This document shows, piece by piece, positions 1 through 64,000 of a stretch of 64,000 nucleotides of DNA. The stretch is from Lactobacillus crispatus (lineage in GTDB: Bacteria > Bacillota > Bacilli > Lactobacillales > Lactobacillaceae): contig NZ_CP072197.1 in NCBI RefSeq assembly GCF_018987235.1, forward strand, positions 2,175,090 to 2,239,089, written 5' to 3'. Within the stretch, counting starts at the first letter, position 1. Every line of letters begins with the position of its first letter. A model generated the notes under the pieces. That model was given only the letters and a program-made list of their open reading frames with translations, was not told the origin of the DNA and did not search any database. The translations under genes were made by a program, and so were the position numbers.

Positions 1-92
1 GCATTACCTTTTCTAAACATTAAACTCGCTCCAATTACTAAAGCCAAAATTACTACTAATATAGATACTTTCAAAACTCTTTTACCTTTCAT
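1..92 (-). CDS. Partial CDS, N-terminus of an unknown membrane-anchored protein
   Basis: Only the first 30 codons are inside the window; the rest lies to the left. The start is the ATG read from 92 to 90 on the minus strand, preceded by a GGAGG ribosome binding site (98-102) at good spacing. The visible peptide begins MKGKRVLKVSILVVILALV and is a short basic stretch followed by a hydrophobic segment, so it is either a signal peptide or a single-pass anchor. It is divergent from the Rgg-type regulator at 187, with a palindrome in between, so co-regulation by that protein is plausible. The family cannot be told from so short a piece. Confidence 0.6.
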   Translation of the reverse strand, partial: MKGKRVLKVSILVVILALVIGASLMFRKGN

Positions 93-154
93 TTTTTCCT
101 CCAAGTACTTGATGTATTTTGATTATCGCAAGATAATAAGCCTAAATCTAACAT

Positions 155-172
155 ATTTGCAGATCTGCAAAT
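155..172. promoter_or_regulatory. 18-bp perfect palindrome, candidate operator
   Basis: ATTTGCAGATCTGCAAAT is a perfect 18-bp palindrome lying directly upstream of the ribosome binding site of the Rgg-like regulator and within the divergent intergenic region. Its position suggests autoregulation or control of the divergent gene; this role is inferred. Confidence 0.5.
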
Positions 173-186
173 CGAGGTGAAAAATT

Positions 187-1047
187 ATGTTCAAATATGG
201 TTCAGTTTACAAACAATTGCGCAAAGATCAAGAAATCACTCAAACTGAAGCCTGCAAGGGTATTTGTTCAATCTCCAAGTTATCACGCTGGGAAAACAAT
301 CAGGTAGAAGTTGAGTTTAGCACCGCCATTGCATTACTCAGGCGCAGCAACATTACGCTTGACGAATTCACGCATTACGCTGCAATGAAAACAGAATTTA
401 CATTGCCAGACGACATTATAACGGCCATTAAAGACAATGATACAAAGGTACTCGAAAAATTTGTTCAGGAGCAGCTAAATCATTATCACGCCACCAAAAA
501 TATTCTCGAACTCAAAAACATCATTCTTGTCTGCAATCAATTATTTCTCATGACTGGTAAAAACTATCTAACACCTGCAGACATTAATCGAATCGGTTCA
601 TACCTGCTTCACAACACCGTTTGGTCTAAATACAATATCTTGCTCTTTGCTAACTCACCGTTTTTGCTAAATTCTAAAATCGGCTATCAAATTGCTCTGC
701 GAATTATTCACAACTTTCATCCTACAGAAAGTTTGAACGAAAACACCACCATTTTCATAGGCGGTTTATCTGATACAGTTATTGCCTTAGTTTTCAAAAA
801 GAAGCTAGATTACGCTCAAAAAATTCTTAATGAATTAAAAAAGATAGAACTTCCCTTCTATCTCATGTTCTTTAGTTTAACATTGACCCTTTTACAAAAA
901 ATTATCGACTACTGTCATACTCTCGACGCACAGCCTGTATTGGCAATGATTGATACCATAGTTCAGTTGAATTGCATGGAAGTTGCTCAAAAATGGCTTG
1001 AAATTTTTAAAGACGTACAACAAATCTGGCCAGAAAAAGAAAATTAA
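187..1047 (+). CDS. Rgg/MutR-type helix-turn-helix transcriptional regulator
   Basis: A 286-aa cytoplasmic regulator. Residues 1-62 form an XRE-type helix-turn-helix (KQLRKDQEITQTEACKGI, then SKLSRWENN as the recognition region), and the remaining 220 residues are all-helical as in the TPR-like sensor domain of Rgg/MutR proteins, which often bind short peptide pheromones. The length fits the family (about 280-300 aa). The start ATG has a GAGGTG ribosome binding site. It is divergent from the truncated gene at 1-92 and has a perfect palindrome at 155-172 just upstream. No short pheromone ORF was recognised beside it, so the ligand is unknown. Confidence 0.8.
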   Translation: MFKYGSVYKQLRKDQEITQTEACKGICSISKLSRWENNQVEVEFSTAIALLRRSNITLDEFTHYAAMKTEFTLPDDIITAIKDNDTKVLEKFVQEQLNHYHATKNILELKNIILVCNQLFLMTGKNYLTPADINRIGSYLLHNTVWSKYNILLFANSPFLLNSKIGYQIALRIIHNFHPTESLNENTTIFIGGLSDTVIALVFKKKLDYAQKILNELKKIELPFYLMFFSLTLTLLQKIIDYCHTLDAQPVLAMIDTIVQLNCMEVAQKWLEIFKDVQQIWPEKEN

Positions 1048-1082
1048 AAACCGTAAAAGTAATTTACTTTCACGGCTTTTGA
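1047..1082. terminator. Bidirectional terminator between convergent genes
   Basis: An inverted repeat (CCGTAAAAGTAA with TTACTTTCACGG) has A-rich flanks on the left and T-rich flanks on the right. It can end the Rgg transcript on plus, and the small SLAP-like gene on minus. Confidence 0.75.
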
Positions 1083-1124
1083 CATGGTATTCATTATGCA
1101 AGCTTACAAATTTTTAGCTTTTAA

Positions 1125-1481
1125 TTAATCCTTTACAACGTCTTTGATGTTCAACCATTGACTCTTGTTGATCTTGACGATCTTCTTGCCAGCAGCTTTC
1201 TTAACATCCTTAACGGTGTAAGTTGAACCCATTGAAACCTTTTGGCTAGTCTTGTGACCTTGTGCGTCCAAAACATTAACTTTTTGGTTCTTAGTGTCCT
1301 TTACAGTAACAAAGATCTTGTCACCCTTTTTAATTGCAGGATCAGTTGGCATAGTTTCGGCAACACCTAACTTTGGAGCAGGAAAACTAGCTGCTTGACT
1401 AACTGAAGCACCAACACCCATTAAACTCATTGAAGCAACTGCGATTGAAACAACTTTAACTAAATTCTTTGAAACTAACAT
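1125..1481 (-). CDS. Small exported SLAP-like cell-surface protein
   Basis: A 118-aa protein with a signal peptide: basic start, hydrophobic core (VVSIAVASMSLMGVGASV) and a likely cleavage after SQAA. The mature part of about 85 residues is lysine-rich and resembles a single SLAP-type domain (KGDKIFVTVKDTKNQKVNVL, then a GSTYTVKDVKK segment), a module that anchors Lactobacillus S-layer-associated proteins to the wall. I chose the ATG at 1481 because it has a GAGGT site five to ten bases upstream; a longer in-frame start at 1508 would put that site inside the gene. It is monocistronic. The exact function is unknown. Confidence 0.7.
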   Translation of the reverse strand: MLVSKNLVKVVSIAVASMSLMGVGASVSQAASFPAPKLGVAETMPTDPAIKKGDKIFVTVKDTKNQKVNVLDAQGHKTSQKVSMGSTYTVKDVKKAAGKKIVKINKSQWLNIKDVVKD

Positions 1482-1667
1482 AATGAATACCTCTAATTTA
1501 TATATCACTTAACTTGTTGGAACTTTTTGTTCCCTTATTCCTTGCATCTTTATTGTATAACATATGTTATTAATTGCAAGGGATAATTCAAAGTTTTTCA
1601 AAAATAATTCAGTCGTCTGAAAGTGTTGCTATAATAACGATTGCGGGGATTTTTTGTCCAAAAGCAT

Positions 1668-1707
1668 TAAAAAAGTGTCTGAGAAACCGTTCTTTCCCAA
1701 ACACTTG
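1668..1707 (-). terminator. Rho-independent terminator of the CPBP gene
   Basis: On the minus strand, AAGTGTTTGGGAAA pairs with TTTCTCAGACACTT and is followed by a T-run, directly after the CPBP protease stop codon. Confidence 0.8.
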
Positions 1708-1716
1708 TTTCAATCT

Positions 1717-2370
1717 CTAAATAAAACCTAACGCGTTATAGCACATGTGCACCAAAATTGAATAGCGCAAATCCTTGGTTGACATATAGACCCAAGCTAA
1801 AACCATGCCTAAGACCCAATATACTAAGATATACTTACTTAATGCCGGATCATGCATATAGCCAAATAAAAATCCGCTTGCAACAATACCTAGCCACTTA
1901 TTTCTAGTATTTTTCTTAGTGAAAAAGATATTGAAAAACATCCCTCTAAAGATATGTTCCTCACAAAATGGCGCGATGAAAACTACTAGGATCCTAAATA
2001 AACCTGCATTGTATTCCGCTATTTTATTCAAGCTTTCCTGGTTCTTTGAAACGCCGCCACCAACTAGATTAAGCATCACAATCGAACCTACTACAATCAG
2101 TACAAAACCGATCATCGCTATTCCGATTCTGCGCCAGTCCCAGTGTGGTGTTTCATCAAAGCCCCAATCATTTTCTTCTTTTAATTGCCTGCGATAAATA
2201 TAGGAAATTGCAAACAAAACTATTACCGTAGCAAGCGCCGTAACGAAGACGCGATATTGCCCCAAATCAAATCGCTGAGGTCTAAAGTAAAGTACTTCTA
2301 ATTCAGAATACATTACCAAAGCCAACACAGCCCCTGCAATATTTCCCAGGTAATGTCCAAATCTCTTCAT
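1717..2370 (-). CDS. CPBP family intramembrane metalloprotease
   Basis: A 217-aa polytopic membrane protein with about six hydrophobic segments. It carries the conserved CPBP (Abi/CAAX-like) motifs: EEHIFRG around residue 139, a second motif with GYMHDP near residue 170, and HMCYNALG near the C-terminus, which supply the catalytic Glu and the zinc-binding residues. In lactobacilli such proteins are linked to bacteriocin self-immunity or prenyl-protein processing; no bacteriocin gene is visible here, so the substrate is unknown. It is monocistronic, with a terminator at 1668-1707. An imperfect Noc-box-like sequence (2340-2355) lies in its first codons. Confidence 0.8.
   Translation of the reverse strand: MKRFGHYLGNIAGAVLALVMYSELEVLYFRPQRFDLGQYRVFVTALATVIVLFAISYIYRRQLKEENDWGFDETPHWDWRRIGIAMIGFVLIVVGSIVMLNLVGGGVSKNQESLNKIAEYNAGLFRILVVFIAPFCEEHIFRGMFFNIFFTKKNTRNKWLGIVASGFLFGYMHDPALSKYILVYWVLGMVLAWVYMSTKDLRYSILVHMCYNALGFI
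2340..2355. promoter_or_regulatory. Weak Noc-box-like sequence (13/16) in the CPBP gene
   Basis: TATTTCCCAGGTAATG lies in the first codons of the CPBP protease gene. It matches TATTTCCCGGGAAATA at 13 of 16 positions; coding constraint may contribute. Confidence 0.3.
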
Positions 2371-2417
2371 TTTTCATTCACACCTTGATTCTTTCAACTA
2401 GTAATCATTGTTTCTAT

Positions 2418-2423
2418 TATAAT
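2418..2423 (+). promoter_or_regulatory. Orphaned -10 element of the ydcF-like gene
   Basis: A perfect TATAAT lies about seven bases before the left end of the IS982 element. In the uninterrupted ancestor it would sit some 30 bp before the AAGGAGGAG ribosome binding site of the gene now starting at 3436, so the IS landed close to the transcription start and separated promoter from gene. No convincing -35 is visible. Confidence 0.5.
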
Positions 2424-2429
2424 GTAAAT

Positions 2430-3394
2430 ACGCGTGGTGCTAGTTAAATCTTTCTAGACAATAAGCCAAATTATAAGCTAAAATTGCAATTTCCAACCGG
2501 CTTTGAAAGCCTATCAGACTACGTGCTCGATTGTTCTCGGCATTGTAATAGGTCAGAAGCGAAAAGTCGCTTTCAATTGTTCTGCGAATAGCCATCAATT
2601 GATGATCATTGTGCTTTTTAGCTCCTGTCATATTTTTACGATATGGTGTCCAAAGTTCATAACCCATTTGTTTTAGCTGTTGATGCAGTTCTTTGCCTAA
2701 ATAGCCTTCGTCGCCAAGAAGATAGTAATTAGATGGATGTGCATTTTCCATCAGTTCAACTGTCTCCTTGGCATCATGAACTGATGCTTTTGTTACGACA
2801 TAATCAAGAATGTAACCGTCATCGCTAACAATGGCATGAACTTTGAAACCATAGAAGTAAATTTTCTTGGTGGCCTTATAACCAATGTTGGCATAACCGC
2901 GAAAAATTTTAGCACGATAGTTGCGAATTGGTTGGCAAACAGGTACCGGAAAGCTGTCAATGATCAAGAAATGTCCATTCAGGTCAACCTTTTTATTCAT
3001 TTCTTGCCGTATCTGATAAATCAATTGCAATAGCTGACGTGAACGCCGATTAAAACGTGAGTGTGATAAACAATTGAAACATTCACAGAATCTTCTTTGT
3101 GATTCAATTCCTGTCTTAGCTTGCCAGATAAGTAAAGCCAAAATCAGACTGTCCGTAGTTTTAATTTGATCAATATTTCGCCGATGAGTAAACTCAGCCG
3201 GTGCATACAAACGATACCAGTGCCGACAAATTATCACTAAATCTTTAAAACTAACTTGTAAATGGTGGCTAAAACGCTTAAGCTTAAGGCAGTTCAATCA
3301 GATCAGACTCTTTTCTATTATTACTATTTACAAGTCGAGTCTAACAAGATTGGACTTTTTTATTAACTAAAACGATTTAACTAGCACCACGCGT
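2430..3394 (-). mobile_element. IS982-family insertion sequence, complete
   Basis: A 965-bp element bounded by perfect 21-bp terminal inverted repeats (ACGCGTGGTGCTAGTTAAAT at the left, its complement at 3375-3394). It is flanked by a 9-bp target duplication AATGTAAAT (2421-2429 and 3395-3403); if the ends are taken one base further in, the duplication reads as 11 bp. The single transposase fills most of it, and its stop codon lies inside the left inverted repeat. Intact ends, an intact transposase and an undecayed duplication indicate recent insertion. Confidence 0.93.
2440..3297 (-). CDS. IS982-family DDE transposase
   Basis: A 285-aa transposase. The N-terminal 100 residues are helical and DNA-binding; the catalytic domain shows a first Asp in FLIIDSFPVPV (about residue 112), a second Asp in LLGDEGYLG (about 193) and the Glu in RRTIESDFS (about 238), the DDE triad of the IS982 family. 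The likely initiation codon is TTG at 3297. No frameshift is needed for expression, so the element could be active. The gene faces away from the ydcF-like gene it has separated from its promoter. Confidence 0.9.
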   Translation of the reverse strand: MNCLKLKRFSHHLQVSFKDLVIICRHWYRLYAPAEFTHRRNIDQIKTTDSLILALLIWQAKTGIESQRRFCECFNCLSHSRFNRRSRQLLQLIYQIRQEMNKKVDLNGHFLIIDSFPVPVCQPIRNYRAKIFRGYANIGYKATKKIYFYGFKVHAIVSDDGYILDYVVTKASVHDAKETVELMENAHPSNYYLLGDEGYLGKELHQQLKQMGYELWTPYRKNMTGAKKHNDHQLMAIRRTIESDFSLLTYYNAENNRARSLIGFQSRLEIAILAYNLAYCLERFN

Positions 3395-3435
3395 AATGTA
3401 AATAAGAAAAAATACCTAAGGAGGAGTATCTATCT

Positions 3436-4543
3436 ATGCTTAATCAGATCATCGCTTTTTTGGGGAGACGCGGTGAGTTCTTCTACATTTCAGTCTTTAT
3501 GTTACTGATATTTTTTGTCTTTTTAATCTCTTGGCTTATCGAACCAAGACGTTTGATTAATGGCGTTTTGTTTACTATCTTTATAGTCTCAATGCTCTCT
3601 TGGATCACCGTTATGGTGCACAAAAGTACGAGTCACGGCTTGCAACGTGCCTATGACCTACTAGTTCTAGCTGCATTATTTTGCATTGTCTTATTATTAA
3701 TTTTCGCCTGGATTTTTCTATTCTGGAATGCCTATTTCGTTTGGAAATATGAAAGCCATACTTTGCCTAACTTGCTTACTTTAATTACCGGATTTTTAGC
3801 ATTAATTATTAGTATTATCGTGCTCTTAGGACCAGGTAAGTACTTGCCACGTTGGCTTAGTCTCGCATTAGCTTCAATTCCCGCGATTGCAATTTATTTG
3901 GGATTGGTGCTTTATTTACAACTTTTTGGTAAACTTACTTCTATATCAAATTTATCCTCGTACCTACCACCAAGACTATTTAATCGTTCTAGGGGCTGGG
4001 CTAATCAATGGCGACCAAGTATCAAAACTGCTTGCGGCTAGAATTAATCGAGCAATTCAATACTCTAACCGCCAGTATCAAAAGGGCCGCAAGCGCCCTA
4101 TCCTGATCATGTCAGGTGGTCAAGGCGCTGACGAAAAAATCTCTGAAGCACTCGCTATGTCTCGTTTTGCACAACGGCGTGGCGTTAGTGTTGACCGTAT
4201 CTTATTAGAAGATCAATCGAAAAACACATACGAAAACATGCTCTTTTCTAAGCGTATTGCCACAAAAGATTTTGGTAATTCCCACTTCAAGGCACGCTTC
4301 TTTAGCAATAATTACCATATTTTTAGAGCTGCTCTCTTGGCTAAGGAAGTTGGTTTAAAAGCCAATGGTGTCGGTGCTTACACCAGATTCTACTACTTGC
4401 CTAACGCAATTATCCGCGAATTTGCCGGTGTGTTTGTCATGCATAAACGCCGTCATTTCGTTATCATGGGATTAATCGTTTTATTCTTTATCCTGCAAGC
4501 TATCTTAGTCATGACAGGATTAGAAAGATTTACTGTAATTTAG
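3436..4543 (+). pseudogene. YdcF family (DUF218) membrane protein, frameshifted
   Basis: The N-terminal part (3436 to about 3920) encodes about five membrane segments. The C-terminal part (in another frame from about 3925 to 4543) carries the DUF218 core: IVLGAGLINGDQVSKLLAAR, IMSGGQGADEKISEALAM and a SNNYHIFRAALLA segment, then a last membrane helix. Joining the frames near 3912-3930, by removing one base in the TTTATTTAC region, restores a single 368-aa protein of normal family length. The start has a strong AAGGAGGAG site. The IS982 element separates it from its promoter, so the gene is probably silenced twice. A sequencing error at the T-rich spot cannot be excluded. The role of YdcF proteins is poorly defined (envelope or S-adenosylmethionine-related). 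Confidence 0.8.
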
Positions 4544-4557
4544 AAAAGAGGGATGCA

Positions 4558-6897
4558 ATGCTTCAACTAAAGCATATTTTTAAGTCATATAAAGTGGGGG
4601 ACAACATCACCCACGCTTTAGACGACGTTACAATCTCGTTCCGTGACCAGGAATTCGTCGCTATCTTAGGTCCGAGTGGTTCTGGAAAAACTACCATGTT
4701 AAACGTAATTGGCGGACTTGACCGTTACGACCAAGGTGACTTGATCATCAACGGCAAATCTACCAAGAATTTTAAAGAGACCGACTGGGATGCTTACCGC
4801 AACAATACCGTTGGTTTTGTTTTTCAAAATTATAATCTAATCCCCCACTTGTCGATCATCGCCAATGTGGAACTAGGGATGAATTTGTCTGGTGTGCCTA
4901 AAAAACAGCGCCATGAAAAAGCAATTGCGGCGTTAACAGAAGTGGGATTGAAAGACCATCTAAATAAACGTCCTAACCAGTTGTCTGGCGGTCAGATGCA
5001 ACGAGTAGCGATTGCTCGAGCAATTGCCAACGACCCTGATATTCTACTTTGTGATGAACCAACTGGTGCACTTGATACTGAGACTTCTGTCCAAATTATG
5101 AAGTTGATCAAAAAACTATCTAAAGATCGACTCGTTATTATGGTGACCCACAATCCTGAATTAGCTAAAGAATACGCCACAAGAATCGTTAATTTCCAAG
5201 ACGGTAAGATTCGTCATGATTCTGATCCTTTTAGCCCTAATAAGGAAGAAGACAAATTTAACCTCAAGCGTACCAAGATGTCTTACTGGAACGCCATCAA
5301 GTTGAGTTTCACCAATATTATGACCAAAAAAGGTCGAACTCTGCTAACTGCTTTTGCTTCAAGCATCGGGATTATCTCAATTGCCGTAGTTTTAGCTATC
5401 TCTAATGGTTTTCAAAAGCAAATCAATACCACAATGAGCAAGGCCTTAGCAAAATATCCGATTTCTATTTCACAGACCGCAACTGACATTACTTCAGCTA
5501 ATGCACGTAAAGAATCGGATAAAAATGTCAAAAACCGCGGCTATGTAACGGCAGAACAAGACCAAAGCGAACAGGCCCAACACGTTAATAAAATTAGCAC
5601 AAAGTATGTTAACTACATCAAGAAGATCAATCCTAATTATGCCAATAACGTGTCTTACCAACGCGGCGTAAGCTTGAATTTATTAGCTAAAAACAAGGGA
5701 AAAATTGAACGCGTGCAATTTTCAAATACGGATCCTGATCAGACTAATTCTGTTCTAGCTGCTAGATCCCAAGCGATGAGTTCAATGGGACTGGGTTCAA
5801 GTGTCTTTCCCACTACTTTAAATAAAGAGAAAGGCTCATTTTTGAAGCAAAATTATCAATTGCTCTCAGGCACTTGGCCTACTAAGGCAACCGACTTGGT
5901 TTTAGTTACTGACAATAAAAATACTGTTAACATCAATGCCTTAAAAAATCTTGGTTTCGATTTAAAGAATAAGGAACACGTCAAATTCGGCCAATTAGTA
6001 AATAAGCAATTTCGTGTAGTTGCCAACAATGATTACTATCAGCAATTGCAAACTGGCATGTTTATTCCTAAAAAGGTAAATAACGCCATGTATAACGGTG
6101 CTCAAACCAAGCTAAAGATTGCTGGTGTCATTCGTCCTAAAAACGAAGATTCAATGGCCTTGTTATCAACTGGAATTGCTTATAGCGATCAACTTTCACA
6201 ACGCGTGATTAATGAAAATAAAAACTCTGCAATTGTAAAGGCACAAAAGAAGAGTAACCATAGCGTATTAACTAACCAAAAACTAAATGCCAATGAAAAG
6301 AAAGCTACAATGCAGACTCTTGGCGGTACCAGCATCCCTACTGGCATCATGATTTATCCCAACAATTTTGATGATAAAGATAAAGTACTTGATTATCTTG
6401 ACAAATGGAACAAAGGGAAGAAAAAATCAGACAAGATTCTCTATACTGACATGTCAAACGCTGTTACCACAATGACTGGCGGCCTCTTAAGCGGGATAAC
6501 GACGATCCTTGTCGCATTTGCTGGTATTTCATTAATCACATCTATGATTATGATTGGTATTTTAACTTATACCTCAGTACTTGAGCGAACTAAGGAAATC
6601 GGGGTACTCAAGGCATTAGGTGCCCGTAAAAAAGACATTACTCGTGTCTTTGATGCCGAAACCTTCATCCTAGGTGTTTTCTCTGGTGTATTAGGCATTC
6701 TGATTGCTTACCTACTAACATTCCCAATTAACAGTATCATTTACAAGATTACTGATCTGGCAAATGTAGCCCAACTAGATCCTACTGCTGCTATTGTTTT
6801 GATCATTATTTCAACTATCCTCACCCTCTTAGGTGGTCATATTCCAGCACGAATGGCTGCAAAGAAAGATGCTGCAATTGCATTGCGGAGTGAATGA
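4558..6897 (+). CDS. MacB-like ABC transporter, fused ATPase and FtsX permease
   Basis: A 779-aa fusion. Residues 1-225 are an ATPase: Walker A GPSGSGKTT (38-46), Q-loop VFQNYNLIPHL, signature LSGGQMQRVAIARA and Walker B ILLCDEPTGALD. A membrane helix follows at about 265-285 (ASSIGIISIAVVLAI). A long extracytoplasmic domain spans about 290-640, and three C-terminal helices typical of FtsX/MacB permeases complete it. Such transporters act as mechanotransducers or exporters in antimicrobial-peptide resistance and cell-wall stress rather than as importers. It starts 15 bp after the broken ydcF-like gene and was probably co-transcribed with it, so the IS insertion may also reduce its expression. 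No bacitracin-type two-component system is adjacent. Confidence 0.87.
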   Translation: MLQLKHIFKSYKVGDNITHALDDVTISFRDQEFVAILGPSGSGKTTMLNVIGGLDRYDQGDLIINGKSTKNFKETDWDAYRNNTVGFVFQNYNLIPHLSIIANVELGMNLSGVPKKQRHEKAIAALTEVGLKDHLNKRPNQLSGGQMQRVAIARAIANDPDILLCDEPTGALDTETSVQIMKLIKKLSKDRLVIMVTHNPELAKEYATRIVNFQDGKIRHDSDPFSPNKEEDKFNLKRTKMSYWNAIKLSFTNIMTKKGRTLLTAFASSIGIISIAVVLAISNGFQKQINTTMSKALAKYPISISQTATDITSANARKESDKNVKNRGYVTAEQDQSEQAQHVNKISTKYVNYIKKINPNYANNVSYQRGVSLNLLAKNKGKIERVQFSNTDPDQTNSVLAARSQAMSSMGLGSSVFPTTLNKEKGSFLKQNYQLLSGTWPTKATDLVLVTDNKNTVNINALKNLGFDLKNKEHVKFGQLVNKQFRVVANNDYYQQLQTGMFIPKKVNNAMYNGAQTKLKIAGVIRPKNEDSMALLSTGIAYSDQLSQRVINENKNSAIVKAQKKSNHSVLTNQKLNANEKKATMQTLGGTSIPTGIMIYPNNFDDKDKVLDYLDKWNKGKKKSDKILYTDMSNAVTTMTGGLLSGITTILVAFAGISLITSMIMIGILTYTSVLERTKEIGVLKALGARKKDITRVFDAETFILGVFSGVLGILIAYLLTFPINSIIYKITDLANVAQLDPTAAIVLIIISTILTLLGGHIPARMAAKKDAAIALRSE

Positions 6898-7003
6898 ATT
6901 TAATAAAGAATTTGTTACGTTGTTCACAATAACCTAAATTTTTAGCAAAATATGTGGTATCTTAGCTTTAGCAAAAACAAGTAAGAAAGGAACTTTTTTC
7001 ACC

Positions 7004-9742
7004 ATGACTGTTAAAAAATTAGAAAATAACAGCGATGTTAATGTAGTGGCAGAAGAAAGCAAAGTTTTAACTGATTTACTGAATGAATCAACTAAGCAAG
7101 TAATCGGTCAAGCAGCTTTCGATAAGATCCAAAACTTAATTAAAATCTCTGCCGCCAAAGATTATCAAGAACTTGAAAAGCAAATTGCTAGTCTTAACAA
7201 TCGCGAAATGATTGTTGTTGCACGTTATTTTGCTACTCTCCCACTCTTGATCAACATTTCAGAGGATGTAGAACTAGCAAGTAAAGTTAATGTGCTTAAC
7301 AATACTCATCAAGATTATCTAGGTAAATTGAGTGACACAATTGACATTGTAGCCCAAAAGAAAAATGCCGAAGAAATCCTTGAACATGTAAATGTAGTAC
7401 CCGTTTTAACTGCCCATCCTACTCAAGTACAAAGAAAAACCATTTTGGAATTAACCGATCAAATTCATCAACTTTTGCGCAATTATCGTGATGTGAAGAA
7501 TGGCACAATTGATCGCGATGAATGGACTGAACAAATGCGGGCTTGCATTGAAATTTTGATGCAAACTGACATTATTCGTGGTCACAAATTAAAGGTAGCT
7601 AATGAAATTACCAATGTTTTGGCTTACTACCCTAAGGCTTTAATCCCTGCAATCACCAAATTTACTAGTCGTTACAAGGAATTAGCTAAAAAACACGGGC
7701 TAAACGCTAGTCATGCTACGCCAATTACCATGGGAATGTGGATCGGCGGCGACCGTGACGGTAACCCTTATGTAACGGCTGATACGCTAGAACTAAGCGC
7801 TACTTTGCAAAGCCAAGTAATCTTTGAATATTACATTAAGCAAATCAATAAGCTTTATAGAGCCATTTCCATGTCTACTTCTTATATGGAGCCATCTGAC
7901 GATGTAATGCACCTATCTGAGCTTTCTAATGATGATTCACCATTCAGAACTAACGAGCCATATAGACGGGCATTCTACTATATTCAAAGCCGTTTAGTGC
8001 ACACTGAACAAAAATTACTGAATATTACTAACAAGAACACTTTCTTAAAGAAACGTGACCTCCAAAATCTTGATAAAATCCCTTGTTATCAAAATGCTCA
8101 AGAATTTAAAGCCGACTTAGAAATCATCAAAAATTCACTTGAAGAAGACCATGATCACGCCGTAGTAGACAGCTACTTTACTCAAATTCTTGAGGCTATC
8201 AACATCTTCGGCTTCCATCTAGCTACAATTGATATGCGTCAAGATTCTAGCGTTAACGAGGCCTGTGTCGCTGAGCTACTTAAGAGTGCTGGAATTTGTG
8301 ACAATTATAGCGATTTAAGCGAAGACAAAAAGATCAAGCTTTTACTCAACGAATTGAACAATGATCCACGTAACTTACACGCCAATAACAAACCCAAGTC
8401 TGAGTTACTACAAAAAGAATTAAAGATCTACAAGACTGCTCGTCAATTGAAAGACCGTTTGGGTGAAGACGTCATCAAGCAACATATTATTTCTCACACT
8501 GAGAGTGTTTCAGACATGCTAGAACAAGCAATCATGTTAAAGGAATACGATTTACTTGATAATCAAAAAGCCCGAATTCAAGTGGTACCACTATTTGAAA
8601 CGGTTGAAGACTTGAATAATGCCCGGGAAATAATCAAGGAATTCTTAAGCTTTGATATCGTCAAGAAGTGGCTTGTTTCTCAAAATAATTATCAAGAAGT
8701 TATGCTAGGCTACTCAGATTCTAATAAGGACGGTGGCTACTTAGCTTCATGCTGGAACCTTTATAAAGCTCAAAAGGATCTAACTAAGATCGGTGAAGAA
8801 ATGGGTATCAAGATTACCTTTATGCATGGCCGTGGCGGTACCGTTGGTCGTGGTGGTGGTCCATCATACGAAGCAATTACAGCACAGCCATTCAAGTCAA
8901 TTAACGATCGGATGCGGATGACTGAGCAAGGTGAAATTATCCAAAACAAGTATGGTAATAAAGACACCGCCTACTACAACCTAGAAATGTTAGCTTCAGC
9001 AACAATCGATCGAATGGCTTCTAAGCAAATTGTTAGCGAAGATCATGTCGCAGATTTCCGTTCTTCAATGGATCAAATCGTAGCTAAAAGCAACGAAGTT
9101 TATCGGAAACTAGTATTTGAGAATCCCAACTTCCTTAAATACTTCTTCCAAGCAACTCCAATCAAAGAAATCTCTGGTCTTAACGTAGGATCACGTCCAG
9201 CTTCAAGAAAGAAACTCACTGACTTTTCTGGCTTAAGAGCCATCCCTTGGGTTTTCTCTTGGTCACAAAGCCGAGTAATGTTCCCTGGTTGGTATGGTGT
9301 AGGTTCTGGTTTCAAATCATTCATCGATGCCGATCCAGCCAACTTGAAGGAATTACAAAATATGTACCAAGGTTGGCCATTCTTCCACTCCCTGCTTTCC
9401 AATGTTGATATGGTTTTATCTAAATCAAATATGAGAATTGCCAAGCAGTATGCGGATCTTTGCGAAGATGAACAAATTAAATCAGTCTTTGATATCATCA
9501 ATCAAGAATGGGAACTAACTAAGAAAGTCATCCTACAAATTGAAGGTCATGATGAATTAATCGAAGATGCACCTACTCTTAAGAAGAGTCTGGAATACAG
9601 AATGCCTTACTTCAACATTTTGAACTACATTCAATTAGAAATGATCAAACGTGATCGTGAAGATGAGATTCAAGGTGTTTACCAAAGTATAATTCCTATT
9701 ACTATCAACGGTGTGGCTTCCGGTTTACGTAATTCAGGATAA
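7004..9742 (+). CDS. ppc: Phosphoenolpyruvate carboxylase
   Basis: A 912-aa cytosolic enzyme that carboxylates PEP with bicarbonate to oxaloacetate plus phosphate. In lactobacilli, which lack a full TCA cycle, it supplies aspartate and other oxaloacetate-derived compounds. The conserved sites are present: catalytic His-138 in [23 protein letters not shown], the [16 protein letters not shown] segment, the glycine-rich [13 protein letters not shown] loop and [16 protein letters not shown] residues near 750. Length matches the family. The ATG follows an AGAAAGGAA site. It is monocistronic and ends at a strong terminator. A weak Noc-box-like palindrome lies inside at 8617-8632. Confidence 0.95.
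8617..8632. promoter_or_regulatory. Weak Noc-box-like palindrome inside ppc
   Basis: TAATGCCCGGGAAATA matches the Noc-binding consensus TATTTCCCGGGAAATA at 14 of 16 positions. It lies within a coding sequence, so amino acid constraint may account for part of the match. Listed as part of the dispersed set. Confidence 0.35.
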
Positions 9743-9762
9743 AAAACACATAAATTTTAGCT

Positions 9763-9813
9763 AAAAAAGGCTCCTCATTGCCTGTTTTATCAAGCATTTG
9801 AGGAGCCTTTTTT
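9763..9813 (+). terminator. Rho-independent terminator of ppc
   Basis: AAGGCTCCTCA pairs with TGAGGAGCCTT over a loop of about 20 nt, followed by a T-run. The A-run on the other side also lets it serve the convergent ECF gene. Confidence 0.9.
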
Positions 9814-9833
9814 CAATTTATTAAACTTTTTAG

Positions 9834-10439
9834 TTACGCCTTTTTCATAACTAAGTTAAGTGGCGTTACAATTACTGGAACGACAATAGCTGTAAAAATT
9901 GCTTCTACTAAACCGTTCATGCCCAGTGCCATAATTAAAATTAAAATCAATGGCGTACCTGAACTATAATTTCCTAGGTAATGAGTTAAGCTTGCTGGAT
10001 CATGCATGAAGAAAATACTCGTCAGCAAAATAACCATCACGGTATTAGTTAACGAAGTGACTGCTCCACTTATGATATAACCCAATTTCGCATATTTAGT
10101 CTTACTCATACCCTTCGCAATAATTCCCGGGAAATAGCCAGCCAAAATACTTGGTACCAATGAAATTACCGGATTTTGGAACAACATTAAGCTGACCATA
10201 TCGCCAGGTTGAGTATATGCAACAATCAATCTGGTAATACCCCAGAATAAGCCAAAGCCTAGACCCGCCTTTTGTCCCATTAACGTGCCATAGACGGCAA
10301 TTGTCATTGGAATAGTAGTTACAGCTGGCAAAGCCGGGATAATTCTTACATAGCCAACATTTGGCACAAAAGTCTGTACAATCAATAAAGCAGCAAAGAC
10401 AGCAGTAATTGCTAATCTTTTAGTTTCTTCTCTTCTCAT
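9834..10439 (-). CDS. ECF transporter substrate-binding (S) component
   Basis: A 201-aa integral membrane protein with about six hydrophobic helices, matching the size and layout of S components of energy-coupling factor vitamin transporters, which share a common ATPase/T module encoded elsewhere. The N-terminal MRREETKRLAITAVFAALLI contains the conserved helix-1 region used to dock the T subunit. Substrate cannot be read from the sequence; pantothenate-type (PanT) or another B vitamin are candidates. I chose the ATG at 10439 because TTGGAG lies six bases upstream; the TTG at 10451 would overlap that site. A strong Noc-box-like palindrome lies inside at 10121-10136. Confidence 0.82.
   Translation of the reverse strand: MRREETKRLAITAVFAALLIVQTFVPNVGYVRIIPALPAVTTIPMTIAVYGTLMGQKAGLGFGLFWGITRLIVAYTQPGDMVSLMLFQNPVISLVPSILAGYFPGIIAKGMSKTKYAKLGYIISGAVTSLTNTVMVILLTSIFFMHDPASLTHYLGNYSSGTPLILILIMALGMNGLVEAIFTAIVVPVIVTPLNLVMKKA
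10121..10136. promoter_or_regulatory. Noc-box-like palindrome (15/16)
   Basis: TAATTCCCGGGAAATA differs from the published Noc-binding consensus TATTTCCCGGGAAATA at one position. It lies inside the ECF S-component gene. Binding is inferred from sequence only. Confidence 0.55.
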
Positions 10440-10744
10440 ATATTTCTCCAACTTAATTCTTTAGACTCAATTAAACCATAATTAAGATTTTTTCTCAGCA
10501 AAAAAGTTCATTATACAATATCTAGGTATATTTTATCTAATATGACAAGATATTGTATTTTTTATTATTTTTTTACTTAATTATGCATTATCCTTACTCT
10601 CTCTAATGCATAATCGTGTTCTATACCAATTAAGAATCCCTTTATATCAATACTTTATGTTGTATGTCAATTTTGACATAGCCACTAAATATTGTTAACC
10701 TCGTTTTATGTTAAAAATCATTTGATGGAGAGAGGATCAATTTT
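10440..10744. other. Divergent regulatory region with three dyads
   Basis: A gene-free, very AT-rich 305-bp stretch between the ECF gene and the nucleoside-transport operon. It holds three perfect inverted repeats: TACAATATCT (10514-10523) with AGATATTGTA (10548-10557); ATTATGCATTA (10580-10590) with TAATGCATAAT (10604-10614); and TATGTCAA/TTGACATA (10663-10680), whose right arm contains a TTGACA -35-like hexamer. The last one is the best operator candidate for the BMP operon. I see no riboswitch. Confidence 0.55.
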
Positions 10745-11839
10745 ATGAATAAAAAAGTCAAAAAATTACTATCTATTGGTGTGCTTGCATTGAGTTTAGG
10801 TGCAATTTTAACCGCCTGCTCTGGTAAAAAACAGGGTGCAAGCAATAATAAATCAAGCGATGCCAAGCACTCTATTGCATTAATTACTGACGGTAATGGT
10901 GTAAATGATAACTCTTTTAACCAATCTGCTTGGGAAGGATTTCAAAGTTATGGCAAAGAGCACAACTTGAGCCGCGGTCGAAACGGTTATCAATATTTTC
11001 AATCAAGTAGTGCTGCTGATTTCACTCCTAATTTTGATCAAGCAGCTAAAGCTGGTTATCAAACTATCTTTGGCGTTGGTCACAGTTTAAAAGATGCCGT
11101 AGCTTCTGCCGCTAAACGCTATCCTAAAAAGAATTTTGCCATTATTGACGATGTAATCAAGGGACAAAAGAATGTTGTCTCAGCTAATTTCAAGAGCGAA
11201 CAAGCTTCCTACTTAGCTGGTGTCGTAGCTGCTAAAGAAACCAAAACCAACACGGTTGGCTTCATCGGCGGTGCTCATGGCGATATTGTCGACCTTTTTG
11301 ATGCCGGATTTACTCAAGGTGTTAAAGATCAAGCCAAAAAAATGCACAAAAAAGTTACTATCTTAAACCAATATATTGGCAACTTTACTAGTTCAGACAA
11401 GGCCAAATCAATTGCTCAATCAATGTACACCAAAAAAGCCGACATCATCTTCCATGCTGCTGGTGGTGCTGGTGATGGTCTTTTCCAAGAAGCTAAAGCC
11501 ATTAATCAAACTAGACCAGCTAAAGATAAAGTGTGGGTAATCGGAGTTGATGTCGATCAATCTCATCTCGGTAACTACACTGCTAAAGGCGGACAAAAAT
11601 CTAATTTTGTTTTGACATCAGTAATAACTGGAGTAAATGTTGCTGTTAAAGATATCGCCAATAGAGCTTATAATAATAAATTCCCTGGTGGTAAAAATTT
11701 AGTTTATGGGCTTAAAAACAATGGTGTTTCTATTGAACGAGGACAGATTTCAGCTTCAACTTGGAAAGATGCCCAAATTGCTAGAGCTAATATCCTAAAA
11801 GGCAAAATTAAGGTTGCCATTCATCCTAACAATAAATAA
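10745..11839 (+). CDS. BMP/PnrA-like nucleoside-binding lipoprotein, copy 1
   Basis: A 364-aa lipoprotein with a signal peptide ending in the lipobox LTAC (Cys about residue 25), so it is exported and anchored to the outer face of the membrane. The mature part is a BMP-family periplasmic-binding fold: ALITDGNGVNDNSFNQSAWEG near the start, GFIGG, and WVIGVDVDQS, motifs that line the nucleoside pocket in PnrA-like proteins. It is the first gene of a transport cluster with a second BMP paralogue and ATPase/permease genes downstream, like the L. lactis BmpA-NupABC nucleoside uptake system. The start has a GGAGAGAGG site. A terminator separates it from copy 2, giving it possibly independent expression. 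Confidence 0.88.
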   Translation: MNKKVKKLLSIGVLALSLGAILTACSGKKQGASNNKSSDAKHSIALITDGNGVNDNSFNQSAWEGFQSYGKEHNLSRGRNGYQYFQSSSAADFTPNFDQAAKAGYQTIFGVGHSLKDAVASAAKRYPKKNFAIIDDVIKGQKNVVSANFKSEQASYLAGVVAAKETKTNTVGFIGGAHGDIVDLFDAGFTQGVKDQAKKMHKKVTILNQYIGNFTSSDKAKSIAQSMYTKKADIIFHAAGGAGDGLFQEAKAINQTRPAKDKVWVIGVDVDQSHLGNYTAKGGQKSNFVLTSVITGVNVAVKDIANRAYNNKFPGGKNLVYGLKNNGVSIERGQISASTWKDAQIARANILKGKIKVAIHPNNK

Positions 11840-11866
11840 AAGCATACTAGTATAGTTTGCTTTTTT
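11839..11866 (+). terminator. Terminator after BMP copy 1
   Basis: AAGCATAC pairs with GTTTGCTT (one mismatch) and is followed by six T residues. It probably reduces read-through to the second BMP gene. Confidence 0.65.
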
Positions 11867-11981
11867 ATAATTACAATCAATTATTTTTTTGCCTGATCAA
11901 TATTTTTGTTGACAAAATACGTATTAATTAATAAACTTATTTATAAATTGTTCGGTATTAATATTGTGGAGGACAGAAATA

Positions 11982-13067
11982 ATGAACGTAAAGTTCAAGA
12001 AAATTTTATCATTTGGTGTCGTTTTAGCATCAGTTGGCTTGATTCTAACTGCTTGTTCGGGTAAAAAGTCTGGTCAATCAGCCAACAAAGATACTAAACA
12101 TGGCATTGCCCTAATCACAGATGAAAATGGTGTTGATGATCATTCATTTAACCAAGCTGCATGGTCAGGATTTAAAGCATACGGCAAGGAACATGGTTTA
12201 AAACAAGGAAAAGGTGGTTATCAATACTTCCAGTCTAGCAGTGCCGCAGACTTCACTCCTAACTTTGATCAAGCCGCTACAGCCGGCTACCAAACCATTT
12301 TCGGTGTTGGCTATCAATTAGCCGACGCAGTCAAGCAAGCAGCCAAGAAGAATCCTAAAAAGAATTTCGTTATCATTGATAGCGTTGACTCTGGGATTAA
12401 GAACGTCGCTTCTGCCACCTTTGAAAGCAATCAAGCTTCTTATCTTGGCGGATTGGCCGCAGCTTACACCACTAAAACCAACAAAGTAGGTTTCATTGGC
12501 GGTGCTAAGTCATCTATTATTGATTTATTCGAAGCCGGTTTTAAGCAAGGTGTTACTGACGGTGCTAAAGCTCTTCACAAGAAGATTTCAGTTCAAACCC
12601 AATACATCGGTAACTTCACTTCAACCGATAAGGCTAAATCAATTGCTCAATCAATGTATGCTAACCGCGCTGATATTATTTACCAAGCAGCCGGTAACGC
12701 AGGTAACGGTGTTTTCCAAGAAGGAAAAGATTACAACCAAGCCCGTCCAGCAGCTAAAAAGGTTTGGGTAATCGGAGTTGACGTTGACCAATCTAACCTA
12801 GGTAACTACAAGTCAAAAGATGGTAAGAAAGAGAACTTCACTTTAACTTCCGTCTTAAAGGGCTTAGATGTTGCTACTAAGTCAATTGCTAATGATGCTT
12901 ACAATGGTAAATTCCCTGGTGGTAAGCACTTAGTTTACAGCTTAAAGGGTAATGGGGTTTCAATCACCAAAGGTAATTTAAACGCTAAAACTTGGGCAGC
13001 AGTACAAAAGGCTCGTCAACAAATTATTGATGGCAAGATTAAGGTTGCTACTGCTCCAACTAAGTAA
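11982..13067 (+). CDS. BMP/PnrA-like nucleoside-binding lipoprotein, copy 2
   Basis: A 361-aa paralogue of the preceding protein, clearly homologous along its whole length (shared YQYFQSSSAADFTPNFDQAA, GFIGGA, KAKSIAQSMY, WVIGVDVDQS). It has its own signal peptide and lipobox LTAC. I chose the ATG at 11982 because TGGAGG sits nine bases upstream; a TTG at 11964 would contain the site. A TTGACA -35-like hexamer at 11909-11914 suggests a separate promoter. Two binding proteins feeding one ABC core suggests distinct nucleoside preferences or expression levels (inference). Confidence 0.9.
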   Translation: MNVKFKKILSFGVVLASVGLILTACSGKKSGQSANKDTKHGIALITDENGVDDHSFNQAAWSGFKAYGKEHGLKQGKGGYQYFQSSSAADFTPNFDQAATAGYQTIFGVGYQLADAVKQAAKKNPKKNFVIIDSVDSGIKNVASATFESNQASYLGGLAAAYTTKTNKVGFIGGAKSSIIDLFEAGFKQGVTDGAKALHKKISVQTQYIGNFTSTDKAKSIAQSMYANRADIIYQAAGNAGNGVFQEGKDYNQARPAAKKVWVIGVDVDQSNLGNYKSKDGKKENFTLTSVLKGLDVATKSIANDAYNGKFPGGKHLVYSLKGNGVSITKGNLNAKTWAAVQKARQQIIDGKIKVATAPTK

Positions 13068-13089
13068 TTCAGCTGCTTAGTATTTTGAG

Positions 13090-13119
13090 AACTCTTCGTT
13101 TTTTAGCGAAGAGTTTTTC
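13090..13119 (+). terminator. Terminator between BMP copy 2 and the ATPase gene
   Basis: AACTCTTCG pairs perfectly with CGAAGAGTT over an 8-nt loop, then a T-run. Since the ATPase gene follows within 60 bp, it probably acts as a partial terminator that makes the lipoprotein more abundant than the ABC core. Confidence 0.8.
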
Positions 13120-13148
13120 TATAGTTAATTAAGGAAGTATTTATTTAC

Positions 13149-14687
13149 ATGAAAGAACAGAGAAATAAAGTAATCGAGATGCGCCATATTGTCAAAGATT
13201 TCGATGGTTTCAAGGCAAATGACGATATTAACCTTACGCTCTATCAAGGTGAAATTTTGGCTTTGCTTGGCGAAAATGGCGCGGGTAAATCTACCTTAAT
13301 GAGAATTTTATCTGGCTTACTTGAACCAACAAGCGGTGAAATTCTGGTTAATAATCAAAAAGTAAATATTAAAGATCCAACTGTCGCTAAAAAATTAGGC
13401 ATTGGGATGGTACACCAGCATTTCATGCTTATGGATTCATTTACCGTTTTAGAAAATATTATTCTAGGACATGAATCAACTAAGGGACCCGTTATCGATC
13501 TGAAAAAGGCAAGAAAACAGGTCCTAGCTCTTGCACAAAAATATGGCTTTGCTATTAATCCAGATGCCAAAATCTCTAGCATTACTGTCGCCCAACAGCA
13601 AAGAGTTGAGATTCTAAAGGTACTTTATCGTGGTGCAGATATTTTAATTTTTGATGAACCAACTGCTGTTTTAACCCCACAAGAAATTTCTGAATTTATT
13701 AAAGTACTCAAAAATTTAGCTAAAGAAGGCAAATCAATCATTTTGATCACTCATAAATTAGAAGAAATCAAGGCTGTTGCAGATCGAGTTACAGTTATCA
13801 GACGTGGTCACGATGTTGGTACTTTTGCTGTTGATCAAGTTAGTGATGAGCGGTTAGCCGAATTAATGGTGGGGCGGCATGTCAACATGAAGCTAACCAA
13901 ACCAGCACCTAACTTGGGCAAGCAAATTCTAGCAATCAAAAACTTACAGGTAAAAGGAAATCACGGTGCCTTAAGCGTTAAAGACCTTTCCCTTTCAATC
14001 CGTGGAGGTGAAATTTTAGGGCTAGCCGGAATTGACGGCAATGGACAAGATGAACTGGTTGAAGCAATCACTGGTTTACGCCATGTTAAGTCAGGGCAAA
14101 TTTTAATTAATGGTCAAAATTTAACCAACCAAAAAGTTCGCAAAATCACCGAAGCTGGCGTAGCGCATATTCCTGCAGACCGGCAAAAATATGGCTTAAT
14201 TCTTCACATGTCATTAGCTGATAACTTAGCGCTGCAAACTTACTACCAACGTCCCTTCTCTAATCATGGCATCATTAATCATCAAGCAATCTTGAAGCAT
14301 GCCGTAGATTTAATTAAAAAATTCGATATTCGAACTACTAGCCCTGCATTGCCAGCTAGCGACCTATCGGGAGGTAACCAGCAAAAAGCAATTATCGCTA
14401 GAGAATTAAATAGAAACAGCGATCTAATCATTGCATTCCAGCCCACTCGCGGTTTAGATGTTGGTGCAATTGAGTATATTCATAAGCAGCTTTTAGCTCA
14501 AAGAGCAGCAGGAAAAGCTATCCTATTAATTTCATATGAACTTGATGAAATTATGCAATTATCTGACCGGATTGCTGTTTTGCATGATGGTCAAATTTCA
14601 GGCGAAGTATTACCTGAAAAAACTACAGATCAAGAACTAGGTCTTTTAATGACCGGTGTTAAGAAAGAAGATGCAACAATTGATTAA
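13149..14687 (+). CDS. Nucleoside ABC transporter, double ATPase subunit
   Basis: A 512-aa cytoplasmic protein with two ABC domains. Domain 1 has Walker A GENGAGKST (about 44-52) and Walker B ILIFDEPTAVL; its signature region reads ITVAQQQRVEIL, degenerate as usual for carbohydrate/nucleoside-uptake (CUT2-like) ATPases. Domain 2 has a relaxed Walker A-like GIDGNGQDEL, signature LSGGNQQKAIIARE and LIIAFQPTRGLD instead of a normal Walker B. This matches NupA/YufO-type proteins. It overlaps the first permease gene by about 17 bp, indicating translational coupling. Confidence 0.9.
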   Translation: MKEQRNKVIEMRHIVKDFDGFKANDDINLTLYQGEILALLGENGAGKSTLMRILSGLLEPTSGEILVNNQKVNIKDPTVAKKLGIGMVHQHFMLMDSFTVLENIILGHESTKGPVIDLKKARKQVLALAQKYGFAINPDAKISSITVAQQQRVEILKVLYRGADILIFDEPTAVLTPQEISEFIKVLKNLAKEGKSIILITHKLEEIKAVADRVTVIRRGHDVGTFAVDQVSDERLAELMVGRHVNMKLTKPAPNLGKQILAIKNLQVKGNHGALSVKDLSLSIRGGEILGLAGIDGNGQDELVEAITGLRHVKSGQILINGQNLTNQKVRKITEAGVAHIPADRQKYGLILHMSLADNLALQTYYQRPFSNHGIINHQAILKHAVDLIKKFDIRTTSPALPASDLSGGNQQKAIIARELNRNSDLIIAFQPTRGLDVGAIEYIHKQLLAQRAAGKAILLISYELDEIMQLSDRIAVLHDGQISGEVLPEKTTDQELGLLMTGVKKEDATID

Positions 14688-15828
14688 AGTTACACCTAAA
14701 GTCAAAAATATTCTAGTACCAGTTATCTCAGTAATTGCTGGTTTTATAGTTGGTGCTATTATCATGCTGATTTGGAGCTATAATCCTTTTCAAGCATACA
14801 GCTCCATGTTCTCTAGCGCACTGGGCAATATGAATGGTATTGGTGAAACTATTCGTGAAGCTACGCCATTAATTTTTATTGCTATCGGTTTTGCAATTGC
14901 CTCAAAAGCTGGCTTTTTTAACATCGGTTTGCCAGGTCAAGCACAAGCTGGTTGGTTGACTTCTATTTGGATTGTATTGGCCAATCCTCAATTGCCTAAG
15001 CCAGTATTATTGCCTTTAGCTATTATTGCAGGCGCTATAGCTGGTGCTATTGTGGCAGGAATTGCTGGCTATTTAAGAGCTCAATTTGGAACTAATGAAG
15101 TAATTACTACTATCATGCTTAACTATATTGTGCTCTATACTTGTCAATATTTAATGCAACAAGTAATGTCCTCAAAATTAAGAATTGATACCGATACTAC
15201 TAAAACAATTCCAGCCAATGGCAGCTTAAAGCTTAACTGGTTAACTAGCATGTTTGGTGATTCGCGAATCAATGCTGGTATTTTCTTAGCAATAATTGGA
15301 CTTATTTTTTATTGGTATTTAATGAAAAAAACTACCGTTGGTTTTGAAATCAAGGCAGTTGGACTCAATCCTTTTGCTAGTCGCTATGCCGGGATGTCTT
15401 CTAAAAAGAATATTATTATTTCAATGTTACTTTCAGGTGCATTTTCTGGCTTAGGCGGTGTAGTACAAGGACTTGGTACCTACCAAAACTACTTCACTCA
15501 AACAACTAGTTTGGATATTGGCTGGGACGGGCTTTCAGTTGCCTTACTTGGTGGTGGAACTGCAATTGGTATTTTATTAGCTTCACTTCTTTTCTCAATT
15601 TTAAAAATTGGTGGTTTGGGCATGCAAACTATTGCCGGTATTCCTTATGAAATCGTATCTATCGTAATTGCTGCCATCATTTTCTTCATCGCTATCAATT
15701 ACGTCATTGGTTTGCTTTTTAAAACTAAGAAGAACCGCAGTGATTACTACATTCCAACCAGAAAAGAAAAAGGACCCAACAATGGTGTTGATGGTCCAGG
15801 TAGAAAAGTAATCGAAGGAGAAAAATAA
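14671..15828 (+). CDS. Nucleoside ABC transporter permease 1
   Basis: A 385-aa inner-membrane protein with about nine or ten hydrophobic segments, belonging to the BPD_transp_2 permease family (NupB/YufP-like). The conserved permease loop EIKAVGLNPFASRYAGMS lies near residue 230-250. The ATG at 14671 overlaps the end of the ATPase gene; a GTG at 14656 is possible but less likely. Its stop shares one base with the start of permease 2, so the three core genes are coupled. Confidence 0.88.
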   Translation: MQQLIKVTPKVKNILVPVISVIAGFIVGAIIMLIWSYNPFQAYSSMFSSALGNMNGIGETIREATPLIFIAIGFAIASKAGFFNIGLPGQAQAGWLTSIWIVLANPQLPKPVLLPLAIIAGAIAGAIVAGIAGYLRAQFGTNEVITTIMLNYIVLYTCQYLMQQVMSSKLRIDTDTTKTIPANGSLKLNWLTSMFGDSRINAGIFLAIIGLIFYWYLMKKTTVGFEIKAVGLNPFASRYAGMSSKKNIIISMLLSGAFSGLGGVVQGLGTYQNYFTQTTSLDIGWDGLSVALLGGGTAIGILLASLLFSILKIGGLGMQTIAGIPYEIVSIVIAAIIFFIAINYVIGLLFKTKKNRSDYYIPTRKEKGPNNGVDGPGRKVIEGEK

Positions 15829-16784
15829 TGAATTTCGTTACAATGATGGCGTTAATTGTTTCATCCACTTTAGTTTATTCTGCGCCTCTAATCCTAGCTT
15901 CTCTTGGTGGTGTTTACAGTGAAAACTCTGGGATTGTTAATATTGGCCTGGAGGGTATCATGACCATGGGAGCCTTTGCGGCGATTGTCTTCAACCTAAC
16001 TTTCGCTTCAACTTTTGGTGCAGCTACTCCTTGGCTTGGCACTCTAGTCGGCGGAATTGTTGGTTTGATTTTTTCATTGCTTCATGCTGTTGCCACAATC
16101 AATTTTCACGCTGATCATGTCATTTCCGGAACAGTGCTGAACATCATGGCACCACCTTTAGGTGTTTTCTTGATCAAAGCAATTTATGATAAAGGCCAAA
16201 CTGAAAATATCACCGCTAACTTCGGCTACTTCAGCTTTCCTGGTTTAAGCAGCATTCCCATCGTTGGGCCAATCTTCTTCAAAAACACCTCTGCCCCTGC
16301 TTGGATTGCCATTATTCTTGCTATTTTGATGTGGTGGATTTTATATAAGACTCGCTTTGGCCTACGCTTACGTTCATGTGGTGAAAATCCTCAAGCAGCT
16401 GACACAATGGGGATCAATGTCTATGGCATGCGTTATGCAGGTGTATTAATTTCCGGCTTTATGGCAGGTCTTGGCGGTGCCGTCTTTGCTCAAGCAATAT
16501 CTGGTAACTTCTCTGTTTCTACTATCGTTGGACAAGGATTCATGGCTTTAGCTGCCGTTATATTTGGTAAATGGAATCCAATCGGTGCAATGCTCTCATC
16601 CCTTTTCTTTGGTTTTGCTCAAAGCTTAAGTATTATTGGACATCAACTGCCAGGAATCGATCAAATTCCATCCGTTTACATGCAGATTGCACCTTACGTT
16701 ATTACAATCATCGTTTTGGTCCTCTTCCTCGGCAAGTCAGTTGCACCTGCCGCAGATGGGGTTAACTACATCAAATCGAAATAA
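15828..16784 (+). CDS. Nucleoside ABC transporter permease 2
   Basis: A 318-aa membrane protein, partner of permease 1 (NupC/YufQ-like). It has about eight to nine hydrophobic segments and the coupling loop LRLRSCGENPQAADTMGIN, which contacts the ATPase, near residue 185. Its start overlaps the preceding stop by one base, with a GAAGGAG site upstream. It is the last gene of the operon and is followed by a perfect hairpin terminator whose stem contains a parS-like sequence. Confidence 0.88.
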   Translation: MNFVTMMALIVSSTLVYSAPLILASLGGVYSENSGIVNIGLEGIMTMGAFAAIVFNLTFASTFGAATPWLGTLVGGIVGLIFSLLHAVATINFHADHVISGTVLNIMAPPLGVFLIKAIYDKGQTENITANFGYFSFPGLSSIPIVGPIFFKNTSAPAWIAIILAILMWWILYKTRFGLRLRSCGENPQAADTMGINVYGMRYAGVLISGFMAGLGGAVFAQAISGNFSVSTIVGQGFMALAAVIFGKWNPIGAMLSSLFFGFAQSLSIIGHQLPGIDQIPSVYMQIAPYVITIIVLVLFLGKSVAPAADGVNYIKSK

Positions 16785-16788
16785 GAAA

Positions 16789-16822
16789 AAAAGGCTGTTT
16801 CACATGAAACAGCCTTTTATTT
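16789..16822 (+). terminator. Terminator of the nucleoside transport operon
   Basis: AAGGCTGTTTCA pairs with TGAAACAGCCTT around a two-base centre, followed by TTTTATTTT. The upper stem coincides with the parS-like palindrome annotated at 16796-16811. Confidence 0.85.
16796..16811 (+). promoter_or_regulatory. parS-like site (15/16)
   Basis: TGTTTCACATGAAACA differs from the parS consensus TGTTNCACGTGAAACA by one central base. The same 14-mer core, GTTTCACATGAAAC, recurs at 43243-43256 and, inverted, at 53998-54011. Here it is also part of a terminator stem, which by itself would explain the symmetry; the recurrence elsewhere without a terminator argues for a second role. Confidence 0.55.
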
Positions 16823-16839
16823 TACACATGTCCACATAG

Positions 16840-16848
16840 TTATCCACA
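16840..16848. promoter_or_regulatory. Isolated consensus DnaA box
   Basis: TTATCCACA is an exact DnaA box, with a related TGTCCACAT just upstream at 16829-16837. It lies in the short intergenic space next to the parS-like site, far from oriC within this window. Chance occurrence of one 9-mer is possible. Confidence 0.4.
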
Positions 16849-16889
16849 AGATATAGCGCTTATATGTGGTAATCTTACTATATCTTGTA

Positions 16890-17717
16890 CTAAATAACAG
16901 CTAACGGCGTTTTTTCAGTTGGCATTGGAAAATCACTGTTAAGCAATCTAAGCTCATCATCTGTAAGTTTAATCTTTTGTGTTGCAATATTTTCCTTCAT
17001 GTGTTCTACACTACTTGCCTTAGGAATCGTTAAAACATTGCCATTGCGCATCGTCCAAGCTAGCATTATCTGATGAGGCGTAACGCCATGATCACGTGCA
17101 ACGATTTTTAAATTACGCGTAATTCTAATAGTATCGCCCTTGCCTGAATTAAATGGTGAGTAACCAATAAAATTCACTCCATGCTCCATTTGCCAAGTCT
17201 GCAAATCAAATTCTGTGCCGCGTTCACTAATATTGTACAGATCCTCATTGGCAAAACATTCTTCTCCGCCTGGTACTGAAAAAAGTTCCTGCATATCAGC
17301 CGTATCAAAGTTGGATACACCCCAATAGCGAATAAGACCATCCTTTTGCAGTGCCTGCAAACCGCGAATTGTATCAGACAAGCGGTGACTGCCCCGCCAA
17401 TGTAATAAATAAAGATCTAAATGATCTGTCCCAAGTCGTTTCAGACTAGCTTCTAGACTTCGGCGTTCTAATTCTGGCGTTGCATGGTAGGGATAGAATT
17501 TTGAAATCAAAAACAGCTGATCACGATCATATCCCTTAATTGCTTCACCAATTAATTGTTCACTCTGACCATCACCATACATCTCAGCTGTATCAATTAC
17601 CTTCAAGCCATGATCTAAACTATAACGAATAGCTGCTATTTCATCTTTTTTCTTTTTAGGATCTTCACCTAAGCCCCAAGTACCGATCCCTAAACCGGTT
17701 AGCTTTTCAAAATCCAT
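16890..17717 (-). CDS. Aldo/keto reductase family oxidoreductase
   Basis: A 275-aa cytosolic NADPH-dependent reductase with the AKR barrel. The catalytic tetrad can be seen: Asp and Tyr in VIDTAEMYGDGQSE (about 42-49), Lys in LFLISKFYP (about 74) and His in LYLLHWRG (about 107). The C-terminal cofactor segment IPKASSVEHMKENI (about 230-243) matches the phosphate-binding loop for NADPH. The substrate is unknown. It is monocistronic and convergent with the nucleoside operon; a GAGG site precedes the ATG. Confidence 0.88.
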   Translation of the reverse strand: MDFEKLTGLGIGTWGLGEDPKKKKDEIAAIRYSLDHGLKVIDTAEMYGDGQSEQLIGEAIKGYDRDQLFLISKFYPYHATPELERRSLEASLKRLGTDHLDLYLLHWRGSHRLSDTIRGLQALQKDGLIRYWGVSNFDTADMQELFSVPGGEECFANEDLYNISERGTEFDLQTWQMEHGVNFIGYSPFNSGKGDTIRITRNLKIVARDHGVTPHQIMLAWTMRNGNVLTIPKASSVEHMKENIATQKIKLTDDELRLLNSDFPMPTEKTPLAVI

Positions 17718-17781
17718 CCTCGCTCACTTCCTTATACTCAAATTCTAACATACTTACTTTACAATTATTTTGCTTTACCAA

Positions 17782-17811
17782 TTGACAAAATGGTCTATTC
17801 CATTTTATAAT
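17782..17811 (+). promoter_or_regulatory. nagB promoter
   Basis: Consensus -35 TTGACA (17782-17787) and -10 TATAAT (17806-17811) separated by 18 bp, the strongest sigma-A promoter seen in the window. It is overlapped by the operator pair at 17791-17822. Confidence 0.85.
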
Positions 17812-17822
17812 GGACTAGACCA
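17791..17822. promoter_or_regulatory. Inverted operator pair at the nagB promoter
   Basis: TGGTCTATTCCA (17791-17802) and TGGACTAGACCA (17811-17822) are inverted copies with one mismatch, centred 20 bp apart and flanking the -10 element. The TGGTCTAGNCCA pattern resembles dre-like operators of GntR-family NagR/YvoA regulators, which release DNA on binding amino-sugar phosphates. No NagR gene is in the window. Confidence 0.65.
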
Positions 17823-17842
17823 TTAAATAAGGAGGATTTATT

Positions 17843-18562
17843 ATGAAAGTTATTGTTACTGAAAACAAAATTCAAGGTGGAGCAAAGGCATTCGAGATTT
17901 TTGAAAAAGGCATTAAAAATGGTGCTAAAGTCTTAGGTTTAGCAACTGGCTCAACCCCTGAAACACTTTACCAAAATTGGGTACAAAGTGATCTTAATTG
18001 TGAAGACCTCACTAGCATCAACCTCGATGAATATGTAGGCTTAACCCCAGATAATCCTCAAAGTTATCACTACTTTATGCAAAAGCACTTATTTGACCAA
18101 AAGCCATTCAAGAAGACTTACGTTCCAGATGGTATGGCAAAAGATATTCCAGCATTCTGCAAAGAATACGACCAAATTATTAAGGACAATCCTATCGACA
18201 TCCAATTATTAGGTATCGGTCGTAACGGCCACATCGCCTTCAACGAACCAGGTACTCCATTCGACATTGGTACTCACGAAGTTAAATTAACCGAAAATAC
18301 TATCAAAGCTAACGCTCGCTTCTTTGATAGCATCGATGAAGTGCCAAAGAGTGCGATCTGCATGGGTACTGCTAATATTATGCAATCAAAGAAGATCGTT
18401 TTAATGGCCTTTGGCGAAAAGAAAGCTCAAGCAATTAAAGAAATGATTGAAGGACCAGTCACTGAACAAGTACCTGCATCCATTTTACAAAAACACCCTG
18501 ATGTAACTGTTATTGTTGATAAGGCTGCAGCTCAAGAGCTAGACGACAAATACAAGAACTAA
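17843..18562 (+). CDS. nagB: Glucosamine-6-phosphate deaminase
   Basis: A 239-aa cytosolic enzyme converting glucosamine-6-phosphate to fructose-6-phosphate and ammonia. Family features present are [13 protein letters not shown] (phosphate loop, about 32-44), NLDEYVGL with the catalytic Asp (about 60-67), [16 protein letters not shown] with the active-site His (about 124-139). The length is that of the short monomeric Gram-positive class, without the allosteric C-terminal extension. The start has AAGGAGG. It sits next to the MurNAc salvage operon, whose product GlcNAc-6P reaches this enzyme after NagA (not in the window). Confidence 0.93.
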
Positions 18563-18587
18563 ATGACAATTTATCTCTAAAAATAAA

Positions 18588-18629
18588 AGGCTAGGCTTTC
18601 TACAATCGTAGAAGACCTAGCTATTTTTG
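18588..18629 (+). terminator. Terminator of nagB
   Basis: GCTAGGCTTTCTAC pairs with GTAGAAGACCTAGC (two-base internal bulge) and is followed by a T-run. Confidence 0.8.
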
Positions 18630-18664
18630 TTAATTTTAAATCAAATATGTTTTATACTAATTAG

Positions 18665-19831
18665 TCCCTGAATTGTCAAATTAAGTGCAACAGTTAGGCT
18701 ATGAGGAAATATATTGCTTGAAGAGTTCTTCTGCTGTGTGATATTGAAGGATTCGACGATGTTTGCGGTTAATGGCATCAGTTGCCTGTTGAACATAAGC
18801 AGCTGACTTATCTTTCATGCTTTTGCCTTTAGGGAAGAATTGACGCAGAAGTCCATTGCAGTTCTCATTGGTGCCTCTTTCCCATGGAGAATATGGGTGG
18901 GCGAAGTAGATCTGGCAGCCTTTGATCTTGGTCATATCCGCAAACTCAGAGCCATTGTCAAACGTGATCGATTTAAACCAGGCAGGATGTCTGTCAATCT
19001 CATTTTGAAGCAGCCTTTGGCATGTGCTTGCCCGATAGTCAGGAATCTTGATAACTACTTCAAAGCGTGTGGTTCTTTCGGTCAAAGTCATTAAAGCAGG
19101 CTGATTCTTGCGTCTGACGCCTTTAACCAGATCTCCTTCCCAGTGCAGCGGCGTTTTTCTGTCTTCAATCTCTTTAGGACGCTGTTCAATGGAATTGCCA
19201 AGATTCTTCTTGTGCAAAGCATGACCGCTCTGGCCGTGATGACGCTTGTTCCTGCGTCTTTTGAGCTTCATAGGCAGATCAATATTGCTTATGTCCAGCA
19301 AGCCCTGATCAATATAGCGATAGACAGTTGGTGTGCTGGGACAAGGGTAGCCTGGCATAGTCCTTTTGAATTCACCAACGAATTCATCGATGCTGGTGGC
19401 ATCAAATTTAGCTTTGAAGCGTCTGGAGAGCATTCTCAAAAAGACAGCATAATGCTTCAATGGATTGCGCTGATAGCAGTTTTTGCGACGCTTCTCATAA
19501 TAAAGCTGTGCAGTATCAGCGTAATAGTGCTCATACAATAAATAGCTGCTGTCTCTTTGCAGGACGCTTCCGCGTTTGATTTCGCGACTGATTGTCGACT
19601 TATGGCAGCCGACTTCTTGAGCGATAACAGTACGGGAAGTTATGCCGGAATCCAGCATTGCTTGAATTTGTCCACGTTGTACGCTGGTTAATTGATGATA
19701 GTGCTTAGAAATGCTAGAATTTGAATTGGTCATGAAGATCTTCCTTTCTTGATTTTTCGTCACTTCAAGTTTAGGTCTTCATGGCCTTTTTGTTTAACAC
19801 TTGGTGTTGCACTTCAATTTTAAATCCGGGA
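18665..19831 (-). mobile_element. IS30-family insertion sequence, complete
   Basis: A 1167-bp element with imperfect inverted repeats of about 26 bp: left end TCCCTGAATTGTCAAATTAA followed by GTGCAAC, right end (complement) TCCCGGATTTAAAATTGAAG followed by TGCAAC. It is flanked by a 10-bp direct duplication TACTAATTAG (18655-18664 and 19832-19841). The right copy contains the stop codon of the murR-like gene, so that gene was left intact. The IS separates the salvage operon from nagB. Confidence 0.88.
18699..19733 (-). CDS. IS30-family transposase
   Basis: A 344-aa transposase. It has an N-terminal helix-turn-helix (QLTSVQRGQIQAMLDSG and VIAQEVGCHKSTISREIKRG). The integrase core shows Asp in HWEGDLVKG (about residue 205), Asp in ITFDNGSEFAD (about 262) and Glu in SPWERGTNENCNGLLR (about 298), the DDE triad and surrounding sequence typical of IS30. 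I chose the ATG at 19733 because AAAGGAAG lies six bases upstream; a GTG at 19763 would enclose it. The gene is intact. Base composition is richer in G+C than its neighbours, as expected for a mobile gene. Confidence 0.93.
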   Translation of the reverse strand: MTNSNSSISKHYHQLTSVQRGQIQAMLDSGITSRTVIAQEVGCHKSTISREIKRGSVLQRDSSYLLYEHYYADTAQLYYEKRRKNCYQRNPLKHYAVFLRMLSRRFKAKFDATSIDEFVGEFKRTMPGYPCPSTPTVYRYIDQGLLDISNIDLPMKLKRRRNKRHHGQSGHALHKKNLGNSIEQRPKEIEDRKTPLHWEGDLVKGVRRKNQPALMTLTERTTRFEVVIKIPDYRASTCQRLLQNEIDRHPAWFKSITFDNGSEFADMTKIKGCQIYFAHPYSPWERGTNENCNGLLRQFFPKGKSMKDKSAAYVQQATDAINRKHRRILQYHTAEELFKQYISS

Positions 19832-19837
19832 TACTAA

Positions 19838-20689
19838 TTAGTCCTTTATTTTTAAATAATCTGTTAATTTTTGGGTAATCTCCATTTTTTCTTTTAGCTC
19901 ATTTAATTTAGGCGAAATTAAACTCAAATATAATAGACTTGAAACAAACATCTCCGAAAATAATGAATTTACTGCTCCAAATCGTAAAAGTTTTTCATTT
20001 GTTGGCAAAGAGATTACTACATCAGAGATTTGTCTTAAAGGTGATTTTTTCTCTCGTGTAATTAAAACTATTTTTGCGTAATTTTTTCTAGCCTGCTTAG
20101 CCATTAATAGTGGTTCCTGTGTCATTCCACTATAAGAAAAAATAATCAAAACATCATTTTTTGTGATATTTGTAATTCCCTCTAAGGCAATGTGTGAACT
20201 TCTTATAAAAGTGACCTCTTTGCCACTACGAAATAACTTATCAAAAAAATCTTCTGCGGCTAACCCTGAAGCTCCTTCACCAGCAATAAATACCACTCTC
20301 GCTTTATCAATCAATTCAACAGCTTGGTTCAGTTCTTCATGATCGATAGATCTGCCCAGGTCAACAAGATTTTTGCTTAAACTAGTTTGCAACTTAAATA
20401 GTACACTTGTAGGGTTATCATTTTCAGTTATAATCGTTTCAATTTGATTATTAATTTTTACCGGTTGTTCCTGAGCACAAGCTATTTGAAAGTCTTTAAA
20501 ACCCTTAAAGCCTAAATTCTTACAAAATCGAATTACAGACGCACCACTAGTTTTAGTAATATCGCCTAGTTCTTTAATATTTTTACTTAAAAAAATACTA
20601 GGATTTTTTAAATAGGTATCTGCTATAAGAGCTGAAGTTTTATTAAAAGTTGGATATGCATTAGAAATTTTGCTGGTTAAGTTAGACAT
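19838..20689 (-). CDS. murR: MurR/RpiR family transcriptional regulator
   Basis: A 283-aa regulator with an RpiR-type helix-turn-helix (residues about 1-75, including IKELGDITKTSGASVIRFCK) and a C-terminal SIS sugar-phosphate-binding domain (about 120-250, VVFIAGEGASGLAAEDF and IFSYSGMTQE). Being the last gene of a murP-murQ-mupG operon, it most likely senses MurNAc-6-phosphate and represses that operon. I chose the ATG at 20689, with AGGGGA eight bases upstream overlapping the mupG stop codon; an ATG at 20698 lacks a site. The stop codon lies within the IS30 target duplication. Confidence 0.85.
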   Translation of the reverse strand: MSNLTSKISNAYPTFNKTSALIADTYLKNPSIFLSKNIKELGDITKTSGASVIRFCKNLGFKGFKDFQIACAQEQPVKINNQIETIITENDNPTSVLFKLQTSLSKNLVDLGRSIDHEELNQAVELIDKARVVFIAGEGASGLAAEDFFDKLFRSGKEVTFIRSSHIALEGITNITKNDVLIIFSYSGMTQEPLLMAKQARKNYAKIVLITREKKSPLRQISDVVISLPTNEKLLRFGAVNSLFSEMFVSSLLYLSLISPKLNELKEKMEITQKLTDYLKIKD

Positions 20690-20701
20690 ACAGATCATCC
20701 C

Positions 20702-21739
20702 CTAATCTATTTTTTTAAATACAATCTTAGTTTGATCATCAATATAGTTTAACAAATTAACATATTCAGGTGTAACCCAGCCTATCACATTACTACGTAC
20801 TTCAAACGGTAAATCTTGTTTAACAATATCTATTTCTCCACTGTATCGCTGGGCTAATTTATTTTGCATAATAATAGAACCTTTTCTTCGATTTAATGCA
20901 TGTTCAATTGCCACACCAGGTGTACGAGGGCAAGTTAAACGGACGATATTCTCAGGAATATCTTTACGTATCTCAAATTTTTGATCATATAAAGTTTGGT
21001 ACTTTTTCAAAAGATGACACTCAATATTCATGACACCATTTTGTTGAAAATCATGAATATATCTTAATTGTTTAATCGAGGCACGACTATCACCAATAAA
21101 AATATCGTCAACATTAGCTTCTTGCATCAATTCAACTGCAGCAACATACGGTAACTGTCCACGGTGTTTTTCAACTGTTGGTAGACCTTCATATAAAGGG
21201 AAACGCTTGATTTCATCCCCTGGTACAAAAGCTTGTGTACGTAAACCTAAATCTTTAAAAAGCCAATTTTTACGTTTAAAATCATCCCACCCCATACCAG
21301 TATCCGTATGAGGATAAAAGTTATAAGTTAAAGTTAATTTATTTAAATCTACATTTGCTTCTTTAGCTGTCTCAATATATTTGGGTGTAACAACACTAGC
21401 ATTTAACAAAATATTGAAATCTTCTTGTAGCCTTTTTACCAATTTAAAATCATCAAAACCATAATCTAGTCTTAAAGCTTTAAATCCTTTTTCTTTCAAT
21501 GCTTTAAAATTGTTTTTAGGTATATCTAATCGTTCTAAAGTAACAGGTGATACATCTGGTATTACTTCAAGTTTTAAGTCATTACATAATTTGAAAAATT
21601 TAGGTAATTTTTGATCAAGATTAGAATAATCTTCCTCAGGAATTTGCAAAGAAGTAAAAACATATTTAGCACCGGCTTTAGCTGCTTCTTTTAAGTACTC
21701 CTCATCATAATCACGAAAATAAACGGAAATCCCTAACAT
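20702..21739 (-). CDS. mupG: 6-phospho-N-acetylmuramidase, DUF871 family
   Basis: A 345-aa cytosolic protein of the DUF871 family. Staphylococcus aureus MupG, of this family and encoded in a murQ-mupG-murP-murR operon, hydrolyses MurNAc-6P-GlcNAc to MurNAc-6P and GlcNAc. An N-terminal TIM-barrel-like part begins MLGISVYFRDYDEEYLKEA and includes IPDVSPVTLERL and LRLDYGFDD; a C-terminal cyclophilin-like part (about 240-345) carries NIVRLTCPRTPGVAIEHALN. The operon context here reproduces the S. aureus gene set, which is the main support for the assignment. It is followed by murR with a 12-bp gap. Confidence 0.85.
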   Translation of the reverse strand: MLGISVYFRDYDEEYLKEAAKAGAKYVFTSLQIPEEDYSNLDQKLPKFFKLCNDLKLEVIPDVSPVTLERLDIPKNNFKALKEKGFKALRLDYGFDDFKLVKRLQEDFNILLNASVVTPKYIETAKEANVDLNKLTLTYNFYPHTDTGMGWDDFKRKNWLFKDLGLRTQAFVPGDEIKRFPLYEGLPTVEKHRGQLPYVAAVELMQEANVDDIFIGDSRASIKQLRYIHDFQQNGVMNIECHLLKKYQTLYDQKFEIRKDIPENIVRLTCPRTPGVAIEHALNRRKGSIIMQNKLAQRYSGEIDIVKQDLPFEVRSNVIGWVTPEYVNLLNYIDDQTKIVFKKID

Positions 21740-21807
21740 CTTTCTTTCCTTTCTGATAAAGAAAAGCCATTCTTGACGAATGACCTTCTTTTTTTAATAC
21801 TATTTAA

Positions 21808-23790
21808 TTAATTTCTATTTCGAACATTATTTACAGCTGATCTATTTGCTTTAACATACGCTGTAATTTTTTTACCAGTTGAACTGGATAGAAACTTCTT
21901 GATTGCTTTATTATGCTTACGAGAAACTACAGCATCATAAATTCCACATAAATCTGCTTTATCTGCATTAGTTTGGTCATCTTTATTCTTTTGAATCTCA
22001 TTATATCTTTGAGTAACTAAACTGATTAATTTAGCATCATTAGCGGATTGTTTATCATCATTAACAGCGGCAAATGCTAAGCTTGCAATATCACCATATT
22101 TAGACAATAAATAATGTCCACCTGCAAAATCATTAGCAGTTGCAATTGTTTCAGGCTTTAAAATAGGTGTATTTCTTTCATTAGTTAACAATATTACCGC
22201 AGTATTATCATGTGGATCAACAACAGTCAACGTACCAGTCCAACCAGTATGTCCAACAGTAGACGCATCTGATAATCCTGAGAATGCCCATCCATAAGCA
22301 TTACTTGCTTGTCGTCTCCAACCTAAACCATAACTAGAATTAGTTGATTTAGGCTTAATAAATTCATCAAGTGTATCTTCATCAAATACTTGATGATTAC
22401 CATATCCACCACGATTTATTACCATTTGGGCAAGAACAGCTAAATCTGAAGCATTTCCAAATAGGCCAGCATGTCCACTTACACCATGCATTGTGTAATA
22501 TGCCTTCTCATCATGTACTTGTCCTTGTAAAGTATAACGACGAATATTATTAAAACTAATTTGCCCGTCACGACTATTACCATTTAATTCTGTAGCGGCG
22601 ATATTATTCTTAGTTATTCCTTTTTCTAATGGTTTATACATCAAGTGAGTTAACCCTAACGGTTTATAAATATGGTTTTCTACATATTGGTCTTCTCTTT
22701 CACCTGTTATCTTTTCAATAATAAGGCCTAAAAGCATGTAATCAACGTCGGAATAAATAGTTTTGGTACCTGGTTTATACTGTAAAGGCGTAGCAATAAT
22801 CTTTTCTAGAATATTGTTCCTATCTTGCGTATAAACTGGGGTGGCATCTTTTTTGCGTTTATTAGAATTATTTGGATCATAATTATTATTATGATATTGA
22901 GGGTCTGCTGGAAATCCTGCTTGATGCATTAAAATATCACGAATAGTCAGATCTGTTTTACCTTTAATCTTATCACTCGCTTTATCCTTAAAAGTTGGAA
23001 AAATAGTATTAACTTTTGCATCAATATTTAATTTTTTCTCTGATACTAGCTTCTGAATCGCCATATTGGTTGCCCACATCTTTGTGTTTGAAGCTAAGTC
23101 ATATAAAGTTGTATTAGTTACTTTAGGTGCACTTTTAATTTGCTTACCATCTTGCGTATATGCATTTACTCTACCATAAGCAGTGCGCTTGATAATTTGT
23201 CCATTATGTATAACAACTATTTGTGCAGATGGATAACCATTTTTAATCTCAGCTTTTATTAACTTATCCATAGCTTTAAAAGTATCGTTATCACGATATT
23301 TTTTAGTATTATCAATCAGAACCGGATATGGTAATTTTACATCGATTTTATCACTAGCGGATATTCCTTTTTGAGGTGAAATTTGCAAAGCATTATTACC
23401 ATTTTTTGTATACTTACTAATATCTAATTTTACCCATTTATTACGACCTACTTTAGTTAATTTAATATTCCGACCGTTAATATATAGACTAAATTTCTTA
23501 GGATTATTACTATAAACCCAAACTGAACCTTGACCTTTAAAGCCATAAAACTTTCTATTAATGTTGTCTAATAAAGACCACGTATCGAATCTAGGATTAT
23601 CATCCTTTTCATCAATAGGAAAACTTTCATTAATTTGATATTGCCCAGCAGGTTCTTGAGAACGTTTACTAGTAGCTGCAAACACTGGCTGATTTATACT
23701 ATTAGGAATACAAACAACAGATGTACTTGCTAACATTAATAAAGATAAAGCTGCAGTACAACTCTTTGTAACTAAATGCTTACGATTCAT
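21808..23790 (-). CDS. Exported beta-lactamase-family serine hydrolase (AmiE-like)
   Basis: A 660-aa exported protein. A signal peptide covers about residues 1-40 (CTAALSLLMLASTSVVC, ending VFAA). A beta-rich N-terminal domain (about 45-160) is followed by a beta-lactamase/PBP4*-type domain with the SxxK nucleophile motif Ser234-Asn-Thr-Lys237, the YSD motif at 346-348 and an HTG triad in VGHTGWTG. The ATG at 23790 is chosen for its AGAGGA site. In B. subtilis the MurNAc operon includes AmiE (YbbE), a family member that removes peptides from muropeptides outside the cell; a similar trimming role before uptake by MurP is the natural inference. A D-Ala carboxypeptidase or esterase is also possible. 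Confidence 0.72.
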   Translation of the reverse strand: MNRKHLVTKSCTAALSLLMLASTSVVCIPNSINQPVFAATSKRSQEPAGQYQINESFPIDEKDDNPRFDTWSLLDNINRKFYGFKGQGSVWVYSNNPKKFSLYINGRNIKLTKVGRNKWVKLDISKYTKNGNNALQISPQKGISASDKIDVKLPYPVLIDNTKKYRDNDTFKAMDKLIKAEIKNGYPSAQIVVIHNGQIIKRTAYGRVNAYTQDGKQIKSAPKVTNTTLYDLASNTKMWATNMAIQKLVSEKKLNIDAKVNTIFPTFKDKASDKIKGKTDLTIRDILMHQAGFPADPQYHNNNYDPNNSNKRKKDATPVYTQDRNNILEKIIATPLQYKPGTKTIYSDVDYMLLGLIIEKITGEREDQYVENHIYKPLGLTHLMYKPLEKGITKNNIAATELNGNSRDGQISFNNIRRYTLQGQVHDEKAYYTMHGVSGHAGLFGNASDLAVLAQMVINRGGYGNHQVFDEDTLDEFIKPKSTNSSYGLGWRRQASNAYGWAFSGLSDASTVGHTGWTGTLTVVDPHDNTAVILLTNERNTPILKPETIATANDFAGGHYLLSKYGDIASLAFAAVNDDKQSANDAKLISLVTQRYNEIQKNKDDQTNADKADLCGIYDAVVSRKHNKAIKKFLSSSTGKKITAYVKANRSAVNNVRNRN

Positions 23791-23843
23791 AGTATTTCCT
23801 CTTCTCATACAGTTAAACAAAATTATTATATTTTTATATCAAA

Positions 23844-24734
23844 TTATTTTAAAACGTCGCTAACATTACTATGATTTTCTGCAAGTAAAGTCTCCGCTTG
23901 TTCTTTATTCATTTTTGTTTTAGCCATTACAATAGCCAAACCAACATCTTTATCAGCTTCTTTTAGAACACGTGATGCTTGCTCTTTTGAAATTCCTGTA
24001 ACAGTACTAATTATTCTCTTAGCTCTTTCTACTAATTTTTCATTAGTTGGAAGAACATCAATCATTACATTTTCATAAACTTTGCCTTGGCGGATCATAA
24101 TTCCTGTAGAAATCATATTTAAGATCATTTTTTGCGCTGTGCCGGCTTTCATTCTAGTAGAACCAGTAACTACTTCCGGACCAGTTACAGCTTCAATTGC
24201 GATTTCTGCATGTTGACCAATCAAACTATTTTTTACACAAGCAATTGCTACAGTAGCCGCACCAACTTTTTTGGCATAGTCAAGACCACCAATTACATAA
24301 GGAGTACGACCACTAGCTGCAATTCCTAAAACCATATCTTTTTCAGATAAATTTATTTTCTTTAAATCTGCTTCAGCTAAATCTGGATCATCTTCAGCGC
24401 CTTCAACTGCTAAATACATAGCACTCTTGCCACCTGCAATTAAACCAATAGCTCTTTCAGGTTTGATACCGTATGTTGGTACAAGTTCAACTGCATCTAA
24501 AACACCCAATCTACCGCTTGTACCAGCACCAATATAAATTAAACGTCCGCCATCATGATATCGTTTAGCTCCAATATCAATTGCCTGTGCAATTTTTTTA
24601 TCTTGCGTACCAACCGCTTGAGCAATCTTTTCGTCTTCACTATTAATAGTTTTAACCATCTCTAATGTTGACATAGTGTCTATATGTATTGTGTTTTTGT
24701 TTCTCTGCTCAGTAGTTAATTTATCAAGTGACAT
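23844..24734 (-). CDS. murQ: N-acetylmuramic acid 6-phosphate etherase
   Basis: A 296-aa cytosolic etherase that cleaves the lactyl ether of MurNAc-6P, giving GlcNAc-6P and D-lactate. The N-terminal SIS domain contains IYIGAGTSGRLGVLDAVELV (about 65-84) and the family-specific VVTGSTRMKAGTAQKMILN segment (about 185-203). A C-terminal UBA-like helical tail (EQASRVLKEADKDVGLAIVM) is typical of MurQ. Length matches. It lies 22 bp after murP and 53 bp before the serine hydrolase, in one transcription unit. Confidence 0.93.
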   Translation of the reverse strand: MSLDKLTTEQRNKNTIHIDTMSTLEMVKTINSEDEKIAQAVGTQDKKIAQAIDIGAKRYHDGGRLIYIGAGTSGRLGVLDAVELVPTYGIKPERAIGLIAGGKSAMYLAVEGAEDDPDLAEADLKKINLSEKDMVLGIAASGRTPYVIGGLDYAKKVGAATVAIACVKNSLIGQHAEIAIEAVTGPEVVTGSTRMKAGTAQKMILNMISTGIMIRQGKVYENVMIDVLPTNEKLVERAKRIISTVTGISKEQASRVLKEADKDVGLAIVMAKTKMNKEQAETLLAENHSNVSDVLK

Positions 24735-24755
24735 TTATATCAATTCTTTCTTTTA

Positions 24756-26735
24756 TTATTTAGTAATAACATGAAACACATCTTTACCGGCTTCTACTTC
24801 TCCATCACTCATTCTCACAACATGATCAACATGATCCATATTTGCAATAATAGTTAATACAACTGGTTCTTTACCAGCTTCTTTGATAGCTTTAATATCC
24901 ATTGAGCCAATCTGTGTTCCGGCCTTAACTTTGTGACCTGGTTTAACATTAATGATAAAAGGTTTTCCTTTTAATTCCACAGTATCAAGTCCTAAATGCA
25001 TTAACACATCAAGATGCCCTTTATTTGTTTTCAATGTAATAGCATGCTTTGTATCCATAACAGAATCAATAGTTCCATCAATAGGAGCAATAATTTTTCC
25101 ATTGCTTGGATCAATTGCAAAACCATCACCTAACATTTTCTTTGAAAATACGTCATCTTTTACATCTTCAAGTTTTTGAAGTTTACCTGTCACAGGTGCT
25201 TCAAAAGTAACTTCTACTTTTTCACTAGGCATATTTAAGTTGTCAGCTTTTGCTTCAGTATTTCTTCTTTCTTCAACTGCTTGAGTTGGCTGTTTTACTT
25301 CACCTTCCATAGCAGTCTTAGGAACTCCCCAGAAATAAGTGGCAACAAATCCGCCAGCATAGGCACATAATAAACCGATAACGTAACCCCACCACATGTT
25401 GTTAGCAATCAATGGGATCAAAGCAACACCTGATGGTCCAATAGCAATAGCTCCGACATGACCAAATGAAGCTACTACAGCACCACCGATACCACCACCA
25501 ATACATGCAGTGATGAATGGACGACCTAAAGGAAGAGTAACACCATAAATTAATGGTTCACCAACTCCTAAGATACCTACAGGCAATGCGCCTTTAATTA
25601 ATCTAACTAATTCTTTATTTTTACGACACTTTACCCACAAAGCAATAGCAGCACCAACTTGACCAGCACCGGCCATAGCCAAGATAGGAAGTAATGGAGT
25701 ATATCCCATCTTTTGAATCATTTCCAAGTGAATTGGAGTCAAAATTTGGTGTAATCCTAACATTACCATTGGTAAGAAGAATAGTCCGAGAAGGAATCCG
25801 GCTACAGGTCCACCAACATTTAATACCCAATTAATAGCACCAACTAATGAATTTGAAATCCATCCAGCAATAGGCATAACTACAAATACTGTAAATAAGC
25901 CCATGATTAATACTGTTAAAAATGGAGTAAAGATAATATCTACTGAGTCTGCAATGTGCTTGTGGAACCATTTTTCTACATATGACAAAATCCATACAGC
26001 AAACAAAACCCCGATGATACCACCTTGTCCTGCAGCTAACGGCTTACCGTCCAAAAAGTTAGGAATAGTAACAGGAGCAACAATTCCTGGTAACAGAACT
26101 ACACCACCGATAATACCACCGAGGCCAGGTGTAGCTCCAAACTCTTTAGCTGTATTAATACCTACATAAATATTCAAGTAGCTAAATAAAGCACTTGAAA
26201 TCATACTCAAGATTGTTACACCTAAAGCCCAACTTGCTGGAAGCATCTTGACAGTAAGCATGTTCTTTAAAATACCAGCAACACCTGAGATCAAACCAGC
26301 ACCAATAAATGCAGGAATCAATGGAATAAAGATGGCTGAAATGTGGCCTAAAGCCTTACGCCACCAGGTTTGCTTAAGCTGTGCTTTATGCTGAGCATGT
26401 ACCTCAGCTGCCTTAGCTTGTACTTCAGATTTTTCTGACTGATAATCGCTGGTTACATTAGTAGGAAATTCTTCGTTTTCTTTAACTCCTACTTGGCTAA
26501 CCATATCTTGAGCAACTTTAGCGTTTACCCCGGAACCTAAAACAATTTCCAAAGTATCAGCATCTACCACTCCTAGCACACCATCAATATTTTTCAAACC
26601 AGCAATATCTACTTTAGAATTATCACGAATTTTAATTCTAAGTCTGGTCATACAATGGTACATTGATTCAACATTATTAGGTCCACCAATATTAGCATAT
26701 ATTTCTTGACCTAATGTAGAATACTTATCTGCCAT
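24756..26735 (-). CDS. murP: PTS transporter EIIBCA, MurNAc or MurNAc-GlcNAc specific
   Basis: A 659-aa three-domain PTS permease. The EIIB domain (1-90) has the phosphorylated Cys-28 in YHCMTRLR. EIIC (about 120-480) has about ten membrane segments. EIIA of the glucose type (about 520-659) has the phospho-acceptor His-580 in LMHLGLDTVELKG. It imports and phosphorylates its sugar at the expense of PEP. With murQ and mupG downstream, the substrate is MurNAc or, more likely, MurNAc-GlcNAc as in S. aureus. S. aureus and E. coli MurP lack the EIIA domain, whereas here it is fused. The start has AGGAGGAG, and a cre-like site lies at the promoter. Confidence 0.88.
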   Translation of the reverse strand: MADKYSTLGQEIYANIGGPNNVESMYHCMTRLRIKIRDNSKVDIAGLKNIDGVLGVVDADTLEIVLGSGVNAKVAQDMVSQVGVKENEEFPTNVTSDYQSEKSEVQAKAAEVHAQHKAQLKQTWWRKALGHISAIFIPLIPAFIGAGLISGVAGILKNMLTVKMLPASWALGVTILSMISSALFSYLNIYVGINTAKEFGATPGLGGIIGGVVLLPGIVAPVTIPNFLDGKPLAAGQGGIIGVLFAVWILSYVEKWFHKHIADSVDIIFTPFLTVLIMGLFTVFVVMPIAGWISNSLVGAINWVLNVGGPVAGFLLGLFFLPMVMLGLHQILTPIHLEMIQKMGYTPLLPILAMAGAGQVGAAIALWVKCRKNKELVRLIKGALPVGILGVGEPLIYGVTLPLGRPFITACIGGGIGGAVVASFGHVGAIAIGPSGVALIPLIANNMWWGYVIGLLCAYAGGFVATYFWGVPKTAMEGEVKQPTQAVEERRNTEAKADNLNMPSEKVEVTFEAPVTGKLQKLEDVKDDVFSKKMLGDGFAIDPSNGKIIAPIDGTIDSVMDTKHAITLKTNKGHLDVLMHLGLDTVELKGKPFIINVKPGHKVKAGTQIGSMDIKAIKEAGKEPVVLTIIANMDHVDHVVRMSDGEVEAGKDVFHVITK

Positions 26736-27136
26736 GATGTTCTCCTCCTAAAAATAGATTATTAAGCGAGCCGTGTAAGCCCTTACATGAATTATAATAA
26801 CTCTTTTAAATTAATAATTCAATATTATCTATAAAGCAAACTTTTAATTTTATTTTTGAATTTATAATTCATATTAATTAAAGAGAAATTATCAAAATAT
26901 AAAGTTAATTTACATAAGTACTTATTTTTTGAGTACTAGAATTATCTGCTTTATTTTTAGATAACTTTATTTTTTAAAATTTTTCTGTTCTAATTGAATT
27001 ATGTTTCATTCCTATTCGATTTTTTATTTCTACCCTTGACTTTTGAGTGTGAAACATAATTAAAAAATCGCTTGTGTGCCACAATATCTCGTATTAAACT
27101 TATTAATTGTACAATATATGGTATTTAAGAAAGAAT
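26736..27136. other. Divergent intergenic region, murP and kinase genes
   Basis: A 400-bp AT-rich stretch without a gene. Besides the cre-like site and the murP -10 it contains a perfect 12-bp inverted repeat, AATTATGTTTCA (26997-27008) with TGAAACATAATT (27050-27061), interleaved with a second perfect repeat, CGATTTTTTA (27017-27026) with TAAAAAATCG (27061-27070). The two cannot both form a simple hairpin. They lie in the leader or promoter of the kinase genes. No known riboswitch class was recognised. Confidence 0.5.
26774..26787. promoter_or_regulatory. cre-like CcpA site at the murP promoter
   Basis: TGTAAGCCCTTACA matches the cre consensus TGWAANCGNTNWCA at 13 of 14 positions. It lies just downstream of a minus-strand TATAAT (26791-26796), the position expected for CcpA repression, so the salvage operon is probably switched off by glucose. 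Confidence 0.65.
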
Positions 27137-27784
27137 GTGATTCAAGTTATTGTTTTAAGTGGGCCAATTGGAGCCGGTAAATCCAGTTTAACCAGTATTT
27201 TAGCAGAACATCTAGGAACACAAGCCTTTTATGAAGGTGTTGACAACAATCCTGTTTTACCTCTGTACTACAAGGATATGAAGCGTTATACCTTCCTGCT
27301 CAATACTTATCTTCTTAACCATCGTTTAGCCCAAATTAATCAAGCCATTCAGGAAAAAAATAGCGTTTCTGACCGTTCTATCTATGAAGATGCTTTGTTC
27401 TTCAAGATGAATGCCGATAGCAAGGTCGCTGATCCAACTGAGTTCAAGATCTATGACGACTTACTCGATAATATGATGGAAGATACGCCAGGCAATCCTA
27501 GCAAAAAGCCTGATCTTTTAATCTATATCCATGTATCACTTAATACAATGCTCAATCGGATTAAGAAGCGCGGCAGATCTTTTGAACAAATTAGTACTGA
27601 TCCTGGCTTAAAGGACTACTACGCAAGACTTTTAAAGTACTATGAGCCATGGTACGAACAATACGATGCTTCACCTAAGATGGCAATTAATGGGGATAAG
27701 CTAGATTTTGTTTCTAGCATGGATGCTCAAAAAGAAGTATTAAAAGAAATTGATAACAAGTTGCACGAAATCGGCAACTTATAA
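27137..27784 (+). CDS. Deoxynucleoside kinase, first of tandem dAK/dGK pair
   Basis: A 215-aa cytosolic kinase that phosphorylates purine deoxynucleosides using ATP. It has a P-loop GPIGAGKSS near the N-terminus, the DRSIYED segment (about residue 78, substrate base and LID contacts) and the arginine-rich [14 protein letters not shown]. It starts with GTG at 27137, preceded by AAGAAAG; an upstream TTG at 27107 lacks a site. L. acidophilus encodes such tandem genes whose products form the dAK/dGK heterodimer, important because these bacteria depend on deoxynucleoside salvage. This copy and the next share a nearly identical P-loop region at the DNA level. Confidence 0.9.
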
Positions 27785-27808
27785 GACTGAATAAAAAGAA
27801 GGAACGTG

Positions 27809-28495
27809 ATGACAGTTATTGTTTTAAGCGGGCCAATTGGAGCCGGTAAATCCAGTTTAACAGGTATTTTATCTAATTATTTAGGAACTAAGCCCTTTTA
27901 TGAAAGTGTTGACGACAACCCTGTCTTGCCACTTTTCTACGCCGATCCTAAAAAATACGCATTCTTATTGCAAGTATATTTCTTGAACACACGCTTTCAC
28001 AGCATTAAAGACGCGCTTACTGAAGATAACAACGTCTTAGATCGTTCTATCTACGAAGATGCCCTCTTTTTCCAAATGAACGCTGATATTGGCCGTGCTA
28101 CTTCTGAAGAAGTCGATACTTACTATGAGTTATTGCACAATATGATGGGCGAGTTAGAACGGATGCCAAAGAAGAACCCAGATTTGCTTGTTCATATTAA
28201 CGTTTCATACGACACCATGATTAAACGTATTAAAAAGCGTGGCCGTCCATATGAACAATTGAGTTATGATTCAACTTTAGAGGACTATTACAAGCGTCTG
28301 CTTCGTTATTACAAACCTTGGTATGAGAACTACGACTATTCACCAAAAATGGAAATTGACGGTGATAAACTCGACTTTATGGCAAATGAGTCTGATAGAC
28401 AAATAGTCTTGGATCAAATCACAGCTAAATTAAAAGAAATGGGAAAGCTTCCTGAGGATTGGAATAAGTCAACTGATATCCAGATCGAAGCATAA
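27809..28495 (+). CDS. Deoxynucleoside kinase, second of tandem pair
   Basis: A 228-aa paralogue of the preceding kinase and its likely heterodimer partner. P-loop GPIGAGKSS (residues 8-16), [16 protein letters not shown], and LID RIKKRGRPYEQ are conserved. It starts with ATG at 27809 after AAGAAGGAA; the gap to the upstream gene is 24 bp, so the two are co-transcribed. The C-terminus is about ten residues longer than in the first copy. Which copy prefers deoxyadenosine and which deoxyguanosine cannot be decided by reading. Confidence 0.9.
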   Translation: MTVIVLSGPIGAGKSSLTGILSNYLGTKPFYESVDDNPVLPLFYADPKKYAFLLQVYFLNTRFHSIKDALTEDNNVLDRSIYEDALFFQMNADIGRATSEEVDTYYELLHNMMGELERMPKKNPDLLVHINVSYDTMIKRIKKRGRPYEQLSYDSTLEDYYKRLLRYYKPWYENYDYSPKMEIDGDKLDFMANESDRQIVLDQITAKLKEMGKLPEDWNKSTDIQIEA

Positions 28496-28497
28496 AT

Positions 28498-28541
28498 AAA
28501 AACATTCAATTTGCATACGAATGCATTTTGAATGTTTTTTG
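28498..28541 (+). terminator. Terminator of the kinase operon
   Basis: AACATTCAATTTGCAT pairs with ATGCATTTTGAATGTT and a run of six T residues follows. Confidence 0.85.
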
Positions 28542-28609
28542 TTTACAGTGAATTCTTCGCTTTATTCTTGTATAATTTGAAAAAGGTTGTGTTTAAAGGA
28601 GGAGTTTTT

Positions 28610-29068
28610 ATGTTATCAACCGTAACTGGTGGACAATGGTTTTTCCCACTTATCATAGTTTGCTTAATTTTGGGCATTGTCGCAATCATCGCTCAAAAGA
28701 AAAAGTTAACTAAACTAAAAAGAATAACCGATAACTTTGCCTATACAATATTAGTTATCCTCTTAATCATCGAATGGATTCTATATTTTAAAAAACAATT
28801 TGATTTTGTTACTCCAGCAATCTATACCACCATTATTGTCTATCTTCTTGGACGGCAATTATTATCCAAATATCGCTCTTCACTATTGAAAAAATTAGGA
28901 AGCAAATATAAGCAACTGACAATTGGACTTGCTACTATTTATATTCTCCTGGTTGCCCTATTACTTTTAATTGGATCTAAATTTTCAACTTTGGGCTGGA
29001 TCATTGCTGGGTTAGTTATCATAATCTTTAGCTTCGCTAGCTATATCATCGAAAAAGCCAAACAATAA
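28610..29068 (+). CDS. Small multi-pass membrane protein, unknown function
   Basis: A 152-aa protein with about five predicted membrane helices (residues roughly 10-28, 42-58, 68-84, 104-124, 128-145) and short basic loops. The start is ATG 28610, with AAAGGAGG (28596-28603) at ideal spacing; an upstream extension to 28532 would run through the preceding terminator. A TATAAT at 28571-28576 may be its -10. I do not recognise a functional motif; small DUF3397-like proteins look similar. It is monocistronic between two terminators. Confidence 0.7.
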   Translation: MLSTVTGGQWFFPLIIVCLILGIVAIIAQKKKLTKLKRITDNFAYTILVILLIIEWILYFKKQFDFVTPAIYTTIIVYLLGRQLLSKYRSSLLKKLGSKYKQLTIGLATIYILLVALLLLIGSKFSTLGWIIAGLVIIIFSFASYIIEKAKQ

Positions 29069-29082
29069 TTTCCCAGGAAATA
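29067..29082. promoter_or_regulatory. Noc-box-like palindrome (14/16)
   Basis: AATTTCCCAGGAAATA; the inner 14-mer ATTTCCCAGGAAAT differs from ATTTCCCGGGAAAT by one central base. It starts at the last base of the stop codon of the membrane-protein gene and precedes the terminator. Confidence 0.55.
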
Positions 29083-29120
29083 ATAAATCGCATAGAGCTT
29101 CTATGCGATTTATTATTTAT
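29079..29120. terminator. Bidirectional terminator between convergent genes
   Basis: AATAAATCGCATAG pairs perfectly with CTATGCGATTTATT over a six-base loop, with A/T tracts on both sides; it ends the membrane-protein gene (plus) and the HAD gene (minus). Confidence 0.85.
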
Positions 29121-29917
29121 TCAATTTTTGCTAATGCTTTCGCAACCCCATCATGATTGTTATCAGCAGTAATTTGTGCCGGAGCAAATTTTTGTTTTAG
29201 TTCTGCTGGGGCATTACCCATTAAAAATGGATACCCCACTTCTTCCAACATATCTTCATCGTTATAGTTATCGCCAAAAGCAATGCAATTTTGCAAGTCT
29301 ACGCCATATTCTTGAGCAACTATTTTGACTGCACTAGCCTTGCTTACACCCTTTAAAACAATTTCTAATAAATTCTCTGCTGATCTAACAAAAGTTAAAT
29401 CAGGATATTTAGCAGCTAATTCTGCTTGCATCTGGTCAAGATCCGCTGCTTTTCCCATAATCAAGCCTTTGTGTACACCCTGCAATTTGGCAATTTGCTT
29501 AATCGTTGCTGGTGTTGCCTGCACTTGGACAATATTTTCTTCATGCTCAATCCTTGGGCTCTTTTGTTCACTGCAATACCAAACATAACCGCTATAAATA
29601 TTCCAGGCCGCATCATTGTCTTGCTCATCTACGTAACGGCAAATTTCTGCTGCTTCTTTTGCCTTAAAAAAGCGACTAATAAGCACTTTACCTGTTTCAT
29701 CAAACGCTAACGCACCGTTATATGCAATAAATGGACAGACCTTCAAAATCTGATTAACAACGGTCATCATGCCTTTAGGCAAACGAGCCGAGGTCGGAAT
29801 AAAAATATTGCCATTAATAATTTGCCTGCGGATTGCGTCCCGCGTTTTGAGCGTTACCTCTAAATCATCATTAATCAATGTGCCATCAAGATCTGAAAAA
29901 ATAAGTTGTGCGGACAT
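29117..29917 (-). CDS. Cof-type HAD-superfamily phosphatase, copy 1
   Basis: A 266-aa cytosolic HAD hydrolase of the Cof/YidA class. Motif I is FSDLDGTLIND (nucleophile Asp-9), motif II Thr is in IPTSARL (about 42), the motif III Lys is near residue 190 and motif IV is IAFGDNYNDEDML (about 215). The C2B cap inserted between motifs II and III sets substrate choice, which is probably a sugar phosphate or flavin/pyridoxal phosphate and cannot be told here. It is monocistronic and shares a terminator with the convergent gene. Confidence 0.88.
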   Translation of the reverse strand: MSAQLIFSDLDGTLINDDLEVTLKTRDAIRRQIINGNIFIPTSARLPKGMMTVVNQILKVCPFIAYNGALAFDETGKVLISRFFKAKEAAEICRYVDEQDNDAAWNIYSGYVWYCSEQKSPRIEHEENIVQVQATPATIKQIAKLQGVHKGLIMGKAADLDQMQAELAAKYPDLTFVRSAENLLEIVLKGVSKASAVKIVAQEYGVDLQNCIAFGDNYNDEDMLEEVGYPFLMGNAPAELKQKFAPAQITADNNHDGVAKALAKIE

Positions 29918-30145
29918 TCTTTCACCTTTATTTCTTTTTTAATTCTTATATCCTAGGATAATGCTTTATTTATGCTAATGAAAGCTGATTCAATTAAATG
30001 CTTTTCCTATCATTTAAAGATAAATTGCAATAAATGCCCAAGTAATGATTAAAATAATTCGCGTTTACAAATTTATTTATCAATGCTAAAGTATAAGAGT
30101 TGTGTTCAAGAAGTTAAAACACGAACAATATTTTGGGGAGATAAA

Positions 30146-31453
30146 ATGAATTTTATAAAAAGCTACTTTCAATTAGATAAGTACAAAACCAACATTCGAA
30201 CTGAATTTATTGCTGGTTTAACTACCTTTATCAGCATGTCCTATATTTTGTTTGTTAACCCTAGCGTACTGGGCGCCAGCGGTATGAATACCGGTGCAGT
30301 CTTCACCGCTACTGCTTTAGCTGCCGCTCTTGGTACTGCAATCATGGGGATCGTTGCCAACTACCCGATCGGTGAGGCACCAGCTTTGGGAATCAATGCC
30401 TTCTTTGCTTACACCGTATGTATTGGGATGCATGTTTCATGGGAAACAGCCTTGGCTTCAGTTTTCGTTGCATCAATTATTTTCATCTTAATTACTTTAT
30501 TCAAATTAAGAGAAAAGATCATTGATTCAATTCCAGCTGACTTAAAGTTTGCCATTTCTTCTGGGATCGGCTTATTCATTGCCTTTTTAGGTTTACAAAA
30601 TGGTAAATTGATCGTTGCTAATAAATCAACTTTGGTAGGTTTAGGATCATTACACGATCCCCTCGTTTGGATCACTATCTTTGGTTTGCTAGTAACTGTC
30701 ATTTTGATGATCTTGAACGTTCCTGGTGCAATCTTTATCGGAATGGTTCTTGCCGCTATCTTCGGGATCTGCACTGGGCAAATTGCATTGCCACACAAGG
30801 TGATTTCTACCGCACCTAGCTTAGCTCCAACCTTTGGTCAAGCTATTTTCCACGTAAAGGACATCAACTCCGTGCAAATGTGGGTTGTTGTCTTAACATT
30901 CCTGCTTGTTACTTTCTTCGATACTGCAGGTACCTTAATCGGACTTGCTCAACAAGCTGGTTTCATGAAGAACAACAAGATGCCACGTGTAGGTAAGGCC
31001 TTAGCAGCTGACTCAAGTGCGATGGCTGTTGGTTCAATCCTTGGTACTTCACCTGTTGGTGCCTTCGTTGAATCAAGTGCTGGTATCGCCGTTGGTGGCC
31101 GTACCGGTTTAACCGCAGTTTTTGTAGCGATCTTTTTCTTAATCTCAATGATTTTCAGTCCATTGCTTGGTGTTTTCACTAGCCAAGTTACTGCTCCTGC
31201 CTTAATCATTGTTGGAGTATTAATGGCACAAAATACTGCTCATATTCATTGGAACAAGTTGGAAATTGCAGTTCCTGCATTCTTGATTATTTTAGGGATG
31301 CCTCTTACTTACTCAATTTCAGACGGTTTATCATGGGGCATGATCACCTACCCTATCTGTATGCTTGCTGCTAAGCGTGGCAAGGAAGTCACACCGATGA
31401 TGTGGGTACTGTTTGTAGTATTCCTGATCTTCCTGTGGGTGTTGAATTTTTAA
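30146..31453 (+). CDS. NCS2-family purine permease, paralogue 1
   Basis: A 435-aa AzgA-type nucleobase:cation symporter of the NCS2 family, with 12-14 hydrophobic segments. Characteristic stretches are FIAGLTTFISMSYILFVNP at the N-terminus, ALGINAFFAYT (helix 3), and TFFDTAGTLIGLAQQAG with SPVGAFVESSAGIAVGGRTG in the substrate-binding half. AzgA-like members transport adenine, hypoxanthine and guanine. The ATG at 30146 follows GGGGAG; an upstream in-frame start at 30083 has no site. Two full-length paralogues lie at 35480 and 41868. No purine riboswitch could be recognised upstream. Confidence 0.9.
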   Translation: MNFIKSYFQLDKYKTNIRTEFIAGLTTFISMSYILFVNPSVLGASGMNTGAVFTATALAAALGTAIMGIVANYPIGEAPALGINAFFAYTVCIGMHVSWETALASVFVASIIFILITLFKLREKIIDSIPADLKFAISSGIGLFIAFLGLQNGKLIVANKSTLVGLGSLHDPLVWITIFGLLVTVILMILNVPGAIFIGMVLAAIFGICTGQIALPHKVISTAPSLAPTFGQAIFHVKDINSVQMWVVVLTFLLVTFFDTAGTLIGLAQQAGFMKNNKMPRVGKALAADSSAMAVGSILGTSPVGAFVESSAGIAVGGRTGLTAVFVAIFFLISMIFSPLLGVFTSQVTAPALIIVGVLMAQNTAHIHWNKLEIAVPAFLIILGMPLTYSISDGLSWGMITYPICMLAAKRGKEVTPMMWVLFVVFLIFLWVLNF

Positions 31454-31473
31454 GGAAATAATTAAATTTTGAA

Positions 31474-31509
31474 AAAGAGGACCAGCCAATTTTGACTAGT
31501 CCTCTTTTA
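31474..31509 (+). terminator. Terminator of NCS2 paralogue 1
   Basis: AAGAGGAC pairs perfectly with GTCCTCTT, followed by TTTTA. Confidence 0.8.
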
Positions 31510-31515
31510 TTGCGG

Positions 31516-31650
31516 TTATTTTTCAAGCAAAAAATCAATAATATTCTGATGAATTATCCCATTGCGACTCATATCAAACTTGTCCATTGAAAGGACATAT
31601 TTTGGATAATTGTCCGCAATGCCATCATATGCACCGAATTCACGTTCGAT
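31516..31650 (-). pseudogene. Remnant, C-terminus of a DUF4143-type AAA ATPase
   Basis: The minus strand reads ERE-FGAYDGIADNYPKYVL then SMDKFDMSRNGIIHQNIIDF and LLEK before a stop, which strongly resembles the last 45 residues of AAA+ ATPases with a C-terminal DUF4143 domain (NYPKYVLTLD...NGI...LIDFL pattern). An in-frame stop precedes it and there is no start, so only a tail is left. An intact but different member of this broad family is at 39689. The rest was probably lost by deletion at or near the operator array that begins at 31665. Confidence 0.65.
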
Positions 31651-31664
31651 TTACCTCATTTATT

Positions 31665-31760
31665 ATCGATTATAATCGATATAAATACAAAAATCATCAA
31701 TCTTATCGATTATAATCGATAAGATTATTAAAAATGGGTGCTTTATCGAATATAGTCGAT
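31665..31760. promoter_or_regulatory. Three 16-bp palindromic operators at 40-bp intervals
   Basis: ATCGATTATAATCGAT occurs at 31665-31680 and 31705-31720, and a variant ATCGAATATAGTCGAT at 31745-31760. Start-to-start distances are exactly 40 bp each time, while the two 24-bp spacers are unrelated in sequence, so the spacing rather than a duplication has been conserved. The array ends about 65 bp before the start of the Rgg-like gene at 31826. A related sequence, ATCGAATAAAGTCGTT, occurs at 35387-35402 before NCS2 paralogue 2. Confidence 0.8.
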
Positions 31761-31825
31761 GTTTTTTGATAACTTAGCCTTTTTTTAGTATTATTCATCA
31801 ATAAAAAATAAAAGAAGGTAGTCCT

Positions 31826-32639
31826 GTGACCATTGGTGAGGCATTAAAACAAATTAGACATGAATTATATCTTACTCAAGAGCAAATGTGTGCAGGTGTT
31901 GTAACTCGCTCCTTTTACGCTAAAGTTGAAAGCGGAAGAAATAGAATCAGCGCCGATAAATTAACTGAAATTCTATTTGAACACGATATTGATATTACAT
32001 ATTTTTATCAATTGCTTCGCAATACCTATAGCTCCCAATCTAAATTAAAAGATGAACCAGGCTTTTAATAGTGGAAAAATTGAACTAATTGAACAAAATT
32101 ATCATAAAATTCTTCTTCAATCTAATTCAAGCATTCTAAAACTGAGAGCTATGATTTCAGTAGCTAATCTAAAAGATGAATTAAACTTAATTGATCCCAA
32201 AGTAAAAGAAAAGCTTTTCGTTGAATTTGATGAAGGAGCAAATTGGATGACCAGACCTGATTTACTGCGATTATTTACAGATACAATGCCACTATGGGAT
32301 TCATCTGACTTATCATTTTTTATCGGCAGGCTACTTGCGAAAGTACAAAAGGAGCATAATATACCTGAATTACTACAAGAAAGATATCTTCGCGTCTTCG
32401 AGAATTATTTAGCGGTATATTATAAGAAAAATAATCCTGTAAAAACCATAGATGTAAATGTTCAAAAAATATTTGATTATATTCTTAATCTAGAACCTAC
32501 GGTACATTTCTTGCTTTACAAGATTGCTGCAGTATATTTGCAAAATTTATTTCTTGGTAACAAGGAAGAGGCACAAAAAATTAAAGACGAAATGAAAAAA
32601 TATGGCTATCAAGATATAGTTAAAACTTGGCCAAAATGA
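31826..32639 (+). pseudogene. Rgg/MutR-type regulator, frameshifted
   Basis: The first reading frame (31826-32068, GTG start, AGAAGG site) gives an 80-aa XRE-type helix-turn-helix, with IRHELYLTQEQMCAGV and FYAKVESGRNRISADKL. The second frame (about 32049-32639) supplies 195 residues of the helical Rgg sensor domain, through to YGYQDIVKTWPK. A single indel near 32040-32055 restores about 275 aa, the normal family length. As it stands only the DNA-binding half would be made; it might still bind the array at 31665-31760. Programmed frameshifting is not suggested by any obvious slippery heptamer. Confidence 0.78.
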
Positions 32640-32710
32640 TTTTGTATAGTATGTGATACGAAACAACTCGATGCTGATTAATATCCTGTATGATTTAATT
32701 ATTATTTATA

Positions 32711-32738
32711 GGCATGGCACAACAGCCGTGCCTTTTTT
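32711..32738 (+). terminator. Terminator-like hairpin in the leader of the ABC pair
   Basis: GGCATGGC pairs with GCCGTGCC over a short loop and a run of six T residues follows, ending only 12 bp before the ATG of the ABC ATPase gene. It may be the terminator of the Rgg gene or, if the ABC promoter lies upstream, an attenuator. The AAAGGAT ribosome binding site starts directly after the T-run. Confidence 0.7.
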
Positions 32739-32750
32739 GAAAGGATATTT

Positions 32751-33368
32751 ATGATCAAAGTTGAAAACCTAACTATCACAACCAGACAACCAATTTTAAA
32801 GAGTTTTACGACTACTTTTAAAACTAGAAATATCTATCAAATTATGGCAGAAAATGGTGCTGGCAAAAGCACCTTTCTTAAAGCATTAACCCAACTAGTT
32901 AACTATAAAGGGGCTATCACTTTTGATAATATGCCATTTAACCAAGCTAAGGAGAAAATATTTTTCTTCGAAGAAAACAATTGGATGGATTCAAACCTAA
33001 ACAGCTTAGATTATCTCCAATTTGTGAAAGTTTCATGGCATTCGCAACACGATATAGATACAGAACTCAGCTTTTGGGGAATAGATCAATTTGCAAAAGT
33101 ACCCATTAAAAAATATTCTCTAGGGATGAAACAGAAATTAATTATCGCTATATACTTAGTCAGTGATGCCCAATATTTATTAATGGATGAGATTACCAAT
33201 GGCTTAGATGAAGAAAACAGAAACAAGCTCTACTGTAGATTAAACGATTTGATCAGTTTAAATGACAAATGCATTATTCTAACCTCTCACTATGCAAACG
33301 AAATTAATAATTTACATAACGTCACCAAGTTAAAACTAGAGAATTTAACAATGAATGAGGTGAAATAA
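32751..33368 (+). CDS. ABC transporter ATP-binding protein
   Basis: A 205-aa single ABC domain: Walker A AENGAGKST (residues about 33-41), signature YSLGMKQKL (about 123) and Walker B YLLMDEITNGLD (about 142-153). The Glu following the Walker B Asp is present, so it should hydrolyse ATP. It is shorter than typical export ATPases and resembles those of ABC-2 type systems for peptide export or lantibiotic immunity. Its stop overlaps the permease start by one base, so the two are co-translated. Location downstream of an Rgg regulator suggests Rgg control, but no toxin or peptide gene is seen. Confidence 0.85.
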   Translation: MIKVENLTITTRQPILKSFTTTFKTRNIYQIMAENGAGKSTFLKALTQLVNYKGAITFDNMPFNQAKEKIFFFEENNWMDSNLNSLDYLQFVKVSWHSQHDIDTELSFWGIDQFAKVPIKKYSLGMKQKLIIAIYLVSDAQYLLMDEITNGLDEENRNKLYCRLNDLISLNDKCIILTSHYANEINNLHNVTKLKLENLTMNEVK

Positions 33369-34519
33369 TGGCTTATATTCAATTTCAGCTAAAGAAGGTT
33401 TTCAAAAATAACATTTTTCTAATTACAGTACCATTATTACTAATAATTTCTTTTATCGTGCTCGGTCTTAATGCGACCACTTCTAGGAGTATGTCCTTAG
33501 AAAATCAAGCTAAGGGAAATTTAGCTATGCAAAATAACGCTATTGAACAAATGGAACATTCCTTAAAGCATTACAAAAAGAATGGCGAAGCATATAACTT
33601 AACCAAACAAAGTATTTCAGATACTAAAAAACAGCGCAAAGATAGTCAGAATCTACTCAATGCATTCAAGCAACAAAATTGGCAAGAAGTTTATCACTAT
33701 CAGCTAAAAGCCGCAAATTTGGCTAAAAATATTCAATTAAAAAATCATAATGTCAGCAACGATGAAAAAAATGCTCTAACTAAAAATGTAAAATTTTTTG
33801 AATATTTAACTAAACATCCACTTCCGTATGAAGACACTCCACCCGTGACTGGAATTCAATTTTTATTAGATTTAAATCAACTATACCTGCCATTTTTATT
33901 CATTTTAGTAGTCACCTTTATTTTGACTCAACTCTATACTTCAAAATACAAAAACAAAGCAGATATTAGTTCATTGCTGCCAATCACTAATAATCATAGA
34001 TATGTATTTGATAATTTAATTGGCATAATCATCGCAGGTGGTATTTTCTACCTACTCAATATTTTAATATTCATAGTTGCAACACTAATTTTTAAAACTG
34101 GCAATCTGAATTATCCATTCTATCTCTACAAAAATCTAACCGGACAAACACTTAACGAGTATGTACCAACGCTAAAAATTATCATGCCAATCCTAGTACT
34201 TCAGCTTTTAGTGGGATTATTTATCATCAACTTTATCCAATTAATTTCTAATGTCGTACGTGACAAGTTTCCTACCTTATTTATTACGCTGATTTTGTTA
34301 ATAGGAGTAAGTGTTTCAAGCACCGTGATTGAGCCGTTGCAAAAAGCAGCAGCATGGTTACCTACCACCTACTTTAATGTTATTGGTATAGTTTCTGGGA
34401 AAATTGCAGTGCAATATCATAATAATCAAGTAACTTTTATCTCTGGCTTAATCACATTGATTGCTGGCATACTAATTACCTATTGCCTAGGCTTAATTAT
34501 CAATAAAATTAGACATTAA
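33368..34519 (+). CDS. ABC-2-like membrane permease subunit
   Basis: A 383-aa membrane protein. The first helix is at about 17-37 (LITVPLLLIISFIVLGL). A lysine/glutamine-rich extracytoplasmic domain spans about 40-165 (with AIEQMEHSLKHYKKNG), and five further helices lie between 175 and 380. This layout is that of ABC-2 permeases with a large first external loop. It is translationally coupled to the ATPase before it. The substrate is unknown; bacteriocin immunity or peptide export are candidates from context only. Confidence 0.78.
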   Translation: MAYIQFQLKKVFKNNIFLITVPLLLIISFIVLGLNATTSRSMSLENQAKGNLAMQNNAIEQMEHSLKHYKKNGEAYNLTKQSISDTKKQRKDSQNLLNAFKQQNWQEVYHYQLKAANLAKNIQLKNHNVSNDEKNALTKNVKFFEYLTKHPLPYEDTPPVTGIQFLLDLNQLYLPFLFILVVTFILTQLYTSKYKNKADISSLLPITNNHRYVFDNLIGIIIAGGIFYLLNILIFIVATLIFKTGNLNYPFYLYKNLTGQTLNEYVPTLKIIMPILVLQLLVGLFIINFIQLISNVVRDKFPTLFITLILLIGVSVSSTVIEPLQKAAAWLPTTYFNVIGIVSGKIAVQYHNNQVTFISGLITLIAGILITYCLGLIINKIRH

Positions 34520-34522
34520 CCA

Positions 34523-34554
34523 AAAAAGATTGCCTCAAACGACAATCTTTTTTT
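34523..34554. terminator. Terminator between the ABC pair and the MerR gene
   Basis: AAAGATTG pairs with CAATCTTT with a T-run on plus and an A-run on the other side. Confidence 0.75.
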
Positions 34555-34570
34555 CATTCCCCAGGAAATA
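34555..34570. promoter_or_regulatory. Noc-box-like palindrome (13/16)
   Basis: CATTCCCCAGGAAATA lies in the 50-bp gap between two convergent genes. It is one of the weaker matches to TATTTCCCGGGAAATA, but intergenic. Confidence 0.4.
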
Positions 34571-35296
34571 TTACCGCCCTACTTCCAAACAATAGGACTT
34601 TTCATGACAATCGGGGCAGCGCAGTCTTCTCATCTTGGGCGTATGTGCAGCAAATATGAACGTTCTAAACGATGGAACAAAAGTATGACCACAATGCGGA
34701 CACACATACGCTACTGCCTTGTAATAGTTTAGACTTAGCTTAAATGCACCAAATACAACAACGAGTAACATTATTCCAACTGAAGCAATTACACCAATAT
34801 CATTTCCCCGCTTGCCAAAATAGAAAGCTAAAATAATCCCTATAATCTCAATTGCATCTAACAATAAACCATAAACCAACATTCTTCTTCTGAACTTCTT
34901 TAAAATAGTCTCATTAGTCATCATCTTCGTAAGGTCAGTTAATTCTAAATTACTTTGTTTGGTTAGTATTTTTTGCAAATCATGAAGTTGCTTCTGTTGT
35001 GTCTGAAACTTTTCTATTTCTTCATTATTACTCTGCAATTGCGCATTCACCAATAAAGCCAACGATTCTTGCGCATGGTCAGCCTGCAATAATGTTTTTA
35101 TCTTAGCTAGAGAAAAGCCTAATTCTTTTAAATAAATAATCACCTGTAATTGCTGCACTTGATCCTCGTTATAAAAGCGATAGCCATTTTCTGCCTTAGT
35201 TGGTTTAAGTAGCCCTTTTTGATCATAAAAACGTAATGTACGCGTACTTACTTGCAATTTTTTAGCAACTTCACCAATTCCATGTCTTTCTGACAT
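34571..35296 (-). CDS. MerR-type regulator with membrane helices and zinc ribbon
   Basis: A 241-aa protein. Residues 1-75 are a MerR-type winged helix (GIGEVAKKLQVSTRTLRFYD, KGLLKPTKAENGYRFYNED), followed by a coiled coil (about 78-120). Two hydrophobic helices (about 140-160 and 168-188) come next. A C-terminal zinc ribbon (CPHCGHTF about residue 200 and CPDCHEK about 230) supplies four Cys. MerR proteins are normally soluble dimers, so this is a membrane-tethered regulator. It is convergent with the ABC pair and divergent from NCS2 paralogue 2, which it may control. The effector is unknown. Confidence 0.82.
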   Translation of the reverse strand: MSERHGIGEVAKKLQVSTRTLRFYDQKGLLKPTKAENGYRFYNEDQVQQLQVIIYLKELGFSLAKIKTLLQADHAQESLALLVNAQLQSNNEEIEKFQTQQKQLHDLQKILTKQSNLELTDLTKMMTNETILKKFRRRMLVYGLLLDAIEIIGIILAFYFGKRGNDIGVIASVGIMLLVVVFGAFKLSLNYYKAVAYVCPHCGHTFVPSFRTFIFAAHTPKMRRLRCPDCHEKSYCLEVGR

Positions 35297-35386
35297 TACT
35301 TTTCACCTGCTTTCTAATTCAAATATACGGTTTTACGCAAGGTAAAGGTCAAGAGTTTTTCAAAATAAAGCGTATTCATTATCAAA

Positions 35387-35402
35387 ATCGAATAAAGTCG
35401 TT
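35387..35402. promoter_or_regulatory. Related operator upstream of NCS2 paralogue 2
   Basis: ATCGAATAAAGTCGTT matches the third operator of the array at 31745 in 14 of 16 positions. It lies in the divergent region between the MerR gene and the permease gene. Confidence 0.4.
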
Positions 35403-35479
35403 TTATTCTATTGAAATTATTAACTATTTAAGTATAATTCTAATTGAATGTTCATATTATACAGACTATGGAGGAATAA

Positions 35480-36790
35480 ATGAATTCTATCAGCAAGTTT
35501 TTTCATCTAAAAGAGAACAATACCTCTTTTAAAACAGAATTATTGGCTGGTCTTACTACTTTTGTAAGTATGTCATACATTCTGTTCGTTAACCCAAACG
35601 TCCTAGGTGCCAGCGGTATGGATAAAGGTGCTCTATTCACCGTTACTGCATTGTCGGCTGCCTTTACCTGTATCGTAATGGGGCTTATCGCTAACTACCC
35701 AATTGCTTCCGCACCAACTTTGGGCTTAAACGCCTTCTTTACCTATACTGTTTGTTTAGGCATGAAGGTTAAGTGGCAAACTGCTTTAGCAGCTGTTTTC
35801 GTTGCATCAATTCTGTTCATTTTGTTAACTGTCTTTAAGGTACGTGAAATGATCATTGATGCCATCCCTGCCGATATTAAATATGCTATTTCCGCAGGTA
35901 TCGGCTTATTCATCGCCTTTATCGGTTTGCAAGGTGGTAAGTTGATTCAAAACAGTGATTCTACCTTAGTTACTATTGGTAGTCTCAACAACCCTACTGT
36001 TTGGATCACTATCTTTGGTTTAATCATTACTATTTTCTTAATGATTGCCAGAGTTCCAGGTGCCATCTTCATCGGAATGATCGCCGCTGCTGTTTTTGGC
36101 ATAGTGACTGGTCAAATTCCCATGCCTAAAGGCGTTATCTCTTCAGTTCCAAGCATTGCTCCAACTTTTGGTCAAGCAGTCTTCCATATTGGCGATATTA
36201 ATACCGTTCAAATGTGGATCGTTGTCTTTACATTCTTACTTGTTACTTTCTTTGATACCACTGGTACCTTAATTGGTTTGGTTCAACAAGCAGGTCTGAT
36301 GAAGGACAACAAGATGCCACGTGCTGGTGAAGCTCTAGCAGCTGATTCCAGTGGTATGTTGGTCGGTTCTGTTCTTGGTACCTCACCTGTCGGTGCCTTC
36401 GTTGAATCAAGTTCTGGTATCGCTGTTGGTGGTCGTACCGGTTTAACTGCCGTTTGGGTTGGTATTTTCTTCCTTATTTCAACTATCTTCAGTCCAATTT
36501 TGAGTGTTTTCACTACCCAAGTTACAGCACCCGCTTTAATTATTGTTGGGGTATTAATGGCCGAAAACTTGGCACACGTTCACTGGACTAATCTTGAAAT
36601 TGCCATCCCATGTTTCTTAATCGCATTGGGAATGCCTCTTACATACTCTATTTCAGACGGACTTGGCTGGGGTTTGATTGTCTACCCTGTATCAATGATC
36701 GCAGCCAAGCGTTTCAAAGAAATCACGCCAATGATGTGGATTTTGTTTATTGTTTTCGTAATCTACTTCGTTGTGCTGAATGTAAAATAA
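35480..36790 (+). CDS. NCS2-family purine permease, paralogue 2
   Basis: A 436-aa AzgA-like nucleobase permease, similar over its full length to the copies at 30146 and 41868: LLAGLTTFVSMSYILFVNP, TLGLNAFFTYTVCLG, TFFDTTGTLIGLVQQAG, SPVGAFVESSSGIAVGGRTG. The polytopic membrane topology (12-14 segments) is intact and all presumed substrate residues are retained, so it should be functional. TATGGAGGAA precedes the ATG. Divergent from the MerR-type gene. Confidence 0.9.
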   Translation: MNSISKFFHLKENNTSFKTELLAGLTTFVSMSYILFVNPNVLGASGMDKGALFTVTALSAAFTCIVMGLIANYPIASAPTLGLNAFFTYTVCLGMKVKWQTALAAVFVASILFILLTVFKVREMIIDAIPADIKYAISAGIGLFIAFIGLQGGKLIQNSDSTLVTIGSLNNPTVWITIFGLIITIFLMIARVPGAIFIGMIAAAVFGIVTGQIPMPKGVISSVPSIAPTFGQAVFHIGDINTVQMWIVVFTFLLVTFFDTTGTLIGLVQQAGLMKDNKMPRAGEALAADSSGMLVGSVLGTSPVGAFVESSSGIAVGGRTGLTAVWVGIFFLISTIFSPILSVFTTQVTAPALIIVGVLMAENLAHVHWTNLEIAIPCFLIALGMPLTYSISDGLGWGLIVYPVSMIAAKRFKEITPMMWILFIVFVIYFVVLNVK

Positions 36791-36840
36791 TTCTATCTTA
36801 TAAACCCTATCTTACTTTTACATTAATAGATACCCCCATC

Positions 36841-36871
36841 TAACCAAGTAGCATGTCTACTTGGTTTTTAT
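36841..36871 (+). terminator. Terminator of NCS2 paralogue 2
   Basis: ACCAAGTAG pairs with CTACTTGGT over a short loop, followed by TTTTTATT. Confidence 0.8.
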
Positions 36872-36902
36872 TCTAAAAAGATGTCTGTTAATAGTATGGA
36901 TG

Positions 36903-36932
36903 ATGACAGCAGATTCTATTAGATGATATAAT
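36903..36932 (+). promoter_or_regulatory. Promoter of the toxin-antitoxin pair
   Basis: ATGACA (36903-36908) and TATAAT (36927-36932) are separated by 18 bp and lie 25 bp before the antitoxin start. Confidence 0.6.
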
Positions 36933-36956
36933 AATCAAAGAAAGGCTGTGACTAAA

Positions 36957-37223
36957 ATGAAATCATATAAAAAAATTCAAGCTAATGTTGACTCCTCACT
37001 AGCACTTCAAGCAGAAGGAATTTTTCAAGATATAGGGCTCAATACCACTACCGCAATAAATGTGTTCTTAAAGAAAGTTGTGGCAACTGGTGGTATCCCA
37101 TTTGAATTAAAAGAAACTCCTGAACAAAAAGCCTCAAGAGAATTAATTCAAAGCATCTCAAAAATCCCCCACAAAGAAGCTAAAACCAAAAAAGAAATTG
37201 AGGATTGGCTAGATGAGGACTAA
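36957..37223 (+). CDS. RelB/DinJ-family antitoxin
   Basis: An 88-aa protein with the ribbon-helix-helix layout of RelB/DinJ antitoxins: IQANVDSSLALQAEGIFQDI then GLNTTTAINVFLKKVVATGG then IPFE, and a charged C-terminal tail that would bind the toxin. The ATG at 36957 is favoured over a GTG at 36948, which is only two bases from the AAAGG site. It overlaps the next gene by 11 bp, as is usual for type II pairs, and probably autoregulates its promoter. Confidence 0.85.
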   Translation: MKSYKKIQANVDSSLALQAEGIFQDIGLNTTTAINVFLKKVVATGGIPFELKETPEQKASRELIQSISKIPHKEAKTKKEIEDWLDED

Positions 37224-37545
37224 TGATATTGTAGATATTTATGTTGCTTACATTGATAAGCCTGGAGGAAAAAATAGGCCTGTATTAATAATTAAATTAC
37301 TAAACAGTAAAGCTTGGCTGCTAAAAATCACTTCAAAATATAAAGAAAAAAGTGAAAATATCCGAAAGCATTACTTTCCCATTTTTGACTGGAAAAAATA
37401 TAATTTAGATAAACCATCATACATTGATACTAAAAATTATTTAATAGTTAATATTAGTGATTTAAATATCGAAAAATACCGAGGCCATTTCTCAATAGCA
37501 GATTTACGCAAATTAAAAGATTTTATTGACGAAAATTCAAACTAA
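37213..37545 (+). CDS. MazF/PemK-like toxin of a type II pair
   Basis: A 110-aa protein, MRTNDIVDIYVAYIDKPGGK at the start, then RPVLIIKL and a KITSK segment. The G-x-x-RPVLII pattern and the later LIVNISDLN strand resemble the MazF/PemK SH3-like ribonuclease fold rather than RelE/YafQ, although the preceding antitoxin is of DinJ type. Catalytic residues cannot be fixed with certainty. It starts inside the antitoxin gene (11-bp overlap). Such toxins cleave mRNA and arrest growth. Confidence 0.68.
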   Translation: MRTNDIVDIYVAYIDKPGGKNRPVLIIKLLNSKAWLLKITSKYKEKSENIRKHYFPIFDWKKYNLDKPSYIDTKNYLIVNISDLNIEKYRGHFSIADLRKLKDFIDENSN

Positions 37546-37571
37546 GAATTAAGCTATATGTTTTAGTTCCT

Positions 37572-37605
37572 AAACACAATCTCAAATATGAGATTGTGTT
37601 TTTAT
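37572..37605 (+). terminator. Terminator of the toxin-antitoxin pair
   Basis: AACACAATCTCA pairs perfectly with TGAGATTGTGTT over a four-base loop, followed by a T-run. Confidence 0.85.
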
Positions 37606-37727
37606 TTATCCAAATGGCATCTTTTGATAATCATTTGACGCCTTATGATGTTCGGATTCTTCTAAATTGCCGCTATACTATTTTCAACAAATCGAGTTAT
37701 GAAAGATTTATTTAGGAGGAATTCATT

Positions 37728-38493
37728 ATGACAACTCAAGAAGGAAAAACTGCTTTAATTACTGGTTCATACGGTGGGCTTGGTACCCAATTCGTTAACA
37801 TTCATGCTTCACACGGGGGTGACCTAATCCTAGTTGGTCGCAATGCTAAGAAATTAGCCGATCAACAAAAAGAAGCCCGTAGAAAGTACAACGTAACGGC
37901 ACATATTATCGATGTTGATCTCTCACAACCAGATGCTGCGCAAAAGATCTATGATACTTGCAAAAAGAACGGTTGGACTATTGACTACTTAATCAACAAT
38001 GCTGGCTTTGGTGGTCAAGGCGAATTCATTAAAAGAAGTATGGAACAAGACATGTCCATGATCGCCGTTAACATTGAAACGCCTACTCGTTTAACTAAAT
38101 TATTTTTACCTGACTTCGTAAAACGCGGCCGTTATGCCTGGCCCACTTCAAGCCGTTTACTACGCTACTAAAGCATACGTTACAAGCTGGTCAAATGCGT
38201 TATGGCGTGAAGTACAAGGCACAGGCGTTACGGTAAGCTGCTTAATGCCTGGCGCTATGCAAACCGGTTTTATCAATCGTGGTGATTTGAGTTCAACTCA
38301 ATTATTCGCCCATGCGGTTAGTCCAGAAGGTGTTGCAAAAGCTGGGTATGAAGGAATGATTGAAGGCAAGCTTAACATTACCGCTGGTTTAACTGCAGCC
38401 CAAAAACCATTCATGAAATTAGCACCAATGTTACCTAAGAAGATGCTCATGAACAATGTTTATAAGATGCAAGAACAAGGTAGTAGAAAGTAA
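37728..38493 (+). pseudogene. Short-chain dehydrogenase/reductase, broken by deletion
   Basis: The first frame (37728 to about 38125) has the Rossmann start ALITGSYGGLGTQF and the NNAG motif (LINNAGFGG). After FLPDFVKRG the frame runs into an unrelated tail ending at 38171. The C-terminal part follows in another frame from about 38134 with the catalytic YYATK (Tyr and Lys) and ends at 38493. The segment usually between them, about 12-14 residues carrying the strand and catalytic Ser (VxNxSS), is missing. A deletion of roughly 40 bp near 38130 is the simplest explanation. The GGAGG site is intact, but no active enzyme can be made. Confidence 0.82.
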
Positions 38494-38534
38494 TCAACTT
38501 ATCTTATAATATGGATCAAAAGGATGGTATTTGA

Positions 38535-39521
38535 ATGAATCACTTTATTTTAGATGGTCGCTATGAAGACCTACTCTCTCATTATAAATTTAACGTTGAA
38601 GAAGCACTTAAAAAAGCCAATATTCCTGAAGATTGTTTCAAAAAACTCCATCCTTCAATGAGTGAACAACAATACTACAATTTTATGGCGGCTATTGGTG
38701 ATCAGATTAGTGATCCATTCACTCCAATTGAAATTGCAACTACAAATCCAATTGAATCTTTCTCCCCACCAATTTTTGCGGCATATAGTAGCCGTAACGG
38801 AGATATTTTTATCAAGCGTCTAGCCAAATATAAAAAGCTGATTGGCCCATTATCTTTTAAAATTGATGAGGATAGCAAGCAGCTCTCTATTACCCTAACT
38901 CCAAGTAATCAGCAATATTCCCTACCCTCTTTTCTAGTTTTATCAGAATTTGCATTTTTAGTGGGACTTTTGCGCAAGACGACCAAAGAAGCTATTTCCC
39001 CGCTGAAGATCACAATGACATCCCCCGTCAATGATGAGCAGGTCATTAACTTCTTTGGCTGCAAAATCGAATCGGGTAAAAGCAACACCATCACTTTTGC
39101 CAAAAAAGACTTGCAGGTCAATTTTATTAGTTATAACTAAGCAATGTGGGATTATTTCAAGCCTGAATTAACTAAACGCTTATCTGAATTATCCGTTGAT
39201 GATTCAACTAGTGCTAGAGTACGTAGCATATTGACCGAATTACTCCCTAGTGGTAAATTTACAATTGACGATGTAGCTAAAAAGTTAGGTTATTCTAAAC
39301 AGACTTTACAGAGAAAGTTGAGTAGCGAAAACACTACTTTTCAAAAACAACTGAACTCCACCCGAGAAGTTTTAGCGCTAAATTATTTACAAAACACCGA
39401 TATGACAACTAGCGATATTGCTTACCTTCTAGGCTATCAGGAATTTAATTCGTTCTTACGTGCCTTCAGCATCTGGAAAGGCATGAGCATTAGCGAATAT
39501 CGTGAAAAAATGAATAAATAA
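38535..39521 (+). pseudogene. AraC-family regulator interrupted by a nonsense codon
   Basis: Two pieces in the same frame are separated by a TAA at 39138-39140: an N-terminal 201-aa domain (from MNHFILDGRYEDLLSHYKFN) and a C-terminal AraC DNA-binding domain with two helix-turn-helices (FTIDDVAKKLGYSKQTLQRK and TTSDIAYLLGYQEFNSFLRA). The reading frame continues directly through the stop to AMWDYFKPELTKRL, so one base change, for instance CAA to TAA, explains the break. Total length with the stop reversed is 328 aa, the size of OruR/ArgR-type AraC regulators. It lies 41 bp after the SDR pseudogene and probably controlled it; both have decayed. Confidence 0.85.
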
Positions 39522-39550
39522 TAAAAAGCAGATATACTTTCTGTTTTTTT

Positions 39551-39691
39551 ACTTTATAAAGGAAATAATATAAAATTTTTGCTATAATTTACTTTATAAA
39601 GGAAATAATATAAAATTTTTGCTATAATTTACTTTATAAAGGAAATAATATAAAAATTGCTAAAGATTTACTTTATGAAGGAAATAATATG
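39551..39691 (+). repeat. Tandem 40-bp repeats carrying -10 and RBS elements
   Basis: Three head-to-tail units (39551-39590, 39591-39630 identical; 39631-39669 degenerate) and a fourth partial one (39670-39691) that ends in the start codon of the ATPase gene. Each unit begins ACTTTATAAAGGAAATAATA, with an AAGGA ribosome-binding-like core, and units 1 and 2 end with TTGCTATAATTT, an extended -10. In the fourth unit the same position reads AATATG, giving the ATG. The repeat thus copies a promoter-plus-leader module. Confidence 0.9.
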
Positions 39692-40903
39692 CAGTTAAAT
39701 TTAATTAACCGCCCACAGTATTTAAATCAATTACTTCAATTTCAAAATACAGAATTCATCAAAGTACTGACGGGAGTACGAAGATCAGGCAAATCTTATA
39801 TTTTAATGCTTTATCGTGAATATTTACTCAAACACAACATAAATGAACATCAAATCATTTATATTTCTTTTGAAGACTTTGATAATATAGATCTTTATGA
39901 ACCTAAAAAGCTTTATTCATACTTAAAAGAACGAATTATTAGTGACCAAAGAATGTACATTCTACTTGATGAAATCCAATATGTATCAGATTGGCAAAAA
40001 GTAGTAAATAGCCTTCGACTTAATCCTCTACTTGATATCACAATTACTGGCAGTAATTCCAATCTATTAAGTGGAGAATTAGCAACCTTACTATCAGGAA
40101 GATATGTAGAAATACATGTTTATCCTCTTTCTTTTAAAGAAATGCTAGATTTTAAACATATTTCTGAACCATCAGAGCGTCAGATTGATAACTTATATGA
40201 TGAATACATTAAATATGGTGGTTTCCCCGCGGTAGTGTTAGCAAAAGAAGAATTAAAACAAACTATTCTTTCTGGAATTTACAATACCATTATTGTCAAT
40301 GATATCGGCTACAAAAATGGATTAAGAGAACCAGAATTAGTTGCATTAGTAGCTAAATATCTAGCAGATTCGATTGGTCAATTAATTAATCCGAACAAGA
40401 TTGTAAATACACTAAAATCAGCAAATTTTGATATCTCTTATAACGCTGTGCAGCGTTACCTTAAATATTTTGAAGAAGCATATCTTTTTTATAAATCTAG
40501 TCGTTATGATATTAGAGGGAGAAAGATTCTTTCTACTCAAGGTAAGTATTACATTGTAGATACTGGTTTGCGTACCCAAGCTTTAGGAGAAAGAAATAAT
40601 GACCGCGGTAGTGTTTTAGAAAATATAGTTTATGTCGAATTACTTCGCCGGGGCTACACAGTTCAAATTGGTAAATTAGATAATAAAGAAATTGATTTCA
40701 TCGTTTCCAAGGTAAATGATAAACAATATATTCAAGTAACCTACCAGCTTCCAGAAAATTCTACTAGAGAAACTGATAATTTACTTCAAATTCCAAATAA
40801 CTACAAAAAAATAGTCATCACTGGCCGATATGAAAATGAAGAAATGATTTCCGGTATTCCAATAATCAATATTAAAGATTGGTTATTAAGCTCTAAAAAC
40901 TGA
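39689..40903 (+). CDS. AAA+ ATPase with C-terminal DUF4143 domain
   Basis: A 404-aa protein of the widespread ATP-binding/DUF4143 family: Walker A GVRRSGKSY (about residues 29-37), Walker B MYILLDEIQYV (about 91-101), sensor ITGSNSNLLSGE (about 124), and a C-terminal nuclease-like domain with the pattern GSVLENIVYVELLRRGY, then EIDFIV and a YIQVTY strand (Glu, Asp-Glu, Gln as in PD-(D/E)XK folds). The biological role of these proteins is not settled. The gene starts at the end of the 40-bp repeat array with GAAGGAA as its site. A remnant of a relative is at 31516. Confidence 0.85.
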   Translation: MQLNLINRPQYLNQLLQFQNTEFIKVLTGVRRSGKSYILMLYREYLLKHNINEHQIIYISFEDFDNIDLYEPKKLYSYLKERIISDQRMYILLDEIQYVSDWQKVVNSLRLNPLLDITITGSNSNLLSGELATLLSGRYVEIHVYPLSFKEMLDFKHISEPSERQIDNLYDEYIKYGGFPAVVLAKEELKQTILSGIYNTIIVNDIGYKNGLREPELVALVAKYLADSIGQLINPNKIVNTLKSANFDISYNAVQRYLKYFEEAYLFYKSSRYDIRGRKILSTQGKYYIVDTGLRTQALGERNNDRGSVLENIVYVELLRRGYTVQIGKLDNKEIDFIVSKVNDKQYIQVTYQLPENSTRETDNLLQIPNNYKKIVITGRYENEEMISGIPIINIKDWLLSSKN

Positions 40904-40905
40904 TC

Positions 40906-40942
40906 AAAATAGGATCGACTAACTCATGTCGATCCTATTTTT
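40906..40942. terminator. Bidirectional terminator, ATPase and HAD genes
   Basis: AAAATAGGATCGAC pairs perfectly with GTCGATCCTATTTT over an eight-base loop and lies between convergent genes. Confidence 0.88.
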
Positions 40943-41714
40943 AAATTAAATTATGTTTTTTACAATAAGTAAAAATTCCGTCATCTTGCACGCTGCCACA
41001 GATGTCATCAGCAATTTCCTTCACATCGTCTGTTGCGTTCCCCATTGCAACGCCGTGACCAACAGTCTTTAACATTTCAATATCGTTGCCGCCATCACCA
41101 AAGGCTATTGCTTCGCTCACAGGGATTTGATAATAATCTAACACTTTTTCAATTGCTACACCCTTACTACCAGTAGCTGGAATAATATCTGCTGCTCTAT
41201 CCCACCAAGCTGTTACCTTAGCATTTTGCGTATTAGCTACAAGTCTGTCATAATCTTTTTCACGACAGCCTACCATTATTTGATAAACCGTATCCTGATC
41301 GACAACCACATCAAAATCTGGCGCCACTTTCAAATCCGTTCCACCAATAGCAAAGTATTCCTTTAAATCCTCATCAACACCATTAGCTGCAATCCGTGTT
41401 TTGGTAGCTACAGCTAACGGCCGATTTATTTTCTGAGCATTTTGAATCATCTGCAAGACATCTCCTTGCCTTAACGGATTATCAAAAACAATGTCTTGAT
41501 CGTTATAGCAGTAAGAACCATTAAAAGTTAAATATGCATCAAAATCTACACCCAACTTAGGCAGTTGCACTGGTGGTCTGCCTGATGCAATACAAATCAT
41601 AATGCCGTTGTCTTGTAAAGCATGCAGTGTCTCTAGCATTTTAGGTGTAATTGATTTTTTCTTTTCAATTAAAGTACCATCTATATCAAAAAATATTATC
41701 TTAGGTTTGCTCAT
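40941..41714 (-). CDS. Cof-type HAD-superfamily phosphatase, copy 2
   Basis: A 257-aa HAD hydrolase: motif I FFDIDGTLIEKK (nucleophile Asp-9), motif II CIASGRPPVQ (about 41), motif III Lys near 186, motif IV IAFGDGGNDIEML (about 207). The C2 cap lies between motifs II and III. It is related to, but clearly different from, the copy at 29117. Substrate not predictable. It is divergent from NCS2 paralogue 3, with a Noc-box-like palindrome in the gap. Confidence 0.88.
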   Translation of the reverse strand: MSKPKIIFFDIDGTLIEKKKSITPKMLETLHALQDNGIMICIASGRPPVQLPKLGVDFDAYLTFNGSYCYNDQDIVFDNPLRQGDVLQMIQNAQKINRPLAVATKTRIAANGVDEDLKEYFAIGGTDLKVAPDFDVVVDQDTVYQIMVGCREKDYDRLVANTQNAKVTAWWDRAADIIPATGSKGVAIEKVLDYYQIPVSEAIAFGDGGNDIEMLKTVGHGVAMGNATDDVKEIADDICGSVQDDGIFTYCKKHNLI

Positions 41715-41763
41715 TATTTTTACCTTCTAAAGAATTTTCTACTAATTATTATACTTTAACCGA

Positions 41764-41779
41764 TATTTCCCAGGAAATA
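41764..41779. promoter_or_regulatory. Noc-box-like palindrome (15/16)
   Basis: TATTTCCCAGGAAATA differs from TATTTCCCGGGAAATA by one central base. It is intergenic, between the divergent HAD and NCS2 genes; the symmetry continues one further base on each side. Confidence 0.6.
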
Positions 41780-41867
41780 TTAAAATTGAGCTCTCTTCCT
41801 CAACATCTGTGCTAAACTAGATACAATTAGTTTCTTTAAAAGTTAATAGTTACGGAGGAATTTTTAA

Positions 41868-43178
41868 ATGCAGACATTGGAAAAAGTCTTTCATTTACAA
41901 GATGCTCATACCACTGTTAAACGTGAGTTAATCGCTGCTTTAACCACTTTTGTCAGTCTCTCCTACATCTTATTCGTTAACCCAAACATTTTGCACGCAG
42001 CTGGTATCCCTAAAGGTGCCGCTTTTACTGTAACAGCTCTTGCCACAGCAGTTGGGTGTTTTTTAATGGGTTTTATTGCTAATTATCCGATTGCCTTAGC
42101 TCCAACCTTAGGTAGCGGTGCCTTTTTCGCTTATAACGTATGTGTTGGGATGCATATTTCTTGGGAAACAGCTTTGGCTGCAGTCCTTGTTGCTTCAGTT
42201 TTATTCATTTTAATTACTGTCTTTAAATTACGCGAATTAGTGGTTAATGCCATTCCACAAGATATGAAGTATGCTATTTCAGCAGGAATTGGGTTATTCA
42301 TCGCTTTTATCGGTTTAAAAAATGGTCAATTAATTGTTAACAGTGACTCAACCTTAGTTACTTTAGGAAAATTTAGCACCCCAGCAGTTTGGATCACATT
42401 ATTTGGCTTAATTTTGACTGTTGTATTAATGGCATTAAACGTGCCTGGTTCTATCTTTATTGGAATGATTGTTACTGCCATCTTCGGTATGATCATTGGT
42501 CAAATTCCATTACCACATAACATCGTTTCTGGTGCCCCAAGTATTGCACCAACCTTCGGCCAAGCTGTCTTCCATATTAAAGACATTAATACCGCTCAAC
42601 TTTGGATGGTTGTACTAACTTTCCTGCTGGTTACTTTCTTTGATACTGCTGGTACTTTGATTGGCATGACTGAACAAGCTGGCATGGTTGATAAAAACGG
42701 TAAGATTCCACGGATCGGTCGTGCCTTTTTAGCTGACTCTACTGCCATGGTTGAAGGTGCAGTCTTTGGTACTGCCCCACTTGGTACTTCTGTCGAATCA
42801 AGTGCCGGAATTGCCATGGGTGGTCGTACTGGTTTGACTGCTATCTTTGTTGGTATTTTCTTCATTATCAGTATGATTTTCAGCCCATTGTTACAAGTAA
42901 TTCCAACTACTGTAACGGCTCCTGCTTTAATTATCGTTGGTGTACTGATGGCCAGCAACTTAAAGAAAATCGATTGGGAAAGGTTCGAAATTGCCTTTCC
43001 TGCTTTTCTTACCGTTGTAGGGATGCCACTGACTTACTCAATTTCAGATGGTTTGGCATTAGGCTTGATTGCCTACCCAATTACCATGATTGCTTCTAAG
43101 CGTTATAAGGAAGTTAGTCCAATGATGTATATCTTGTTTGTGGTGTTTGTCATCTTCTTCTTGGTGACGAATTTATAA
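41868..43178 (+). CDS. NCS2-family purine permease, paralogue 3
   Basis: A 436-aa AzgA-like permease, the most divergent of the three: IAALTTFVSLSYILFVNP at the start, TLGSGAFFAYNVCVG where the others have LGINAFF/LGLNAFF, and TAPLGTSVESSAGIAMGGRTG. The Asn-to-Gly/Ser and Pro-Val-Gly-Ala-Phe to Pro-Leu-Gly-Thr-Ser changes fall in regions predicted to line the transport path, so its substrate may differ (inference). ACGGAGGAA precedes the ATG. Confidence 0.9.
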   Translation: MQTLEKVFHLQDAHTTVKRELIAALTTFVSLSYILFVNPNILHAAGIPKGAAFTVTALATAVGCFLMGFIANYPIALAPTLGSGAFFAYNVCVGMHISWETALAAVLVASVLFILITVFKLRELVVNAIPQDMKYAISAGIGLFIAFIGLKNGQLIVNSDSTLVTLGKFSTPAVWITLFGLILTVVLMALNVPGSIFIGMIVTAIFGMIIGQIPLPHNIVSGAPSIAPTFGQAVFHIKDINTAQLWMVVLTFLLVTFFDTAGTLIGMTEQAGMVDKNGKIPRIGRAFLADSTAMVEGAVFGTAPLGTSVESSAGIAMGGRTGLTAIFVGIFFIISMIFSPLLQVIPTTVTAPALIIVGVLMASNLKKIDWERFEIAFPAFLTVVGMPLTYSISDGLALGLIAYPITMIASKRYKEVSPMMYILFVVFVIFFLVTNL

Positions 43179-43189
43179 CATGCTATTAC

Positions 43190-43220
43190 GACTCATTCTT
43201 TTAATTAAGAATGAGTTTTT
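43190..43220 (+). terminator. Terminator of NCS2 paralogue 3
   Basis: ACTCATTCTT pairs with AAGAATGAGT over a short AT loop, followed by TTTTTCT. Confidence 0.8.
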
Positions 43221-43241
43221 TCTTTATAATAAAATATAGGT

Positions 43242-43257
43242 AGTTTCACATGAAACA
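43242..43257 (+). promoter_or_regulatory. parS-like site (14/16)
   Basis: AGTTTCACATGAAACA contains the same GTTTCACATGAAAC core found at 16797 and 53998. It lies in a short intergenic gap and is not part of a terminator. Confidence 0.55.
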
Positions 43258-43277
43258 CACATACGAGAGGTATAATC

Positions 43278-43532
43278 ATGAAGTTAAACAAAAAAGCACT
43301 TTGGATCATCGGAACTTTAATATTATCTGCCATTACTGGTATATTTTTCTATGTCAATGGACACAGTACGTCTACCACCACTATCGGGGTTATCTTAGCG
43401 GGAATAACTTTATATTTTCTATTTCAGACTGGTCAATTGTATAAAAAGATCTGGATTAAGATCTTAGTTTATCTTATTGATGCAGTTTGGATTTTAATTG
43501 TGTTATTGATAATTAGCTTGTTTATTTACTGA
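43278..43532 (+). CDS. Small three-helix membrane protein, unknown
   Basis: An 84-aa protein with three hydrophobic segments (about 8-26, 33-51, 58-82) separated by short polar turns (NGHSTSTTT and TGQLYKKIW). The ATG follows GAGAGG at good spacing, and hydrophobicity is consistent throughout, supporting a real gene. No family recognised. It sits alone between NCS2 paralogue 3 and the copper operon. Confidence 0.65.
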   Translation: MKLNKKALWIIGTLILSAITGIFFYVNGHSTSTTTIGVILAGITLYFLFQTGQLYKKIWIKILVYLIDAVWILIVLLIISLFIY

Positions 43533-43577
43533 TTTCACAAAAACTTGCAAACTTATACATAATTTATTGCTTTAGTG

Positions 43578-43616
43578 TTTACAAACGTAAATTTAAGTAG
43601 TATAGTTACATATGTA
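43578..43616 (+). promoter_or_regulatory. Copper operon promoter with two cop boxes
   Basis: -35 TTTACA (43578-43583) and -10 TATAGT (43601-43606) are spaced 17 bp. A perfect cop box TACATATGTA (consensus TACANNTGTA) lies at 43607-43616 just after the -10, and an imperfect one, TACAAACGTA, at 43580-43589 overlaps the -35. This is the usual two-box arrangement for CopY repression. Confidence 0.85.
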
Positions 43617-43633
43617 AACGATAGGAGGAAAAA

Positions 43634-44074
43634 ATGGTTAAACTGCAAGAAAAAGAGAGCACAATTTCTGACAGTGAGTGGGAAATCATGCGAATTATCT
43701 GGACGATAGAACCCGTGAGCTCTACTAAAATAATTCAAGAACTTCAAGCTAAGAAAGATTGGTCTGAATCAACGATCAAAACCCTACTACGCCGTTTAGT
43801 TAATAAAAACTTATTGAATACTACTAAGGAAGGTCGTCATTTCGTTTACTCGGCTAAAGTTAATCAGGCGCAAGTAATGACTGAAGCAGCACAAGAATTG
43901 TTAGATCGGATGTGCAATATGCATAAAGGAGAGGTAATCTTGCAACTCCTAGCAGATTCTCCTATTTCTAAAAATGACTTAGCTAAAATGAAGCAGATCA
44001 TTGATCAAAAAGAAAAGACTGCCCCTGAAACAGTGCCATGCAACTGTTTACCAGGAAAAGAGCATCTGTGCTAA
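43634..44074 (+). CDS. copY: CopY/TcrY-family copper transport repressor
   Basis: A 146-aa repressor of the BlaI/CopY family. The winged helix lies in residues 1-75 (ISDSEWEIMRIIWTIEPVS, WSESTIKTLLRRLVNKNLL) and the C-terminal dimerisation part ends in a metal-binding tail, CNCLPGKEHLC. Classical CopY ends CxCxxxxCxC; here only three Cys are present with seven residues between the second and third, so copper/zinc exchange may be altered. It should repress the operon at the cop boxes directly upstream and be released by Cu(I). The GTG of the next gene lies inside its last codons. Confidence 0.9.
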   Translation: MVKLQEKESTISDSEWEIMRIIWTIEPVSSTKIIQELQAKKDWSESTIKTLLRRLVNKNLLNTTKEGRHFVYSAKVNQAQVMTEAAQELLDRMCNMHKGEVILQLLADSPISKNDLAKMKQIIDQKEKTAPETVPCNCLPGKEHLC

Positions 44075-44406
44075 TTGGCTTTATCCTCTGGTGGTTCTTT
44101 GGTAAACATACAGAAACTGTCGGGACCGCTAATGTAGGCCAAGGATCACAAGAAGCAGATATCGTTGTTAAAGGCGGTTACTCCCCTTCAACGATTGTCT
44201 TAAAGCAAGGCGTTCCCGCCAAAGTGAACTTCGACATGCAGGACTCAACTGCCTGTTTATCTCATGTCGTCTTTGAACAACTTGGCGTTGACAAAGATTT
44301 AACTAAGCAAAAAGTTACTACAGTTGATATTCCGACTGATAAGAAAGGTACATATAATTTTGCCTGCGGGATGGATATGTTCCACGGTAAAGTCATTGTT
44401 AAATAA
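44068..44406 (+). CDS. Membrane-anchored cupredoxin-domain protein
   Basis: A 112-aa protein: a short N-terminal hydrophobic anchor (LIGFILWWFF) and a cupredoxin-like domain (about 30-112) with candidate copper ligands in STACLSHVVF and FACGMDMFHG (Cys, His, Cys, Met). I start it at GTG 44068, with GGAAAAGAG upstream and overlap with the end of copY. It is homologous to the next protein, which lacks the anchor. It may hold copper at the outer face of the membrane or pass it to the ATPase (inference). Confidence 0.75.
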   Translation: MLIGFILWWFFGKHTETVGTANVGQGSQEADIVVKGGYSPSTIVLKQGVPAKVNFDMQDSTACLSHVVFEQLGVDKDLTKQKVTTVDIPTDKKGTYNFACGMDMFHGKVIVK

Positions 44407-44418
44407 GGAGTTTACAAA

Positions 44419-44706
44419 ATGAGTATTTTTTCAAAGAATCAAACTAAAAAAGTTGTTGTTAATGCAGAAAATCATGGTTATAAACCAAACACAGTTACTT
44501 TCAAGCAAGGTAAACCAGCTCAATTAAAGTTTATTCCATCAGATAATATGGGCTGCATGAATGAAGTAGTCTCTAAAGATTTAAATTTTGACCAAAAATT
44601 AGATGGTAAAAAAGAAGTTACGATTGACATTCCAACTGACAAGCCAGGTACTTACACCTACGCTTGTGGAATGGATATGTTCCGCGGAAAGGTTGTTGTT
44701 AAATAA
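44419..44706 (+). CDS. Soluble cupredoxin-domain copper-binding protein
   Basis: A 95-aa cytosolic protein without signal or anchor; one cupredoxin-like domain with NMGCMNEVV and [10 protein letters not shown] carrying Cys and Met ligands. It is a paralogue of the preceding anchored protein. The stop overlaps the ATPase start by one base. Since the ATPase that follows lacks the N-terminal heavy-metal domain normally found in CopA, this small protein is a good candidate for the copper donor, in place of a CopZ/HMA chaperone (inference). Confidence 0.8.
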
Positions 44707-46646
44707 TGAAACTTTCAAACATTAAGCGCTTCTGGATCTCATTTATTCTAGCTATTCCAATGCTAATCCAGATGTTCGCCATGCCCTTTCACTGGATGAT
44801 GCCAGGCTATAATTGGATCGCTTTTATCACGACTACAATCATTATGGCGATTTCCGCTGCCCCTTACTGGAGCAGTGCTTGGGCCGCTTTTAAACACCAT
44901 AACGCTAATATGAACACATTAGTAGCCGTCGGTACTTCTGTAGCTTACTTTTACAGTATCTTTGCTATGTTTACTGGACGTGAAGTCTACTTTGAAAGTG
45001 CTGCTTTCGTCACCGTCTTCGTTTTGCTCGGGGATGCAATGGAAGAAAAGATGCACAATAATGCCTCGAATGCTTTAGCTAAACTAATTGATCTGCAAGC
45101 TAAAGATGCTGAAGTTGAACGTGATGGCAAATTCATTAAGTTGCCACTAGATCAAGTTAAAGTTGGTGACATCATTCGCGTTAAGCCTGGTGAAAAAGTC
45201 CCTGTAGATGGCGTGATTGTTGACGGTTCATCGACTCTTGATGAATCAATGGTTACGGGTGAAAGTATGCCAGTTACTAAGAAAAAAGGCGACGATGTTG
45301 TTGGCTCAACCATCAATACTAATGGGACTTTTACCTTCAAAGCAACTAAGGTCGGTAGTGACACGATGCTTTCGCAGATTGTTGATTTAGTTAAAAAAGC
45401 TCAAACCAGCCATGCGCCGATTCAAAACCTAACTGATAAAATATCTAATATCTTTGTCCCAGTTGTTTTAATCATTGCAATTCTGACTTTCGTTATCTGG
45501 TACGTCTTCTTAGGTGCAACATTAGTTAGCGCCATGCTCTTTGCCGTCTCAGTGGTTGTTATTGCTTGTCCTTGTGCGCTAGGTTTAGCTACTCCAACTG
45601 CCTTAATGGTCGGTACAGCACGTAGCGCCAAGATGGGCGTTTTAATCAAGAACGGTGAAGTCCTCGAAGAAGTTAGCGACATCGATACCGTTGTATTTGA
45701 CAAGACTGGTACGATTACCGTTGGCAAGCCACAAGTTACTAATGTTGTAGGTGATAAAAACAAGGTCTTAACTATTGCAGCTAGTTTGGAAGAAAATTCT
45801 GAGCACCCACTAGCAACTGCCGTAGTTAAAACAGCACAAGAAGCCAATATTACAATTAAGCCTGTCAAAAACTTTGCAGCTATTGAAGGCCGCGGAGTTA
45901 AGGCAAACTATGGCAATCAAGAAGCTTTTGTTGGTAGCGATCGTTTATTAGAAGATATTTCTATTTCCCAGGAAATGAAAGATCAGGCTCTCCAACTTCA
46001 AAAAGAAGCAAAAACTGTAGTCTATGTTGGCCTAGGTAATGACATCATTGGCTTAATTGCCATTCAAGATGTACCTAAAGCAAGTTCTAAGCAAGCAATT
46101 GCGGAACTTAAAAAGCGTGGTTTAAAGACGGTGATGCTTACCGGTGATAACCAAAATGTTGCCGAAGCTATTGGCCGTGAAGTCGGAATTGATCAAGTTA
46201 TAGCAGGCGTTCTGCCAACTGAAAAAGCTACTGAGATCAAGAAACTACAAAATGAAGGCAATAAAGTGGCCTTTGTCGGTGATGGTATTAACGACGCACC
46301 TGCACTGTCTACAGCTGATGTCGGCATCGCCATGGGATCAGGTACCGATATTGCTATTGAATCTGGTGGCATTGTTCTCGTTCAAAATGACTTAATGGGC
46401 GTAGTTAGAGCGCTTGAGATCTCTAAGAAGACTTTCAACAGAATCAAATTAAACCTCTTCTGGGCTCTTATTTACAACACTATTGGTATTCCAATTGCAG
46501 CAGGTTTATTCATGGCCTTTGGTCTGCAGCTTAGTCCTGAACTTGCAGGTTTAGCTATGGCCTTCTCTTCTGTTTCTGTTGTAACTAGTTCACTTTTATT
46601 GAATAAAACAAAAATTGCTGGTGAAACAGCTCAAGTTTCAAAGTAA
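44706..46646 (+). CDS. copA: Copper-translocating P1B-type ATPase
   Basis: A 646-aa ATPase exporting Cu(I). It has eight membrane helices, the metal-translocation motif Cys288-Pro-Cys290 ([10 protein letters not shown]), the phosphorylated Asp-332 in DKTGT, the TGES actuator loop (TGESMPV about 180), HP motif in SEHPLA and the hinge [10 protein letters not shown]. It begins directly with a membrane helix, without HMA domains or a His-rich tail, which makes it a short CopA/CopB-like form. It is coupled to the cupredoxin gene (one-base overlap). Its 3' end overlaps the convergent Crp/Fnr gene by 9 bp. A Noc-box-like palindrome lies inside at 45962. Confidence 0.92.
45962..45977. promoter_or_regulatory. 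Noc-box-like palindrome inside the copper ATPase gene (14/16)
   Basis: TATTTCCCAGGAAATG; the inner 14 bases match ATTTCCCGGGAAAT except one central position. It encodes ISQE in the nucleotide-binding domain, a poorly conserved place where a DNA site could be tolerated. Confidence 0.45.
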
Positions 46647-47282
46647 AATAATTCTCCGACCGGATATTTTAATCCGGTTTTCTTTTTGTAAATTTTTCAA
46701 TTTGCGACTTAAAGTTTCAGCAGTAATACCCAAATATGATGCTAAGTCTTTCTTTTTTAACTTTAATTCCACATTTTTACTCCCCTGTTTTTGAGCTAAG
46801 TCTTGCAAATAGGCCATTAAGCGTTCCTGAGCATCCATTGAATTGCGCCGAATAGAGTTAGTTTCGATTGTAACCAGCTGCTCGCCAAAATTATTAAGCA
46901 AATTCAATGCTAAATCTGGCGTCTTTTTCAATAACTTTTGAAAATCACGACGCTCAATAGAACAAACATAAGTATCTTGTAAAGCCTGCACAAAGTTTTC
47001 CTGGGCATGTTCTTGAAAAAGATTCTGCTGTCCATTAGCATCGCCTTGATTCAGCACACCTAATACGGTCTCTTTACCGTCTTCGTTGAGATTGTAAATC
47101 TTGGCACTGCCTTGATCCATAAAAAGCATTCCGTTCTTACCATCACCTGGTTGTCGAATAATACTGCCTTTTGGAAAATATTCTTGGTGCGTTGAAATTG
47201 GTACTAGTTTTTCTAACATTTCATTTGGCAAATTTTTAAATATGGCTGCTTTGCGAATACAAGCCATGGGTGAATGTTGCAT
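46638..47282 (-). CDS. Crp/Fnr-family transcriptional regulator
   Basis: A 214-aa regulator: N-terminal cyclic-nucleotide-binding-like beta roll (about 10-120, with [20 protein letters not shown]), long dimer helix and C-terminal winged helix ([21 protein letters not shown], recognition helix about 180-192). No N-terminal Cys cluster for an iron-sulfur centre, so it resembles the FLP-type proteins of lactic acid bacteria that sense redox through a few Cys (here Cys-8 and Cys-107) more than true Fnr. GAGG precedes the ATG. An FNR-type box lies in its divergent promoter region. Confidence 0.87.
46659..46688 (+). terminator. Terminator of the copper operon, inside the Crp/Fnr gene
   Basis: ACCGGAT pairs with ATCCGGT over a short AT loop, followed by T-rich sequence on plus. 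It lies within the last codons of the convergent Crp/Fnr gene. Confidence 0.65.
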
Positions 47283-47296
47283 AAAAGCCTCATTTC

Positions 47297-47310
47297 TTGA
47301 TCTAAGTCAA
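47297..47310. promoter_or_regulatory. FNR/FLP-type box
   Basis: TTGATCTAAGTCAA matches the consensus TTGATNNNNATCAA at nine of ten defined positions, between the divergent Crp/Fnr gene and the gene at 47375. It is the likely target of the adjacent regulator. Confidence 0.7.
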
Positions 47311-47374
47311 TTTATTTTTATCTGCATCTTAATACAATGTATTTAACAACTCAAGCAGAAAGGAAATATTAATC

Positions 47375-47929
47375 ATGACTAAATACATCGCACATATTGA
47401 GCCTTTAAACGCTGAAAAAATTGGTACTAAGGCACACGGTACTGCCACTTTTGAAGAAAAAGGTGATCAACTACATATTCACGTTGAGATGTTTGATACT
47501 CCAGCAAATATTGAACACTGGGAACATTTCCATGGCTTCCCGAATGGTCAAAAAGCTCATGTACCAACTGCAGCTCAAGACGTTAACCATGATGGCTTTA
47601 TTGATTTACCAGAAACTGAGCCGGTCTCAGGAACTACAATGGTGCCACTTGATGATGCCCCAGAAAACATGAATATTCCTCATGATGGTTATCCTGTTGC
47701 CGACAGTAATGGACATTATGAATATGAGATTGATGTCTCATTAACAAAGCTACAAAAGAAATTCAAAGCTGCCTTTGGTAGCGATAAACTACAACTAGAC
47801 AAGCGTGTAGTTTACGTTCATGGTGTACCTGCAGATCTGGAATTACCTGATACTGTAGGTGGTTGCGTAATGAGTTATGATGCCCATACTACCTTGCCAA
47901 TCGCAGCTGGTGAAATTGAAAAAGCTTAA
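47375..47929 (+). CDS. Conserved protein of unknown function with EF-hand-like loop
   Basis: A 184-aa cytosolic protein without signal peptide or membrane helix. It is rich in His, Asp and Glu; residues 50-56 read HWEHFHG and a loop DVNHDGFIDLPE (about 70-81) has the spacing of an EF-hand calcium-binding loop. A single Cys lies in VGGCVMSYDAH. The architecture suggests a metal-binding protein; a CHRD-like beta fold is possible. It is divergent from the Crp/Fnr gene across an FNR-type box, so it is probably a redox- or metal-stress gene. AAAGGAAA precedes the ATG. Confidence 0.72.
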   Translation: MTKYIAHIEPLNAEKIGTKAHGTATFEEKGDQLHIHVEMFDTPANIEHWEHFHGFPNGQKAHVPTAAQDVNHDGFIDLPETEPVSGTTMVPLDDAPENMNIPHDGYPVADSNGHYEYEIDVSLTKLQKKFKAAFGSDKLQLDKRVVYVHGVPADLELPDTVGGCVMSYDAHTTLPIAAGEIEKA

Positions 47930-47932
47930 GTT

Positions 47933-47960
47933 AAAAGCCATTCCTTGTGAATGGCTTTTT
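47933..47960 (+). terminator. Terminator after the unknown gene
   Basis: AAAAGCCATTC pairs with GAATGGCTTTT over a five-base loop with a T-run. Confidence 0.85.
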
Positions 47961-48016
47961 GCATCCTTTCTTATTTTTTGATAGCATAGATATAGATTAT
48001 GTAAAGTATCTAAGAA

Positions 48017-48054
48017 AAGGAGATGTTTTATAAGTAGGCTTAGATCCTACTCTT
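48017..48054 (+). promoter_or_regulatory. Structured leader with distant ribosome binding site
   Basis: The only good site, AAGGAG (48017-48022), lies 32 nt before the ATG at 48055. A hairpin, GTAGG (48034-48038) with CCTAC (48046-48050), could fold between them and shorten the effective distance to about 15 nt. The in-frame TAA at 48031 rules out a start closer to the site. Confidence 0.5.
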
Positions 48055-49419
48055 ATGGAGAATAACGAAAAAATTATCCAAGAAAAGAAACGCGAAAAAT
48101 TTATTAAAACTAAAAAGAATTACAAGCGTGCACCACTAATGTCAGTTCACTTAAGAGTGATGATGGCCGTTATCTTAGGTCAAATCGCCTGTGGCTATTC
48201 CCTGGGAATTAGTGGTACCGCTCTTTCTAATGCAGCTAAATATATCAACATTAGTGACTTCTGGACTGGATTAATTGGGGCTGGTGCTTTAATTGGCCTT
48301 GCTGGTAGTCTTTTGGTCGGTCGACTTTCTGATAAAATCGGTCGCCGTAAACTCTTAATGTGGAATATGTATATATTAGCTGCTTTTTCTTTATTACATC
48401 TAATAACCGCTAATTTTAGCTTAACCTTTATCCTCCGTATTGGAATTGGTTTAATGATTGCTGTTGACTATACTGTAGGGAATGCCTTGTTAACCGAATG
48501 GCTACCTAAGGGTGAAGACAGCAAGCGCCAGAGTCATTTATTAATCTACTGGACTATTGGTTTTATTTTGTCTTACCTAGCTGGTAGTTTTATCACTGGA
48601 TTTGATAGTTATACTTGGCAAATAATCTTAGCAACAAGTGCAGTACCTGCACTAGTAACTGCTATCTTCAGAAGTCTTTTCCCACTCCCTGCTTCACCAG
48701 GCTGGCTAGCAAGTAAGGGTAAGATTAAGACGGCCAACAAGGTCATTCGTAAGCACATGGGACGCAAATGGAGATTACCTGCCCGCTTTATGAAGCGGAA
48801 TAAAAAGAAAACGCCTAGAAATATTTCCTGGGCAATTTTATTTTCCAAGCAATATCTGCGACGTACTCTAGTAGGTGGGGTTTTCTATGCCTGCCAAGCC
48901 TTCTCATTTTTCGGTATTAGTATCTTCTTGCCAATTTTATTACAAAGCATGAATATCACTAGTGGAAATATCTCAGGAATTATCTACAATGGTGGGATGT
49001 TCATTGGTGTGCTAATCGGTACCTGGATCTTTAACAAGGTTAGCCGCCGCTTCTATCTTATCAGTAATTTTCTAATCTCAGGTCTGCTAATCGGCATTTT
49101 AGCAATAGTACCTAACTTAAATTCAATACTTAAATTAGGTATTTTTACGTTATTTGCGATTATTTTATCAGCTGGTTTGATCCTAGATTATCCTTATCCG
49201 ACTGAATTATTTGATCTGAAGGTACGAGCAACTGGTGTAGGTACTTGTATTACAATCAGCCGAATCGGGGCTGCCGCAGGGACTTTCTTATTGCCCGTCT
49301 TAACTAATGTGGGTGGTGCTAGCCTGGCAATGCTAGTTTGTGCGATTGTTTTACTCTTTGCCTTTATCGTTTGCCTCATCTGGGCACCGGAGACCTCACC
49401 CCAATTTATGAAAAAATAA
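48055..49419 (+). CDS. MFS transporter, sugar-porter-like
   Basis: A 454-aa major facilitator protein with 12 membrane helices and a basic N-terminal tail of about 30 residues (IIQEKKREKFIKTKKNYKR). The loop 2-3 motif GRLSDKIGRRKLLM (about 99-112) is the MFS signature; a loop of about 50 residues separates the two halves. The pattern is that of the sugar porter or metabolite:H+ symporter families. The substrate is unknown. Translation initiation is unusual (see the leader). It is monocistronic. Confidence 0.85.
   Translation: MENNEKIIQEKKREKFIKTKKNYKRAPLMSVHLRVMMAVILGQIACGYSLGISGTALSNAAKYINISDFWTGLIGAGALIGLAGSLLVGRLSDKIGRRKLLMWNMYILAAFSLLHLITANFSLTFILRIGIGLMIAVDYTVGNALLTEWLPKGEDSKRQSHLLIYWTIGFILSYLAGSFITGFDSYTWQIILATSAVPALVTAIFRSLFPLPASPGWLASKGKIKTANKVIRKHMGRKWRLPARFMKRNKKKTPRNISWAILFSKQYLRRTLVGGVFYACQAFSFFGISIFLPILLQSMNITSGNISGIIYNGGMFIGVLIGTWIFNKVSRRFYLISNFLISGLLIGILAIVPNLNSILKLGIFTLFAIILSAGLILDYPYPTELFDLKVRATGVGTCITISRIGAAAGTFLLPVLTNVGGASLAMLVCAIVLLFAFIVCLIWAPETSPQFMKK
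48822..48837. promoter_or_regulatory. Weak Noc-box-like sequence (13/16) in the MFS gene
   Basis: TATTTCCTGGGCAATT resembles TATTTCCCGGGAAATA imperfectly, within a coding region; included for completeness of the set. Confidence 0.25.
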
Positions 49420-49438
49420 AATAATCAATATTCTACAC

Positions 49439-49476
49439 AAAAAGACAGATTACATATGATGCAATCTGTCTTTTCT
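49439..49476. terminator. Bidirectional terminator, MFS gene and small protein gene
   Basis: AAAGACAGATT pairs with AATCTGTCTTT around a loop of about 11 nt; A-run on the left, T-run on the right. Confidence 0.85.
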
Positions 49477-49628
49477 TATTTCTTATCTTTTTTCTTCTTG
49501 TCCTTAGAATCCTTATTTAATAATTCTTCTGGATCCTTATGCTTAGGCGTCTTCTTTGGATCTGGTACAGTCGCAAAGCGATCAAGCATCTTCTGTAAGT
49601 TATTAGGGTTGTCAAAAGTTAATCCCAT
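49476..49628 (-). CDS. Small conserved protein (50 aa), SPJ_0845-like
   Basis: A 50-aa protein starting MGLTFDNPNNLQKMLDRFAT and ending in a run of Lys and Asp (NKDSKDKKKKDKK). The ATG at 49628 has an AAAGGAAG site, and a terminator follows directly, supporting expression as its own unit. The MGLTF...MLDRFATVPDP pattern recalls the SPJ_0845 family of very short lactic-acid-bacterial proteins, a match from memory. The function is unknown; the acidic/basic tail suggests disorder. It is too short for most gene finders. Confidence 0.78.
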   Translation of the reverse strand: MGLTFDNPNNLQKMLDRFATVPDPKKTPKHKDPEELLNKDSKDKKKKDKK

Positions 49629-49688
49629 AAAACATCTTCCTTTCGTTTTCTCAATTATATTAAAATTTCAATTCAAATGACAATAATT

Positions 49689-50798
49689 TTAACCCTCATT
49701 ATCAATAAATTGTTGCATCTTAATCATTTCTGAACCAGCCAGATCAACACTAATTAAATCACTATAATCATGATCGCTAGTATCTCCTAAACCATATTCA
49801 GTTACAATTTTTAGGTCGAAGCCACTATCAGAGCGATCTTCAATTAAGCCTAACCGATCAGGATAATGATAAATTGAATCACTAATTTTCACTATTTGAT
49901 CTTCGGGCCAATTATCAATAATTTCTGCCGGTGACTGAATTTCATCCCGTAATTTAACTGAACGCTCCAGCCTGTCCGGATCAAAACTGCCATTATTTTT
50001 TTGCCATTGAACTAAAAAATTAAAGAAGAGCAAGCGCTCGGAATCTTCAGTAATATGCGTTATATGGCTCCTAGCAATCACTGCAATTGATTCAACCTGC
50101 CCTAACTCATTGATGCTCTCGAATACCAGATTATCATCGTCATACTTGAGTACTTTACCAATAGCAAAACTACCATATTGATCATCAAAGGTATAATCAA
50201 AATAAATTTCAACCAGATCCAAGTCGTTAGTGAATTCTTGCTTCTGTGATTGCCGCAAATATTGGGTAAATAAGCGATTATCAATGGCATTAGTGTCGAC
50301 ACAAACAATATCGTCAAGTGGTATAACGGTGGCATAATGCTCTAAAGTTAATTCATTGCGTTCTAAAATACGCACCTCTTGCTGATCAAGTTGAGTAATT
50401 AAGCCAGTGTAAGTAGCACCTGTATTCACCTCAAAAGTTGTAAAAGGTTGCGCGTCAGCTACGTTAATCAGTAAATCATGCAGATTAGTAAAATCCCAGG
50501 CTAACACTGTCTTATTTAATTGCTCTAGGTTAAATGAATCCTTAACTTGGGTAATCATATAATAGCGTAGATTAGGCGTATCGTCTTCAATCTTAGCTAC
50601 TTGATCTTCTTTAATAAAGACGATTCCACCTAAATTACCGCCTTGATCGATTGATTCAAAGGTAATCCAGCCATGATGTTGCGTGATAATGCGGCCAATA
50701 TAGTAAGAATTTGCATCAACTACCGTAATACTTGAATCCCCATCTAAGTTATATTTTTCTTGATCAGCCTTAAGCGTGATTTGTACAAGTTTATTCAA
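49689..50798 (-). CDS. Unknown protein built of four Sm-like repeats
   Basis: A 369-aa cytosolic, acidic protein without signal or membrane segments. Four repeats of about 85-95 residues can be aligned by eye: GRIITQHHGWITFESIDQGG (about 35), GLITQLDQQEVRILERN (about 130), GKVLKYDDDNLVFESINELG (about 222) and GLIEDRSDSGFDLKIVTEYG (about 320). Each is followed by an I-x-x-x-x-I-x-x-I strand, the G-x-I...I-x-F-E pattern seen in LSm/Hfq-like beta barrels. It starts with TTG at 50798 behind GAGGGGG. I do not know the family. It is monocistronic. Confidence 0.65.
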   Translation of the reverse strand: MNKLVQITLKADQEKYNLDGDSSITVVDANSYYIGRIITQHHGWITFESIDQGGNLGGIVFIKEDQVAKIEDDTPNLRYYMITQVKDSFNLEQLNKTVLAWDFTNLHDLLINVADAQPFTTFEVNTGATYTGLITQLDQQEVRILERNELTLEHYATVIPLDDIVCVDTNAIDNRLFTQYLRQSQKQEFTNDLDLVEIYFDYTFDDQYGSFAIGKVLKYDDDNLVFESINELGQVESIAVIARSHITHITEDSERLLFFNFLVQWQKNNGSFDPDRLERSVKLRDEIQSPAEIIDNWPEDQIVKISDSIYHYPDRLGLIEDRSDSGFDLKIVTEYGLGDTSDHDYSDLISVDLAGSEMIKMQQFIDNEG

Positions 50799-50863
50799 TT
50801 TTTCGCCCCCTCTTTTTTCTTCCGTGAATTTAATTGTCGCCTAATCATTATTTTTCTGCAAGA

Positions 50864-50891
50864 AAAAAGAAGATGGTTTAGCCATCTTCTA
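50864..50891 (-). terminator. Terminator of the SLAP-domain gene
   Basis: AGAAGATGG pairs with CCATCTTCT over a five-base loop; on the minus strand a run of six T residues follows. Confidence 0.85.
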
Positions 50892-50931
50892 ATATTGAGT
50901 TAATTCTGTAGAATTTTGGAGCTAACGAATA

Positions 50932-52065
50932 TTACTTCTTTTTTGCAGCTGCCTCAGCTTCTGCTGCTGTGTTTGAAGGGGTTAACGAAGTACTGTTTGG
51001 ATCAAAACGCACATCGCTTGCTTTTACATAACCATCAGCAAATTGGACTTCACCTTGATTACTATAGACAGATTTACCAACTAAGTGATAAAACAGTTCT
51101 GCCTTATTTTCACTTGGTACCCAGATGTAAAGCAACTTATTTACCTTGTATCTTCCACCTTGTTTTCTAACTTGATCGCCCTTGAAGTCAATCTTGTTTC
51201 CGTTAGCATCATAGATATCAGTTGGCTTAATAAATTGAATTAGTGATTTTTTAGTATGATAATAATTTTGAACTGGAATATCTTTAGCAGCTTTAACATT
51301 GAAATTATAAATCCAATAATCAGTTCCCTTAATATGATAGATTGCTAATTCGTTGTCATCGTCACCATCTCTACCAGTATCAGCACGTGTCCCTTGCTCT
51401 AAACGATCCACTGTAAACTTATCACCTTGTTTTGCGTATTTTCCTGAAGGCTGAACTGCATCTTTATCAGGTACTTCAACAAAAAGAGCAGCACGTTTAT
51501 CAGTTACAGTAACAGTCGTTTCTTCTGATTTAGTTGTTTGAGACGAAGAAGAACTAGTGTTGTTATTTGTATTAACACTAATTACAGGACCTAAATTATA
51601 AGACTTAATGTACTGTTTATTAGGTCCACCTATTCTAAAGTAATGCTTTCCGTTCTTAAATTTGTATGAACCACCATAAGTCGTGATAGTTTCACCCTTA
51701 TACAATTTCCAACGGTTATTGTAAGATGTTCTGCCAGTTGAGGTACGATAAATGTAAGTATTATGAGTAATCTTACGTGTTACACCATCAATGTTGGTAG
51801 CCTTTATGTATTGATCCTTGCCGCTTACTTTATAGTAAAGCGAGCCGTCAATTTTTACAGGGTTGCTTTCAACAGTGACATATTGATAGGCATTGTATTT
51901 TACACCTGTGCTGTTACCATCCTTGTCGTAAGCTAAAGCAGTATGCATAACTGCTTTAGTCGTAGCAGCTTGTACTTCATTAGTTGTATTAGTCAAAACA
52001 GCCAAGGGTGCAACTGTCATTAATGCAGCTGCAGAAATTAATGCAATCTTATTTTTCTTCATCAT
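50932..52065 (-). CDS. SLAP-domain S-layer-associated surface protein
   Basis: A 377-aa exported protein with a signal peptide (KKNKIALISAAALMTVAPLA, cleavage near VQAA). The mature part has one SLAP-like module at about 40-180 (SLYYKVSGKDQYIKATNIDG, and a second half with KGETITTYGG), a Ser/Thr/Asn-rich linker (about 170-195), and a second region of about 180 residues with further SH3-like beta strands. The tail is Ala/Glu/Lys-rich (AAEAEAAAKKK). SLAP modules attach proteins to the wall of S-layer-bearing lactobacilli. ATG 52065 is chosen because AAAAGG lies six bases before it. Confidence 0.82.
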   Translation of the reverse strand: MMKKNKIALISAAALMTVAPLAVLTNTTNEVQAATTKAVMHTALAYDKDGNSTGVKYNAYQYVTVESNPVKIDGSLYYKVSGKDQYIKATNIDGVTRKITHNTYIYRTSTGRTSYNNRWKLYKGETITTYGGSYKFKNGKHYFRIGGPNKQYIKSYNLGPVISVNTNNNTSSSSSQTTKSEETTVTVTDKRAALFVEVPDKDAVQPSGKYAKQGDKFTVDRLEQGTRADTGRDGDDDNELAIYHIKGTDYWIYNFNVKAAKDIPVQNYYHTKKSLIQFIKPTDIYDANGNKIDFKGDQVRKQGGRYKVNKLLYIWVPSENKAELFYHLVGKSVYSNQGEVQFADGYVKASDVRFDPNSTSLTPSNTAAEAEAAAKKK

Positions 52066-52123
52066 AATCATCCTTTTCAAATCTCTACACTGCTATTATA
52101 TTCTCTAAAGCTAATTAAAGCAT

Positions 52124-52161
52124 TAAAAAGAGCATCAAATCGTATCGATTTAATGCTCTAA
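52124..52161 (-). terminator. Terminator downstream of the ClC gene
   Basis: AGAGCATTAAATCG pairs with CGATTTGATGCTCT, followed on minus by five T residues. It lies 200 bp beyond the ClC stop, after the short ORF at 52181, so that stretch is transcribed. Confidence 0.8.
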
Positions 52162-52180
52162 ATTAATTATTCAACTAAAA

Positions 52181-52354
52181 CTATTCGTTCCAGCTTACCT
52201 CATAGATCTTGTTAGAAATGGTCTTGTTCTTACCGCCAACAGTCTTGTGGTATGCCACAGTTAAGTAGCAGTGATTTTCATTAAGAATTTGAATACTTTG
52301 TGAAATAAAATCGTACACAAAAACCCATAATGTAGTGAGAGTAACGATCTTTTT
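52181..52354 (-). pseudogene. Short ORF or gene remnant after the ClC stop
   Basis: After the ClC TAG codon (52355-52357) the same frame stays open for 57 codons to a TAG at 52181. The peptide includes FISQSIQILNENHCYLTVAY and ends KTISNKIYEVSWNE, which looks like real protein sequence rather than noise. There is no convincing start codon with a ribosome binding site (a GTG lies near 52322). It may be a remnant of a lost gene, or part of a longer ancestral gene. The terminator at 52124 follows it. Confidence 0.4.
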
Positions 52355-53914
52355 CTATCCATCCAGCTCGACGCCCTGCAGCTGTTTCATTTTACTATAA
52401 ACCGCGCCACGTTGACTTGAATCAAACTCCAGAATAAGCATATCTCCGCCGCGAATTACCGTTTGACCATTTGGTATGATCTCATCCACATCACGGTGAA
52501 TTGTTCTTACCCTAGTATCAACTGGCCATTGAACCTCAGAAATGGTTTTATCAACCAGTCTACTGCTCTCATAGACTGGCAGAGCCATTGTATCAGCCTG
52601 ACCAGTATAGTTAGCTTTGTGGTCACTACTCTTGTCCATAGCGGCTGCGAGCAAGCCATAAATTGGTTTCCCGCCAAGCAGTTCATCAACTAACAAAGCA
52701 ATAAAAGCAACTACAGCTAGCGGCATTAAGTGAAGTAAGGATCCGACCATTTCGGTAATCAAGATAATTGCCGTAAACGGGGCCCGAATAATTGCCGCAA
52801 AATAACCAGCCATTGAGAAAATCACTAGGTTAACTACTAAACGCTGCGGTAACAAGCCTAACTGTACCATCATCAGTCCATAAGTTGCACCAATCAAAGC
52901 GCCCATTGTCAAAATTGGCAGGAAGATACCACTAGGAAGACCTGAATCATAAGCAACAATGGAGAAAACAATTCTCATGACATAATAGAAGGCTAGCATC
53001 CCTACAATGCCCCAACCTGTTTTAGTGATTATATTCGGCAATGCCAGAATTAACCGATTACCTGGACCGGTGATTAATGGCCAAAAGTAAGCAATCGGGA
53101 TTAATATTGCCAAAGGAATAAGTCCATGCAGCCAACGAGGTAAAATGGTGATTTTAGCATAGACCTTCTTTAAACTAAATAAACCAACTTTATATAAATG
53201 ACCCAATAAGCCTAATAAAATCCCTAAGATAAGCAAGTGCCAGTACAACGAAATCGGAAATGAATAGTTATATTGAATTGCTAGGGCGTGACGAATGCCA
53301 AACAAGTTTGAAACGACAAAGTTTGAAGCAATTGCGCCAGCTAAAGCATTCATCCAAACTAATGGTGAAAAGTTATGGAATACTTCTTCTAAGACAAACA
53401 AGGCACCACTCAAAGGAGCGCCAAAAGCGGCAGACAAACCACTTGAAGCCCCTGTTGCAAGCAGAATTCTAGTTTTTAATTTGTTCTGCTTGCATCCCTG
53501 AGCAACACCTTGACCAATTGTCGAGCCCAGCTGCAATGATGGTCCTTCTGGTCCTAGGAATAGCCCTGTGCCGATAACCAAGATACCACCGATTAATTTC
53601 CGCCATAAAATTGGAAACCATTGTAGTGATAGCTTCCCTTGCAGTTGCAATTTTACTTCTGGAATACCAGAACCACCAACATGGGGATATTGTTTAACAA
53701 AATAACCAGCAATTACCGCTACCGCAATAAAGCCAATGATAATCGCAATAAACCACAACGGATTCTGGTGCGCTAATTGAAACAAGTATAACCAAAAACC
53801 AGATGTCTTTTCGATTCCAAATCTAAATAAACCAACTACTACGCCGGTACATATTCCGACAAGTAGTGCTTGGAGCAACAGTTTAATATTAGTTCTGTTT
53901 GCCTCGTCTTTCAT
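52355..53914 (-). CDS. ClC-family chloride channel/antiporter with RCK_C domain
   Basis: A 519-aa membrane protein. The ClC selectivity motifs are present: GSGIPEVK (about 80-87), FLGPEGPSLQLG with the gating Glu (about 120-131; GREGP is GPEGP here) and SGLPSGIFLPIL (about 330-341). After about 430 residues of membrane domain a cytosolic TrkA-C-like domain follows (about 450-519, ISEVQWPVDTRVRTI...GGDMLILEFDS). H+/Cl- exchange supporting acid resistance is the likely role. ATG 53914 has GAGGGAG; the longer start at 53947 has none. Confidence 0.9.
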   Translation of the reverse strand: MKDEANRTNIKLLLQALLVGICTGVVVGLFRFGIEKTSGFWLYLFQLAHQNPLWFIAIIIGFIAVAVIAGYFVKQYPHVGGSGIPEVKLQLQGKLSLQWFPILWRKLIGGILVIGTGLFLGPEGPSLQLGSTIGQGVAQGCKQNKLKTRILLATGASSGLSAAFGAPLSGALFVLEEVFHNFSPLVWMNALAGAIASNFVVSNLFGIRHALAIQYNYSFPISLYWHLLILGILLGLLGHLYKVGLFSLKKVYAKITILPRWLHGLIPLAILIPIAYFWPLITGPGNRLILALPNIITKTGWGIVGMLAFYYVMRIVFSIVAYDSGLPSGIFLPILTMGALIGATYGLMMVQLGLLPQRLVVNLVIFSMAGYFAAIIRAPFTAIILITEMVGSLLHLMPLAVVAFIALLVDELLGGKPIYGLLAAAMDKSSDHKANYTGQADTMALPVYESSRLVDKTISEVQWPVDTRVRTIHRDVDEIIPNGQTVIRGGDMLILEFDSSQRGAVYSKMKQLQGVELDG

Positions 53915-53961
53915 TACTTTCTCCCTCACAATAAAAAAACGTGTCACAAACTATTGTACAC

Positions 53962-53997
53962 TAAAAAGCCAGCTAGAATTGTTCTAACTGACCTTTT
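53962..53997 (-). terminator. Terminator of gnd
   Basis: On minus, AAAAGGTCAGTTAGAA pairs with TTCTAGCTGGCTTTT (two mismatches), followed by T residues. Confidence 0.7.
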
Positions 53998-54012
53998 GTT
54001 TCATGTGAAACT
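53997..54012 (-). promoter_or_regulatory. parS-like site (14/16), inverted
   Basis: TGTTTCATGTGAAACT; its complement is AGTTTCACATGAAACA, identical to the site at 43242-43257. It sits just after the gnd stop codon, next to but not within the terminator stem. Confidence 0.55.
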
Positions 54013-54014
54013 AA

Positions 54015-55418
54015 TTATTTTTCTTCATACCATTCGGTGTGGAAGACGCCTTCACGATCATTTCTAAGGTAAGTGTGCGCACCGAAGTAGTCACGTTGTC
54101 CTTGGATCATATTAGCTGGCAAGTTTGGATTAAAGATTGATTCCAACCAGTTAAGAGCTGCGCTCAAAGTTGGAGTTGGCACACCACACTTAGTAGCAAA
54201 CTCAACTGATTTACGCAAAGCTGGCAAGTTTTCCTTCATCAAGCCGCGGAAATAATCGTCTTGGAATAGGTTCATTAGCTTGCCGTTCTTGTCATAGGCT
54301 TTTTCAATATCCTTAAGCATTGCGGAACGAATGATACAACCTGCTTCCCAATCTTGAGCAATTGACTTGTATCTTAAGTCCCAATCATAAGCTTCAGCAG
54401 CCATTGTCAATTGTTGGAAACCTTGAGCATAGGCAACAGCTTGGGCTAATTGCAATGATTTTTCGAATACGTCAACCATATCATCAGGAATTTCACCATT
54501 GTATTCAAACTTAGTTGGTTTAACGCCCTTTTCAATTGTCAAGTGTGCTTGCTTACTCATGAAACGTGCCATTACAGCCTCGGCTACCACCGTTACAGGA
54601 GCGCCAAGTGCAACACCATCTTCGAGCATCCAGTTACCAGTACCTTTGTATGAAGCAACGTTCAAAATGTGATCGATTACGTGATCTGGCGTTAAATCAT
54701 CTTTTTGTGCCAAAACCTTTGAAGTGATTTCGCTAAGATATGCTTCTACCTTACCATGATTCCATTTATCAAAAATTTCTGACATTTCATCATCGCTCTT
54801 GTGAGCAACGTCACGGAGTAAGTTGTAAACTTCTGAAAATTCCTGCATAATACCGTATTCGATACCATTGTGCACCATTTTGACATAGTGACCAGCACCT
54901 TCAGGTCCCATGTAGTAGACACATGGCTTGCCTTCAGTATTCTTAGCGGCAATAGCTTCAAGAATTGGAGCAACTTCCTTATAGGCTGGTTCATCACCAC
55001 CTGGCATCAAAGCTGGACCATTCAAGGCACCCTCTTCACCACCGGAAACACCCATACCAATAAAATGAATGCCGTGCTTTTCCATTTCGTGGAAACGACG
55101 GTTAGTATCGTGATAATTTGAGTTACCACCATCGATTAAAATATCGCCTTTATCCAAAAGCGGCAGCAATTTTTGCAAAGTTTGGTCCACTGGATCGCCT
55201 GCCATAATTTGAATCAAAATCTTGCGTGGCTTTTCAAGTGAGTTTACGAACTCTTCCCAGGTGTAGCAAGGCTTTAATTTATCATCTTCATATTTTGCGA
55301 AAGCATCAACTTCAGGTTTATCAATTGAGAAACCTGATACGGAGAAGCCGTGATTTCTAACATTCAAAGCAAGGTTTTTGCCCATAACAGACAAACCGAT
55401 AACGCCGAATTGTTGCAT
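54015..55418 (-). CDS. gnd: 6-phosphogluconate dehydrogenase, decarboxylating
   Basis: A 467-aa cytosolic enzyme oxidising 6-phosphogluconate to ribulose-5-phosphate, CO2 and NADPH in the oxidative pentose phosphate route. The Rossmann start is FGVIGLSVMGKNLALNVRNHG, with GLSVMG in place of the more common GLAVMG. IDGGNSNY, GMGVSGGEEGALNGPALMPGG (catalytic loop), and MVHNGIEYGIMQ with the catalytic Lys just before follow. The C-terminal helical domain ends with QRDYFGAHTYLRND...FHTEW. I start at ATG 55418, with GGAGGAA upstream; the ATG at 55436 overlaps that site. Monocistronic. Confidence 0.95.
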   Translation of the reverse strand: MQQFGVIGLSVMGKNLALNVRNHGFSVSGFSIDKPEVDAFAKYEDDKLKPCYTWEEFVNSLEKPRKILIQIMAGDPVDQTLQKLLPLLDKGDILIDGGNSNYHDTNRRFHEMEKHGIHFIGMGVSGGEEGALNGPALMPGGDEPAYKEVAPILEAIAAKNTEGKPCVYYMGPEGAGHYVKMVHNGIEYGIMQEFSEVYNLLRDVAHKSDDEMSEIFDKWNHGKVEAYLSEITSKVLAQKDDLTPDHVIDHILNVASYKGTGNWMLEDGVALGAPVTVVAEAVMARFMSKQAHLTIEKGVKPTKFEYNGEIPDDMVDVFEKSLQLAQAVAYAQGFQQLTMAAEAYDWDLRYKSIAQDWEAGCIIRSAMLKDIEKAYDKNGKLMNLFQDDYFRGLMKENLPALRKSVEFATKCGVPTPTLSAALNWLESIFNPNLPANMIQGQRDYFGAHTYLRNDREGVFHTEWYEEK

Positions 55419-55476
55419 GTTTAATAATTCCTCCATTAATCAAAATTCATCAAGTATTATTATACGTTCTAGCACG

Positions 55477-55506
55477 CAAAAAAGCGAAACCAAATGGTTC
55501 CACTTT
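55477..55506 (-). terminator. Terminator after the frameshifted exported protein gene
   Basis: On minus, AAGTGGAACC pairs with GGTTTCGCTT (two mismatches) and a T-run follows. Confidence 0.65.
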
Positions 55507-55567
55507 TCAATTCCGCTTAATAATCTTTTTGTTATTGGGCAAAAATGTTTCACACTAGTTTTAGACT

Positions 55568-55583
55568 TATTTCCTAGGAAATA
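55568..55583. promoter_or_regulatory. Noc-box-like perfect palindrome (14/16)
   Basis: TATTTCCTAGGAAATA is a perfect palindrome, with the central CG of TATTTCCCGGGAAATA replaced by TA. It is intergenic, just after the end of the frameshifted exported protein gene. Confidence 0.5.
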
Positions 55584-55589
55584 TTGTTT

Positions 55590-56304
55590 CTATTGATCAA
55601 TTCCCCAGAGCAAGATATTAAAGGCTAATGGTAATGTTAGCTTGGTAATATACCCTTCCTTTTTGGCCTGCTTTAAAGATGCTAGAACGAATTTACGTTG
55701 TTGACCCTTTAGTTTTTGGGCTGCTTTAACAGCTAAATTAAAGTCATGCTTATTTTTTTCTAATTCTAGTAGCTCTAGCTTTTTTAGAAATCTTTTGCCA
55801 TTTATAAGTTGGAAATTGAGCGGTAGCTCTCTTGCTTATTCTGTTAAGTGGTTTAACTACTCCTTGAAGTGCTTTGCTATTAAAAGCACAGTATTGCATA
55901 CCAGGATTAGTAGTCCAGGTGCTATATTTGTTGTCTTTAGAAGTAATTAAATACATCAACGCACCGTTATGATGTTTAGCATATGCAATTTTTACCACTT
56001 TGAATTTAACATTCTTCACCTTTTTAGGACTGATAGTATTTCCACTTCTAAATTCAGAGTCATTTAGCATTTTTTGATAACTATCTTTGCCCACTGAAAT
56101 AGGTTGAGAATCGGAGTTTACAGTTACAATGTAGCCCCACTTGCTAAGTCGAGGAATATTTTTAATTGTTATAGCTTTATCAAACTTAGCTACTACAGTT
56201 GAATTGCTGTTGTCTGCAGCGTTGGCAGTGACAGATGATGCTGAAAATAATGCTGCAAGTGAAGCAGTAGCAAGTAAACTAATTAGAGCCTTTTTAGATT
56301 TCAT
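55590..56304 (-). pseudogene. Exported protein of unknown family, frameshifted near the end
   Basis: The intact N-terminal part (to stop at 55750) has a signal peptide (ALISLLATASLAALFSASSV, cleavage near ANAA) and a beta-rich region with ITIKNIPRLSKWGYIVTV. It then ends ISKKARATRIRKK. Shifting by one base near 55765-55800 gives instead WQKFLKKLELLELEKNKHDF and about 55 more well-formed residues (NLAVKAAQKLKGQQRKFVLA, ..., LPLAFNILLWGID) to a TAG at 55590. A one-base insertion in the AAGATTT region is the simplest explanation. The 184-aa truncated form may still be exported. Family unknown, but related to lactobacillar surface proteins by style. Confidence 0.7.
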
Positions 56305-56434
56305 AATTTAGCCTCTTTTTACACATAGCGCTTATTGGCTAATAAGCATTAATTCATATCCAACACTATCTATTATAAGCATCTGTATTTCATTTATTAG
56401 CTATCTATGTTTAAAATCATATATAAAATAAGGA

Positions 56435-56450
56435 TATTTCCCAAGAAATA
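56435..56450. promoter_or_regulatory. Noc-box-like palindrome (14/16)
   Basis: TATTTCCCAAGAAATA, with symmetry extending to the flanking bases (GATATTTC...GAAATATC). It is intergenic, between the exported protein gene and the pyruvate oxidase terminator. Confidence 0.5.
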
Positions 56451-56460
56451 TCAATCCCAA

Positions 56461-56493
56461 CAAAAAAAGCGGGACAAACGTCTCGCTTTTTCA
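56461..56493 (-). terminator. Terminator of the pyruvate oxidase gene
   Basis: AAAAGCGAGAC pairs with GTCCCGCTTTT on minus over a four-base loop, followed by a T-run. Confidence 0.88.
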
Positions 56494-56508
56494 GGTTACT
56501 CAACCAAA

Positions 56509-58317
56509 TTAGTGTTGTGAAGCACCTGAAACCGTATCAGGAGCAGGATCCTCTTCTGGTTCTGATTCTTCATGTTGAGATGCACCTGTTGCAGCGTCAG
56601 CTTCTAAGCCGTACTTTTCTGCAAAGTAACTGAATGGCTTCAAGTCTTCAGCTTGATACTTCTTGACAAAGGCTGGGTCGTCAAGTGAGTTCAATTCAGT
56701 TGAGTAAGGCATTTCGTGAGTGTACTTGACGTCGATCAACATTGGACCGTCCATCTTCTTGAATTCGTCGACAGCATCTTCGAATTCCTTCTTGGTGCGA
56801 ACCGTTACACCCTTAACATTCATACCTTCAGCAGCCTTTGCCCAGTCGTTATCAGGGATAATAACACCAGATAATGGTTGGTTAGATTCATCTTCTTGTT
56901 CTGCTTGGATGTAACCCAAAGTTTCATTAGTGAAGACGATGTTCAAAATATGCATGTTGTAACGAGCCATAGTAAGAAGTTCTTGGTTCATCATAGCAAA
57001 ACCACCGTCACCAGCTAATTGCCATACTTCACGGTCTGGGTAAACAGTTGCTGCAGTAAGAGCAGCTGGAGCACCATAACCCATAGTTGCGTGCAAGCCT
57101 GAAGTAGTCCACTTTTGATCATCATGCAAGTTCAAAAGACGGCATGAGTCAACGTTAACGTTACCAACATCAATAGCAAAGATGGCGTTGTCATCAGCCT
57201 TCTTGTTGATAACATCCCAGATTGGTTCAGGACGTACAGGCATTTCATCTGAGTTCTTAAAGCTTGCTTGCCATGCATCCCAGTTCTCACGGTCTGCAAT
57301 AGCAGCCTTGTAAAGTGGTGATTCGCTACGTTCTTCACCAGCGTCAATAATTGCTCTCAAAGCCTTCTTAGCATCTGCAAGCATTGAAACATCAGTTGAG
57401 TGACGCTTACCAAACTTAGCTGAATCAACATCAATTTGAATAACCTTAGCATCCTTAGGGAACCATAAAACTGAGAATGGTGAGTTGTTACCTACCCAAA
57501 CAACTAAGTCAGTTGCGCTTTGGACTTCTTGAGCAGCCTTAGGTCCGATACGGCCGATAGTACCCATGTATGCTGGGAATTTGTCTTCTACTACACCCTT
57601 GCCTAAGTATGATGACATAATAGGGGTCTTGAACTTTTCAGCAAATTCCTTAACTTCTTCACCAGCATCCTTTGCACCTAAACCAATGTACATGGTTGGG
57701 TTCTTAGCTTCTTTCAAAAGCTTAACAGCTTCTTCAACTGAAGCCTTAGTTGGTGCTGGATAATTGTCTGCTGGATGAGCATCCTTGTTTACACGGAAGG
57801 TGTCATCAATCTTTTGCCAACCGTAGTCCTTAGGAATAATGATAACTGCAGGACCCTTTCTTGCGTAGGCTTGACGGATAGCTTCATCAGTTAAAATTGG
57901 AATTTGTTCAGCGGTCTTAGCTTGGCGGCACCAAACACTAGCGTTCAAGAACCACTTGTCTTCATCAAAAGCTTGGAAGAAGTCAATATCTTGACGGCTA
58001 GTTGGAACGTTAGCAACAATTGCTACCATTGGAGTCTTGTCAAACTTAGCATCATACAAACCATTGAATAAGTGGGCAGCACCAGGACCAGCTGAACCGA
58101 AACATACACCCAACTTACCAGTTAACTTATATTCTGCAGAAGCAGCTAAAGCACCAGCTTCTTCGTGACGTACTTCAATAAATTTCATCTTATCTCTAAA
58201 GTCATAGATAGCGTTCATACTTGAGTCGAATGAACCACCTGGGAAACCGTAGATATGATCAATTCCCCAATCGTAAATAACTTTAAGCATTGCATCAGAA
58301 CCATTAATTTTTGTCAT
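56509..58317 (-). CDS. pox5: Pyruvate oxidase (acetyl-phosphate and H2O2 forming)
   Basis: A 602-aa cytosolic ThDP/FAD enzyme: pyruvate + phosphate + O2 to acetyl-phosphate, CO2 and H2O2. It has the ThDP-activating Glu in RHEEAGALAASA (about 55), the central FAD domain (190-340) and the ThDP/Mg motif GDGGFAMMNQELLTMARYN with a following NIVFTN (about 440-470). A tail of about 35 acidic and Gln/His residues (HEESEPEEDPAPD) extends past the conserved core. ATG 58317 is preferred for AAGGAG upstream. A cre-like site and a promoter lie upstream, consistent with CcpA control known for pox genes. It is a source of the hydrogen peroxide made by this group. Confidence 0.92.
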   Translation of the reverse strand: MTKINGSDAMLKVIYDWGIDHIYGFPGGSFDSSMNAIYDFRDKMKFIEVRHEEAGALAASAEYKLTGKLGVCFGSAGPGAAHLFNGLYDAKFDKTPMVAIVANVPTSRQDIDFFQAFDEDKWFLNASVWCRQAKTAEQIPILTDEAIRQAYARKGPAVIIIPKDYGWQKIDDTFRVNKDAHPADNYPAPTKASVEEAVKLLKEAKNPTMYIGLGAKDAGEEVKEFAEKFKTPIMSSYLGKGVVEDKFPAYMGTIGRIGPKAAQEVQSATDLVVWVGNNSPFSVLWFPKDAKVIQIDVDSAKFGKRHSTDVSMLADAKKALRAIIDAGEERSESPLYKAAIADRENWDAWQASFKNSDEMPVRPEPIWDVINKKADDNAIFAIDVGNVNVDSCRLLNLHDDQKWTTSGLHATMGYGAPAALTAATVYPDREVWQLAGDGGFAMMNQELLTMARYNMHILNIVFTNETLGYIQAEQEDESNQPLSGVIIPDNDWAKAAEGMNVKGVTVRTKKEFEDAVDEFKKMDGPMLIDVKYTHEMPYSTELNSLDDPAFVKKYQAEDLKPFSYFAEKYGLEADAATGASQHEESEPEEDPAPDTVSGASQH

Positions 58318-58411
58318 ATAAGTGCATCTCCTTAACTTTTGTTCTTTCATAATGTATTAAAACACTTTTTTTCACATTTGCAAACCGATAAAATCACCGT
58401 TATTACGCAAA

Positions 58412-58425
58412 TGAAAACGCTTTTG
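58412..58425. promoter_or_regulatory. cre-like CcpA site upstream of pyruvate oxidase
   Basis: TGAAAACGCTTTTG is close to the cre consensus TGWAANCGNTNWCA, with the deviations at the 3' end. Confidence 0.6.
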
Positions 58426-58641
58426 TAATAATAATCACTTCACAAGCTTTACCAAATTCAATATCTCAAAAAGCTGAATGGTAGCGTTTTATATTGTGAT
58501 TTGATGAACATTATTATACTAAATTTCACTTATTTTATGTATATTCATTGTTACTTATAGTAAAAATTTAAGAAAAAATTTTTTACAATTTATTTCATAG
58601 CTATCCAACTTAGAAAAACGTTATTTTATAATTTTGCGCAT

Positions 58642-58677
58642 AAAAATAACGTAGAATACTATTCCTACGCTATTTTT
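58642..58677 (-). terminator. Terminator of the mnmE-mnmG unit
   Basis: On minus, AAAATAGCGTAG pairs with CTACGTTATTTT (one mismatch), followed by T residues. Confidence 0.8.
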
Positions 58678-58685
58678 GTGCTATT

Positions 58686-60584
58686 CTACTTTTTCACTCT
58701 AGAGTAACGCCCATTTTGAATGTAAACACTCAAGATTGCCAAGTCAGCTGGGTTAACTCCTGAAATTCGTTCTGCTTGAGCTAAAGTTTCAGGACGAATT
58801 TTTTCAAATTTTTGCCGTGCCTCAGTAGCTAAACCTTCGATTTGGTCATAATCAATATCTGCTGGGATTTTTTTGGCTTCTTGTCTCTTTAAGCGAGCAA
58901 TTCTGGTTTCTTCTTTCTTGATATAGCCAGCATACTTGATACCAATCTCAACTTGTTCTTTAACGTAACGATCGCCTGGAACTTTTTCACCAGTTAACCG
59001 TTCAATATCAGCAATAGTAACATTAGGGCGACGCAAGAAAACATCGGCCTTAACACCGGCCTTCATCGGTTCCTGACCAATACTTTGCAAAAATTCCTGC
59101 ACTTCATCAGTTAAATGAACCGTAATTTCATGCAGTCTCGTCTTTGCATCTTCAATCGCATGCTTCTTTTCTTCAAATCGTGCGAAGCGTTCGTCAGAAA
59201 TTAAGCCCAGATCATGACCATATTCAGTCAAACGCAAGTCTGCGTTATCATTGCGTAAAATCAAACGATATTCTGCTCTACTAGTAAGTAGACGATATGG
59301 TTCATTCGTCCCTTTGGTTACCAAGTCATCGATTAACACGCCAATGTAAGCATCGTTACGGCCTAAGGTAAATCCTGGCTTATCTTGAGCAGATAATGCC
59401 GCATTAATTCCTGCAATTAAACCTTGACCAGCTGCTTCTTCATAACCTGATGTTCCATTCATCTGGCCTGCAGTAAATAAATGCTTTACGTTTTTGGTTT
59501 CCAAAGTATGCTTCAATTGCCATGGTTCAACCACATCGTATTCAATTGCATATCCTGGTCGCATCATTTCCGCATGTTCTAATCCCGCAACAGAATGAAT
59601 CATCTTTAATTGAATTTCTTCTGGCATTGAAGTTGAAAAGTCGCCTACATAAACTTCCTTGGTAGTCTTTCCTTCTGGTTCAAGGAAAATTTGGTGGCGA
59701 TCCTTATCTGCAAAGCGGACAACTTTGTCTTCAATTGAAGGACAATAACGTGGGCCTACACCCTTGATAATTCCAGAGAACATCGGTGCACGGTCAAGAT
59801 TGTTTCTAATAATCGTGTGTGTGGTTGGATTAGTATAAGTCATCCAACAAGAAATTTGTTTTTGTAAATAATCTTCATCACGACTTTCATATGAAAAGTG
59901 CCGTGGAGTTTTATCACCAGGTTCTTCCTCAGTTTTAGAATAGTCAATTGTATTGCCGTTAACACGTGGAGGAGTACCGGTTTTAAAACGACGCAGCTTA
60001 AAACCTAACTTTTCTAGATTTTCCGACAGCTTAATTGAAGGAGTAGTGTTATTTGGACCTGAAGAATAAGTCAATTCCCCAATAATAATTTTACCGCGAG
60101 CCGCTGTACCTGTAGTCAAAACAACGCTTTTAGCATGATACTTCGCACCAGTATTGGTAATCACACCTTTGCAGACGCCATCTTCAACTACCAATTCATC
60201 CACGATAGCCTGACGCAAGGTCAAGTTGGGCGTATTTTCGATCGTATCCTTCATGTGTTCATGATATTGCCACTTATCAGCTTGAGCACGTAGCGCACGC
60301 ACAGCTGGCCCCTTACCCGTATTTAACATCCGCATTTGGATATAGGTAGCATCAATGTTCTTTCCCATTTGACCACCTAAAGCATCAATCTCACGGACAA
60401 CTGTCCCTTTAGCTGGTCCACCAACAGATGGATTACATGGCATAAAGGCCACCATATCCAAACCAATCGTAACCAGCAAAGTTTTTTGTCCCATGTGGGC
60501 ACTTGCCAACGCAGCTTCACATCCAGCATGCCCAGCACCGACAACGATTACATCATATTCATTTGAATCATATGTTTTAACCAT
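58686..60584 (-). CDS. mnmG: tRNA uridine-5-carboxymethylaminomethyl modification enzyme MnmG
   Basis: A 632-aa FAD protein that, with MnmE, modifies U34 of tRNAs reading codons ending in A or G. It has the FAD-binding [14 protein letters not shown] at the N-terminus and the conserved [20 protein letters not shown] segment (about 47-66). [20 protein letters not shown] lies near 370-390 and the C-terminal helical MnmE-binding domain ends [15 protein letters not shown]. The start at 60584 has AGTAGG upstream; ATG 60590 is an alternative. It directly follows mnmE (about 7 bp). Confidence 0.95.
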
Positions 60585-60591
60585 TTTCATC

Positions 60592-61977
60592 CTACTTTCC
60601 TAAACAGAATTGACTAAATAATTGCGTGATTAATTCATCTGGGGCACTTTCACCAGTGATTTCACCTAAAGTATCCCAAGCACCAGTAAAATCAATTTGT
60701 GCAATATCAACAGGGACGCCATCTTCAACTGCTTGAATTACATCTTCCAATTCTTTCTTAGCCTTATGCAATAAGGAAGCTTGGCGTTGATTGGTTACCA
60801 TAATTTGATCATTAGAATTTTCAATCCCAGCAAAAAATAGCTTATTAATCAATTCTTCAAGCGTATCTAAGTTTTGTTCTTTCAAAATCGAAGTTGAAAT
60901 AACATCACTACCCGTTAGTTTCTCCATCTCAGTAGTTGTTATTTTTTGACCTAAATCCGACTTATTTAAGATCACGATTCGCTTCTTGTCCTTTGTCGCT
61001 TCAATTAAGGCTTGATCTTCAGCTGTTAATGCTTGACTAGCATCGATTAACAACAAGACCAGATCTGCTCGCTCCAAGGCCTTTTTTGATCTTTCTACAC
61101 CAATTTTTTCCACCTTATCTTCAGTGTGGTGGATTCCAGCAGTATCAATTAGCTCTAGCGGTACTCCTTTTACAGACACATATTCTTCTAGCGTATCACG
61201 CGTTGTTCCAGCCACATCGGTCACAATCGCTTTGTCGCTTTGAGTCAGATAATTCAATAAAGAAGACTTTCCCACATTAGGACGACCAACAATTGCAGTA
61301 GCCAAACCATTGCGCAAGATTTTTCCTTCTTGTGCTGTCTTCAATAAGCGATTAATTTTATCAATTACTGATCTAGATGTGTCTGCCATCTGTTTTGCGG
61401 TAACAGTATCTGCATCATACTCTGGATAATCGATATTAACCTCAACGTTAGCCAAAGTATTCAGAATTTCCTGCCGCATTGCCTGAATCTTGTGTAACAA
61501 TCCACCAGCTAATTGACCAACAGCCACTTGTCGTGCCTTATCCGTCTTGGCCCGAACGATATCCATCACACTCTCAGCTTGAGTTAAGTCAATTCGTCCG
61601 TTCACAAAAGCACGTTTAGTAAATTCACCAGGATCAGCCATTCGCGCACCGTGACTCAGCAACAATTGTAAAATATGATTAGTTACAACGATTCCGCCAT
61701 GGCAATTGATTTCTACAATATCTTCACGTGTAAAGGTCTTGGGCGCACGCAGCACTGTCACCATTGCTTCATCAATCGTTTTCCCAGTATCCGGATCGAT
61801 AATATGACCATAGTGAATAGTATGTGTCGGCACCTTGCTTAGATCTTCGCCTTTAAAAACCTTATCAGCAATCTTAATTGCATCCTCACCAGACATTCTT
61901 ACGATTGAAATTCCGCCTTCACCGATGGGGGTTGAAATTGCTGCAATAGTATCGAACTCTGTCAAAGTTTGAGCCAT
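60592..61977 (-). CDS. mnmE: tRNA modification GTPase MnmE
   Basis: A 461-aa G protein, partner of MnmG. The N-terminal formyl-THF-binding domain starts [20 protein letters not shown], and the central helical domain carries an inserted G domain: G1 [11 protein letters not shown] (about 227-237), G3 [11 protein letters not shown]4 NKSD (about 338). The C-terminus ends FCLGK, which carries the Cys conserved in the family. AAGGGAAG precedes the ATG. Position between yidC and mnmG is the standard origin-proximal order in Firmicutes. Confidence 0.95.
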
Positions 61978-61992
61978 AATTCTTCCCTTTTC

Positions 61993-62052
61993 TCAATAAA
62001 AAAAGCGCATTATACCACCACGAATAACCATGATGGATAAAGCACTTTGACT
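61993..62052 (-). terminator. Terminator between yidC and mnmE
   Basis: On minus, AAAGTGC then TTATCCATCATG pairs with CGTGGTGGTATAA then GCGCTTT (one bulge), followed by seven T residues. Confidence 0.78.
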
Positions 62053-62087
62053 ACTTTATCTAAAAATCATTTTAGACTAATATTCTT

Positions 62088-62963
62088 TTATTTCTTTTTG
62101 CGTCCTAAACGCTTGTAAGCCCTTCTTAGTTTACGTTTGCGTTCACGCTCAGCCTCAGCCTTTGCTTCTTGCTCTCTTCTATATTTAATAGGGTTTTGCA
62201 AGATAAAGGTTTGAAGCGCCTGGAACAAGTTGGAAATTACCCAGTAAAGTGTAATAGCTGACTGGAAGTTTAAGGCCATCACACCAACCATGATAGACAT
62301 TCCGTACATCATTACTTTGGTCATTCCATTTTGCGATGATTTTGGCGTCGATAATTGACTAATATACGTCGATAAGAACGTAAAGATCATTGCTAAAATA
62401 GGCATGATGTAATATGGATCGGGCTTGCTTAAATCCATCCATAAGAAGCGCCCAGTTTGTAACTGTGGTGTACGTAAAATCGCACCATACAGTGCATACA
62501 TAACTGGCAACTGGATCAGGACAGGCAAACATCCAGTATAAGGATTTACGCCTGCTTCTTTATAAAGCTTGTTAGTTTCTTGTTGTAATAATGTTCTTGA
62601 TTCAGTGTCACGTCCTGGATATTTCTTACGCAACTCATTAATTTGTGGTTGAATGCTTTGCATCTTAGTAGTACTTCGAATTGAAATAGCATTCAAAGGT
62701 ACTAAGATGACACGAACAATGACGGTGAAGACAATAATTGCCCAGCCATAACTGTTCCCCATTAACTTAGCTAGCCACAAAATAAAAGCTGACATGTAAT
62801 AAACGATCCAACGGTCCCACCAATTACCACTTGTATGTGAGATTGGCGTTGCTTGACCATTTGCTCCCGTAGTAGCACATCCTGTCAATACAACAGCAAG
62901 TATTGCTACTGCTAAGACTGCAAGAAGACGTTTGACATTTCTCTTGGTCAGAATGTCCTTCAA
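62088..62963 (-). CDS. yidC: Membrane protein insertase YidC/OxaA
   Basis: A 291-aa lipoprotein insertase. A signal peptide ends in the lipobox LTGC (about 28-31), followed by five membrane helices of the Oxa1 core: IVYYMSAFILWLAKLMG, the WAIIVFTVIVRVILVPLN helix with the conserved Arg of the hydrophilic groove, and GCLPVLIQLPVMYALYGA. The C-terminal tail is strongly basic (RREQEAKAEAERERKRKLRR) and may bind ribosomes. I start at TTG 62963, two bases after the rnpA stop, with GAGG at good spacing; the longer start at 62999 would overlap rnpA. Confidence 0.92.
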   Translation of the reverse strand: MKDILTKRNVKRLLAVLAVAILAVVLTGCATTGANGQATPISHTSGNWWDRWIVYYMSAFILWLAKLMGNSYGWAIIVFTVIVRVILVPLNAISIRSTTKMQSIQPQINELRKKYPGRDTESRTLLQQETNKLYKEAGVNPYTGCLPVLIQLPVMYALYGAILRTPQLQTGRFLWMDLSKPDPYYIMPILAMIFTFLSTYISQLSTPKSSQNGMTKVMMYGMSIMVGVMALNFQSAITLYWVISNLFQALQTFILQNPIKYRREQEAKAEAERERKRKLRRAYKRLGRKKK

Positions 62964-62964
62964 T

Positions 62965-63333
62965 CTATTTTTCCTCAACTTTATCTGGCATTTCTTCAAT
63001 AATATGAGCTAACGATAATGCGTGAAGCAAGTTTTTACGCACCTGAGCCATATTAAAATCGCGAGCATAAGGTCGCGTAATGATTAAAAAATCAACATGC
63101 GGATTAATCTGCAATTTTTCTTCATCAATCACGGCCCGAATATAACGCTTGAGTCGATTACGTGCGACTGCGGTATGACCAACCTTTTTGCCCACAGAAA
63201 TTCCTACTCGAAAGTGTTTATTTTCTGTTTTTTCTACCTTATAAATGACAAAAGCTCGGTTAGCGACTGAGTCGCCAGATTCGAAAACTTGCTGGAAATC
63301 TTTTTCAGATTTTACTCGATAAGACTTTCTCAA
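62965..63333 (-). CDS. rnpA: Ribonuclease P protein component
   Basis: A 122-aa basic protein, cofactor of the RNase P RNA in 5' processing of tRNA. The family signature [13 protein letters not shown] (about residues 57-69, RNR motif) and the N-terminal [16 protein letters not shown] are present. It probably starts with TTG at 63333, preceded by GTGGAATG. It lies between rpmH and yidC in the conserved rpmH-rnpA-yidC unit, translationally close to yidC. Confidence 0.93.
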
Positions 63334-63358
63334 AACGTTTCATTCCACTCTAGTAGAC

Positions 63359-63386
63359 TAAAAAAACCACTGGGATTCAGTGGTTT
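63359..63386 (-). terminator. Terminator or attenuator after rpmH
   Basis: AAACCACTG pairs with CAGTGGTTT on minus and is followed by a T-run; the stem overlaps the rpmH stop codon. It lies 25-50 bp before rnpA, so it probably reduces rnpA expression relative to rpmH. Confidence 0.85.
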
Positions 63387-63525
63387 AAGCAGATAAGACT
63401 TTTCTACCTTTTGCACGGCGTCTTGCTAAAACCTTACGGCCATTTGATGTGCTCATACGCTTCATAAAACCGTGAACACGTGAACGGTGACGCTTCTTAG
63501 GTTGGTAAGTTCTCTTAGTTGTCAT
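63385..63525 (-). CDS. rpmH: 50S ribosomal protein L34
   Basis: A 46-aa, highly basic ribosomal protein: [20 protein letters not shown], then [20 protein letters not shown] and RKVLSA, matching L34 throughout. The ATG at 63525 has GGAGGTG upstream. It is the first gene of the leftward origin-proximal operon and is divergent from the expected dnaA. Confidence 0.97.
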
Positions 63526-64000
63526 ATTAAACTGCACCTCCATAAATTTTTGTGCCAATTGCACAATTTCTTATTAAGGATAGCACGAAAAGCCATAAAA
63601 ACCAAGTATTTTAAGAAAAAAAGACTTTTAAATCCCGTGAATATTTTCTAAAAATTCATTGTTTTTCATGTGGATAAAAAATAAAATATTTTTCTTACGT
63701 ATAATTTCCACAAGATAATTCCCAACGTTTTCCACAACTCACATGGTGTTAAAAACTTAATTCACACCATGTGGATAACGCATATGGTATTTTACCTCAA
63801 GTATTGATAGAATAATATCCATAATTCACAGCTGTACTGTGCATAAATTAACAGTTTTGCTCTTATCATGTCAAAATGTGCATATCACTTTAATAGTTAT
63901 CAACAGGCTGTGTACTTTGTTGATTTCTTTTTCACCTGTGGAAAACCAGTTAAGTAAATGGTAAAATAAATTTGCTTTTTACTAACTGGGGGAATGTACA
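63526..64000. other. rpmH-dnaA intergenic region with DnaA box cluster (oriC part)
   Basis: A 475-bp AT-rich gene-free region. Exact DnaA boxes TGTGGATAA are at 63669-63677 and 63770-63778. One-mismatch boxes are TTTTCCACA (63728-63736), TTATCAACA (63897-63905) and TGTGGAAAA (63937-63945), with a weaker TTTCCACAA at 63705-63713. A 10-bp dyad, CACATGGTGT (63740-63749) with ACACCATGTG (63764-63773), overlaps the second exact box. The dnaA start codon is not within the window. This is the usual location of the upstream oriC box cluster in Firmicutes. Confidence 0.88.

Follow-up and report, generated by a model that had tools for sequence, protein, structure and literature searches.

Noc prevents bacterial division across the chromosome and is known mainly from Bacillus subtilis and Staphylococcus aureus. 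The B. subtilis protein has an N-terminal amphipathic membrane helix in which K2, F5, R7 and F9 matter, K2 and R7 being needed. About 70 Noc-binding sites (NBS) over most of the B. subtilis chromosome are described in PMC4331003. In S. aureus, 40 of the 41 Noc loci found by ChIP lie within 700 kb of the origin, and the core consensus equals that of B. subtilis (PMC5540599). The ParB-parS system resembles Noc-NBS in its paralogous protein, its origin-proximal palindromes and its CTP clamp, but parS differs from NBS at positions 1 and 6 of the core (PMC7383237). The SBS sites of Escherichia coli SlmA are likewise dispersed palindromes, rarer at the terminus and concerned with division timing; unlike Noc, SlmA is an unrelated TetR-family protein contacting FtsZ directly (PMC4726725). 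Among the matches listed in a title search of the open-licence literature, none dealt with Noc sites in Lactobacillus, Listeria or Enterococcus.

The window (the whole stretch analysed) is the final 64 kb upstream of dnaA in the single-contig 2.24 Mb genome of a Lactobacillus. We consider the palindromes scattered through it to be very probably NBS, with a probability of about 0.93. An earlier note on the window had proposed this reading, which enrichment, crowding around oriC, the noc gene and co-occurrence in 148 genomes all support. The ten palindromes that it listed were exact in sequence and position, and five of them (29067, 34555, 41764, 55568 and 56435) are indeed intergenic on the mechanical ORF list, the one at 29067 overlapping the final 2 bases of ORF 28532-29068. 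Addition of the sites at 9968 and 48196 gave a counted set of 12, of which 5 are intergenic and 7 inside ORFs. The entries are as follows.

2340..2355, strand., NBS-like palindrome TATTTCCCAGGTAATG in ORF 1717-2370; a counted site
8617..8632, strand., weak NBS-like palindrome TAATGCCCGGGAAATA within the PEP carboxylase gene
9968..9983, strand., NBS-like palindrome AATTTCCTAGGTAATG, absent from the earlier list
10121..10136, strand., predicted NBS TAATTCCCGGGAAATA, CG at the centre, within an ECF transporter gene
29067..29082, strand., predicted NBS AATTTCCCAGGAAATA between convergent ORFs; 12/12 core arm bases match
34555..34570, strand., predicted NBS CATTCCCCAGGAAATA, intergenic
41764..41779, strand., predicted NBS TATTTCCCAGGAAATA, intergenic; 0 mismatches to TATTTCCYRGGAAATA
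45962..45977, strand., predicted NBS TATTTCCCAGGAAATG within a P-type ATPase gene; 14-base core identical in 2 related genomes
48196..48211, strand., weak NBS-like palindrome TATTCCCTGGGAATTA within the gene of an MFS transporter, not conserved in either aligning relative; absent from the earlier list
48822..48837, strand., predicted NBS TATTTCCTGGGCAATT in the MFS transporter gene, not conserved in either aligning relative
48839..48854, strand., poor match TATTTTCCAAGCAATA, entered only for the relatives; G009 and G087 have a good site at the aligned position
55568..55583, strand., predicted NBS TATTTCCTAGGAAATA, intergenic, about 130 bp ahead of the gene for 6-phosphogluconate dehydrogenase
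56435..56450, strand., predicted NBS TATTTCCCAAGAAATA, intergenic

Weak matches at 30433 and 42155 were left uncounted, because the genes in which they lie align with each other and the two matches sit at homologous codons. Beyond the 16 bp, the sequence around the 12 counted sites holds little information, and they are therefore not parts of a longer repeat element.

The arms ATTTCC/GGAAAT are present in the sites. Matches to ATTTCCCGGGAAAT at 12 or more of 14 positions occur at 10 places in the window, whereas 300 first-order Markov sequences gave a mean of 0.23 and a maximum of 2, in line with the forecast of well below one site by chance. With TATTTCCCRGGAAATA at up to 3 mismatches we obtained 26 strand-matches at 14 distinct places, against a mean of 1.78 and a largest value of 5 in 100 shuffles; equal counts in shuffled sequence, which the earlier note had named as contrary evidence, were thus not observed. 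The looser pattern ATTTCCNNGGAAAT at up to 2 mismatches produced a smaller excess in the window (16, mean 5.26, largest 15). Genome-wide, 32 sites were found at up to 1 mismatch, versus 2 for the reversed pattern.

Origin and terminus were located via dnaA and GC skew, the latter reversing between 0.99 and 1.08 Mb. At up to 1 mismatch, 30 of the 32 sites in the genome are found no farther than 216 kb from oriC (binomial p about 1e-19); a scan of the whole genome found no such site between 0.36 and 1.74 Mb, the terminus being depleted. When up to 2 mismatches to the 16-mer were allowed, 4 of 45 matches fell in this region far from oriC. The predicted sites crowd around oriC in a zone that extends about 10% of the chromosome to each side, and the uniform density, terminus included, that was to speak against Noc did not appear. 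In comparison with the distribution described for B. subtilis the sites are confined to the origin region, and the zone is also tighter than that of S. aureus Noc, from which the sites differ in their centre as well.

A noc gene was expected near rsmG and parA, and one is present there, so the genome does not lack a noc/parB paralogue. The gene order is rsmG-noc-parA-parB. The encoded protein scored 349 bits with TIGR04285 (cut-off 315), and the paralogous ParB, at 244 bits, stayed under the cut-off. The rsmG product is above its own cut-off; the adjacent gene is of the ParA family, and its matches to several ParA models fall short of their cut-offs. S. aureus, by contrast, is described in PMC5540599 as having no ParA counterpart. 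At the four ParB/Noc specificity positions, taken from PMC7383237, the translated Noc reads Q-K-K-R and ParB R-Y-T-G. Inspection of the translation also revealed the CTP-clamp motifs GERR and ENLQRE; the clamp residues R89 and N121 are from PMC8429893, and their placement at the arginine of GERR and the asparagine of ENLQRE is our own reading.

Across the order, presence of the predicted sites follows presence of noc. In a table of 148 genomes, at least 3 exact sites were found in 40 of 44 noc-positive genomes and in none of 103 noc-negative ones; the mean numbers of exact sites were 5.98 and 0.48, and those of the reversed control 0.23 and 0.31, respectively. Within f1, the 13 noc-positive genomes have 3-16 sites each and the 5 noc-negative genomes none. 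One genome, G102, was excluded from both groups: it has 4 sites, and its borderline Noc candidate scored 299 bits, just below the cut-off, with Q replacing the first specificity K.

Could the palindromes be degenerate parS sites, bound by ParB rather than Noc? Both families cluster near oriC and share TTTC arms, and the window holds both kinds. A separate, smaller set matches parS, however, at 8 places with up to 2 mismatches versus 2 for the control, and includes three sites in the window.

16796..16811, strand., parS-like site TGTTTCACATGAAACA, presumably bound by ParB rather than Noc
43242..43257, strand., parS-like site AGTTTCACATGAAACA, a match to the parS pattern
53997..54012, strand., parS-like site TGTTTCATGTGAAACT; 14-base core identical in G087 and G009

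The residues of ParB at the specificity positions differ from those of Noc, and all 103 noc-negative genomes, none of which reaches three sites, have sub-cut-off matches to the Noc model, as ParB does. We therefore regard binding by ParB as very improbable, and no better a chance is given to the sites being operators for some ordinary repressor whose activity near the origin is incidental. The sites are palindromic, and 5 of the 12 are intergenic, but the remaining 7 are inside ORFs, the genes concerned are unrelated (those for PEP carboxylase, an ECF transporter, a P-type ATPase, an MFS transporter and 6-phosphogluconate dehydrogenase), and the sites cluster by distance from oriC and co-occur with noc in the 148 genomes. 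Least credible of all are chance matches or an effect of base composition in the origin region. The genome is AT-rich and a few weaker sites (8617, 48196) could be fortuitous, yet the counts far exceed those in shuffled sequences and with the reversed pattern, and the 104 kb of origin-flanking sequence contain 16 sites and no reversed-pattern match.

Judged by sequence, the Noc and predicted NBS of the Lactobacillus are a further case of a known system. They are like those of B. subtilis in the arms (A1, C6), the four specificity residues and the depletion of the terminus (PMC7383237, PMC4331003). The site centre is different. The B. subtilis consensus has CG, whereas the 32 sites have CG in 5, CA/TG in 20, TA in 3 and another centre in 4, with a search pattern that favours YR centres. 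Most centres thus deviate from the published consensus, which is a counterpoint to the NBS reading; a CG centre was not treated as a defining feature of NBS. The suggestion that CA/TG or TA centres are lineage-specific held as a difference in sequence: CG centres make up 4 of 56 sites in seven Lactobacillus genomes, whereas seven genomes from another family have them in 40 of 41 sites; in other genera of the order they ranged from 0/4 to 40/41. A survey of Bacillales NBS (60 kb at noc, 12 genomes) yielded 0-4 sites each, too few for use.

Background G+C was rejected as the cause of the shift for g14, because its G+C is equal to that of the Lactobacillus genome (0.37, in 22.6 kb of noc loci) and its centres are opposite (CG 32/33 versus 4/56). 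The G+C of g36 is 0.42 (40 kb). The residue two positions beyond the specificity Q first seemed to match the centre type: it is Y in the 14 Lactobacillus Noc read, A in f8 g14 and g36, F in g3 and g5 and in 11 of 12 proteins from f2 (the twelfth, G111, having S), and T in g28 and in 30 of 30 Noc loci from the wider class. The idea failed on small samples, namely G038 (T; 0/4 exact CG centres), G102 (Y; 1/3 exact CG in 100 kb) and G048 (F; 2/3 CG in 58 kb). It was dropped for ParB and parS too: in 12 Bacillales-type genomes the parS centre is CG in 23 of 25 sites and ParB has H at the corresponding residue in 8 of 9 read, whereas Lactobacillales ParB has Y where read, with mixed parS centres, CG among them.

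By analogy with B. subtilis, Noc dimers would nucleate at each NBS and then close into CTP-dependent clamps that slide to adjoining DNA. Clamped Noc would tether the DNA to the membrane and so exclude the division ring from the origin-proximal nucleoid until the origins separate, and late in the cycle the terminus, with few sites, would leave midcell open to division. The sites would work through their position, not as operators of host genes. Membrane attachment by the Lactobacillus Noc is uncertain, because its N-terminus, MSLFSFMHHDDE, is short and lacks K2 and R7: it is shorter than the anchor of four Bacillales-type Noc, and retains hydrophobic residues but no K or R. Its moment is 0.41, compared with 0.57-0.69 in those four proteins and 0.29 in a g3 and an f2 Noc. 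A tentative proposal, with somewhat less than even odds, is that Noc specificity has split at the central base pair within one bacterial order, and that Lactobacillus Noc, with a reduced membrane anchor and with its sites confined to a tight origin zone, may be more a marker of the origin region than of the nucleoid as a whole. As part of this proposal, some genera would be nearly strict for CCCGGG and Lactobacillus and another family would prefer or tolerate CCCAGG and CCTAGG, the central base pair lying outside positions 1 and 6, which the four specificity residues read. Sequence alone makes a Noc system readable in another group, one whose site centre is shifted and whose origin zone is tight. 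The natural presences and absences in the 148-genome table can serve to find out what part of Noc determines the centre, and to ask if an origin-only site map suffices for nucleoid occlusion.

Only 3 of the 12 counted sites could be aligned with relatives at the DNA level; the core is kept at 45962 but not at 48196 and 48822. At 45962, 5 codons (one Met) are unchanged in 2 close relatives, against a background in which the codon, too, is the same for about 53% of identical residues, so that codon-level conservation is suggestive only. Both relatives aligning at 48822 carry a site 17 bp downstream instead. The G040 homologue of the gene holding the 2340 site contains a perfect 16-mer, a correspondence at the level of the gene. 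A site about 4.17 kb after dnaA is common to the Lactobacillus genome (TG centre; in ORF 3116-4243, by position presumably recF) and G040 (CG centre); a G038 site near this coordinate was taken as coincidence, because it is outside the homologous gene order. In G009 and G087 an intergenic site was found at a distance matching that of the 55568 site.

All ten palindromes that the earlier note had read as Noc-binding sites (NBS) were found in the window, with exactly the sequences given. The expectation of well below one such site by chance was borne out: ATTTCCCGGGAAAT matched at 12 or more of 14 positions at 10 sites, whereas 300 Markov sequences averaged 0.23 such sites and never had more than 2. 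With two later additions 12 sites were counted, seven within and five between ORFs; their flanks outside the 16 bp carry little information. The additions and the parS-like (presumed ParB) sites, which are interleaved with the Noc sites, are as follows.

9968, NBS set member, not among the original ten
48196, NBS set member, not among the original ten
16796, parS-like site
43242, parS-like site
53997, parS-like site
30433, weak parS-like site

The parS-like sites at 16796, 43242 and 53997 have CA/TG centres, as do most Noc sites of the window, and the 14-base core at 53997 is unchanged in the genomes G087 and G009. As NBS, 30433 and 42155 were excluded, both lying on homologous codons of mutually aligning genes. 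The ORFs 30083-31453, 35480-36790 and 41868-43178 are probably paralogues, because their homologues in relatives overlap each other; the one of the three that was scanned, 41868-43178, encodes a xanthine/uracil permease.

The source genome is a single contig of 2,239,089 bases (99.92% complete), of which the window forms bases 2,175,090-2,239,089. Since dnaA starts at base 22 of the contig, the window is the 64 kb directly left of oriC. Of 20 stretches sampled for GC skew, the nine within 1-990,000 were all positive and the 11 from 1,080,001 onwards all negative, which places the terminus near 1.0-1.1 Mb. Site density along the oriC-ter axis was non-uniform. Allowing at most one mismatch, ATTTCCYRGGAAAT occurs 32 times in the genome as against twice for the reversed pattern. 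All but two of the 32 sites, those at +360 kb and -493 kb, are found no more than 216 kb from oriC. The remaining 30 thus fall in 19% of the chromosome (binomial p ~1e-19, the 216-kb bound having been chosen after the sites were seen). The 16-mer with up to three mismatches was found at 101 places (34 for the control); among the 45 with at most two mismatches 36 were within 300 kb of oriC and four more than 800 kb away, and the 55 with three were far more scattered.

A noc gene, sought near rsmG/parA, is present at 2,061,960-2,062,736, some 176 kb to the left of dnaA, within an rsmG-noc-parA-parB cluster; parA was assigned by family resemblance, with scores under the curated cut-offs. The Noc product scores 349 bits against TIGR04285 (cut-off 315) and the ParB paralogue 244. 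It shares 88% identity with the Noc from an uncultured Lactobacillus sp. and 72-75% with those of three other Lactobacillus species, which assigns the genome to the genus Lactobacillus. Four positions switch ParB to Noc preference (PMC7383237). They are Q, K, K and R in this Noc and R, Y, T and G in the ParB; in a further 23 Noc proteins from Lactobacillales the first, second and fourth are likewise Q, K and R, and the third is K or R. The GERR and ENLQRE motifs are intact. In a further, Noc-like protein (L100, genome G102), which at 299 bits falls just under the cut-off, Q replaces the first specificity lysine; its genome has four exact sites.

The N-terminus, MSLFSFMHHDDE (L001:2294-2328), is short. 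In B. subtilis Noc, changes of K2, R7, F5 or F9 abolish peripheral localisation (PMC4331003); unlike that protein, ours lacks the N-terminal positive charges needed there for membrane binding. The best N-terminal hydrophobic moment was 0.41. Four Bacillales-type proteins gave 0.57-0.69, two of family f8 0.51-0.54, five other Lactobacillus proteins 0.37-0.56, and one from genus g3 and one from family f2 0.29.

Sites and gene go together across the order. Of 148 genomes, 44 encoded a Noc scoring above the cut-off and 103 did not, G102 being set aside. Exact ATTTCCNNGGAAAT numbered 263 in the noc-positive genomes (mean 5.98; at least three in 40 of 44, zero in none) versus 49 in the noc-negative (mean 0.48; at least three in none); the reversed pattern gave 10 and 32, respectively. 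Grouped by genus, the 10 with noc differed from the 37 without (Mann-Whitney p = 3.5e-7, ignoring kinship), and no genus was mixed. Within family f1, 13 genomes with noc have 3-16 sites and five without have 0; within f2, 12 with noc have 1-11 and five without have 0-1. Sequence comparison thus argues that the palindromes are Noc-binding sites, as the earlier note had proposed, and supports nucleation of Noc at these predicted sites, extending the known Noc system to Lactobacillus. By analogy with B. subtilis (PMC8429893, PMC4331003), Noc clamps would slide from the sites along DNA, the Noc-bound DNA would attach to the membrane and division would be blocked. Noc may in addition control replication initiation, a role ascribed to the S. 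aureus protein (PMC5540599).

Exact sites lying no farther from oriC, in either direction, than 10% of the chromosome length were counted in other genomes (lengths rounded for genera g14 and g36).

Exact sites within the origin zone
Lactobacillus, seven single-contig genomes of 10 sampled: 46/56
g14, six genomes of 16: 30/33
g36, one genome of two: 5/8
g3, one genome of two: 8/16
f2, one genome: 2/6
g28, one genome: 3/4

A tight zone is therefore usual in Lactobacillus and g14 and not peculiar to our genome. B. subtilis is reported to have about 70 NBS around most of its chromosome (PMC4331003), and S. aureus 41 loci, all but one within 700 kb of the origin (PMC5540599).

Only genomes with complete site lists entered the centre counts. 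The lineage-specific centre suggested earlier holds as a sequence difference: among exact sites, CG occupies 4 of 56 centres in seven Lactobacillus genomes versus 32 of 33 in g14 and 8 of 8 in g36, the independent lineages being few because sites are common by descent within genera. Other genomes gave 6/16 (G064, g3), 3/6 (G111, f2) and 0/4 (g28). Background G+C was ruled out as the cause of the Lactobacillus-g14 contrast, g14 noc loci having 0.372 and the window 0.368; g36 has 0.42 (40 kb read). The residue two after the specificity Q looked promising at first as a match to centre type and failed on small samples; f2 genomes with F there had CG at 3 of 46 centres (six sites in G018, 40 in ten others). 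The centre difference may be the part that is new: among the matches listed in the open-licence literature no title concerned it. Wu 2009 is reportedly the paper defining the NBS.

Conservation was followed around the origin in three further Lactobacillus genomes and in a genome of another genus. Nine of the 12 counted sites had no DNA alignment to relatives; three aligned. At 45962 both G087 and G009 keep the 14-base core, with altered codons around it, weak evidence for a kept site because these two genomes look closely related. Neither the site at 48196 nor that at 48822 is retained by the aligning relatives. In the MFS gene the relatives' good site aligns to 48839, a poor match here, 17 bp from our 48822 site, so that region 48822-48854 looks like a case of site turnover. 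Gene-anchored mapping placed a site 129 bp from the 6-phosphogluconate dehydrogenase homologue in G009 and G087, in agreement with the site at 55568 here. Outside the window, the Noc site at position 4166 of locus L068 lies within ORF 3116-4243 (recF by position), and genome G040 has a site at the same coordinate; the centre change from TG to CG alters the encoded residue, and the arms are unchanged.
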